From assembly GCA_028554795.2 (NCBI GenBank), contig JAPYKE020000541.1, forward strand, positions 1-64,000: a stretch of DNA of 64,000 nt, in the 5' to 3' direction. A program made the position numbers and the translations under genes. This DNA comes from Sinohyriopsis cumingii (Eukaryota > Mollusca > Bivalvia > Unionida > Unionidae). Below, piece by piece: positions 1-64,000 of the stretch; position 1 is the first letter of the stretch; the number at the start of each line of letters is the position of its first letter. The notes under the pieces were generated by a model, which saw only the letters and a program-made list of their open reading frames with translations, did not search any database and was not told where the DNA came from.

Positions 1-2112
1 TTTGAATTATGATTTTTACGATGGATGAAGTGGGATCGGATTGCACGTGATTGCGCTCTCGACAGAGGATCAGTCGTGTTATGATGGTCTCAAAGACTTC
101 TATAAAGCGTTGAGTTATAAAGCTTCATCGTCGTTGAGTGGCACCACCACTGCTGATTTCATTTTCACCATTGACGAAACACCTACAGCTGACGATTAAG
201 ATTTCAAGTCACCTATTCAGTCCCTCGCAACTACTTTCACGAGGTCGGCACAAACACACTGATAAAATCTATTTAACTCAACGATACGCACATATGCCTT
301 AAGTAATCACAATCCGTGTCATATATTAATGATATGTCGTGGCATTGGCCTTGCAAAAATCCATTGGTGTTTTTGATGTGCCGCTATCCATTCGTCGGAT
401 AGTTTTCTCGCTATCGACTTGACCGTCCGCGAGGGAAAATATCCTGCTCATTTCGATGCGACCATTAATTGATTTGTCATATAATAGAAGGCCGCAAAGA
501 GTCAAAGATACTTTTGCAGCCGCAACAAACTGCACGAGCAGATCTCACAGCAGGTTTTGAACAAACATTTTGCCCGCTGATTGAACTGAAAAAGAAAATT
601 GCCGAAGCGCAACTGTACAATATGTTGGCAGCCCTAAATGGAAAAGAAGAAGAACCGAGTCCAGTTCATTAATAGCTAAACAAAACAAGGATATCAAGAA
701 AGCAGCAACAGCAACTGCAGAGACTATTGGATACTTGTTAGCGGCCTATTGTGGAAGTAAAGATGTGGAAATTGGAAAAGCCGTTTGTAGACTTTAGAAT
801 GGCAGTTGACATGATGCATACGCGACACCCGAGTACAAGTCGCAAAAGCAAATACCGGTTCAATACTTTAAAGAAAGTATCTCTTGATGCGATTTTTGAA
901 AATTCTAGACTTGTCTCTCTTAAGAGACCAATCAACTGGAAGGATTACATAATAATGTACCAACACAAACATACAATACACAATTTATTGATGAACAGTG
1001 GACTCATTTTATAGAACGTATAAACCATTTCAAAGACGAAAAACTAGAAAATGTGAAACAGTATGGAGAGAACATATGACACTGCACGTATCCCAACAGG
1101 AATTGCCAAGACAACGGACGACTTAAGAGTCCACTCTCATGAACATTGACGTAGAGAAAGAAATAAACAACATTAGCGTGCATTTGAGGACCTTTGACAA
1201 CAGCAACAAAAACGCGCAGGAAGGTATTACTCCCAAAACGTGAAGCACGTGTACTCCAAAGTGAAGGTTAGCTATACCTACGTGTGCAGAAACATCAGAA
1301 AATCAACAACATGCATTCGAGGACCAACATAAAGAAAACCTTTACAATGCAGCAATAAAGGCGTGAAGCACGTCTAATTTGAAGCGAAGAACAATAAGGA
1401 AAGGAAACGGAAAAGAACCCACGAACATTTTCCAATGTGGATGTAGAAAGAACATGCACCTCACTTTCCCACCAGAGAAAGAATTATCCGAATGACTAGG
1501 CGAAAAAATAAGAAAGTGATGCCACCAAAAAGGGACAAAATGGAGGAGGCCTTGTTGGGCTCGAAGGAACTCACGGATAGATTGAAACACATGTGCGATC
1601 AGTTCGTGCGGTAGACAACGCACACGAAGTCAATAATGAAGCTGCATCAATTTGCCAATGAAATCTTGGATATAAAAAAAAAAAAAACATATCGCGCGTT
1701 TTATGCAAGAACAGCGATGTATACGATAAACTTCATTCGTACATCACCGATGATGTGTTCTGAGAGAACTGAGACGCAGTGTATGCTACCCCAAATCTAT
1801 GATACGATGCAACAGGATGTTGTAAATTCAATCAAAAGTATTACCTCGATGATTACAATCTCATCTATTAAAACTTCGTGTGACATTTTCTACAACTGCT
1901 ACCGCTGATGAATCGCGCACACTTGATAGAACGAATTTATTACAGTTGGTATACGGGTTGGTATATTATCCGATCACACTCGTTTGGTTGTCTGCCGGTC
2001 AACAACGACTGTCTGATTCGGTGATTGCAAATCAGGCAACGGAAAGGTGAAATACTGTTTGAGTAGTGAGTATAGTAGAGTGGCAATGGCGGTTTTCTCG
2101 GTCGCAGTATGA
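1..2112 (+). pseudogene. Decayed coding region A, copy 1
   Basis: This is the same remnant as at 6722-8823, starting at the window edge. It carries many extra one-base differences not seen in any other copy. Because they stop abruptly downstream in non-coding DNA, they are more likely assembly errors than further decay, so reading frames in this copy should not be trusted. Confidence 0.55.
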
Positions 2113-5093
2113 CTGGCTGCTTGCTTGGGCCACTTTTCTTTTATGGATTATTAACGCACGGGTGAAACAAAGTATGAGGCTTGCCTAATAAAAAAGAAAG
2201 GTTATGAAGATAGAAAGGTGTGACCTAGAAAATGATTTTTTTTTAAAAATTCCAAGCCCATCATATTAACACTACTGTCCTTAATCAGGAAGTTGATATA
2301 TTGTTTCTGGCAAACCAATCAAATGTATCTATCAAAGAAAGGTTTTGCTGATATAGAACTAGGAGATATTTGCTGAAACTTAAGCTGGAATCAAGCATCA
2401 AGGAAAATGGTTAAAACATCCCGAGGGTTTCTTTGGAAAATTCCTAAACTTGTTTTCAGTAATAACATAAGTCTCAATTCTGCAATTTAAATAGTAGATA
2501 GTAATAGTCAACCTTTGTATTATGTGTAGCTCTCAAGAAGATCCCAATGTTATCAAAATGTAATGGGCTAAATGATTTAGAAATTTAGTGAAATTACAAC
2601 CAAGACATACCTTATGGAATTTTTAAGTATCAGTTTGATAAAAACAAACATCCCCCCTCAATATTATCTTTAAATATGCCAGCTGCTTTTAAATATGTCA
2701 TTTAGTTTACAATAATTTAGCAAACAATAATATTTTGAAAACGTTTCATATTCATTCATATCTTATATTCCTTGAAACTTACTGGTTTTTGTTGCCTTTC
2801 CAATCCCGACATTACGAATCTGTATTATCACTCAGATAAGCTATGGTTCAGGATTTATTTTGCTATTTACACTGCATATACAATACTTATTGGTGGTCGA
2901 TAGCATGCAATATTTACTTAATCAAGGAATATGTTATGGACATCGTGCCAGGTAACACACATTTAATCGGTGTCCCTTAAAGAGTTGATTTAATGAGTGT
3001 TCATACATACTAGCCTTTGCAAACAAAATATACACAAACAGGATTAAAACAACTCTGCTTTCTTTCAGGTGAGGATTAAAGAGTGGGTGGTGTTAAAATG
3101 TGTGCAATGAAAACATTTTTTTGCAACTTTGTGCTGCTATTTTAGGAAAATTTACTTGAAATAGTTTTAACAATTAGTGGTGTTAACAATTATGTTAAAG
3201 ACTAGTGACAACGTCCAAGATGACTCCATGTTTTCATTTGCCACAAATGAATCTCTCACCAGGATTATCAAACTATACATTATTCTCAATACACACCAAA
3301 ATAGCGACAGTGAATTTAATTGTATATAAAGGTCAAACATCACGATTTTAATTAATTGAACATGCATAAGATCGGTACACCTGAGACACACATTTGTCTA
3401 CCTATAATGCAGACATGGTATAATCCCAATTCAATCATTCGCTTTATCGTTGAACCCGCGCTACACGTTTCTATTCATTCACACGTAGTATAACGTTACC
3501 TAGATTATCCATTTGAAATGATAACTCGAACGACACGTACGTCTCCAGTTGTACAGATATCTATCACGTTATTTCAGTTTTATGCTGTATATAATAAACA
3601 GAACCACATATGTGTCCCCTGATCATGCAGATTTGTTATAACATTAACTAGGTGATCTCTGTTATAGTTAACATTCCATATGCAACATCCCTATCCTGCA
3701 GACTTTAGAATAAGAGAATAAGAGAACTGCTGTTTCCCGAATTTCCGAATATCAAAAAGATTTTCCTGCCAGTATGAATCCGATACGCAATTCTTAATGG
3801 CAGTAGTGTTATTACCGCTCAAAACCTATGTGACAAATATTGAGTTATTGTCCCGACTGAGATAGTTGGAAGAAAATTAACAGAGAAAGAAGGAATATTT
3901 GTAAATTCATTCTTGTTTTGCTGGTGTCTTGTCTGAAAATGTATTTATGAAAATCGTTAGATTTTGAACTGGTGAAATTATCATGTATCACATATGTTTT
4001 TTTAACTAGAGATGTAGCTGTTAAAGTCAGAAAATCTGTGCAAATTCTGTTTACGAATAATGCTGACTTGGTTTTACCATGTTGCTATTTAATGTTGTTT
4101 CCAAGGATCAAATATTAGACAGATAACGTTTACTTCTCTTTCAGTTAGCTGCACTCCATCGTCAGCGAATGCAGTTCAGTAGCAAAGACACACTTAGCTA
4201 ATAACTGACTTATTATTCGGTTTAATATAATTCTTCCCAACACAGATTTATCATAACCAATCAAACCAACATGAACCTAAGAAATGTATAAACGGAGACG
4301 TATATACAAATAACAGATAGCTTAGGTTCTTACGGTAGGTATTGCTTCCATTATGGCTATTTACTTTTAGTTACGGCATTTTATATTACTGAAGTTCTGC
4401 AACCGTTAGTCATGACTTTTCTAGTGTTTTCAGTAGGTTACATATCAATAGCATGATTCATTACGAAAATGGCTTTAATATAATAAATTATGTAAGTGCA
4501 ATCAGAAAGTTTCATTTGTACTGCCATATTGTGCACACCTAATTCGATGATTCCTTTTAACACAAACCCCAAACCGTGCATGGTGCAAACCCCAACCTAA
4601 GCATTCGTTCACAGGAACCGTATGTAAATTTCCCTAACCTGCAGATGAAACACTGAATCAGTTTAATAATTTGACCGACCACATCTATGCCCCTTTGATC
4701 GAGTAGACTGATCACAACCCCAGTTCATCATAAATCTGTATATTAACCTGGACCACAATTGTTTTCCATTATCTTGCATTTATTTATTTTGTTAGGAATA
4801 GAAATAGAAATCAAGGAAATAGTTGAAAACCTTTGCGACAAATTAGGGAAGAAAGTTAACAAGCTAAATACTTGACAGAGAAGGATGACCATTCAAATAT
4901 TAAGAGGATACAAATATATATATGACAAAACGAAGACTAAAAATGAGTTTGGTGCTAAATTAACCACATATAAAAAGTAATAAATGTAAAATCCGTTTAA
5001 GAAAATTGGTTTGCAGTACTATGAACAGGTTCAAAATTTACTCGATAAAATTATGAAATATTTTTGAGAATTAAAAGTATCTTTTGTTCCAGA
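2113..5093. other. AT-rich spacer, copy 1
   Basis: Same content as 8824-11797. The transition from the error-rich to the clean part of the window lies inside it, at about 3090, where GTGG is repeated once more than in other copies. Confidence 0.7.
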
Positions 5094-6525
5094 CTAAGTT
5101 ATTTGCATAATTGGAAGTTGCCCCATTTCATGTCTAAAGCATACTGCGGACAAAACCACAAAAGTTCGTGCACTGAAGCTAGTTTGCCACGCTGTTCCAT
5201 ACCATTTTGTTTTCACCGCAGACAGATCCAAATTAGAATCGTACCTGAAATTAAATTCCAAGTTTCTGGAGATTACATTAAGCTTGTCCTATGCATGTGT
5301 TCATGCAATGTAAGTTAGGGAATTCTTACTATGGCGGTTTGGGATTCGTATTACTTTATTTCTAGGTCAAAGCCTATATCACTCGTGACATTTTCTTATT
5401 TAGTACATAAGTCACATAGTTTCAGCAATAGTTTCAGCAACTCGTGGAATTATTAGCAGTAATAGTCTATGAAAGTGAAGTGACCTAAGCATGCAGCCAG
5501 AGCCAAATAGTGTCTTTGACAAATTGTTTTTATTTTACTCGACTTGTATTGTCTGTAAATCCGCAACCGAATGGTTCTTTATCTGTGCTCCGAGTTGTCG
5601 ATGATTTTACATTTCCGCTAATACTGTCCCAAATTTGGCTTCAATACTTATTTCATCTTTGATGGCCACCGAACAGAGTTGACTGGTAATGTCGAAACTA
5701 CTGTGTGCCACTGCAAACATGTGTAAATAGACACATATTTGTGAATGTAATCTTACTGAAATTAATTTGCTAGACAGAGATAATGGTTAGTGCCAATATA
5801 GCCAGGACTATAATTCCGTTTGGTACACCTATGATGGTTGCTGTTACACCATGACCAACAGTTGTTGCCGCCGCAACCCCAAAAATAGAATCTGCCACTA
5901 AACACGCTCGATGGTATTTCATTATGAACGCTCTTCTCTTTGTAATTGCAAGTCGCTGCTGTTTCTCCGTTTTAATTTTTTTCGCACATCGTATGATTGA
6001 TGGTCCTGTTATGCAATCATAGAAAATATCTTCCAGGGGAATATTACAATTTCAGGAACCAGCACAAGCGTACCCGTGAATAAAAATGCATCTCGGCAAC
6101 ACATCTCCTAAACAACTGCAGATATTTGAATAAAAAGTAAGAAATTCGGTACAGATAATCGTGTTGGGAAATCTGCAAACGAGTGTGCATTTTTTCAAGC
6201 TGGTCCATATACGATCATAAATTGTGACTGCACGTGTACTTTCATTGGCATCTATGTAGCCAAGCAAAAATATCTTCTGTGGGTTCATGCTGGCTATTTA
6301 ATCGCAAAGAAACTTCAGTCATTCCTTAGCTGTCAAATACCTTTTGCTAGGCTCTTGGTGATCATATCGCTCTGTAAGCTGAGACGCAAATATACACGTT
6401 TCTTGGTGCGGTACGACCATGTGACGTACTTTAAATTGAGACACAGTGGCACTTGGTGGAAGTGCATCTGTGGTCAACGCGAGAAACGACAGCGTAAAGA
6501 TTAAAAAATCGATGATTTTTTTCCG
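5094..6525 (-). pseudogene. Gene-like region B, copy 1
   Basis: Same region as at 11798-13229, in the clean part of copy 1. It has G near 5896 on the plus strand, reading Ala rather than Val at the start of the hydrophobic part (LVADSIFG versus LVVDSIFG), as in copies 3 and 4. Confidence 0.48.
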
Positions 6526-6721
6526 TCATTGACTTATCCGCGCAAGAAACACGGGCGTTGAAGCAGTTCCCGACTGAATAAACGATTTAAAAATCAACGT
6601 TTTTTTCCCGTCAGTGACTGCTCCGCGCAAACAACATCGAAACCATCCAAACTTTGTGATATAATTCAGTTCATGCGCTAATGATTAGAAAAGCCCTGCT
6701 GGATTAAGAAAAACTCATCTA

Positions 6722-8823
6722 TTGTTGAATATGATTTTACGATGGATGAAGTGGGATCGATTGCACGTGATTGCGCTCTCGACAGATGATCAGTCGTGTT
6801 ATGATGGTCTCAAAGACTTCTATAAAGCGTTGAGTGATAAAGCTTCATCGTCGTTGAGTGGCACCACCACTGCTGATTTCATTTTCACCATTGACGAAAC
6901 ACCTACAGCTGACGATTAAGATTCAAGTCACCTATTCAGTCCCTCGCAACTACTTTCACGAGGTCGGCACAAACACACTGATAAAATCTATTTAACTCAA
7001 CGATACGCACATATGCCTTAAGTAATCGCAATCCGTGTCATATATTAATGATATGTCGTGGCATTGGCCTTGCAAAAATCCATTGGTGTTTTTGATGTGC
7101 CGCTATCCATTCGTCGGATAGTTTTCTCGCTATCGACTTGACCGTCGCGAGGGAAAATATCCTGCTCATTTCGATGCGACCATTAATTGATTTGTCATAT
7201 AATAGAAGGCCGCAAAAGAGTCAAAGATACTTTGCAGCCGCAACAAACTGCACGAGCAGATCTCACAGCAGGTTTTGAACAAACATTTTGCCCCGCTGAT
7301 TGAACTGAAAAAGAAAATTGCCGAAGCGCAACTGTACAATATGTGGCAGCCCTAAATGGAAAAGAAGAAGAACCGAGTCCAGTTCATAAAATAGCTAAAC
7401 AAAACAAGGATATCAAGAAAGCAGCAACAGCAACTGCAGAGACTATTGGATACTTGTTAGCGGCTATTGTGGAAGTAAAGATGTGGAAATTGGAAAAGCC
7501 GTTGGTAGACTTTAGAATGGCAGTTGACATGATGCCATACGCGACACCCGAGTACAAGTCGCAAAAGCAAATACCGGTTCAATACTTTAAAGAAGTATCT
7601 CTTGATGCGATTTTTGAAAATTCTAGACTTGTCTCTCTTAAGAGACCAATCAACTGGAAGGATTACATAATAATGTACCAACACAAACATACAATACACA
7701 ATTTATTGATGAACAGTGGACTCATTTTATAGAACGTATAAACCATTTCAAAGACGAAAAACTAGAAAAGGTGAAACAGTATGGAGAGAACATATGACAC
7801 TGCACGTATCCCAACAGGAATTGCCAAGACAACGACGACTTAAGAGTCCACTCTCATGAACATGACGTAGAGAAAGAAATAAACAACATTAGCGTGCATT
7901 TGAGGACCTTTGACAACAGCAACAAAAACGCGCAGAAGGTATACTCCCAAAACGTGAAGCACGTGTACTCCAAAGTGAAGGGTTAGCTATACCTACGTGT
8001 GCAGAAACATCAGAAAATCAACAACATGCATTCGAGGACCAACATAAAGAAAACCTTTACAATGCAGCAATAAAGGCGTGAAGCACGTCTAATTTGAAGC
8101 GAAGAACAATAAGGAAAGGAAACGGAAAAGAACCCACGAACATTTTCCAATGTGGATGTAGAAAGAACATGCACCTCACTTTCCCACCAGAGAAAGAATT
8201 ATCCGAATGACTAGGCGAAAAAATAAGAAAGTGATGCCACCAAAAAGGGACAAAATGGAGGAGGCCTTGTTGGGCTCGAAGGAACTCACGGATAGATTGA
8301 AACACATGTGCGATCAGTTCGTGCGGTAGACAACGCACACGAAGTCAATAATGAAGCTGCATCAATTTGCCAATGAAATCTTGGATATAAAAAAAAAAAA
8401 AAACATATCGCGCGTTTATGCAAGAACAGCGATGTATACGATAAACTTCATTCGTACATCACCGATGATGTGTTCTGAGAGAACTGAGACGCAGTGTATG
8501 CTACCCAAATCTATGATACGATGCAACAGGATGTTGTAAATTCAATCAAAAGTATTACCTCGATGATTACAATCTCATCTATTAAAACTTCGTGTGACAT
8601 TTTCTACAACTGCTACCGCTGATGAATCGCGCACACTTGATAGAACGAATTTATTACAGTTGGTATACGGTTGGTATATTATCCGATCACACTCGTTTGG
8701 TTGTCTGCCGGTCAACAACGACTGTCTGATTCGGTGATTGCAAATCAGGCAACGGAAAGTGAATTACTGTTGAGTAGTGAGTATAGTAGAGTGGCAATGG
8801 CGGTTTTCTCGGTCGCTGTATGA
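6722..8823 (+). pseudogene. Decayed coding region A, copy 2 (unrecognised coiled-coil-like protein)
   Basis: I do not recognise the family. Successive open stretches in different frames read as real protein on the plus strand. The first runs from an ATG at 6731 to 6919 and is acidic at its C-terminal end (TIDETPTADD). A 129-codon stretch at 7343-7732 begins Lys/Glu-rich, then has a short hydrophobic helix (GYLLAAIVEV). A stretch over about 7642-7986 is rich in Lys, Glu, Asn and His and looks like long amphipathic helix (for example KDEKLEKVKQYGEN). Shorter pieces lie at 8207-8329 and 8351-8539, and the region ends near 8823 with SSEYSRVAMAVFSVAV. About ten interruptions separate the pieces. 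Base composition is less AT-rich than the following spacer, and a polyadenylation signal follows. It is divergent from region B, whose 5' end lies about 200 bp upstream. The composition suggests a cytosolic or membrane-associated helical protein, but that is inference only. Confidence 0.6.
8389..8403 (+). repeat. Poly-A run, variable between copies
   Basis: A15 in copy 2. By my count the run is 14, 15, 14, 16, 15, 16, 15, 14, 14 and 15 in copies 1-10. It lies inside region A. Its length is the most variable site in the unit and may also reflect sequencing error. Confidence 0.8.
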
Positions 8824-8897
8824 CTGGCTGCTTGCTTGGGCCACTTTTCTTTTATGGATTATTAACGCACGGGTGAAACAAAGTATGAGGCTTGCCT

Positions 8898-8903
8898 AAT
8901 AAA
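8898..8903 (+). terminator. Polyadenylation signal AATAAA after region A
   Basis: AATAAA lies 75 bp beyond the last stop of region A and just before a GT/T-rich stretch (TTATGG..., then T9 at about 8947), the usual arrangement for animal 3' ends. It is present at the same offset in all copies (2187-2192 in copy 1). Confidence 0.4.
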
Positions 8904-9870
8904 AAAGAAAGGTTATGGAAGATAGAAGGTGTGACCTAGAAAATGATTTTTTTTTTAAAAATTCCAAGCCATCATATTAACACTACTGTCCTTAATCAGG
9001 AAGTTGATATATTGTTTCTGGCAAACCAATCAAATGTATCTATCAAAGAAAGGTTTTGCTGATATAGAACTAGGAGATATTTGCTGAAACTTAAGCTGGA
9101 ATCAAGCATCAAGGAAATGGTTAAAACATCCCGAGGGTTTCTTTGGAAAATCCTAAACTTGTTTTCAGTAATAACATAAGTCTCAATTCTGCAATTTAAA
9201 TAGTAGATAGTAATAGTCAACCTTTGTATTATGTGTAGCTCTCAAGAAGATCCCAATGTTATCAAAATGTAATGGGCTAAATGATTTAGAAATTTAGTGA
9301 AATTACAACCAAGACATACCTTATGGAATTTTTAAGTATCAGTTTGATAAAAACAAACATCCCCCCTCAATATTATCTTTAAATATGCCAGCTGCTTTTA
9401 AATATGTCATTTAGTTTACAATAATTTAGCAAACAATAATATTTTGAAAACGTTTCATATTCATTCATATCTTATATTCCTTGAAACTTACTGGTTTTTG
9501 TTGCCTTTCCAATCCCGACATTACGAATCTGTATTATCACTCAGATAAGCTATGGTTCAGGATTTATTTGCTATTTACACTGCATATACAATACTTATTG
9601 GTGGTCGATAGCATGCAATATTTACTTAATCAAGGAATATGTTATGGACATCGTGCCAGGTAACACACATTTAATCGGTGTCCCTTAAAGAGTTGATTTA
9701 ATGAGTGTTCATACATACTAGCCTTTGCAAACAAAATATACACAAACAGGATTAAAACAACTCTGCTTTCTTTCAGGTGAGGATTAAAGAGTGGTGTTAA
9801 AATGTGTGCAATGAAAACATTTTTTTGCAACTTTGTGCTGCTATTTTAGGAAAATTTACTTGAAATAGTT

Positions 9871-9896
9871 TTAACAATTAGTGGTGTTAACAATTA
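9871..9896. repeat. Short direct repeat TTAACAATTA
   Basis: Two copies of TTAACAATTA (9871-9880 and 9887-9896) separated by six bases, in the AT-rich spacer. Conserved in all units, with no known role. Confidence 0.6.
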
Positions 9897-10026
9897 TGTT
9901 AAAGACTAGTGACAACGTCCAAGATGACTCCATGTTTTCATTTGCCACAAATGAATCTCTCACCAGGATTATCAAACTATACATTATTCTCAATACACAC
10001 CAAAATAGCGACAGTGAATTTAATTG

Positions 10027-10035
10027 TATATAAAG
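10027..10035 (+). promoter_or_regulatory. TATA-like box in the spacer
   Basis: TATATAAAG is a good match to a TATA box on the plus strand, but no coding region begins within several hundred bases downstream. It could drive a non-coding transcript or be chance in AT-rich DNA. Confidence 0.15.
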
Positions 10036-11266
10036 GTCAAACATCACGATTTTAATTAATTGAACATGCATAAGATCGGTACACCTGAGACACACATTTG
10101 TCTACCTATAATGCAGACATGGTATAATCCCAATTCAATCATTCGCTTTATCGTTGAACCCGCGCTACACGTTTCTATTCATTCACACGTAGTATAACGT
10201 TACCTAGATTATCCATTTGAAATGATAACTCGAACGACACGTACGTCTCCAGTTGTACAGATATCTATCACGTTATTTCAGTTTTATGCTGTATATAATA
10301 AACAGAACCACATATGTGTCCCCTGATCATGCAGATTTGTTATAACATTAACTAGGTGATCTCTGTTATAGTTAACATTCCATATGCAACATCCCTATCC
10401 TGCAGACTTTAGAATAAGAGAATAAGAGAACTGCTGTTTCCCGAATTTCCGAATATCAAAAAGATTTTCCTGCCAGTATGAATCCGATACGCAATTCTTA
10501 ATGGCAGTAGTGTTATTACCGCTCAAAACCTATGTGACAAATATTGAGTTATTGTCCCGACTGAGATAGTTGGAAGAAAATTAACAGAGAAAGAAGGAAT
10601 ATTTGTAAATTCATTCTTGTTTTGCTGGTGTCTTGTCTGAAAATGTATTTATGAAAATCGTTAGATTTTGAACTGGTGAAATTATCATGTATCACATATG
10701 TTTTTTTAACTAGAGATGTAGCTGTTAAAGTCAGAAAATCTGTGCAAATTCTGTTTACGAATAATGCTGACTTGGTTTTACCATGTTGCTATTTAATGTT
10801 GTTTCCAAGGATCAAATATTAGACAGATAACGTTTACTTCTCTTTCAGTTAGCTGCACTCCATCGTCAGCGAATGCAGTTCAGTAGCAAAGACACACTTA
10901 GCTAATAACTGACTTATTATTCGGTTTAATATAATTCTTCCCAACACAGATTTATCATAACCAATCAAACCAACATGAACCTAAGAAATGTATAAACGGA
11001 GACGTATATACAAATAACAGATAGCTTAGGTTCTTACGGTAGGTATTGCTTCCATTATGGCTATTTACTTTTAGTTACGGCATTTTATATTACTGAAGTT
11101 CTGCAACCGTTAGTCATGACTTTTCTAGTGTTTTCAGTAGGTTACATATCAATAGCATGATTCATTACGAAAATGGCTTTAATATAATAAATTATGTAAG
11201 TGCAATCAGAAAGTTTCATTTGTACTGCCATATTGTGCACACCTAATTCGATGATTCCTTTTAACA

Positions 11267-11299
11267 CAAACCCCAAACCGTGCATGGTGCAAACCCCAA
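11267..11299. repeat. Short direct repeat CAAACCCCAA
   Basis: CAAACCCCAA at 11267-11276 and 11290-11299, with a GTGCATGGTGC string between. It is a C-rich patch unusual for the spacer. It is not a telomere repeat, because only two units are present. Confidence 0.6.
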
Positions 11300-11482
11300 C
11301 CTAAGCATTCGTTCACAGGAACCGTATGTAAATTTCCCTAACCTGCAGATGAAACACTGAATCAGTTTAATAATTTGACCGACCACATCTATGCCCCTTT
11401 GATCGAGTAGACTGATCACAACCCCAGTTCATCATAAATCTGTATATTAACCTGGACCACAATTGTTTTCCATTATCTTGCA

Positions 11483-11492
11483 TTTATTTATT
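11483..11492 (-). terminator. Doubled polyadenylation signal after region B
   Basis: The plus strand reads TTTATTTATT, giving two overlapping AATAAA hexamers on the minus strand about 305 bp beyond the last stop of region B. Such strings are common by chance in AT-rich DNA, so the support is position only. The matching site in copy 1 is 4779-4788. Confidence 0.3.
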
Positions 11493-11499
11493 TTGTTAG

Positions 11500-11684
11500 G
11501 AATAGAAATAGAAATCAAGGAAATAGTTGAAAACCTTTGCGACAAATTAGGGAAGAAAGTTAACAAGCTAAATACTTGACAGAGAAGGATGACCATTCAA
11601 ATATTAAGAGGATACAAATATATATATGACAAAACGAAGACTAAAAATGAGTTTGGTGCTAAATTAACCACATATAAAAAGTAA
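11500..11684 (+). other. Exon-like plus-strand piece in the spacer
   Basis: After a pyrimidine-rich run ending TTTTGTTAG, there is a 25-codon open stretch ending near 11579 (with EIVENLCDKLGKKVNKLN). A second open stretch follows from an ATG at 11589 to 11684 (31 residues, MTIQILRGYKYIYDKTKTKN at its start) in the same frame. Both are Lys-rich, which AT-rich DNA produces easily. The acceptor-like sequence is the only reason to mention it. Another acceptor (CTTCTCTTTCAG ending at 10848) precedes an 18-codon open stretch. Confidence 0.2.
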
Positions 11685-11948
11685 TAAATGTAAAATCCGT
11701 TTAAGAAAATTTTTTTGCAGTACTATGAACAGGTTCAAAATTTACTCGATAAAATTATGAAATATTTTTGAGAATTAAAAGTATCTTTTGTTCCAGACTA
11801 AGTTATTTGCATAATTGGAAGTTGCCCCATTTCATGTCTAAAGCATACTGCGGACAAAACCACAAAAGTTCGTGCACTGAAGCTAGTTTGCCACGCTGTT
11901 CCATACCATTTTGTTTTCACCGCAGACAGATCCAAATTAGAATCGTAC

Positions 11949-12314
11949 CTGAAATTAAATTCCAAGTTTCTGGAGATTACATTAAGCTTGTCCTATGCAT
12001 GTGTTCATGCAATGTAAGTTAGGGAATTCTTACTATGGCGGTTTGGGATTCGTATTACTTTATTTCTAGGTCAAAGCCTATATCACTCGTGACATTTTCT
12101 TATTTAGTACATAAGTCACATAGTTTCAGCAATAGTTTCAGCAACTCGTGGAATTATTAGCAGTAATAGTCTATGAAAGTGAAGTGACCTAAGCATGCAG
12201 CCAGAGCCAAATAGTGTCTTTGACAAATTGTTTTTATTTTACTCGACTTGTATTGTCTGTAAATCCGCAACCGAATGGTTCTTTATCTGTGCTCCGAGTT
12301 GTCGATGATTTTAC
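11949..12314 (-). other. Candidate spliceosomal intron in region B, copy 2
   Basis: On the minus strand the 5' boundary is AAAT|GTAAAA at 12315/12314, and the 3' boundary is TTTAATTTCAG|G at 11949/11948. The upstream open frame (12490-12315) and the downstream open frame (11948-11798) are joined in phase, the junction falling after the second base of a codon. Both flanking pieces read as good protein and each is closed by a stop just inside the supposed intron. The length of 366 bp is ordinary for an animal intron. Equivalent introns lie at 5245-5610 in copy 1 and at the same offset in the other copies. There is no transcript evidence. Confidence 0.4.
12121..12144. repeat. Perfect 12-bp tandem duplication
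   Basis: TAGTTTCAGCAA occurs twice back to back, inside the candidate intron of region B. It is present in every copy (5417-5440 in copy 1). Confidence 0.85.
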
Positions 12315-12422
12315 ATTTCCGCTAATACTGTCCCAAATTTGGCTTCAATACTTATTTCATCTTTGATGGCCACCGAACAGAGTTGACTGGTAATGTCGAA
12401 ACTACTGTGTGCCACTGCAAAC

Positions 12423-12440
12423 ATGTGTAAATAGACACAT
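12423..12440. repeat. Short inverted repeat
   Basis: ATGTGT and ACACAT arms flank a 6-base loop (AAATAG). The element lies within region B and is present in all copies. It is too short to claim a function. Confidence 0.5.
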
Positions 12441-13205
12441 ATTTGTGAATGTAATCTTACTGAAATTAATTTGCTAGACAGAGATAATGGTTAGTGCCAA
12501 TATAGCCAGGACTATAATTCCGTTTGGTACACCTATGATGGTTGCTGTTACACCATGACCAACAGTTGTTGCCGCCGCAACCCCAAAAATAGAATCTACC
12601 ACTAAACACGCTCGATGGTATTTCATTATGAACGCTCTTCTCTTTGTAATTGCAAGTCGCTGCTGTTTCTCCGTTTTAATTTTTTTCGCACATCGTATGA
12701 TTGATGGTCCTGTTATGCAATCATAGAAAATATCTTCCAGGGGAATATTACAATTTCAGGAACCAGCACAAGCGTACCCGTGAATAAAAATGCATCTCGG
12801 CAACACATCTCCTAAACAACTGCAGATATTTGAATAAAAAGTAAGAAATTCGGTACAGATAATCGTGTTGGGAAATCTGCAAACGAGTGTGCATTTTTTC
12901 AAGCTGGTCCATATACGATCATAAATTGTGACTGCACGTGTACTTTCATTGGCATCTATGTAGCCAAGCAAAAATATCTTCTGTGGGTTCATGCTGGCTA
13001 TTTAATCGCAAAGAAACTTCAGTCATTCCTTAGCTGTCAAATACCTTTTGCTAGGCTCTTGGTGATCATATCGCTCTGTAAGCTGAGACGCAAATATACA
13101 CGTTTCTTGGTGCGGTACGACCATGTGACGTACTTTAAATTGAGACACAGTGGCACTTGGTGGAAGTGCATCTGTGGTCAACGCGAGAAACGACAGCGTA
13201 AAGAT

Positions 13206-13254
13206 TAAAAAATCGATGATTTTTTTCCGTCATTGACTTATCCGCGCAAGAAAC
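13206..13254. repeat. Direct repeat R1 in the control region, copy 2
   Basis: Starts in an A-rich, T-rich stretch and ends at CGCGCAAGAAAC. It is about 70-80 percent identical by eye to R2 at 13292-13339. The shared core is CCGTCA, one variable base, TGACT, then TCCGCGCAA. It overlaps the 5' end of region B. The matching position in copy 1 is 6502-6550. Confidence 0.7.
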
Positions 13255-13425
13255 ACGGGCGTTGAAGCAGTTCCCGACTGAATAAACGATTTAAAAATCA
13301 ACGTTTTTTTCCCGTCAGTGACTGCTCCGCGCAAACAACATCGAAACCATCCAAACTTTGTGATATAATTCAGTTCATGCGCTAATGATTAGAAAAGCCC
13401 TGCTGGATTAAGAAAAACTCATCTA
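13230..13425. promoter_or_regulatory. Probable divergent promoter region between B and A
   Basis: About 200 bp separating the 5' end of region B (minus strand) from the 5' end of region A of copy 3 (plus strand). It holds direct repeat R2 and most of the R1-R2 spacer, and a TGATATAAT string at about 13360 that could act as a TATA-like element for A. It is richer in CpG than the AT-rich spacer. The role is inferred from position only. Confidence 0.35.
13292..13339. repeat. Direct repeat R2 in the control region, copy 2
   Basis: Second, imperfect copy of R1, 86 bp away and in the same orientation, sharing the CCGTCA, TGACT and TCCGCGCAA blocks. It lies between the divergent 5' ends of regions A and B, about 95 bp from the first ATG region of A. 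The matching position in copy 1 is 6588-6635. Confidence 0.7.
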
Positions 13426-15526
13426 TTGTTGAATATGATTTTACGATGGATGAAGTGGGATCGATTGCACGTGATTGCGCTCTCGACAGATGATCAGTCG
13501 TGTTATGATGGTCTCAAAGACTTCTATAAAGCGTTGAGTGATAAAGCTTCATCGTCGTTGAGTGGCACCACCACTGCTGATTTCATTTTCACCATTGACG
13601 AAACACCTACAGCTGACGATTAAGATTCAAGTCACCTATTCAGTCCCTCGCAACTACTTTCACGAGGTCGGCACAAACACACTGATAAAATCTATTTAAC
13701 TCAACGATACGCACATATGCCTTAAGTAATCACAATCCGTGTCATATATTAATGATATGTCGTGGCATTGGCCTTGCAAAAATCCATTGGTGTTTTTGAT
13801 GTGCCGCTATCCATTCGTCGGATAGTTTTCTCGCTATCGACTTGACCGTCGCGAGGGAAAATATCCTGCTCATTTCGATGCGACCATTAATTGATTTGTC
13901 ATATAATAGAAGGCCGCAAAAGAGTAAAAGATACTTTGCAGCCGCAACAAACTGCACGAGCAGATCTCACAGCAGGTTTTGAACAAACATTTTGCCCCGC
14001 TGATTGAACTGAAAAAGAAAATTGCCGAAGCGCAACTGTACAATATGTGGCAGCCCTAAATGGAAAAGAAGAAGAACCGAGTCCAGTTCATAAAATAGCT
14101 AAACAAAACAAGGATATCAAGAAAGCAGCAACAGCAACTGCAGAGACTATTGGATACTTGTTAGCGGCTATTGTGGAAGTAAAGATGTGGAAATTGGAAA
14201 AGCCGTTGGTAGACTTTAGAATGGCAGTTGACATGATGCCATACGCGACACCCGAGTACAAGTCGCAAAAGCAAATACCGGTTCAATACTTTAAAGAAGT
14301 ATCTCTTGATGCGATTTTTGAAAATTCTAGACTTGTCTCTCTTAAGAGACCAATCAACTGGAAGGATTACATAATAATGTACCAACACAAACATACAATA
14401 CACAATTTATTGATGAACAGTGGACTCATTTTATAGAACGTATAAACCATTTCAAAGACGAAAAACTAGAAAAGGTGAAACAGTATGGAGAGAACATATG
14501 ACACTGCACGTATCCCAACAGGAATTGCCAAGACAACGACGACTTAAGAGTCCACTCTCATGAACATGACGTAGAGAAAGAAATAAACAACATTAGCGTG
14601 CATTTGAGGACCTTTGACAACAGCAACAAAAACGCGCAGAAGGTATACTCCCAAAACGTGAAGCACGTGTACTCCAAAGTGAAGGGTTAGCTATACCTAC
14701 GTGTGCAGAAACATCAGAAAATCAACAACATGCATTCGAGGACCAACATAAAGAAAACCTTTACAATGCAGCAATAAAGGCGTGAAGCACGTCTAATTTG
14801 AAGCGAAGAACAATAAGGAAAGGAAACGGAAAAGAACCCACGAACATTTTCCAATGTGGATGTAGAAAGAACATGCACCTCACTTTCCCACCAGAGAAAG
14901 AATTATCCGAATGACTAGGCGAAAAAATAAGAAAGTGATGCCACCAAAAAGGGACAAAATGGAGGAGGCCTTGTTGGGCTCGAAGGAACTCACGGATAGA
15001 TTGAAACACATGTGCGATCAGTTCGTGCGGTAGACAACGCACACGAAGTCAATAATGAAGCTGCATCAATTTGCCAATGAAATCTTGGATATAAAAAAAA
15101 AAAAAACATATCGCGCGTTTATGCAAGAACAGCGATGTATACGATAAACTTCATTCGTACATCACCGATGATGTGTTCTGAGAGAACTGAGACGCAGTGT
15201 ATGCTACCCAAATCTATGATACGATGCAACAGGATGTTGTAAATTCAATCAAAAGTATTACCTCGATGATTACAATCTCATCTATTAAAACTTCGTGTGA
15301 CATTTTCTACAACTGCTACCGCTGATGAATCGCGCACACTTGATAGAACGAATTTATTACAGTTGGTATACGGTTGGTATATTATCCGATCACACTCGTT
15401 TGGTTGTCTGCCGGTCAACAACGACTGTCTGATTCGGTGATTGCAAATCAGGCAACGGAAAGTGAATTACTGTTGAGTAGTGAGTATAGTAGAGTGGCAA
15501 TGGCGGTTTTCTCGGTCGCTGTATGA
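13426..15526 (+). pseudogene. Decayed coding region A, copy 3
   Basis: Same remnant with the same interruptions as copy 2. The one notable difference is A at 13926, shared only with copy 7. It opens a 71-codon minus-strand frame that I take to be a chance shadow. Confidence 0.58.
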
Positions 15527-18500
15527 CTGGCTGCTTGCTTGGGCCACTTTTCTTTTATGGATTATTAACGCACGGGTGAAACAAAGTATGAGGCTTGCCT
15601 AATAAAAAAGAAAGGTTATGGAAGATAGAAGGTGTGACCTAGAAAATGATTTTTTTTTTAAAAATTCCAAGCCATCATATTAACACTACTGTCCTTAATC
15701 AGGAAGTTGATATATTGTTTCTGGCAAACCAATCAAATGTATCTATCAAAGAAAGGTTTTGCTGATATAGAACTAGGAGATATTTGCTGAAACTTAAGCT
15801 GGAATCAAGCATCAAGGAAATGGTTAAAACATCCCGAGGGTTTCTTTGGAAAATCCTAAACTTGTTTTCAGTAATAACATAAGTCTCAATTCTGCAATTT
15901 AAATAGTAGATAGTAATAGTCAACCTTTGTATTATGTGTAGCTCTCAAGAAGATCCCAATGTTATCAAAATGTAATGGGCTAAATGATTTAGAAATTTAG
16001 TGAAATTACAACCAAGACATACCTTATGGAATTTTTAAGTATCAGTTTGATAAAAACAAACATCCCCCCTCAATATTATCTTTAAATATGCCAGCTGCTT
16101 TTAAATATGTCATTTAGTTTACAATAATTTAGCAAACAATAATATTTTGAAAACGTTTCATATTCATTCATATCTTATATTCCTTGAAACTTACTGGTTT
16201 TTGTTGCCTTTCCAATCCCGACATTACGAATCTGTATTATCACTCAGATAAGCTATGGTTCAGGATTTATTTGCTATTTACACTGCATATACAATACTTA
16301 TTGGTGGTCGATAGCATGCAATATTTACTTAATCAAGGAATATGTTATGGACATCGTGCCAGGTAACACACATTTAATCGGTGTCCCTTAAAGAGTTGAT
16401 TTAATGAGTGTTCATACATACTAGCCTTTGCAAACAAAATATACACAAACAGGATTAAAACAACTCTGCTTTCTTTCAGGTGAGGATTAAAGAGTGGTGT
16501 TAAAATGTGTGCAATGAAAACATTTTTTTGCAACTTTGTGCTGCTATTTTAGGAAAATTTACTTGAAATAGTTTTAACAATTAGTGGTGTTAACAATTAT
16601 GTTAAAGACTAGTGACAACGTCCAAGATGACTCCATGTTTTCATTTGCCACAAATGAATCTCTCACCAGGATTATCAAACTATACATTATTCTCAATACA
16701 CACCAAAATAGCGACAGTGAATTTAATTGTATATAAAGGTCAAACATCACGATTTTAATTAATTGAACATGCATAAGATCGGTACACCTGAGACACACAT
16801 TTGTCTACCTATAATGCAGACATGGTATAATCCCAATTCAATCATTCGCTTTATCGTTGAACCCGCGCTACACGTTTCTATTCATTCACACGTAGTATAA
16901 CGTTACCTAGATTATCCATTTGAAATGATAACTCGAACGACACGTACGTCTCCAGTTGTACAGATATCTATCACGTTATTTCAGTTTTATGCTGTATATA
17001 ATAAACAGAACCACATATGTGTCCCCTGATCATGCAGATTTGTTATAACATTAACTAGGTGATCTCTGTTATAGTTAACATTCCATATGCAACATCCCTA
17101 TCCTGCAGACTTTAGAATAAGAGAATAAGAGAACTGCTGTTTCCCGAATTTCCGAATATCAAAAAGATTTTCCTGCCAGTATGAATCCGATACGCAATTC
17201 TTAATGGCAGTAGTGTTATTACCGCTCAAAACCTATGTGACAAATATTGAGTTATTGTCCCGACTGAGATAGTTGGAAGAAAATTAACAGAGAAAGAAGG
17301 AATATTTGTAAATTCATTCTTGTTTTGCTGGTGTCTTGTCTGAAAATGTATTTATGAAAATCGTTAGATTTTGAACTGGTGAAATTATCATGTATCACAT
17401 ATGTTTTTTTAACTAGAGATGTAGCTGTTAAAGTCAGAAAATCTGTGCAAATTCTGTTTACGAATAATGCTGACTTGGTTTTACCATGTTGCTATTTAAT
17501 GTTGTTTCCAAGGATCAAATATTAGACAGATAACGTTTACTTCTCTTTCAGTTAGCTGCACTCCATCGTCAGCGAATGCAGTTCAGTAGCAAAGACACAC
17601 TTAGCTAATAACTGACTTATTATTCGGTTTAATATAATTCTTCCCAACACAGATTTATCATAACCAATCAAACCAACATGAACCTAAGAAATGTATAAAC
17701 GGAGACGTATATACAAATAACAGATAGCTTAGGTTCTTACGGTAGGTATTGCTTCCATTATGGCTATTTACTTTTAGTTACGGCATTTTATATTACTGAA
17801 GTTCTGCAACCGTTAGTCATGACTTTTCTAGTGTTTTCAGTAGGTTACATATCAATAGCATGATTCATTACGAAAATGGCTTTAATATAATAAATTATGT
17901 AAGTGCAATCAGAAAGTTTCATTTGTACTGCCATATTGTGCACACCTAATTCGATGATTCCTTTTAACACAAACCCCAAACCGTGCATGGTGCAAACCCC
18001 AACCTAAGCATTCGTTCACAGGAACCGTATGTAAATTTCCCTAACCTGCAGATGAAACACTGAATCAGTTTAATAATTTGACCGACCACATCTATGCCCC
18101 TTTGATCGAGTAGACTGATCACAACCCCAGTTCATCATAAATCTGTATATTAACCTGGACCACAATTGTTTTCCATTATCTTGCATTTATTTATTTTGTT
18201 AGGAATAGAAATAGAAATCAAGGAAATAGTTGAAAACCTTTGCGACAAATTAGGGAAGAAAGTTAACAAGCTAAATACTTGACAGAGAAGGATGACCATT
18301 CAAATATTAAGAGGATACAAATATATATATGACAAAACGAAGACTAAAAATGAGTTTGGTGCTAAATTAACCACATATAAAAAGTAATAAATGTAAAATC
18401 CGTTTAAGAAAATTGGTTTGCAGTACTATGAACAGGTTCAAAATTTACTCGATAAAATTATGAAATATTTTTGAGAATTAAAAGTATCTTTTGTTCCAGA
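15527..18500. other. AT-rich spacer, copy 3
   Basis: Same content as in copy 2, without the TT change at the site matching 11712. No gene seen. Confidence 0.7.
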
Positions 18501-19932
18501 CTAAGTTATTTGCATAATTGGAAGTTGCCCCATTTCATGTCTAAAGCATACTGCGGACAAAACCACAAAAGTTCGTGCACTGAAGCTAGTTTGCCACGCT
18601 GTTCCATACCATTTTGTTTTCACCGCAGACAGATCCAAATTAGAATCGTACCTGAAATTAAATTCCAAGTTTCTGGAGATTACATTAAGCTTGTCCTATG
18701 CATGTGTTCATGCAATGTAAGTTTGGGAATTCTTACTATGGCGGTTTGGGATTCGTATTACTTTATTTCTAGGTCAAAGCCTATATCACTCGTGACATTT
18801 TCTTATTTAGTACATAAGTCACATAGTTTCAGCAATAGTTTCAGCAACTCGTGGAATTATTAGCAGTAATAGTCTATGAAAGTGAAGTGACCTAAGCATG
18901 CAGCCAGAGCCAAATAGTGTCTTTGACAAATTGTTTTTATTTTACTCGACTTGTATTGTCTGTAAATCCGCAACCGAATGGTTCTTTATCTGTGCTCCGA
19001 GTTGTCGATGATTTTACATTTCCGCTAATACTGTCCCAAATTTGGCTTCAATACTTATTTCATCTTTGATGGCCACCGAACAGAGTTGACTGGTAATGTC
19101 GAAACTACTGTGTGCCACTGCAAACATGTGTAAATAGACACATATTTGTGAATGTAATCTTACTGAAATTAATTTGCTAGACAGAGATAATGGTTAGTGC
19201 CAATATAGCCAGGACTATAATTCCGTTTGGTACACCTATGATGGTCGCTGTTACACCATGACCAACAGTTGTTGCCGCCGCAACCCCAAAAATAGAATCT
19301 GCCACTAAACACGCTCGATGGTATTTCATTATGAACGCTCTTCTCTTTGTAATTGCAAGTCGCTGCTGTTTCTCCGTTTTAATTTTTTTCGCACATCGTA
19401 TGATTGATGGTCCTGTTATGCAATCATAGAAAATATCTTCCAGGGGAATATTACAATTTCAGGAACCAGCACAAGCGTACCCGTGAATAAAAATGCATCT
19501 CGGCAACACATCTCCTAAACAACTGCAGATATTTGAATAAAAAGTAAGAAATTCGGTACAGATAATCGTGTTGGGAAATCTGCAAACGAGTGTGCATTTT
19601 TTCAAGCTGGTCCATATACGATCATAAATTGTGACTGCACGTGTACTTTCATTGGCATCTATGTAGCCAAGCAAAAATATCTTCTGTGGGTTCATGCTGG
19701 CTATTTAATCGCAAAGAAACTTCAGTCATTCCTTAGCTGTCAAATACCTTTTGCTAGGCTCTTGGTGATCATATCGCTCTGTAAGCTGAGACGCAAATAT
19801 ACACGTTTCTTGGTGCGGTACGACCATGTGACGTACTTTAAATTGAGACACAGTGGCACTTGGTGGAAGTGCATCTGTGGTCAACGCGAGAAACGACAGC
19901 GTAAAGACTAAAAAATCGATGATTTTTTTCCG
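18501..19932 (-). pseudogene. Gene-like region B, copy 3
   Basis: Same region. C at 19246 is silent in the hydrophobic stretch, and the Ala form is present. C at 19908 lies in the signal-like stretch. All are shared with copy 4. Confidence 0.48.
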
Positions 19933-20128
19933 TCATTGACTTATCCGCGCAAGAAACACGGGCGTTGAAGCAGTTCCCGACTGAATAAACGATTTAAAAA
20001 TCAACGTTTTTTTCCCGTCAGTGACTGCTCCGCGCAAACAACATCGAAACCATCCAAACTTTGTGATATAATTCAGTTCATGCGCTGATGATTAGAAAAG
20101 CCCTGCTGGATTAAGAAAAACTCATCTA

Positions 20129-22231
20129 TTGTTGAATATGATTTTACGATGGATGAAGTGGGATCGATTGCACGTGATTGCGCTCTCGACAGATGATCAG
20201 TCGTGTTATGATGGTCTCAAAGACTTCTATAAAGCGTTGAGTGATAAAGCTTCATCGTCGTTGAGTGGCACCACCACTGCTGATTTCATTTTCACCATTG
20301 ACGAAACACCTACAGCTGACGATTAAGATTCAAGTCACCTATTCAGTCCCTCGCAACTACTTTCACGAGGTCGGCACAAACACACTGATAAAATCTATTT
20401 AACTCAACGATACGCACATATGCCTTAAGTAATCGCAATCCGTGTCATATATTAATGATATGTCGTGGCATTGGCCTTGCAAAAATCCATTGGTGTTTTT
20501 GATGTGCCGCTATCCATTCGTCGGATAGTTTTCTCGCTATCGACTTGACCGTCGCGAGGGAAAATATCCTGCTCATTTCGATGCGACCATTAATTGATTT
20601 GTCATATAATAGAAGGCCGCAAAAGAGTCAAAGATACTTTGCAGCCGCAACAAACTGCACGAGCAGATCTCACAGCAGGTTTTGAACAAACATTTTGCCC
20701 CGCTGATTGAACTGAAAAAGAAAATTGCCGAAGCGCAACTGTACAATATGTGGCAGCCCTAAATGGAAAAGAAGAAGAACCGAGTCCAGTTCATAAAATA
20801 GCTAAACAAAACAAGGATATCAAGAAAGCAGCAACAGCAACTGCAGAGACTATTGGATACTTGTTAGCGGCTATTGTGGAAGTAAAGATGTGGAAATTGG
20901 AAAAGCCGTTGGTAGACTTTAGAATGGCAGTTGACATGATGCCATACGCGACACCCGAGTACAAGTCGCAAAAGCAAATACCGGTTCAATACTTTAAAGA
21001 AGTATCTCTTGATGCGATTTTTGAAAATTCTAGACTTGTCTCTCTTAAGAGACCAATCAACTGGAAGGATTACATAATAATGTACCAACACAAACATACA
21101 ATACACAATTTATTGATGAACAGTGGACTCATTTTATAGAACGTATAAACCATTTCAAAGACGAAAAACTAGAAAAGGTGAAACAGTATGGAGAGAACAT
21201 ATGACACTGCACGTATCCCAACAGGAATTGCCAAGACAACGACGACTTAAGAGTCCACTCTCATGAACATGACGTAGAGAAAGAAATAAACAACATTAGC
21301 GTGCATTTGAGGACCTTTGACAACAGCAACAAAAACGCGCAGAAGGTATACTCCCAAAACGTGAAGCACGTGTACTCCAAAGTGAAGGGTTAGCTATACC
21401 TACGTGTGCAGAAACATCAGAAAATCAACAACATGCATTCGAGGACCAACATAAAGAAAACCTTTACAATGCAGCAATAAAGGCGTGAAGCACGTCTAAT
21501 TTGAAGCGAAGAACAATAAGGAAAGGAAACGGAAAAGAACCCACGAACATTTTCCAATGTGGATGTAGAAAGAACATGCACCTCACTTTCCCACCAGAGA
21601 AAGAATTATACGAATGACTAGGCGAAAAAATAAGAAAGTGATGCCACCAAAAAGGGACAAAATGGAGGAGGCCTTGTTGGGCTCGAAGGAACTCACGGAT
21701 AGATTGAAACACATGTGCGATCAGTTCGTGCGGTAGACAACGCACACGAAGTCAATAATGAAGCTGCATCAATTTGCCAATGAAATCTTGGATATAAAAA
21801 AAAAAAAAAAACATATCGCGCGTTTATGCAAGAACAGCGATGTATACGATAAACTTCATTCGTACATCACCGATGATGTGTTCTGAGAGAACTGAGACGC
21901 AGTGTATGCTACCCAAATCTATGATACGATGCAACAGGATGTTGTAAATTCAATCAAAAGTATTACCTCGATGATTACAATCTCATCTATTAAAACTTCG
22001 TGTGACATTTTCTACAACTGCTACCGCTGATGAATCGCGCACACTTGATAGAACGAATTTATTACAGTTGGTATACGGTTGGTATATTATCCGATCACAC
22101 TCGTTTGGTTGTCTGCCGGTCAACAACGACTGTCTGATTCGGTGATTGCAAATCAGGCAACGGAAAGTGAATTACTGTTGAGTAGTGAGTATAGTAGAGT
22201 GGCAATGGCGGTTTTCTCGGTCGCTGTATGA
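20129..22231 (+). pseudogene. Decayed coding region A, copy 4
   Basis: Same remnant and the same interruptions. C to A at 21610, shared with copy 5, lies in one of the short coding-like pieces. A 16-base poly-A run lies inside the region. Confidence 0.58.
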
Positions 22232-25205
22232 CTGGCTGCTTGCTTGGGCCACTTTTCTTTTATGGATTATTAACGCACGGGTGAAACAAAGTATGAGGCT
22301 TGCCTAATAAAAAAGAAAGGTTATGGAAGATAGAAGGTGTGACCTAGAAAATGATTTTTTTTTTAAAAATTCCAAGCCATCATATTAACACTACTGTCCT
22401 TAATCAGGAAGTTGATATATTGTTTCTGGCAAACCAATCAAATGTATCTATCAAAGAAAGGTTTTGCTGATATAGAACTAGGAGATATTTGCTGAAACTT
22501 AAGCTGGAATCAAGCATCAAGGAAATGGTTAAAACATCCCGAGGGTTTCTTTGGAAAATCCTAAACTTGTTTTCAGTAATAACATAAGTCTCAATTCTGC
22601 AATTTAAATAGTAGATAGTAATAGTCAACCTTTGTATTATGTGTAGCTCTCAAGAAGATCCCAATGTTATCAAAATGTAATGGGCTAAATGATTTAGAAA
22701 TTTAGTGAAATTACAACCAAGACATACCTTATGGAATTTTTAAGTATCAGTTTGATAAAAACAAACATCCCCCCTCAATATTATCTTTAAATATGCCAGC
22801 TGCTTTTAAATATGTCATTTAGTTTACAATAATTTAGCAAACAATAATATTTTGAAAACGTTTCATATTCATTCATATCTTATATTCCTTGAAACTTACT
22901 GGTTTTTGTTGCCTTTCCAATCCCGACATTACGAATCTGTATTATCACTCAGATAAGCTATGGTTCAGGATTTATTTGCTATTTACACTGCATATACAAT
23001 ACTTATTGGTGGTCGATAGCATGCAATATTTACTTAATCAAGGAATATGTTATGGACATCGTGCCAGGTAACACACATTTAATCGGTGTCCCTTAAAGAG
23101 TTGATTTAATGAGTGTTCATACATACTAGCCTTTGCAAACAAAATATACACAAACAGGATTAAAACAACTCTGCTTTCTTTCAGGTGAGGATTAAAGAGT
23201 GGTGTTAAAATGTGTGCAATGAAAACATTTTTTTGCAACTTTGTGCTGCTATTTTAGGAAAATTTACTTGAAATAGTTTTAACAATTAGTGGTGTTAACA
23301 ATTATGTTAAAGACTAGTGACAACGTCCAAGATGACTCCATGTTTTCATTTGCCACAAATGAATCTCTCACCAGGATTATCAAACTATACATTATTCTCA
23401 ATACACACCAAAATAGCGACAGTGAATTTAATTGTATATAAAGGTCAAACATCACGATTTTAATTAATTGAACATGCATAAGATCGGTACACCTGAGACA
23501 CACATTTGTCTACCTATAATGCAGACATGGTATAATCCCAATTCAATCATTCGCTTTATCGTTGAACCCGCGCTACACGTTTCTATTCATTCACACGTAG
23601 TATAACGTTACCTAGATTATCCATTTGAAATGATAACTCGAACGACACGTACGTCTCCAGTTGTACAGATATCTATCACGTTATTTCAGTTTTATGCTGT
23701 ATATAATAAACAGAACCACATATGTGTCCCCTGATCATGCAGATTTGTTATAACATTAACTAGGTGATCTCTGTTATAGTTAACATTCCATATGCAACAT
23801 CCCTATCCTGCAGACTTTAGAATAAGAGAATAAGAGAACTGCTGTTTCCCGAATTTCCGAATATCAAAAAGATTTTCCTGCCAGTATGAATCCGATACGC
23901 AATTCTTAATGGCAGTAGTGTTATTACCGCTCAAAACCTATGTGACAAATATTGAGTTATTGTCCCGACTGAGATAGTTGGAAGAAAATTAACAGAGAAA
24001 GAAGGAATATTTGTAAATTCATTCTTGTTTTGCTGGTGTCTTGTCTGAAAATGTATTTATGAAAATCGTTAGATTTTGAACTGGTGAAATTATCATGTAT
24101 CACATATGTTTTTTTAACTAGAGATGTAGCTGTTAAAGTCAGAAAATCTGTGCAAATTCTGTTTACGAATAATGCTGACTTGGTTTTACCATGTTGCTAT
24201 TTAATGTTGTTTCCAAGGATCAAATATTAGACAGATAACGTTTACTTCTCTTTCAGTTAGCTGCACTCCATCGTCAGCGAATGCAGTTCAGTAGCAAAGA
24301 CACACTTAGCTAATAACTGACTTATTATTCGGTTTAATATAATTCTTCCCAACACAGATTTATCATAACCAATCAAACCAACATGAACCTAAGAAATGTA
24401 TAAACGGAGACGTATATACAAATAACAGATAGCTTAGGTTCTTACGGTAGGTATTGCTTCCATTATGGCTATTTACTTTTAGTTACGGCATTTTATATTA
24501 CTGAAGTTCTGCAACCGTTAGTCATGACTTTTCTAGTGTTTTCAGTAGGTTACATATCAATAGCATGATTCATTACGAAAATGGCTTTAATATAATAAAT
24601 TATGTAAGTGCAATCAGAAAGTTTCATTTGTACTGCCATATTGTGCACACCTAATTCGATGATTCCTTTTAACACAAACCCCAAACCGTGCATGGTGCAA
24701 ACCCCAACCTAAGCATTCGTTCACAGGAACCGTATGTAAATTTCCCTAACCTGCAGATGAAACACTGAATCAGTTTAATAATTTGACCGACCACATCTAT
24801 GCCCCTTTGATCGAGTAGACTGATCACAACCCCAGTTCATCATAAATCTGTATATTAACCTGGACCACAATTGTTTTCCATTATCTTGCATTTATTTATT
24901 TTGTTAGGAATAGAAATAGAAATCAAGGAAATAGTTGAAAACCTTTGCGACAAATTAGGGAAGAAAGTTAACAAGCTAAATACTTGACAGAGAAGGATGA
25001 CCATTCAAATATTAAGAGGATACAAATATATATATGACAAAACGAAGACTAAAAATGAGTTTGGTGCTAAATTAACCACATATAAAAAGTAATAAATGTA
25101 AAATCCGTTTAAGAAAATTGGTTTGCAGTACTATGAACAGGTTCAAAATTTACTCGATAAAATTATGAAATATTTTTGAGAATTAAAAGTATCTTTTGTT
25201 CCAGA
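22232..25205. other. AT-rich spacer, copy 4
   Basis: Consensus spacer with no informative difference seen. No gene seen. Confidence 0.7.
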
Positions 25206-26638
25206 CTAAGTTATTTGCATAATTGGAAGTTGCCCCATTTCATGTCTAAAGCATACTGCGGACAAAACCACAAAAGTTCGTGCACTGAAGCTAGTTTGCC
25301 ACGCTGTTCCATACCATTTTGTTTTCACCGCAGACAGATCCAAATTAGAATCGTACCTGAAATTAAATTCCAAGTTTCTGGAGATTACATTAAGCTTGTC
25401 CTATGCATGTGTTCATGCAATGTAAGTTTGGGAATTCTTACTATGGCGGTTTGGGATTCGTATTACTTTATTTCTAGGTCAAAGCCTATATCACTCGTGA
25501 CATTTTCTTATTTAGTACATAAGTCACATAGTTTCAGCAATAGTTTCAGCAACTCGTGGAATTATTAGCAGTAATAGTCTATGAAAGTGAAGTGACCTAA
25601 GCATGCAGCCAGAGCCAAATAGTGTCTTTGACAAATTGTTTTTATTTTACTCGACTTGTATTGTCTGTAAATCCGCAACCGAATGGTTCTTTATCTGTGC
25701 TCCGAGTTGTCGATGATTTTACATTTCCGCTAATACTGTCCCAAATTTGGCTTCAATACTTATTTCATCTTTGATGGCCACCGAACAGAGTTGACTGGTA
25801 ATGTCGAAACTACTGTGTGCCACTGCAAACATGTGTAAATAGACACATATTTGTGAATGTAATCTTACTGAAATTAATTTGCTAGACAGAGATAATGGTT
25901 AGTGCCAATATAGCCAGGACTATAATTCCGTTTGGTACACCTATGATGGTCGCTGTTACACCATGACCAACAGTTGTTGCCGCCGCAACCCCAAAAATAG
26001 AATCTGCCACTAAACACGCTCGATGGTATTTCATTATGAACGCTCTTCTCTTTGTAATTGCAAGTCGCTGCTGTTTCTCCGTTTTAATTTTTTTCGCACA
26101 TCGTATGATTGATGGTCCTGTTATGCAATCATAGAAAATATCTTCCAGGGGAATATTACAATTTCAGGAACCAGCACAAGCGTACCCGTGAATAAAAATG
26201 CATCTCGGCAACACATCTCCTAAACAACTGCAGATATTTGAATAAAAAGTAAGAAATTCGGTACAGATAATCGTGTTGGGAAATCTGCAAACGAGTGTGC
26301 ATTTTTTCAAGCTGGTCCATATACGATCATAAATTGTGACTGCACGTGTACTTTCATTGGCATCTATGTAGCCAAGCAAAAATATCTTCTGTGGGTTCAT
26401 GCTGGCTATTTAATCGCAAAGAAACTTCAGTCATTCCTTAGCTGTCAAATACCTTTTGCTAGGCTCTTGGTGATCATATCGCTCTGTAAGCTGAGACGCA
26501 AATATACACGTTTCTTGGTGCGGTGCGACCATGTGACGTACTTTAAATTGAGACACAGTGGCACTTGGTGGAAGTGCATCTGTGGTCAACGCGAGAAACG
26601 ACAGCGTAAAGACTTAAAAAATCGATGATTTTTTTCCG
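25206..26638 (-). pseudogene. Gene-like region B, copy 4
   Basis: Same region, with the copy 3 markers plus a private G at about 26525 and one private extra base near 26614 within the signal-like stretch. This is the only new frame-affecting difference in this region among copies 1-9. Confidence 0.48.
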
Positions 26639-26834
26639 TCATTGACTTATCCGCGCAAGAAACACGGGCGTTGAAGCAGTTCCCGACTGAATAAACGATT
26701 TAAAAATCAACGTTTTTTTCCCGTCAGTGACTGCTCCGCGCAAACAACATCGAAACCATCCAAACTTTGTGATATAATTCAGTTCATGCGCTGATGATTA
26801 GAAAAGCCCTGCTGGATTAAGAAAAACTCATCTA

Positions 26835-28936
26835 TTGTTGAATATGATTTTACGATGGATGAAGTGGGATCGATTGCACGTGATTGCGCTCTCGACAGAT
26901 GATCAGTCGTGTTATGATGGTCTCAAAGACTTCTATAAAGCGTTGAGTGATAAAGCTTCATCGTCGTTGAGTGGCACCACCACTGCTGATTTCATTTTCA
27001 CCATTGACGAAACACCTACAGCTGACGATTAAGATTCAAGTCACCTATTCAGTCCCTCGCAACTACTTTCACGAGGTCGGCACAAACACACTGATAAAAT
27101 CTATTTAACTCAACGATACGCACATATGCCTTAAGTAATCGCAATCCGTGTCATATATTAATGATATGTCGTGGCATTGGCCTTGCAAAAATCCATTGGT
27201 GTTTTTGATGTGCCGCTATCCATTCGTCGGATAGTTTTCTCGCTATCGACTTGACCGTCGCGAGGGAAAATATCCTGCTCATTTCGATGCGACCATTAAT
27301 TGATTTGTCATATAATAGAAGGCCGCAAAAGAGTCAAAGATACTTTGCAGCCGCAACAAACTGCACGAGCAGATCTCACAGCAGGTTTTGAACAAACATT
27401 TTGCCCCGCTGATTGAACTGAAAAAGAAAATTGCCGAAGCGCAACTGTACAATATGTGGCAGCCCTAAATGGAAAAGAAGAAGAACCGAGTCCAGTTCAT
27501 AAAATAGCTAAACAAAACAAGGATATCAAGAAAGCAGCAACAGCAACTGCAGAGACTATTGGATACTTGTTAGCGGCTATTGTGGAAGTAAAGATGTGGA
27601 AATTGGAAAAGCCGTTGGTAGACTTTAGAATGGCAGTTGACATGATGCCATACGCGACACCCGAGTACAAGTCGCAAAAGCAAATACCGGTTCAATACTT
27701 TAAAGAAGTATCTCTTGATGCGATTTTTGAAAATTCTAGACTTGTCTCTCTTAAGAGACCAATCAACTGGAAGGATTACATAATAATGTACCAACACAAA
27801 CATACAATACACAATTTATTGATGAACAGTGGACTCATTTTATAGAACGTATAAACCATTTCAAAGACGAAAAACTAGAAAAGGTGAAACAGTATGGAGA
27901 GAACATATGACACTGCACGTATCCCAACAGGAATTGCCAAGACAACGACGACTTAAGAGTCCACTCTCATGAACATGACGTAGAGAAAGAAATAAACAAC
28001 ATTAGCGTGCATTTGAGGACCTTTGACAACAGCAACAAAAACGCGCAGAAGGTATACTCCCAAAACGTGAAGCACGTGTACTCCAAAGTGAAGGGTTAGC
28101 TATACCTACGTGTGCAGAAACATCAGAAAATCAACAACATGCATTCGAGGACCAACATAAAGAAAACCTTTACAATGCAGCAATAAAGGCGTGAAGCACG
28201 TCTAATTTGAAGCGAAGAACAATAAGGAAAGGAAACGGAAAAGAACCCACGAACATTTTCCAATGTGGATGTAGAAAGAACATGCACCTCACTTTCCCAC
28301 CAGAGAAAGAATTATACGAATGACTAGGCGAAAAAATAAGAAAGTGATGCCACCAAAAAGGGACAAAATGGAGGAGGCCTTGTTGGGCTCGAAGGAACTC
28401 ACGGATAGATTGAAACACATGTGCGATCAGTTCGTGCGGTAGACAACGCACACGAAGTCAATAATGAAGCTGCATCAATTTGCCAATGAAATCTTGGATA
28501 TAAAAAAAAAAAAAAACATATCGCGCGTTTATGCAAGAACAGCGATGTATACGATAAACTTCATTCGTACATCACCGATGATGTGTTCTGAGAGAACTGA
28601 GACGCAGTGTATGCTACCCAAATCTATGATACGATGCAACAGGATGTTGTAAATTCAATCAAAAGTATTACCTCGATGATTACAATCTCATCTATTAAAA
28701 CTTCGTGTGACATTTTCTACAACTGCTACCGCTGATGAATCGCGCACACTTGATAGAACGAATTTATTACAGTTGGTATACGGTTGGTATATTATCCGAT
28801 CACACTCGTTTGGTTGTCTGCCGGTCAACAACGACTGTCTGATTCGGTGATTGCAAATCAGGCAACGGAAAGTGAATTACTGTTGAGTAGTGAGTATAGT
28901 AGAGTGGCAATGGCGGTTTTCTCGGTCGCTGTATGA
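26835..28936 (+). pseudogene. Decayed coding region A, copy 5
   Basis: Same remnant and the same interruptions. A at 28316 ties it to copy 4 as a recent duplicate of that half unit. Confidence 0.58.
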
Positions 28937-31910
28937 CTGGCTGCTTGCTTGGGCCACTTTTCTTTTATGGATTATTAACGCACGGGTGAAACAAAGTATG
29001 AGGCTTGCCTAATAAAAAAGAAAGGTTATGGAAGATAGAAGGTGTGACCTAGAAAATGATTTTTTTTTTAAAAATTCCAAGCCATCATATTAACACTACT
29101 GTCCTTAATCAGGAAGTTGATATATTGTTTCTGGCAAACCAATCAAATGTATCTATCAAAGAAAGGTTTTGCTGATATAGAACTAGGAGATATTTGCTGA
29201 AACTTAAGCTGGAATCAAGCATCAAGGAAATGGTTAAAACATCCCGAGGGTTTCTTTGGAAAATCCTAAACTTGTTTTCAGTAATAACATAAGTCTCAAT
29301 TCTGCAATTTAAATAGTAGATAGTAATAGTCAACCTTTGTATTATGTGTAGCTCTCAAGAAGATCCCAATGTTATCAAAATGTAATGGGCTAAATGATTT
29401 AGAAATTTAGTGAAATTACAACCAAGACATACCTTATGGAATTTTTAAGTATCAGTTTGATAAAAACAAACATCCCCCCTCAATATTATCTTTAAATATG
29501 CCAGCTGCTTTTAAATATGTCATTTAGTTTACAATAATTTAGCAAACAATAATATTTTGAAAACGTTTCATATTCATTCATATCTTATATTCCTTGAAAC
29601 TTACTGGTTTTTGTTGCCTTTCCAATCCCGACATTACGAATCTGTATTATCACTCAGATAAGCTATGGTTCAGGATTTATTTGCTATTTACACTGCATAT
29701 ACAATACTTATTGGTGGTCGATAGCATGCAATATTTACTTAATCAAGGAATATGTTATGGACATCGTGCCAGGTAACACACATTTAATCGGTGTCCCTTA
29801 AAGAGTTGATTTAATGAGTGTTCATACATACTAGCCTTTGCAAACAAAATATACACAAACAGGATTAAAACAACTCTGCTTTCTTTCAGGTGAGGATTAA
29901 AGAGTGGTGTTAAAATGTGTGCAATGAAAACATTTTTTTGCAACTTTGTGCTGCTATTTTAGGAAAATTTACTTGAAATAGTTTTAACAATTAGTGGTGT
30001 TAACAATTATGTTAAAGACTAGTGACAACGTCCAAGATGACTCCATGTTTTCATTTGCCACAAATGAATCTCTCACCAGGATTATCAAACTATACATTAT
30101 TCTCAATACACACCAAAATAGCGACAGTGAATTTAATTGTATATAAAGGTCAAACATCACGATTTTAATTAATTGAACATGCATAAGATCGGTACACCTG
30201 AGACACACATTTGTCTACCTATAATGCAGACATGGTATAATCCCAATTCAATCATTCGCTTTATCGTTGAACCCGCGCTACACGTTTCTATTCATTCACA
30301 CGTAGTATAACGTTACCTAGATTATCCATTTGAAATGATAACTCGAACGACACGTACGTCTCCAGTTGTACAGATATCTATCACGTTATTTCAGTTTTAT
30401 GCTGTATATAATAAACAGAACCACATATGTGTCCCCTGATCATGCAGATTTGTTATAACATTAACTAGGTGATCTCTGTTATAGTTAACATTCCATATGC
30501 AACATCCCTATCCTGCAGACTTTAGAATAAGAGAATAAGAGAACTGCTGTTTCCCGAATTTCCGAATATCAAAAAGATTTTCCTGCCAGTATGAATCCGA
30601 TACGCAATTCTTAATGGCAGTAGTGTTATTACCGCTCAAAACCTATGTGACAAATATTGAGTTATTGTCCCGACTGAGATAGTTGGAAGAAAATTAACAG
30701 AGAAAGAAGGAATATTTGTAAATTCATTCTTGTTTTGCTGGTGTCTTGTCTGAAAATGTATTTATGAAAATCGTTAGATTTTGAACTGGTGAAATTATCA
30801 TGTATCACATATGTTTTTTTAACTAGAGATGTAGCTGTTAAAGTCAGAAAATCTGTGCAAATTCTGTTTACGAATAATGCTGACTTGGTTTTACCATGTT
30901 GCTATTTAATGTTGTTTCCAAGGATCAAATATTAGACAGATAACGTTTACTTCTCTTTCAGTTAGCTGCACTCCATCGTCAGCGAATGCAGTTCAGTAGC
31001 AAAGACACACTTAGCTAATAACTGACTTATTATTCGGTTTAATATAATTCTTCCCAACACAGATTTATCATAACCAATCAAACCAACATGAACCTAAGAA
31101 ATGTATAAACGGAGACGTATATACAAATAACAGATAGCTTAGGTTCTTACGGTAGGTATTGCTTCCATTATGGCTATTTACTTTTAGTTACGGCATTTTA
31201 TATTACTGAAGTTCTGCAACCGTTAGTCATGACTTTTCTAGTGTTTTCAGTAGGTTACATATCAATAGCATGATTCATTACGAAAATGGCTTTAATATAA
31301 TAAATTATGTAAGTGCAATCAGAAAGTTTCATTTGTACTGCCATATTGTGCACACCTAATTCGATGATTCCTTTTAACACAAACCCCAAACCGTGCATGG
31401 TGCAAACCCCAACCTAAGCATTCGTTCACAGGAACCGTATGTAAATTTCCCTAACCTGCAGATGAAACACTGAATCAGTTTAATAATTTGACCGACCACA
31501 TCTATGCCCCTTTGATCGAGTAGACTGATCACAACCCCAGTTCATCATAAATCTGTATATTAACCTGGACCACAATTGTTTTCCATTATCTTGCATTTAT
31601 TTATTTTGTTAGGAATAGAAATAGAAATCAAGGAAATAGTTGAAAACCTTTGCGACAAATTAGGGAAGAAAGTTAACAAGCTAAATACTTGACAGAGAAG
31701 GATGACCATTCAAATATTAAGAGGATACAAATATATATATGACAAAACGAAGACTAAAAATGAGTTTGGTGCTAAATTAACCACATATAAAAAGTAATAA
31801 ATGTAAAATCCGTTTAAGAAAATTGGTTTGCAGTACTATGAACAGGTTCAAAATTTACTCGATAAAATTATGAAATATTTTTGAGAATTAAAAGTATCTT
31901 TTGTTCCAGA
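28937..31910. other. AT-rich spacer, copy 5
   Basis: Consensus spacer. The end of the block shared by copies 4 and 5 must lie in or just after it. No gene seen. Confidence 0.7.
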
Positions 31911-33342
31911 CTAAGTTATTTGCATAATTGGAAGTTGCCCCATTTCATGTCTAAAGCATACTGCGGACAAAACCACAAAAGTTCGTGCACTGAAGCTAGT
32001 TTGCCACGCTGTTCCATACCATTTTGTTTTCACCGCAGACAGATCCAAATTAGAATCGTACCTGAAATTAAATTCCAAGTTTCTGGAGATTACATTAAGC
32101 TTGTCCTATGCATGTGTTCATGCAATGTAAGTTAGGGAATTCTTACTATGGCGGTTTGGGATTCGTATTACTTTATTTCTAGGTCAAAGCCTATATCACT
32201 CGTGACATTTTCTTATTTAGTACATAAGTCACATAGTTTCAGCAATAGTTTCAGCAACTCGTGGAATTATTAGCAGTAATAGTCTATGAAAGTGAAGTGA
32301 CCTAAGCATGCAGCCAGAGCCAAATAGTGTCTTTGACAAATTGTTTTTATTTTACTCGACTTGTATTGTCTGTAAATCCGCAACCGAATGGTTCTTTATC
32401 TGTGCTCCGAGTTGTCGATGATTTTACATTTCCGCTAATACTGTCCCAAATTTGGCTTCAATACTTATTTCATCTTTGATGGCCACCGAACAGAGTTGAC
32501 TGGTAATGTCGAAACTACTGTGTGCCACTGCAAACATGTGTAAATAGACACATATTTGTGAATGTAATCTTACTGAAATTAATTTGCTAGACAGAGATAA
32601 TGGTTAGTGCCAATATAGCCAGGACTATAATTCCGTTTGGTACACCTATGATGGTTGCTGTTACACCATGACCAACAGTTGTTGCCGCCGCAACCCCAAA
32701 AATAGAATCTACCACTAAACACGCTCGATGGTATTTCATTATGAACGCTCTTCTCTTTGTAATTGCAAGTCGCTGCTGTTTCTCCGTTTTAATTTTTTTC
32801 GCACATCGTATGATTGATGGTCCTGTTATGCAATCATAGAAAATATCTTCCAGGGGAATATTACAATTTCAGGAACCAGCACAAGCGTACCCGTGAATAA
32901 AAATGCATCTCGGCAACACATCTCCTAAACAACTGCAGATATTTGAATAAAAAGTAAGAAATTCGGTACAGATAATCGTGTTGGGAAATCTGCAAACGAG
33001 TGTGCATTTTTTCAAGCTGGTCCATATACGATCATAAATTGTGACTGCACGTGTACTTTCATTGGCATCTATGTAGCCAAGCAAAAATATCTTCTGTGGG
33101 TTCATGCTGGCTATTTAATCGCAAAGAAACTTCAGTCATTCCTTAGCTGTCAAATACCTTTTGCTAGGCTCTTGGTGATCATATCGCTCTGTAAGCTGAG
33201 ACGCAAATATACACGTTTCTTGGTGCGGTACGACCATGTGACGTACTTTAAATTGAGACACAGTGGCACTTGGTGGAAGTGCATCTGTGGTCAACGCGAG
33301 AAACGACAGCGTAAAGATTAAAAAATCGATGATTTTTTTCCG
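31911..33342 (-). pseudogene. Gene-like region B, copy 5
   Basis: Same region, Val form of the hydrophobic part, no private change seen. Confidence 0.48.
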
Positions 33343-33538
33343 TCATTGACTTATCCGCGCAAGAAACACGGGCGTTGAAGCAGTTCCCGACTGAATAAAC
33401 GATTTAAAAATCAACGTTTTTTTCCCGTCAGTGACTGCTCCGCGCAAACAACATCGAAACCATCCAAACTTTGTGATATAATTCAGTTCATGCGCTAATG
33501 ATTAGAAAAGCCCTGCTGGATTAAGAAAAACTCATCTA

Positions 33539-35641
33539 TTGTTGAATATGATTTTACGATGGATGAAGTGGGATCGATTGCACGTGATTGCGCTCTCGAC
33601 AGATGATCAGTCGTGTTATGATGGTCTCAAAGACTTCTATAAAGCGTTGAGTGATAAAGCTTCATCGTCGTTGAGTGGCACCACCACTGCTGATTTCATT
33701 TTCACCATTGACGAAACACCTACAGCTGACGATTAAGATTCAAGTCACCTATTCAGTCCCTCGCAACTACTTTCACGAGGTCGGCACAAACACACTGATA
33801 AAATCTATTTAACTCAACGATACGCACATATGCCTTAAGTAATCACAATCCGTGTCATATATTAATGATATGTCGTGGCATTGGCCTTGCAAAAATCCAT
33901 TGGTGTTTTTGATGTGCCGCTATCCATTCGTCGGATAGTTTTCTCGCTATCGACTTGACCGTCGCGAGGGAAAATATCCTGCTCATTTCGATGCGACCAT
34001 TAATTGATTTGTCATATAATAGAAGGCCGCAAAAGAGTCAAAGATACTTTGCAGCCGCAACAAACTGCACGAGCAGATCTCACAGCAGGTTTTGAACAAA
34101 CATTTTGCCCCGCTGATTGAACTGAAAAAGAAAATTGCCGAAGCGCAACTGTACAATATGTGGCAGCCCTAAATGGAAAAGAAGAAGAACCGAGTCCAGT
34201 TCATAAAATAGCTAAACAAAACAAGGATATCAAGAAAGCAGCAACAGCAACTGCAGAGACTATTGGATACTTGTTAGCGGCTATTGTGGAAGTAAAGATG
34301 TGGAAATTGGAAAAGCCGTTGGTAGACTTTAGAATGGCAGTTGACATGATGCCATACGCGACACCCGAGTACAAGTCGCAAAAGCAAATACCGGTTCAAT
34401 ACTTTAAAGAAGTATCTCTTGATGCGATTTTTGAAAATTCTAGACTTGTCTCTCTTAAGAGACCAATCAACTGGAAGGATTACATAATAATGTACCAACA
34501 CAAACATACAATACACAATTTATTGATGAACAGTGGACTCATTTTATAGAACGTATAAACCATTTCAAAGACGAAAAACTAGAAAAGGTGAAACAGTATG
34601 GAGAGAACATATGACACTGCACGTATCCCAACAGGAATTGCCAAGACAACGACGACTTAAGAGTCCACTCTCATGAACATGACGTAGAGAAAGAAATAAA
34701 CAACATTAGCGTGCATTTGAGGACCTTTGACAACAGCAACAAAAACGCGCAGAAGGTATACTCCCAAAACGTGAAGCACGTGTACTCCAAAGTGAAGGGT
34801 TAGCTATACCTACGTGTGCAGAAACATCAGAAAATCAACAACATGCATTCGAGGACCAACATAAAGAAAACCTTTACAATGCAGCAATAAAGGCGTGAAG
34901 CACGTCTAATTTGAAGCGAAGAACAATAAGGAAAGGAAACGGAAAAGAACCCACGAACATTTTCCAATGTGGATGTAGAAAGAACATGCACCTCACTTTC
35001 CCACCAGAGAAAGAATTATCCGAATGACTAGGCGAAAAAATAAGAAAGTGATGCCACCAAAAAGGGACAAAATGGAGGAGGCCTTGTTGGGCTCGAAGGA
35101 ACTCACGGATAGATTGAAACACATGTGCGATCAGTTCGTGCGGTAGACAACGCACACGAAGTCAATAATGAAGCTGCATCAATTTGCCAATGAAATCTTG
35201 GATATAAAAAAAAAAAAAAAACATATCGCGCGTTTATGCAAGAACAGCGATGTATACGATAAACTTCATTCGTACATCACCGATGATGTGTTCTGAGAGA
35301 ACTGAGACGCAGTGTATGCTACCCAAATCTATGATACGATGCAACAGGATGTTGTAAATTCAATCAAAAGTATTACCTCGATGATTACAATCTCATCTAT
35401 TAAAACTTCGTGTGACATTTTCTACAACTGCTACCGCTGATGAATCGCGCACACTTGATAGAACGAATTTATTACAGTTGGTATACGGTTGGTATATTAT
35501 CCGATCACACTCGTTTGGTTGTCTGCCGGTCAACAACGACTGTCTGATTCGGTGATTGCAAATCAGGCAACGGAAAGTGAATTACTGTTGAGTAGTGAGT
35601 ATAGTAGAGTGGCAATGGCGGTTTTCTCGGTCGCTGTATGA
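33539..35641 (+). pseudogene. Decayed coding region A, copy 6
   Basis: Same remnant and the same interruptions, with the consensus base at all variable sites. Confidence 0.58.
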
Positions 35642-38615
35642 CTGGCTGCTTGCTTGGGCCACTTTTCTTTTATGGATTATTAACGCACGGGTGAAACAAA
35701 GTATGAGGCTTGCCTAATAAAAAAGAAAGGTTATGGAAGATAGAAGGTGTGACCTAGAAAATGATTTTTTTTTTAAAAATTCCAAGCCATCATATTAACA
35801 CTACTGTCCTTAATCAGGAAGTTGATATATTGTTTCTGGCAAACCAATCAAATGTATCTATCAAAGAAAGGTTTTGCTGATATAGAACTAGGAGATATTT
35901 GCTGAAACTTAAGCTGGAATCAAGCATCAAGGAAATGGTTAAAACATCCCGAGGGTTTCTTTGGAAAATCCTAAACTTGTTTTCAGTAATAACATAAGTC
36001 TCAATTCTGCAATTTAAATAGTAGATAGTAATAGTCAACCTTTGTATTATGTGTAGCTCTCAAGAAGATCCCAATGTTATCAAAATGTAATGGGCTAAAT
36101 GATTTAGAAATTTAGTGAAATTACAACCAAGACATACCTTATGGAATTTTTAAGTATCAGTTTGATAAAAACAAACATCCCCCCTCAATATTATCTTTAA
36201 ATATGCCAGCTGCTTTTAAATATGTCATTTAGTTTACAATAATTTAGCAAACAATAATATTTTGAAAACGTTTCATATTCATTCATATCTTATATTCCTT
36301 GAAACTTACTGGTTTTTGTTGCCTTTCCAATCCCGACATTACGAATCTGTATTATCACTCAGATAAGCTATGGTTCAGGATTTATTTGCTATTTACACTG
36401 CATATACAATACTTATTGGTGGTCGATAGCATGCAATATTTACTTAATCAAGGAATATGTTATGGACATCGTGCCAGGTAACACACATTTAATCGGTGTC
36501 CCTTAAAGAGTTGATTTAATGAGTGTTCATACATACTAGCCTTTGCAAACAAAATATACACAAACAGGATTAAAACAACTCTGCTTTCTTTCAGGTGAGG
36601 ATTAAAGAGTGGTGTTAAAATGTGTGCAATGAAAACATTTTTTTGCAACTTTGTGCTGCTATTTTAGGAAAATTTACTTGAAATAGTTTTAACAATTAGT
36701 GGTGTTAACAATTATGTTAAAGACTAGTGACAACGTCCAAGATGACTCCATGTTTTCATTTGCCACAAATGAATCTCTCACCAGGATTATCAAACTATAC
36801 ATTATTCTCAATACACACCAAAATAGCGACAGTGAATTTAATTGTATATAAAGGTCAAACATCACGATTTTAATTAATTGAACATGCATAAGATCGGTAC
36901 ACCTGAGACACACATTTGTCTACCTATAATGCAGACATGGTATAATCCCAATTCAATCATTCGCTTTATCGTTGAACCCGCGCTACACGTTTCTATTCAT
37001 TCACACGTAGTATAACGTTACCTAGATTATCCATTTGAAATGATAACTCGAACGACACGTACGTCTCCAGTTGTACAGATATCTATCACGTTATTTCAGT
37101 TTTATGCTGTATATAATAAACAGAACCACATATGTGTCCCCTGATCATGCAGATTTGTTATAACATTAACTAGGTGATCTCTGTTATAGTTAACATTCCA
37201 TATGCAACATCCCTATCCTGCAGACTTTAGAATAAGAGAATAAGAGAACTGCTGTTTCCCGAATTTCCGAATATCAAAAAGATTTTCCTGCCAGTATGAA
37301 TCCGATACGCAATTCTTAATGGCAGTAGTGTTATTACCGCTCAAAACCTATGTGACAAATATTGAGTTATTGTCCCGACTGAGATAGTTGGAAGAAAATT
37401 AACAGAGAAAGAAGGAATATTTGTAAATTCATTCTTGTTTTGCTGGTGTCTTGTCTGAAAATGTATTTATGAAAATCGTTAGATTTTGAACTGGTGAAAT
37501 TATCATGTATCACATATGTTTTTTTAACTAGAGATGTAGCTGTTAAAGTCAGAAAATCTGTGCAAATTCTGTTTACGAATAATGCTGACTTGGTTTTACC
37601 ATGTTGCTATTTAATGTTGTTTCCAAGGATCAAATATTAGACAGATAACGTTTACTTCTCTTTCAGTTAGCTGCACTCCATCGTCAGCGAATGCAGTTCA
37701 GTAGCAAAGACACACTTAGCTAATAACTGACTTATTATTCGGTTTAATATAATTCTTCCCAACACAGATTTATCATAACCAATCAAACCAACATGAACCT
37801 AAGAAATGTATAAACGGAGACGTATATACAAATAACAGATAGCTTAGGTTCTTACGGTAGGTATTGCTTCCATTATGGCTATTTACTTTTAGTTACGGCA
37901 TTTTATATTACTGAAGTTCTGCAACCGTTAGTCATGACTTTTCTAGTGTTTTCAGTAGGTTACATATCAATAGCATGATTCATTACGAAAATGGCTTTAA
38001 TATAATAAATTATGTAAGTGCAATCAGAAAGTTTCATTTGTACTGCCATATTGTGCACACCTAATTCGATGATTCCTTTTAACACAAACCCCAAACCGTG
38101 CATGGTGCAAACCCCAACCTAAGCATTCGTTCACAGGAACCGTATGTAAATTTCCCTAACCTGCAGATGAAACACTGAATCAGTTTAATAATTTGACCGA
38201 CCACATCTATGCCCCTTTGATCGAGTAGACTGATCACAACCCCAGTTCATCATAAATCTGTATATTAACCTGGACCACAATTGTTTTCCATTATCTTGCA
38301 TTTATTTATTTTGTTAGGAATAGAAATAGAAATCAAGGAAATAGTTGAAAACCTTTGCGACAAATTAGGGAAGAAAGTTAACAAGCTAAATACTTGACAG
38401 AGAAGGATGACCATTCAAATATTAAGAGGATACAAATATATATATGACAAAACGAAGACTAAAAATGAGTTTGGTGCTAAATTAACCACATATAAAAAGT
38501 AATAAATGTAAAATCCGTTTAAGAAAATTGGTTTGCAGTACTATGAACAGGTTCAAAATTTACTCGATAAAATTATGAAATATTTTTGAGAATTAAAAGT
38601 ATCTTTTGTTCCAGA
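35642..38615. other. AT-rich spacer, copy 6
   Basis: Consensus spacer with no gene seen. Confidence 0.7.
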
Positions 38616-40047
38616 CTAAGTTATTTGCATAATTGGAAGTTGCCCCATTTCATGTCTAAAGCATACTGCGGACAAAACCACAAAAGTTCGTGCACTGAAG
38701 CTAGTTTGCCACGCTGTTCCATACCATTTTGTTTTCACCGCAGACAGATCCAAATTAGAATCGTACCTGAAATTAAATTCCAAGTTTCTGGAGATTACAT
38801 TAAGCTTGTCCTATGCATGTGTTCATGCAATGTAAGTTAGGGAATTCTTACTATGGCGGTTTGGGATTCGTATTACTTTATTTCTAGGTCAAAGCCTATA
38901 TCACTCGTGACATTTTCTTATTTAGTACATAAGTCACATAGTTTCAGCAATAGTTTCAGCAACTCGTGGAATTATTAGCAGTAATAGTCTATGAAAGTGA
39001 AGTGACCTAAGCATGCAGCCAGAGCCAAATAGTGTCTTTGACAAATTGTTTTTATTTTACTCGACTTGTATTGTCTGTAAATCCGCAACCGAATGGTTCT
39101 TTATCTGTGCTCCGAGTTGTCGATGATTTTACATTTCCGCTAATACTGTCCCAAATTTGGCTTCAATACTTATTTCATCTTTGATGGCCACCGAACAGAG
39201 TTGACTGGTAATGTCGAAACTACTGTGTGCCACTGCAAACATGTGTAAATAGACACATATTTGTGAATGTAATCTTACTGAAATTAATTTGCTAGACAGA
39301 GATAATGGTTAGTGCCAATATAGCCAGGACTATAATTCCGTTTGGTACACCTATGATGGTTGCTGTTACACCATGACCAACAGTTGTTGCCGCCGCAACC
39401 CCAAAAATAGAATCTACCACTAAACACGCTCGATGGTATTTCATTATGAACGCTCTTCTCTTTGTAATTGCAAGTCGCTGCTGTTTCTCCGTTTTAATTT
39501 TTTTCGCACATCGTATGATTGATGGTCCTGTTATGCAATCATAGAAAATATCTTCCAGGGGAATATTACAATTTCAGGAACCAGCACAAGCGTACCCGTG
39601 AATAAAAATGCATCTCGGCAACACATCTCCTAAACAACTGCAGATATTTGAATAAAAAGTAAGAAATTCGGTACAGATAATCGTGTTGGGAAATCTGCAA
39701 ACGAGTGTGCATTTTTTCAAGCTGGTCCATATACGATCATAAATTGTGACTGCACGTGTACTTTCATTGGCATCTATGTAGCCAAGCAAAAATATCTTCT
39801 GTGGGTTCATGCTGGCTATTTAATCGCAAAGAAACTTCAGTCATTCCTTAGCTGTCAAATACCTTTTGCTAGGCTCTTGGTGATCATATCGCTCTGTAAG
39901 CTGAGACGCAAATATACACGTTTCTTGGTGCGGTACGACCATGTGACGTACTTTAAATTGAGACACAGTGGCACTTGGTGGAAGTGCATCTGTGGTCAAC
40001 GCGAGAAACGACAGCGTAAAGATTAAAAAATCGATGATTTTTTTCCG
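38616..40047 (-). pseudogene. Gene-like region B, copy 6
   Basis: Same region, Val form, consensus at all sites. Confidence 0.48.
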
Positions 40048-40243
40048 TCATTGACTTATCCGCGCAAGAAACACGGGCGTTGAAGCAGTTCCCGACTGAA
40101 TAAACGATTTAAAAATCAACGTTTTTTTCCCGTCAGTGACTGCTCCGCGCAAACAACATCGAAACCATCCAAACTTTGTGATATAATTCAGTTCATGCGC
40201 TAATGATTAGAAAAGCCCTGCTGGATTAAGAAAAACTCATCTA

Positions 40244-42345
40244 TTGTTGAATATGATTTTACGATGGATGAAGTGGGATCGATTGCACGTGATTGCGCTC
40301 TCGACAGATGATCAGTCGTGTTATGATGGTCTCAAAGACTTCTATAAAGCGTTGAGTGATAAAGCTTCATCGTCGTTGAGTGGCACCACCACTGCTGATT
40401 TCATTTTCACCATTGACGAAACACCTACAGCTGACGATTAAGATTCAAGTCACCTATTCAGTCCCTCGCAACTACTTTCACGAGGTCGGCACAAACACAC
40501 TGATAAAATCTATTTAACTCAACGATACGCACATATGCCTTAAGTAATCACAATCCGTGTCATATATTAATGATATGTCGTGGCATTGGCCTTGCAAAAA
40601 TCCATTGGTGTTTTTGATGTGCCGCTATCCATTCGTCGGATAGTTTTCTCGCTATCGACTTGACCGTCGCGAGGGAAAATATCCTGCTCATTTCGATGCG
40701 ACCATTAATTGATTTGTCATATAATAGAAGGCCGCAAAAGAGTAAAAGATACTTTGCAGCCGCAACAAACTGCACGAGCAGATCTCACAGCAGGTTTTGA
40801 ACAAACATTTTGCCCCGCTGATTGAACTGAAAAAGAAAATTGCCGAAGCGCAACTGTACAATATGTGGCAGCCCTAAATGGAAAAGAAGAAGAACCGAGT
40901 CCAGTTCATAAAATAGCTAAACAAAACAAGGATATCAAGAAAGCAGCAACAGCAACTGCAGAGACTATTGGATACTTGTTAGCGGCTATTGTGGAAGTAA
41001 AGATGTGGAAATTGGAAAAGCCGTTGGTAGACTTTAGAATGGCAGTTGACATGATGCCATACGCGACACCCGAGTACAAGTCGCAAAAGCAAATACCGGT
41101 TCAATACTTTAAAGAAGTATCTCTTGATGCGATTTTTGAAAATTCTAGACTTGTCTCTCTTAAGAGACCAATCAACTGGAAGGATTACATAATAATGTAC
41201 CAACACAAACATACAATACACAATTTATTGATGAACAGTGGACTCATTTTATAGAACGTATAAACCATTTCAAAGACGAAAAACTAGAAAAGGTGAAACA
41301 GTATGGAGAGAACATATGACACTGCACGTATCCCAACAGGAATTGCCAAGACAACGACGACTTAAGAGTCCACTCTCATGAACATGACGTAGAGAAAGAA
41401 ATAAACAACATTAGCGTGCATTTGAGGACCTTTGACAACAGCAACAAAAACGCGCAGAAGGTATACTCCCAAAACGTGAAGCACGTGTACTCCAAAGTGA
41501 AGGGTTAGCTATACCTACGTGTGCAGAAACATCAGAAAATCAACAACATGCATTCGAGGACCAACATAAAGAAAACCTTTACAATGCAGCAATAAAGGCG
41601 TGAAGCACGTCTAATTTGAAGCGAAGAACAATAAGGAAAGGAAACGGAAAAGAACCCACGAACATTTTCCAATGTGGATGTAGAAAGAACATGCACCTCA
41701 CTTTCCCACCAGAGAAAGAATTATCCGAATGACTAGGCGAAAAAATAAGAAAGTGATGCCACCAAAAAGGGACAAAATGGAGGAGGCCTTGTTGGGCTCG
41801 AAGGAACTCACGGATAGATTGAAACACATGTGCGATCAGTTCGTGCGGTAGACAACGCACACGAAGTCAATAATGAAGCTGCATCAATTTGCCAATGAAA
41901 TCTTGGATATAAAAAAAAAAAAAAACATATCGCGCGTTTATGCAAGAACAGCGATGTATACGATAAACTTCATTCGTACATCACCGATGATGTGTTCTGA
42001 GAGAACTGAGACGCAGTGTATGCTACCCAAATCTATGATACGATGCAACAGGATGTTGTAAATTCAATCAAAAGTATTACCTCGATGATTACAATCTCAT
42101 CTATTAAAACTTCGTGTGACATTTTCTACAACTGCTACCGCTGATGAATCGCGCACACTTGATAGAACGAATTTATTACAGTTGGTATACGGTTGGTATA
42201 TTATCCGATCACACTCGTTTGGTTGTCTGCCGGTCAACAACGACTGTCTGATTCGGTGATTGCAAATCAGGCAACGGAAAGTGAATTACTGTTGAGTAGT
42301 GAGTATAGTAGAGTGGCAATGGCGGTTTTCTCGGTCGCTGTATGA
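40244..42345 (+). pseudogene. Decayed coding region A, copy 7
   Basis: Same remnant and the same interruptions. A at 40744 is shared with copy 3, four units away. Confidence 0.58.
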
Positions 42346-45320
42346 CTGGCTGCTTGCTTGGGCCACTTTTCTTTTATGGATTATTAACGCACGGGTGAAA
42401 CAAAGTATGAGGCTTGCCTAATAAAAAAGAAAGGTTATGGAAGATAGAAGGTGTGACCTAGAAAATGATTTTTTTTTTAAAAATTCCAAGCCATCATATT
42501 AACACTACTGTCCTTAATCAGGAAGTTGATATATTGTTTCTGGCAAACCAATCAAATGTATCTATCAAAGAAAGGTTTTGCTGATATAGAACTAGGAGAT
42601 ATTTGCTGAAACTTAAGCTGGAATCAAGCATCAAGGAAATGGTTAAAACATCCCGAGGGTTTCTTTGGAAAATCCTAAACTTGTTTTCAGTAATAACATA
42701 AGTCTCAATTCTGCAATTTAAATAGTAGATAGTAATAGTCAACCTTTGTATTATGTGTAGCTCTCAAGAAGATCCCAATGTTATCAAAATGTAATGGGCT
42801 AAATGATTTAGAAATTTAGTGAAATTACAACCAAGACATACCTTATGGAATTTTTAAGTATCAGTTTGATAAAAACAAACATCCCCCCTCAATATTATCT
42901 TTAAATATGCCAGCTGCTTTTAAATATGTCATTTAGTTTACAATAATTTAGCAAACAATAATATTTTGAAAACGTTTCATATTCATTCATATCTTATATT
43001 CCTTGAAACTTACTGGTTTTTGTTGCCTTTCCAATCCCGACATTACGAATCTGTATTATCACTCAGATAAGCTATGGTTCAGGATTTATTTGCTATTTAC
43101 ACTGCATATACAATACTTATTGGTGGTCGATAGCATGCAATATTTACTTAATCAAGGAATATGTTATGGACATCGTGCCAGGTAACACACATTTAATCGG
43201 TGTCCCTTAAAGAGTTGATTTAATGAGTGTTCATACATACTAGCCTTTGCAAACAAAATATACACAAACAGGATTAAAACAACTCTGCTTTCTTTCAGGT
43301 GAGGATTAAAGAGTGGTGTTAAAATGTGTGCAATGAAAACATTTTTTTGCAACTTTGTGCTGCTATTTTAGGAAAATTTACTTGAAATAGTTTTAACAAT
43401 TAGTGGTGTTAACAATTATGTTAAAGACTAGTGACAACGTCCAAGATGACTCCATGTTTTCATTTGCCACAAATGAATCTCTCACCAGGATTATCAAACT
43501 ATACATTATTCTCAATACACACCAAAATAGCGACAGTGAATTTAATTGTATATAAAGGTCAAACATCACGATTTTAATTAATTGAACATGCATAAGATCG
43601 GTACACCTGAGACACACATTTGTCTACCTATAATGCAGACATGGTATAATCCCAATTCAATCATTCGCTTTATCGTTGAACCCGCGCTACACGTTTCTAT
43701 TCATTCACACGTAGTATAACGTTACCTAGATTATCCATTTGAAATGATAACTCGAACGACACGTACGTCTCCAGTTGTACAGATATCTATCACGTTATTT
43801 CAGTGTTATGCTGTATATAATAAACAGAACCACATATGTGTCCCCTGATCATGCAGATTTGTTATAACATTAACTAGGTGATCTCTGTTATAGTTAACAT
43901 TCCATATGCAACATCCCTATCCTGCAGACTTTAGAATAAGAGAATAAGAGAACTGCTGTTTCCCGAATTTCCGAATATCAAAAAGATTTTCCTGCCAGTA
44001 TGAATCCGATACGCAATTCTTAATGGCAGTAGTGTTATTACCGCTCAAAACCTATGTGACAAATATTGAGTTATTGTCCCGACTGAGATAGTTGGAAGAA
44101 AATTAACAGAGAAAGAAGGAATATTTGTAAATTCATTCTTGTTTTGCTGGTGTCTTGTCTGAAAATGTATTTATGAAAATCGTTAGATTTTGAACTGGTG
44201 AAATTATCATGTATCACATATGTTTTTTTAACTAGAGATGTAGCTGTTAAAGTCAGAAAATCTGTGCAAATTCTGTTTACGAATAATGCTGACTTGGTTT
44301 TACCATGTTGCTATTTAATGTTGTTTCCAAGGATCAAATATTAGACAGATAACGTTTACTTCTCTTTCAGTTAGCTGCACTCCATCGTCAGCGAATGCAG
44401 TTCAGTAGCAAAGACACACTTAGCTAATAACTGACTTATTATTCGGTTTAATATAATTCTTCCCAACACAGATTTATCATAACCAATCAAACCAACATGA
44501 ACCTAAGAAATGTATAAACGGAGACGTATATACAAATAACAGATAGCTTAGGTTCTTACGGTAGGTATTGCTTCCATTATGGCTATTTACTTTTAGTTAC
44601 GGCATTTTATATTTACTGAAGTTCTGCAACCGTTAGTCATGACTTTTCTAGTGTTTTCAGTAGGTTACATATCAATAGCATGATTCATTACGAAAATGGC
44701 TTTAATATAATAAATTATGTAAGTGCAATCAGAAAGTTTCATTTGTACTGCCATATTGTGCACACCTAATTCGATGATTCCTTTTAACACAAACCCCAAA
44801 CCGTGCATGGTGCAAACCCCAACCTAAGCATTCGTTCACAGGAACCGTATGTAAATTTCCCTAACCTGCAGATGAAACACTGAATCAGTTTAATAATTTG
44901 ACCGACCACATCTATGCCCCTTTGATCGAGTAGACTGATCACAACCCCAGTTCATCATAAATCTGTATATTAACCTGGACCACAATTGTTTTCCATTATC
45001 TTGCATTTATTTATTTTGTTAGGAATAGAAATAGAAATCAAGGAAATAGTTGAAAACCTTTGCGACAAATTAGGGAAGAAAGTTAACAAGCTAAATACTT
45101 GACAGAGAAGGATGACCATTCAAATATTAAGAGGATACAAATATATATATGACAAAACGAAGACTAAAAATGAGTTTGGTGCTAAATTAACCACATATAA
45201 AAAGTAATAAATGTAAAATCCGTTTAAGAAAATTGGTTTGCAGTACTATGAACAGGTTCAAAATTTACTCGATACAATTATGAAATATTTTTGAGAATTA
45301 AAAGTATCTTTTGTTCCAGA
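42346..45320. other. AT-rich spacer, copy 7
   Basis: Carries G at 43805 and an inserted T near 44613, the markers of the copy 7-9 block, and a private C at 45275. No gene seen. Confidence 0.7.
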
Positions 45321-46752
45321 CTAAGTTATTTGCATAATTGGAAGTTGCCCCATTTCATGTCTAAAGCATACTGCGGACAAAACCACAAAAGTTCGTGCAC
45401 TGAAGCTAGTTTGCCACGCTGTTCCATACCATTTTGTTTTCACCGCAGACAGATCCAAATTAGAATCGTACCTGAAATTAAATTCCAAGTTTCTGGAGAT
45501 TACATTAAGCTTGTCCTATGCATGTGTTCATGCAATGTAAGTTAGGGAATTCTTACTATGGCGGTTTGGGATTCGTATTACTTTATTTCTAGGTCAAAGC
45601 CTATATCACTCGTGACATTTTCTTATTTAGTACATAAGTCACATAGTTTCAGCAATAGTTTCAGCAACTCGTGGAATTATTAGCAGTAATAGTCTATGAA
45701 AGTGAAGTGACCTAAGCATGCAGCCAGAGCCAAATAGTGTCTTTGACAAATTGTTTTTATTTTACTCGACTTGTATTGTCTGTAAATCCGCAACCGAATG
45801 GTTCTTTATCTGTGCTCCGAGTTGTCGATGATTTTACATTTCCGCTAATACTGTCCCAAATTTGGCTTCAATACTTATTTCATCTTTGATGGCCACCGAA
45901 CAGAGTTGACTGGTAATGTCGAAACTACTGTGTGCCACTGCAAACATGTGTAAATAGACACATATTTGTGAATGTAATCTTACTGAAATTAATTTGCTAG
46001 ACAGAGATAATGGTTAGTGCCAATATAGCCAGGACTATAATTCCGTTTGGTACACCTATGATGGTTGCTGTTACACCATGACCAACAGTTGTTGCCGCCG
46101 CAACCCCAAAAATAGAATCTACCACTAAACACGCTCGATGGTATTTCATTATGAACGCTCTTCTCTTTGTAATTGCAAGTCGCTGCTGTTTCTCCGTTTT
46201 AATTTTTTTCGCACATCGTATGATTGATGGTCCTGTTATGCAATCATAGAAAATATCTTCCAGGGGAATATTACAATTTCAGGAACCAGCACAAGCGTAC
46301 CCGTGAATAAAAATGCATCTCGGCAACACATCTCCTAAACAACTGCAGATATTTGAATAAAAAGTAAGAAATTCGGTACAGATAATCGTGTTGGGAAATC
46401 TGCAAACGAGTGTGCATTTTTTCAAGCTGGTCCATATACGATCATAAATTGTGACTGCACGTGTACTTTCATTGGCATCTATGTAGCCAAGCAAAAATAT
46501 CTTCTGTGGGTTCATGCTGGCTATTTAATCGCAAAGAAACTTCAGTCATTCCTTAGCTGTCAAATACCTTTTGCTAGGCTCTTGGTGATCATATCGCTCT
46601 GTAAGCTGAGACGCAAATATACACGTTTCTTGGTGCGGTACGACCATGTGACGTACTTTAAATTGAGACACAGTGGCACTTGGTGGAAGTGCATCTGTGG
46701 TCAACGCGAGAAACGACAGCGTAAAGATTAAAAAATCGATGATTTTTTTCCG
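45321..46752 (-). pseudogene. Gene-like region B, copy 7
   Basis: Same region, Val form. The private C at 45275 lies just beyond its 3' end. Confidence 0.48.
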
Positions 46753-46948
46753 TCATTGACTTATCCGCGCAAGAAACACGGGCGTTGAAGCAGTTCCCGA
46801 CTGAATAAACGATTTAAAAATCAACGTTTTTTTCCCGTCAGTGACTGCTCCGCGCAAACAACATCGAAACCATCCAAACTTTGTGATATAATTCAGTTCA
46901 TGCGCTAATGATTAGAAAAGCCCTGCTGGATTAAGAAAAACTCATCTA

Positions 46949-49049
46949 TTGTTGAATATGATTTTACGATGGATGAAGTGGGATCGATTGCACGTGATTG
47001 CGCTCTCGACAGATGATCAGTCGTGTTATGATGGTCTCAAAGACTTCTATAAAGCGTTGAGTGATAAAGCTTCATCGTCGTTGAGTGGCACCACCACTGC
47101 TGATTTCATTTTCACCATTGACGAAACACCTACAGCTGACGATTAAGATTCAAGTCACCTATTCAGTCCCTCGCAACTACTTTCACGAGGTCGGCACAAA
47201 CACACTGATAAAATCTATTTAACTCAACGATACGCACATATGCCTTAAGTAATCACAATCCGTGTCATATATTAATGATATGTCGTGGCATTGGCCTTGC
47301 AAAAATCCATTGGTGTTTTTGATGTGCCGCTATCCATTCGTCGGATAGTTTTCTCGCTATCGACTTGACCGTCGCGAGGGAAAATATCCTGCTCATTTCG
47401 ATGCGACCATTAATTGATTTGTCATATAATAGAAGGCCGCAAAAGAGTCAAAGATACTTTGCAGCCGCAACAAACTGCACGAGCAGATCTCACAGCAGGT
47501 TTTGAACAAACATTTTGCCCCGCTGATTGAACTGAAAAAGAAAATTGCCGAAGCGCAACTGTACAATATGTGGCAGCCCTAAATGGAAAAGAAGAAGAAC
47601 CGAGTCCAGTTCATAAAATAGCTAAACAAAACAAGGATATCAAGAAAGCAGCAACAGCAACTGCAGAGACTATTGGATACTTGTTAGCGGCTATTGTGGA
47701 AGTAAAGATGTGGAAATTGGAAAAGCCGTTGGTAGACTTTAGAATGGCAGTTGACATGATGCCATACGCGACACCCGAGTACAAGTCGCAAAAGCAAATA
47801 CCGGTTCAATACTTTAAAGAAGTATCTCTTGATGCGATTTTTGAAAATTCTAGACTTGTCTCTCTTAAGAGACCAATCAACTGGAAGGATTACATAATAA
47901 TGTACCAACACAAACATACAATACACAATTTATTGATGAACAGTGGACTCATTTTATAGAACGTATAAACCATTTCAAAGACGAAAAACTAGAAAAGGTG
48001 AAACAGTATGGAGAGAACATATGACACTGCACGTATCCCAACAGGAATTGCCAAGACAACGACGACTTAAGAGTCCACTCTCATGAACATGACGTAGAGA
48101 AAGAAATAAACAACATTAGCGTGCATTTGAGGACCTTTGACAACAGCAACAAAAACGCGCAGAAGGTATACTCCCAAAACGTGAAGCACGTGTACTCCAA
48201 AGTGAAGGGTTAGCTATACCTACGTGTGCAGAAACATCAGAAAATCAACAACATGCATTCGAGGACCAACATAAAGAAAACCTTTACAATGCAGCAATAA
48301 AGGCGTGAAGCACGTCTAATTTGAAGCGAAGAACAATAAGGAAAGGAAACGGAAAAGAACCCACGAACATTTTCCAATGTGGATGTAGAAAGAACATGCA
48401 CCTCACTTTCCCACCAGAGAAAGAATTATCCGAATGACTAGGCGAAAAAATAAGAAAGTGATGCCACCAAAAAGGGACAAAATGGAGGAGGCCTTGTTGG
48501 GCTCGAAGGAACTCACGGATAGATTGAAACACATGTGCGATCAGTTCGTGCGGTAGACAACGCACACGAAGTCAATAATGAAGCTGCATCAATTTGCCAA
48601 TGAAATCTTGGATATAAAAAAAAAAAAAACATATCGCGCGTTTATGCAAGAACAGCGATGTATACGATAAACTTCATTCGTACATCACCGATGATGTGTT
48701 CTGAGAGAACTGAGACGCAGTGTATGCTACCCAAATCTATGATACGATGCAACAGGATGTTGTAAATTCAATCAAAAGTATTACCTCGATGATTACAATC
48801 TCATCTATTAAAACTTCGTGTGACATTTTCTACAACTGCTACCGCTGATGAATCGCGCACACTTGATCGAACGAATTTATTACAGTTGGTATACGGTTGG
48901 TATATTATCCGATCACACTCGTTTGGTTGTCTGCCGGTCAACAACGACTGTCTGATTCGGTGATTGCAAATCAGGCAACGGAAAGTGAATTACTGTTGAG
49001 TAGTGAGTATAGTAGAGTGGCAATGGCGGTTTTCTCGGTCGCTGTATGA
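46949..49049 (+). pseudogene. Decayed coding region A, copy 8
   Basis: Same remnant and the same interruptions. C at 48868 is shared with copy 9 only. Confidence 0.58.
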
Positions 49050-52024
49050 CTGGCTGCTTGCTTGGGCCACTTTTCTTTTATGGATTATTAACGCACGGGT
49101 GAAACAAAGTATGAGGCTTGCCTAATAAAAAAGAAAGGTTATGGAAGATAGAAGGTGTGACCTAGAAAATGATTTTTTTTTTAAAAATTCCAAGCCATCA
49201 TATTAACACTACTGTCCTTAATCAGGAAGTTGATATATTGTTTCTGGCAAACCAATCAAATGTATCTATCAAAGAAAGGTTTTGCTGATATAGAACTAGG
49301 AGATATTTGCTGAAACTTAAGCTGGAATCAAGCATCAAGGAAATGGTTAAAACATCCCGAGGGTTTCTTTGGAAAATCCTAAACTTGTTTTCAGTAATAA
49401 CATAAGTCTCAATTCTGCAATTTAAATAGTAGATAGTAATAGTCAACCTTTGTATTATGTGTAGCTCTCAAGAAGATCCCAATGTTATCAAAATGTAATG
49501 GGCTAAATGATTTAGAAATTTAGTGAAATTACAACCAAGACATACCTTATGGAATTTTTAAGTATCAGTTTGATAAAAACAAACATCCCCCCTCAATATT
49601 ATCTTTAAATATGCCAGCTGCTTTTAAATATGTCATTTAGTTTACAATAATTTAGCAAACAATAATATTTTGAAAACGTTTCATATTCATTCATATCTTA
49701 TATTCCTTGAAACTTACTGGTTTTTGTTGCCTTTCCAATCCCGACATTACGAATCTGTATTATCACTCAGATAAGCTATGGTTCAGGATTTATTTGCTAT
49801 TTACACTGCATATACAATACTTATTGGTGGTCGATAGCATGCAATATTTACTTAATCAAGGAATATGTTATGGACATCGTGCCAGGTAACACACATTTAA
49901 TCGGTGTCCCTTAAAGAGTTGATTTAATGAGTGTTCATACATACTAGCCTTTGCAAACAAAATATACACAAACAGGATTAAAACAACTCTGCTTTCTTTC
50001 AGGTGAGGATTAAAGAGTGGTGTTAAAATGTGTGCAATGAAAACATTTTTTTGCAACTTTGTGCTGCTATTTTAGGAAAATTTACTTGAAATAGTTTTAA
50101 CAATTAGTGGTGTTAACAATTATGTTAAAGACTAGTGACAACGTCCAAGATGACTCCATGTTTTCATTTGCCACAAATGAATCTCTCACCAGGATTATCA
50201 AACTATACATTATTCTCAATACACACCAAAATAGCGACAGTGAATTTAATTGTATATAAAGGTCAAACATCACGATTTTAATTAATTGAACATGCATAAG
50301 ATCGGTACACCTGAGACACACATTTGTCTACCTATAATGCAGACATGGTATAATCCCAATTCAATCATTCGCTTTATCGTTGAACCCGCGCTACACGTTT
50401 CTATTCATTCACACGTAGTATAACGTTACCTAGATTATCCATTTGAAATGATAACTCGAACGACACGTACGTCTCCAGTTGTACAGATATCTATCACGTT
50501 ATTTCAGTGTTATGCTGTATATAATAAACAGAACCACATATGTGTCCCCTGATCATGCAGATTTGTTATAACATTAACTAGGTGATCTCTGTTATAGTTA
50601 ACATTCCATATGCAACATCCCTATCCTGCAGACTTTAGAATAAGAGAATAAGAGAACTGCTGTTTCCCGAATTTCCGAATATCAAAAAGATTTTCCTGCC
50701 AGTATGAATCCGATACGCAATTCTTAATGGCAGTAGTGTTATTACCGCTCAAAACCTATGTGACAAATATTGAGTTATTGTCCCGACTGAGATAGTTGGA
50801 AGAAAATTAACAGAGAAAGAAGGAATATTTGTAAATTCATTCTTGTTTTGCTGGTGTCTTGTCTGAAAATGTATTTATGAAAATCGTTAGATTTTGAACT
50901 GGTGAAATTATCATGTATCACATATGTTTTTTTAACTAGAGATGTAGCTGTTAAAGTCAGAAAATCTGTGCAAATTCTGTTTACGAATAATGCTGACTTG
51001 GTTTTACCATGTTGCTATTTAATGTTGTTTCCAAGGATCAAATATTAGACAGATAACGTTTACTTCTCTTTCAGTTAGCTGCACTCCATCGTCAGCGAAT
51101 GCAGTTCAGTAGCAAAGACACACTTAGCTAATAACTGACTTATTATTCGGTTTAATATAATTCTTCCCAACACAGATTTATCATAACCAATCAAACCAAC
51201 ATGAACCTAAGAAATGTATAAACGGAGACGTATATACAAATAACAGATAGCTTAGGTTCTTACGGTAGGTATTGCTTCCATTATGGCTATTTACTTTTAG
51301 TTACGGCATTTTATATTTACTGAAGTTCTGCAACCGTTAGTCATGACTTTTCTAGTGTTTTCAGTAGGTTACATATCAATAGCATGATTCATTACGAAAA
51401 TGGCTTTAATATAATAAATTATGTAAGTGCAATCAGAAAGTTTCATTTGTACTGCCATATTGTGCACACCTAATTCGATGATTCCTTTTAACACAAACCC
51501 CAAACCGTGCATGGTGCAAACCCCAACCTAAGCATTCGTTCACAGGAACCGTATGTAAATTTCCCTAACCTGCAGATGAAACACTGAATCAGTTTAATAA
51601 TTTGACCGACCACATCTATGCCCCTTTGATCGAGTAGACTGATCACAACCCCAGTTCATCATAAATCTGTATATTAACCTGGACCACAATTGTTTTCCAT
51701 TATCTTGCATTTATTTATTTTGTTAGGAATAGAAATAGAAATCAAGGAAATAGTTGAAAACCTTTGCGACAAATTAGGGAAGAAAGTTAACAAGCTAAAT
51801 ACTTGACAGAGAAGGATGACCATTCAAATATTAAGAGGATACAAATATATATATGACAAAACGAAGACTAAAAATGAGTTTGGTGCTAAATTAACCACAT
51901 ATAAAAAGTAATAAATGTAAAATCCGTTTAAGAAAATTGGTTTGCAGTACTATGAACAGGTTCAAAATTTACTCGATAAAATTATGAAATATTTTTGAGA
52001 ATTAAAAGTATCTTTTGTTCCAGA
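49050..52024. other. AT-rich spacer, copy 8
   Basis: Carries the copy 7-9 markers at 50509 and about 51317. No gene seen. Confidence 0.7.
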
Positions 52025-53456
52025 CTAAGTTATTTGCATAATTGGAAGTTGCCCCATTTCATGTCTAAAGCATACTGCGGACAAAACCACAAAAGTTCGT
52101 GCACTGAAGCTAGTTTGCCACGCTGTTCCATACCATTTTGTTTTCACCGCAGACAGATCCAAATTAGAATCGTACCTGAAATTAAATTCCAAGTTTCTGG
52201 AGATTACATTAAGCTTGTCCTATGCATGTGTTCATGCAATGTAAGTTAGGGAATTCTTACTATGGCGGTTTGGGATTCGTATTACTTTATTTCTAGGTCA
52301 AAGCCTATATCACTCGTGACATTTTCTTATTTAGTACATAAGTCACATAGTTTCAGCAATAGTTTCAGCAACTCGTGGAATTATTAGCAGTAATAGTCTA
52401 TGAAAGTGAAGTGACCTAAGCATGCAGCCAGAGCCAAATAGTGTCTTTGACAAATTGTTTTTATTTTACTCGACTTGTATTGTCTGTAAATCCGCAACCG
52501 AATGGTTCTTTATCTGTGCTCCGAGTTGTCGATGATTTTACATTTCCGCTAATACTGTCCCAAATTTGGCTTCAATACTTATTTCATCTTTGATGGCCAC
52601 CGAACAGAGTTGACTGGTAATGTCGAAACTACTGTGTGCCACTGCAAACATGTGTAAATAGACACATATTTGTGAATGTAATCTTACTGAAATTAATTTG
52701 CTAGACAGAGATAATGGTTAGTGCCAATATAGCCAGGACTATAATTCCGTTTGGTACACCTATGATGGTTGCTGTTACACCATGACCAACAGTTGTTGCC
52801 GCCGCAACCCCAAAAATAGAATCTACCACTAAACACGCTCGATGGTATTTCATTATGAACGCTCTTCTCTTTGTAATTGCAAGTCGCTGCTGTTTCTCCG
52901 TTTTAATTTTTTTCGCACATCGTATGATTGATGGTCCTGTTATGCAATCATAGAAAATATCTTCCAGGGGAATATTACAATTTCAGGAACCAGCACAAGC
53001 GTACCCGTGAATAAAAATGCATCTCGGCAACACATCTCCTAAACAACTGCAGATATTTGAATAAAAAGTAAGAAATTCGGTACAGATAATCGTGTTGGGA
53101 AATCTGCAAACGAGTGTGCATTTTTTCAAGCTGGTCCATATACGATCATAAATTGTGACTGCACGTGTACTTTCATTGGCATCTATGTAGCCAAGCAAAA
53201 ATATCTTCTGTGGGTTCATGCTGGCTATTTAATCGCAAAGAAACTTCAGTCATTCCTTAGCTGTCAAATACCTTTTGCTAGGCTCTTGGTGATCATATCG
53301 CTCTGTAAGCTGAGACGCAAATATACACGTTTCTTGGTGCGGTACGACCATGTGACGTACTTTAAATTGAGACACAGTGGCACTTGGTGGAAGTGCATCT
53401 GTGGTCAACGCGAGAAACGACAGCGTAAAGATTAAAAAATCGATGATTTTTTTCCG
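52025..53456 (-). pseudogene. Gene-like region B, copy 8
   Basis: Same region, Val form, no private change seen. Confidence 0.48.
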
Positions 53457-53652
53457 TCATTGACTTATCCGCGCAAGAAACACGGGCGTTGAAGCAGTTC
53501 CCGACTGAATAAACGATTTAAAAATCAACGTTTTTTTCCCGTCAGTGACTGCTCCGCGCAAACAACATCGAAACCATCCAAACTTTGTGATATAATTCAG
53601 TTCATGCGCTAATGATTAGAAAAGCCCTGCTGGATTAAGAAAAACTCATCTA

Positions 53653-55753
53653 TTGTTGAATATGATTTTACGATGGATGAAGTGGGATCGATTGCACGTG
53701 ATTGCGCTCTCGACAGATGATCAGTCGTGTTATGATGGTCTCAAAGACTTCTATAAAGCGTTGAGTGATAAAGCTTCATCGTCGTTGAGTGGCACCACCA
53801 CTGCTGATTTCATTTTCACCATTGACGAAACACCTACAGCTGACGATTAAGATTCAAGTCACCTATTCAGTCCCTCGCAACTACTTTCACGAGGTCGGCA
53901 CAAACACACTGATAAAATCTATTTAACTCAACGATACGCACATATGCCTTAAGTAATCACAATCCGTGTCATATATTAATGATATGTCGTGGCATTGGCC
54001 TTGCAAAAATCCATTGGTGTTTTTGATGTGCCGCTATCCATTCGTCGGATAGTTTTCTCGCTATCGACTTGACCGTCGCGAGGGAAAATATCCTGCTCAT
54101 TTCGATGCGACCATTAATTGATTTGTCATATAATAGAAGGCCGCAAAAGAGTCAAAGATACTTTGCAGCCGCAACAAACTGCACGAGCAGATCTCACAGC
54201 AGGTTTTGAACAAACATTTTGCCCCGCTGATTGAACTGAAAAAGAAAATTGCCGAAGCGCAACTGTACAATATGTGGCAGCCCTAAATGGAAAAGAAGAA
54301 GAACCGAGTCCAGTTCATAAAATAGCTAAACAAAACAAGGATATCAAGAAAGCAGCAACAGCAACTGCAGAGACTATTGGATACTTGTTAGCGGCTATTG
54401 TGGAAGTAAAGATGTGGAAATTGGAAAAGCCGTTGGTAGACTTTAGAATGGCAGTTGACATGATGCCATACGCGACACCCGAGTACAAGTCGCAAAAGCA
54501 AATACCGGTTCAATACTTTAAAGAAGTATCTCTTGATGCGATTTTTGAAAATTCTAGACTTGTCTCTCTTAAGAGACCAATCAACTGGAAGGATTACATA
54601 ATAATGTACCAACACAAACATACAATACACAATTTATTGATGAACAGTGGACTCATTTTATAGAACGTATAAACCATTTCAAAGACGAAAAACTAGAAAA
54701 GGTGAAACAGTATGGAGAGAACATATGACACTGCACGTATCCCAACAGGAATTGCCAAGACAACGACGACTTAAGAGTCCACTCTCATGAACATGACGTA
54801 GAGAAAGAAATAAACAACATTAGCGTGCATTTGAGGACCTTTGACAACAGCAACAAAAACGCGCAGAAGGTATACTCCCAAAACGTGAAGCACGTGTACT
54901 CCAAAGTGAAGGGTTAGCTATACCTACGTGTGCAGAAACATCAGAAAATCAACAACATGCATTCGAGGACCAACATAAAGAAAACCTTTACAATGCAGCA
55001 ATAAAGGCGTGAAGCACGTCTAATTTGAAGCGAAGAACAATAAGGAAAGGAAACGGAAAAGAACCCACGAACATTTTCCAATGTGGATGTAGAAAGAACA
55101 TGCACCTCACTTTCCCACCAGAGAAAGAATTATCCGAATGACTAGGCGAAAAAATAAGAAAGTGATGCCACCAAAAAGGGACAAAATGGAGGAGGCCTTG
55201 TTGGGCTCGAAGGAACTCACGGATAGATTGAAACACATGTGCGATCAGTTCGTGCGGTAGACAACGCACACGAAGTCAATAATGAAGCTGCATCAATTTG
55301 CCAATGAAATCTTGGATATAAAAAAAAAAAAAACATATCGCGCGTTTATGCAAGAACAGCGATGTATACGATAAACTTCATTCGTACATCACCGATGATG
55401 TGTTCTGAGAGAACTGAGACGCAGTGTATGCTACCCAAATCTATGATACGATGCAACAGGATGTTGTAAATTCAATCAAAAGTATTACCTCGATGATTAC
55501 AATCTCATCTATTAAAACTTCGTGTGACATTTTCTACAACTGCTACCGCTGATGAATCGCGCACACTTGATCGAACGAATTTATTACAGTTGGTATACGG
55601 TTGGTATATTATCCGATCACACTCGTTTGGTTGTCTGCCGGTCAACAACGACTGTCTGATTCGGTGATTGCAAATCAGGCAACGGAAAGTGAATTACTGT
55701 TGAGTAGTGAGTATAGTAGAGTGGCAATGGCGGTTTTCTCGGTCGCTGTATGA
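53653..55753 (+). pseudogene. Decayed coding region A, copy 9
   Basis: Same remnant and the same interruptions. C at 55572 pairs it with copy 8. Confidence 0.58.
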
Positions 55754-58728
55754 CTGGCTGCTTGCTTGGGCCACTTTTCTTTTATGGATTATTAACGCAC
55801 GGGTGAAACAAAGTATGAGGCTTGCCTAATAAAAAAGAAAGGTTATGGAAGATAGAAGGTGTGACCTAGAAAATGATTTTTTTTTTAAAAATTCCAAGCC
55901 ATCATATTAACACTACTGTCCTTAATCAGGAAGTTGATATATTGTTTCTGGCAAACCAATCAAATGTATCTATCAAAGAAAGGTTTTGCTGATATAGAAC
56001 TAGGAGATATTTGCTGAAACTTAAGCTGGAATCAAGCATCAAGGAAATGGTTAAAACATCCCGAGGGTTTCTTTGGAAAATCCTAAACTTGTTTTCAGTA
56101 ATAACATAAGTCTCAATTCTGCAATTTAAATAGTAGATAGTAATAGTCAACCTTTGTATTATGTGTAGCTCTCAAGAAGATCCCAATGTTATCAAAATGT
56201 AATGGGCTAAATGATTTAGAAATTTAGTGAAATTACAACCAAGACATACCTTATGGAATTTTTAAGTATCAGTTTGATAAAAACAAACATCCCCCCTCAA
56301 TATTATCTTTAAATATGCCAGCTGCTTTTAAATATGTCATTTAGTTTACAATAATTTAGCAAACAATAATATTTTGAAAACGTTTCATATTCATTCATAT
56401 CTTATATTCCTTGAAACTTACTGGTTTTTGTTGCCTTTCCAATCCCGACATTACGAATCTGTATTATCACTCAGATAAGCTATGGTTCAGGATTTATTTG
56501 CTATTTACACTGCATATACAATACTTATTGGTGGTCGATAGCATGCAATATTTACTTAATCAAGGAATATGTTATGGACATCGTGCCAGGTAACACACAT
56601 TTAATCGGTGTCCCTTAAAGAGTTGATTTAATGAGTGTTCATACATACTAGCCTTTGCAAACAAAATATACACAAACAGGATTAAAACAACTCTGCTTTC
56701 TTTCAGGTGAGGATTAAAGAGTGGTGTTAAAATGTGTGCAATGAAAACATTTTTTTGCAACTTTGTGCTGCTATTTTAGGAAAATTTACTTGAAATAGTT
56801 TTAACAATTAGTGGTGTTAACAATTATGTTAAAGACTAGTGACAACGTCCAAGATGACTCCATGTTTTCATTTGCCACAAATGAATCTCTCACCAGGATT
56901 ATCAAACTATACATTATTCTCAATACACACCAAAATAGCGACAGTGAATTTAATTGTATATAAAGGTCAAACATCACGATTTTAATTAATTGAACATGCA
57001 TAAGATCGGTACACCTGAGACACACATTTGTCTACCTATAATGCAGACATGGTATAATCCCAATTCAATCATTCGCTTTATCGTTGAACCCGCGCTACAC
57101 GTTTCTATTCATTCACACGTAGTATAACGTTACCTAGATTATCCATTTGAAATGATAACTCGAACGACACGTACGTCTCCAGTTGTACAGATATCTATCA
57201 CGTTATTTCAGTGTTATGCTGTATATAATAAACAGAACCACATATGTGTCCCCTGATCATGCAGATTTGTTATAACATTAACTAGGTGATCTCTGTTATA
57301 GTTAACATTCCATATGCAACATCCCTATCCTGCAGACTTTAGAATAAGAGAATAAGAGAACTGCTGTTTCCCGAATTTCCGAATATCAAAAAGATTTTCC
57401 TGCCAGTATGAATCCGATACGCAATTCTTAATGGCAGTAGTGTTATTACCGCTCAAAACCTATGTGACAAATATTGAGTTATTGTCCCGACTGAGATAGT
57501 TGGAAGAAAATTAACAGAGAAAGAAGGAATATTTGTAAATTCATTCTTGTTTTGCTGGTGTCTTGTCTGAAAATGTATTTATGAAAATCGTTAGATTTTG
57601 AACTGGTGAAATTATCATGTATCACATATGTTTTTTTAACTAGAGATGTAGCTGTTAAAGTCAGAAAATCTGTGCAAATTCTGTTTACGAATAATGCTGA
57701 CTTGGTTTTACCATGTTGCTATTTAATGTTGTTTCCAAGGATCAAATATTAGACAGATAACGTTTACTTCTCTTTCAGTTAGCTGCACTCCATCGTCAGC
57801 GAATGCAGTTCAGTAGCAAAGACACACTTAGCTAATAACTGACTTATTATTCGGTTTAATATAATTCTTCCCAACACAGATTTATCATAACCAATCAAAC
57901 CAACATGAACCTAAGAAATGTATAAACGGAGACGTATATACAAATAACAGATAGCTTAGGTTCTTACGGTAGGTATTGCTTCCATTATGGCTATTTACTT
58001 TTAGTTACGGCATTTTATATTTACTGAAGTTCTGCAACCGTTAGTCATGACTTTTCTAGTGTTTTCAGTAGGTTACATATCAATAGCATGATTCATTACG
58101 AAAATGGCTTTAATATAATAAATTATGTAAGTGCAATCAGAAAGTTTCATTTGTACTGCCATATTGTGCACACCTAATTCGATGATTCCTTTTAACACAA
58201 ACCCCAAACCGTGCATGGTGCAAACCCCAACCTAAGCATTCGTTCACAGGAACCGTATGTAAATTTCCCTAACCTGCAGATGAAACACTGAATCAGTTTA
58301 ATAATTTGACCGACCACATCTATGCCCCTTTGATCGAGTAGACTGATCACAACCCCAGTTCATCATAAATCTGTATATTAACCTGGACCACAATTGTTTT
58401 CCATTATCTTGCATTTATTTATTTTGTTAGGAATAGAAATAGAAATCAAGGAAATAGTTGAAAACCTTTGCGACAAATTAGGGAAGAAAGTTAACAAGCT
58501 AAATACTTGACAGAGAAGGATGACCATTCAAATATTAAGAGGATACAAATATATATATGACAAAACGAAGACTAAAAATGAGTTTGGTGCTAAATTAACC
58601 ACATATAAAAAGTAATAAATGTAAAATCCGTTTAAGAAAATTGGTTTGCAGTACTATGAACAGGTTCAAAATTTACTCGATAAAATTATGAAATATTTTT
58701 GAGAATTAAAAGTATCTTTTGTTCCAGA
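55754..58728. other. AT-rich spacer, copy 9
   Basis: Carries the copy 7-9 markers at 57213 and about 58021. No gene seen. Confidence 0.7.
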
Positions 58729-60160
58729 CTAAGTTATTTGCATAATTGGAAGTTGCCCCATTTCATGTCTAAAGCATACTGCGGACAAAACCACAAAAGT
58801 TCGTGCACTGAAGCTAGTTTGCCACGCTGTTCCATACCATTTTGTTTTCACCGCAGACAGATCCAAATTAGAATCGTACCTGAAATTAAATTCCAAGTTT
58901 CTGGAGATTACATTAAGCTTGTCCTATGCATGTGTTCATGCAATGTAAGTTAGGGAATTCTTACTATGGCGGTTTGGGATTCGTATTACTTTATTTCTAG
59001 GTCAAAGCCTATATCACTCGTGACATTTTCTTATTTAGTACATAAGTCACATAGTTTCAGCAATAGTTTCAGCAACTCGTGGAATTATTAGCAGTAATAG
59101 TCTATGAAAGTGAAGTGACCTAAGCATGCAGCCAGAGCCAAATAGTGTCTTTGACAAATTGTTTTTATTTTACTCGACTTGTATTGTCTGTAAATCCGCA
59201 ACCGAATGGTTCTTTATCTGTGCTCCGAGTTGTCGATGATTTTACATTTCCGCTAATACTGTCCCAAATTTGGCTTCAATACTTATTTCATCTTTGATGG
59301 CCACCGAACAGAGTTGACTGGTAATGTCGAAACTACTGTGTGCCACTGCAAACATGTGTAAATAGACACATATTTGTGAATGTAATCTTACTGAAATTAA
59401 TTTGCTAGACAGAGATAATGGTTAGTGCCAATATAGCCAGGACTATAATTCCGTTTGGTACACCTATGATGGTTGCTGTTACACCATGACCAACAGTTGT
59501 TGCCGCCGCAACCCCAAAAATAGAATCTACCACTAAACACGCTCGATGGTATTTCATTATGAACGCTCTTCTCTTTGTAATTGCAAGTCGCTGCTGTTTC
59601 TCCGTTTTAATTTTTTTCGCACATCGTATGATTGATGGTCCTGTTATGCAATCATAGAAAATATCTTCCAGGGGAATATTACAATTTCAGGAACCAGCAC
59701 AAGCGTACCCGTGAATAAAAATGCATCTCGGCAACACATCTCCTAAACAACTGCAGATATTTGAATAAAAAGTAAGAAATTCGGTACAGATAATCGTGTT
59801 GGGAAATCTGCAAACGAGTGTGCATTTTTTCAAGCTGGTCCATATACGATCATAAATTGTGACTGCACGTGTACTTTCATTGGCATCTATGTAGCCAAGC
59901 AAAAATATCTTCTGTGGGTTCATGCTGGCTATTTAATCGCAAAGAAACTTCAGTCATTCCTTAGCTGTCAAATACCTTTTGCTAGGCTCTTGGTGATCAT
60001 ATCGCTCTGTAAGCTGAGACGCAAATATACACGTTTCTTGGTGCGGTACGACCATGTGACGTACTTTAAATTGAGACACAGTGGCACTTGGTGGAAGTGC
60101 ATCTGTGGTCAACGCGAGAAACGACAGCGTAAAGATTAAAAAATCGATGATTTTTTTCCG
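58729..60160 (-). pseudogene. Gene-like region B, copy 9
   Basis: Same region, Val form, no private change seen. This is the last complete copy; copy 10 is cut before reaching it. Confidence 0.48.
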
Positions 60161-60356
60161 TCATTGACTTATCCGCGCAAGAAACACGGGCGTTGAAGCA
60201 GTTCCCGACTGAATAAACGATTTAAAAATCAACGTTTTTTTCCCGTCAGTGACTGCTCCGCGCAAACAACATCGAAACCATCCAAACTTTGTGATATAAT
60301 TCAGTTCATGCGCTAATGATTAGAAAAGCCCTGCTGGATTAAGAAAAACTCATCTA

Positions 60357-62458
60357 TTGTTGAATATGATTTTACGATGGATGAAGTGGGATCGATTGCA
60401 CGTGATTGCGCTCTCGACAGATGATCAGTCGTGTTATGATGGTCTCAAAGACTTCTATAAAGCGTTGAGTGATAAAGCTTCATCGTCGTTGAGTGGCACC
60501 ACCACTGCTGATTTCATTTTCACCATTGACGAAACACCTACAGCTGACGATTAAGATTCAAGTCACCTATTCAGTCCCTCGCAACTACTTTCACGAGGTC
60601 GGCACAAACACACTGATAAAATCTATTTAACTCAACGATACGCACATATGCCTTAAGTAATCGCAATCCGTGTCATATATTAATGATATGTCGTGGCATT
60701 GGCCTTGCAAAAATCCATTGGTGTTTTTGATGTGCCGCTATCCATTCGTCGGATAGTTTTCTCGCTATCGACTTGACCGTCGCGAGGGAAAATATCCTGC
60801 TCATTTCGATGCGACCATTAATTGATTTGTCATATAATAGAAGGCCGCAAAAGAGTCAAAGATACTTTGCAGCCGCAACAAACTGCACGAGCAGATCTCA
60901 CAGCAGGTTTTGAACAAACATTTTGCCCCGCTGATTGAACTGAAAAAGAAAATTGCCGAAGCGCAACTGTACAATATGTGGCAGCCCTAAATGGAAAAGA
61001 AGAAGAACCGAGTCCAGTTCATAAAATAGCTAAACAAAACAAGGATATCAAGAAAGCAGCAACAGCAACTGCAGAGACTATTGGATACTTGTTAGCGGCT
61101 ATTGTGGAAGTAAAGATGTGGAAATTGGAAAAGCCGTTGGTAGACTTTAGAATGGCAGTTGACATGATGCCATACGCGACACCCGAGTACAAGTCGCAAA
61201 AGCAAATACCGGTTCAATACTTTAAAGAAGTATCTCTTGATGCGATTTTTGAAAATTCTAGACTTGTCTCTCTTAAGAGACCAATCAACTGGAAGGATTA
61301 CATAATAATGTACCAACACAAACATACAATACACAATTTATTGATGAACAGTGGACTCATTTTATAGAACGTATAAACCATTTCAAAGACGAAAAACTAG
61401 AAAAGGTGAAACAGTATGGAGAGAACATATGACACTGCACGTATCCCAACAGGAATTGCCAAGACAACGACGACTTAAGAGTCCACTCTCATGAACATGA
61501 CGTAGAGAAAGAAATAAACAACATTAGCGTGCATTTGAGGACCTTTGACAACAGCAACAAAAACGCGCAGAAGGTATACTCCCAAAACGTGAAGCACGTG
61601 TACTCCAAAGTGAAGGGTTAGCTATACCTACGTGTGCAGAAACATCAGAAAATCAACAACATGCATTCGAGGACCAACATAAAGAAAACCTTTACAATGC
61701 AGCAATAAAGGCGTGAAGCACGTCTAATTTGAAGCGAAGAACAATAAGGAAAGGAAACGGAAAAGAACCCACGAACATTTTCCAATGTGGATGTAGAAAG
61801 AACATGCACCTCACTTTCCCACCAGAGAAAGAATTATCCGAATGACTAGGCGAAAAAATAAGAAAGTGATGCCACCAAAAAGGGACAAAATGGAGGAGGC
61901 CTTGTTGGGCTCGAAGGAACTCACGGATAGATTGAAACACATGTGCGATCAGTTCGTGCGGTAGACAACGCACACGAAGTCAATAATGAAGCTGCATCAA
62001 TTTGCCAATGAAATCTTGGATATAAAAAAAAAAAAAAACATATCGCGCGTTTATGCAAGAACAGCGATGTATACGATAAACTTCATTCGTACATCACCGA
62101 TGATGTGTTCTGAGAGAACTGAGACGCAGTGTATGCTACCCAAATCTATGATACGATGCAACAGGATGTTGTAAATTCAATCAAAAGTATTACCTCGATG
62201 ATTACAATCTCATCTATTAAAACTTCGTGTGACATTTTCTACAACTGCTACCGCTGATGAATCGCGCACACTTGATAGAACGAATTTATTACAGTTGGTA
62301 TACGGTTGGTATATTATCCGATCACACTCGTTTGGTTGTCTGCCGGTCAACAACGACTGTCTGATTCGGTGATTGCAAATCAGGCAACGGAAAGTGAATT
62401 ACTGTTGAGTAGTGAGTATAGTAGAGTGGCAATGGCGGTTTTCTCGGTCGCTGTATGA
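60357..62458 (+). pseudogene. Decayed coding region A, copy 10
   Basis: Same remnant and the same interruptions. It lacks the copy 8/9 change and carries G at 60663. Confidence 0.58.
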
Positions 62459-64000
62459 CTGGCTGCTTGCTTGGGCCACTTTTCTTTTATGGATTATTAA
62501 CGCACGGGTGAAACAAAGTATGAGGCTTGCCTAATAAAAAAGAAAGGTTATGGAAGATAGAAGGTGTGACCTAGAAAATGATTTTTTTTTTAAAAATTCC
62601 AAGCCATCATATTAACACTACTGTCCTTAATCAGGAAGTTGATATATTGTTTCTGGCAAACCAATCAAATGTATCTATCAAAGAAAGGTTTTGCTGATAT
62701 AGAACTAGGAGATATTTGCTGAAACTTAAGCTGGAATCAAGCATCAAGGAAATGGTTAAAACATCCCGAGGGTTTCTTTGGAAAATCCTAAACTTGTTTT
62801 CAGTAATAACATAAGTCTCAATTCTGCAATTTAAATAGTAGATAGTAATAGTCAACCTTTGTATTATGTGTAGCTCTCAAGAAGATCCCAATGTTATCAA
62901 AATGTAATGGGCTAAATGATTTAGAAATTTAGTGAAATTACAACCAAGACATACCTTATGGAATTTTTAAGTATCAGTTTGATAAAAACAAACATCCCCC
63001 CTCAATATTATCTTTAAATATGCCAGCTGCTTTTAAATATGTCATTTAGTTTACAATAATTTAGCAAACAATAATATTTTGAAAACGTTTCATATTCATT
63101 CATATCTTATATTCCTTGAAACTTACTGGTTTTTGTTGCCTTTCCAATCCCGACATTACGAATCTGTATTATCACTCAGATAAGCTATGGTTCAGGATTT
63201 ATTTGCTATTTACACTGCATATACAATACTTATTGGTGGTCGATAGCATGCAATATTTACTTAATCAAGGAATATGTTATGGACATCGTGCCAGGTAACA
63301 CACATTTAATCGGTGTCCCTTAAAGAGTTGATTTAATGAGTGTTCATACATACTAGCCTTTGCAAACAAAATATACACAAACAGGATTAAAACAACTCTG
63401 CTTTCTTTCAGGTGAGGATTAAAGAGTGGTGTTAAAATGTGTGCAATGAAAACATTTTTTTGCAACTTTGTGCTGCTATTTTAGGAAAATTTACTTGAAA
63501 TAGTTTTAACAATTAGTGGTGTTAACAATTATGTTAAAGACTAGTGACAACGTCCAAGATGACTCCATGTTTTCATTTGCCACAAATGAATCTCTCACCA
63601 GGATTATCAAACTATACATTATTCTCAATACACACCAAAATAGCGACAGTGAATTTAATTGTATATAAAGGTCAAACATCACGATTTTAATTAATTGAAC
63701 ATGCATAAGATCGGTACACCTGAGACACACATTTGTCTACCTATAATGCAGACATGGTATAATCCCAATTCAATCATTCGCTTTATCGTTGAACCCGCGC
63801 TACACGTTTCTATTCATTCACACGTAGTATAACGTTACCTAGATTATCCATTTGAAATGATAACTCGAACGACACGTACGTCTCCAGTTGTACAGATATC
63901 TATCACGTTATTTCAGTTTTATGCTGTATATAATAAACAGAACCACATATGTGTCCCCTGATCATGCAGATTTGTTATAACATTAACTAGGTGATCTCTG
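62459..64000. other. AT-rich spacer, copy 10 (cut by window end)
   Basis: The first half of the spacer only. It lacks the copy 7-9 marker, with T at about 63917. No gene seen. Confidence 0.7.

Follow-up and report, generated by a model that had tools for sequence, protein, structure and literature searches.

What does a repeat unit of about 6.7 kb consist of when it recurs almost unchanged across tens of kilobases, and how could such an array have arisen? The question is raised by a stretch of 64,000 nucleotides from Sinohyriopsis cumingii, analyzed here in full and referred to as the window. The reading favored by the evidence, at a probability of roughly 0.63, is a macrosatellite with a composite unit. 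In this unit, AT-rich spacer would surround an old and decayed transposon-like element that ends in inverted repeats and holds the remnants of two divergent genes. The block bounded by inverted repeats and an error-rich left end are described in addition to what an earlier reading of the same DNA had contained.

Organization of the array

A survey of repeated k-mers across the 64-kb window placed recurring 25-mers mostly 6703 to 6706 bases apart. Nine copies of a 24-base anchor, located at the first base of each unit from u1 to u9 in the following list, define eight full units and a right partial unit. These were delimited by anchor and alignment, and the left partial unit by comparison with the unit.

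1 to 5415, plus strand: u0, left partial unit of 5415 bp (unit positions about 1310 to the end)
5416 to 12119, plus strand: u1, 6704 bp
12120 to 18822, plus strand: u2, 6703 bp
18823 to 25527, plus strand: u3, 6705 bp
25528 to 32232, plus strand: u4, 6705 bp
32233 to 38937, plus strand: u5, 6705 bp, the reference unit for anatomy
38938 to 45642, plus strand: u6, 6705 bp
45643 to 52346, plus strand: u7, 6704 bp, identical to u8
52347 to 59050, plus strand: u8, 6704 bp, identical to u7
59051 to 64000, plus strand: u9, right partial unit of 4950 bp

All units run head to tail in one orientation, and the array fills the whole window. This tandem arrangement is observed directly and bears out the original prediction of a tandem array of 6.7-kb units with near-constant length (6703 to 6705 bp in the eight full units, with two partial ones beside them). 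The array was also expected to run past both edges, and neither an array end nor a single-copy flank occurs inside the window.

Kilobase-size units in an uninterrupted head-to-tail series are what a macrosatellite would show. The earlier statement that it is not a classical satellite is fair, yet units of such size form an established class. Human macrosatellite units measure 6.6 kb for FLJ40296 and 6.1 kb for RNU2 (PMC3599962), and RNU2 alleles carry 5 to 82 copies (PMC4132748). The present array resembles both in unit size and tandem arrangement. In contrast, their units encode U2 snRNA or a proline-rich protein, whereas the unit studied here has no Rfam match and holds only decayed coding traces. 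D4Z4 (3.3 kb, DUX4) offers a further likeness as a kilobase-size tandem unit that holds a gene (PMC3599962). Compared by description only, D4Z4 differs in having half the unit size and a gene described in each unit. A literature search for a 6.7-kb tandem repeat as a macrosatellite found no paper. Macrosatellites of this unit size are already known, and what distinguishes the present one is a composite, probably transposon-derived unit.

Variation between units and a probable contig edge on the left

The uniformity of the array is likewise a direct observation. Pairwise differences among u1 to u8 average 7.2 over 28 pairs (about 0.11%) and reach at most 12. A global alignment of u1 to u9 contains 18 variable columns, of which two reflect poly-A length and two form a GG/TT pair. 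The original prediction had put the number of variable sites at about fifteen. Its near-uniformity stands, while the count rises to these 18 columns, and u0 adds 43 differences within positions 1 to 3086. At the lower extreme, u7 and u8 agree over all 6704 bp (window positions 45643 to 59050), a pair that may reflect recent duplication or a duplication made by the assembly.

Neighboring units tend to resemble one another. The observed order gives 30 differences where random orders average 41.75, and 3.6% of all orders are as low; columns 2974 and 2975, one of 6299/6300, and the partial units u0 and u9 were set aside for this test. Moreover, 8 of 45 informative site pairs show all four combinations of states, and every one of them involves site 1807 or site 6608 of the unit. 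The ten sites compared were those left once columns 1085, 2974, 2975, and one of 6299/6300, together with four singleton-state columns, had been put aside. Such pairs are a sign of tract exchange between units, albeit a thin one that depends on two sites. Two recurrent mutations, polishing errors, or misassigned reads could also produce these mosaics. Recent amplification or continuing homogenization, as originally proposed, fits the low mean difference and the similarity of neighbors, with the four-combination pairs as thin further evidence and expansion by the assembler as a rival account.

The left end of the window departs from this uniformity.

1 to 3086, no strand: error-rich stretch, inferred to be an uncorrected contig edge

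Against the unit consensus, this stretch carries 43 differences, of which 7 are substitutions and 36 are indel bases (27 inserted, 9 deleted). Most of these indel bases, 33 in all, adjoin an identical base. Four bases belong to a single GTGG insertion, and one deletion falls at the first aligned base of u0, where it is perhaps an alignment-end effect. The differences then stop abruptly, and the remaining 2329 bases of u0 match the consensus without exception. The stretch looks like uncorrected long-read sequencing error, because evolutionary divergence would not be expected to consist mainly of homopolymer insertions and deletions with an abrupt stop. Hence, the left edge of the window probably lies within the array at, or close to, the end of a contig, and the true array is therefore probably longer on the left. 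In this respect, the array served as its own reference, since its near-identical neighboring units exposed errors at a probable contig end that would have been mistaken for divergence without them. The same stretch provides an internal control for assembly quality.

These data bear on whether the array exists at this length at all. An assembler could have unrolled or concatenated a few-copy repeat or a 6.7-kb circular molecule. Such an expansion would account for the identity of u7 and u8, for a left end with the many errors typical of a contig edge, and for a window devoid of flanking single-copy DNA. However, ten sites with the rarer state in at least two units distinguish eight unit types among the nine units u1 to u9. 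If the variants are real, a diploid with one or two copies in each haploid genome would show no more than four types. Variants are also common to neighbors, as in u3 and u4 and in u6 to u8. The eight types make a one- or two-copy assembly artefact less likely, and we regard expansion by the assembler as unlikely overall, while placing it ahead of the other alternatives considered below.

A probably composite repeat unit

The anatomy of the unit was described in u5, where the following features were located.

32277 to 32317, plus strand: left inverted-repeat arm (9 exact copies in the window)
35642 to 35682, minus strand: right inverted-repeat arm (10 exact copies in the window)
32277 to 35682, no strand: element-like block between the arms (GC 0.40, CpG observed/expected 1.06, containing every period-3 window above 4)
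35683 to 38937, no strand: AT-rich spacer (outside the arms, GC 0.33, CpG observed/expected 0.68, no period-3 window above 4)
32350 to 32934, minus strand: left gene remnant, limits approximate, weak period-3 signal, overlapping a 93-aa open stretch
33871 to 35391, plus strand: right gene remnant, limits approximate, strong period-3 signal, with stops and frame changes
33313 to 33453, plus strand: a 56-nt sequence present twice at a spacing of 85 bp, 80% alike, between the divergent remnants (repeat comparison)

The strongest inverted-repeat pair in the unit consists of two 41-nt arms matched at 33 of 41 positions, at unit positions 45-85 and 3410-3450. With composition-weighted scoring and non-overlapping arms, the pair reaches 40.7 bits and the runner-up 23.1; none of 300 dinucleotide shuffles equals the former score. 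Other tests are weaker. The unweighted score was reached by 13 of 100 shuffles, and in each of two tests that count self-overlapping palindromes, 1 of 200 shuffles did so. The arms, which resemble the terminal inverted repeats of TIR transposons, divide the unit into a GC-richer block of 3.4 kb between the arms and an AT-rich remainder of 3.3 kb. A segmentation by GC content, blind to the arms, placed a boundary at unit positions 3430-3485, which coincides with the right arm. Both arms are observed directly, as is the fact that composition and coding periodicity change at the right one. CpG observed/expected falls to 0.08 at positions 35733 to 36232 (unit 3500-4000), just to the right of that arm, from 1.18 in the preceding 500 bp.

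Coding periodicity follows the same partition. Among windows inside the arms, 9 of 79 exceed a period-3 value of 4, against 0 of 75 outside. The maximum inside, 6.64, was reached by none of 200 shuffles; the maximum outside is ordinary, being reached by 165 of 200. The strong signal belongs to the plus-strand remnant, at about unit 1640-3160. On the minus strand, periodicity is weak, at 2.2 to 3.0 (up to 2.99) over about unit 0-702, where shuffle maxima average 2.59. Of the two gene remnants proposed from the letters alone, the plus-strand one is thus clearly upheld and the minus-strand one weakly so. In the reference unit, stops and frame changes interrupt the frames. The longest open stretch, of 142 codons, was equaled in length by 69 of 500 shuffles, no better than chance. 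The few variable sites between units cannot explain the broken frames, which suggests that decay preceded amplification or was spread by it. Any specific protein-coding role of the array is improbable. The 56-nt doublet between the remnants could represent an old shared promoter region.

Searches for known families and relatives returned no accepted match. Rfam gave none at the gathering threshold over the window, nor at E values up to 1 over one unit, a result that speaks against an rDNA, 5S, or snRNA array. A tRNA scan of the window was empty. All 27 open stretches of at least 60 aa were scanned against Pfam, with shorter pieces searched in part, and none gave a match that reached its cut-off; no transposase gene or remnant was recognized in this set. 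No family was recognized with NCBIfam (2 pieces) or PHROGs (4 pieces). Profile matches below threshold, under the curated cut-off where one exists, were treated as chance; they comprise MATH_2 (0.14), LXG (0.027 and 0.03), Fib_alpha (0.077), DUF6730 (0.16 and 0.087), DUF2659 (0.013), GPAT_N (0.036), SepX_GlpR_3 (0.19), and phrog_8549 (0.093). In a PDB sequence search, the 142-aa piece had one match at E 0.78 and the 93-aa piece had none. Structure prediction of the 142-aa piece, run without an alignment, gave a mean pLDDT of 37.2. No exact 30-mer was found in prokaryote genomes.

Could the block instead be viral? Integrated multi-copy DNA of viral origin, present as tandem units derived from a circle, would be consistent with divergent coding remnants between inverted repeats and with the tandem head-to-tail form. 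Against this origin, the two open pieces have no confirmed relatives in the viral contigs of IMG/VR. The 142-aa piece gave 20 pattern matches there and 61 in prokaryote contigs, and the 93-aa piece gave 27 in IMG/VR, with none confirmed for either. One unit compared by blastn with phages and plasmids also had no match. This counter-evidence is weak, as eukaryote viruses are probably thinly covered in these collections. We nevertheless consider a viral origin very improbable. The lack of relatives in the phage, plasmid, viral, and prokaryote collections, together with a low coding density, would by itself suggest a eukaryotic source.

Origin of the unit and of the array

The unit has the appearance of a transposon-like element that first decayed and was later amplified together with spacer. 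Several observations count against the transposon part of this reading. The second GC boundary, at unit 6400, does not match the left arm and falls about 350 bp to its outer side. No target-site duplication was recognized by eye in the 30-base flanks of the arms, although an old element could have lost one, and no transposase was recognized in the 27 open stretches. The same observations, together with the unweighted shuffle test, would suit a genuine array that has no transposon ancestry. In that case, unequal exchange would have multiplied an ordinary host segment containing one pseudogene or two, and the inverted repeat would be incidental. The composition-weighted comparison, in which the arms beat all 300 shuffles, and the coincidence of the right arm with the change in GC and coding periodicity speak for arms that are more than incidental. 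An ordinary host segment is unlikely, slightly more so than expansion by the assembler.

Under the preferred reading of a composite, transposon-derived unit, an element with inverted repeats would have inserted once into AT-rich DNA and then lost its coding capacity. The element and its flank may subsequently have been duplicated as one block, with further units added either through unequal exchange or when a circular copy was reinserted. Uniformity of the array would then be kept by exchange between units. Mismatches affect 8 of 41 positions between the arms and about 0.11% of positions between units. Provided that the two arms were nearly alike at the outset, the element is therefore much older than the array's uniformity. 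A bolder extension assigns the 3.4-kb block, now decayed, to an undescribed class of inverted-repeat elements with two genes (or takes it for an integrated virus), encoding proteins that current family libraries lack. Its capture into the macrosatellite would then have allowed the amplification and uniformity of the 6.7-kb units. This extension is speculative, and we rate it as improbable.

Routes from transposable elements to satellites have been proposed in a review, which names tandem insertion, unequal exchange, and rolling-circle products among them and cites hobo, a DNA transposon, at 16 tandem copies (PMC12628747). The array resembles satellite DNA derived from transposable elements, as described there, in that a decayed element appears to have been amplified in tandem. 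It differs from them in that its unit joins an element-like block to about as much spacer, so that the array is more than a plain succession of elements. The window offers a clean case of a macrosatellite with a composite unit, probably transposon plus spacer, in which variant sites distinguish most units.
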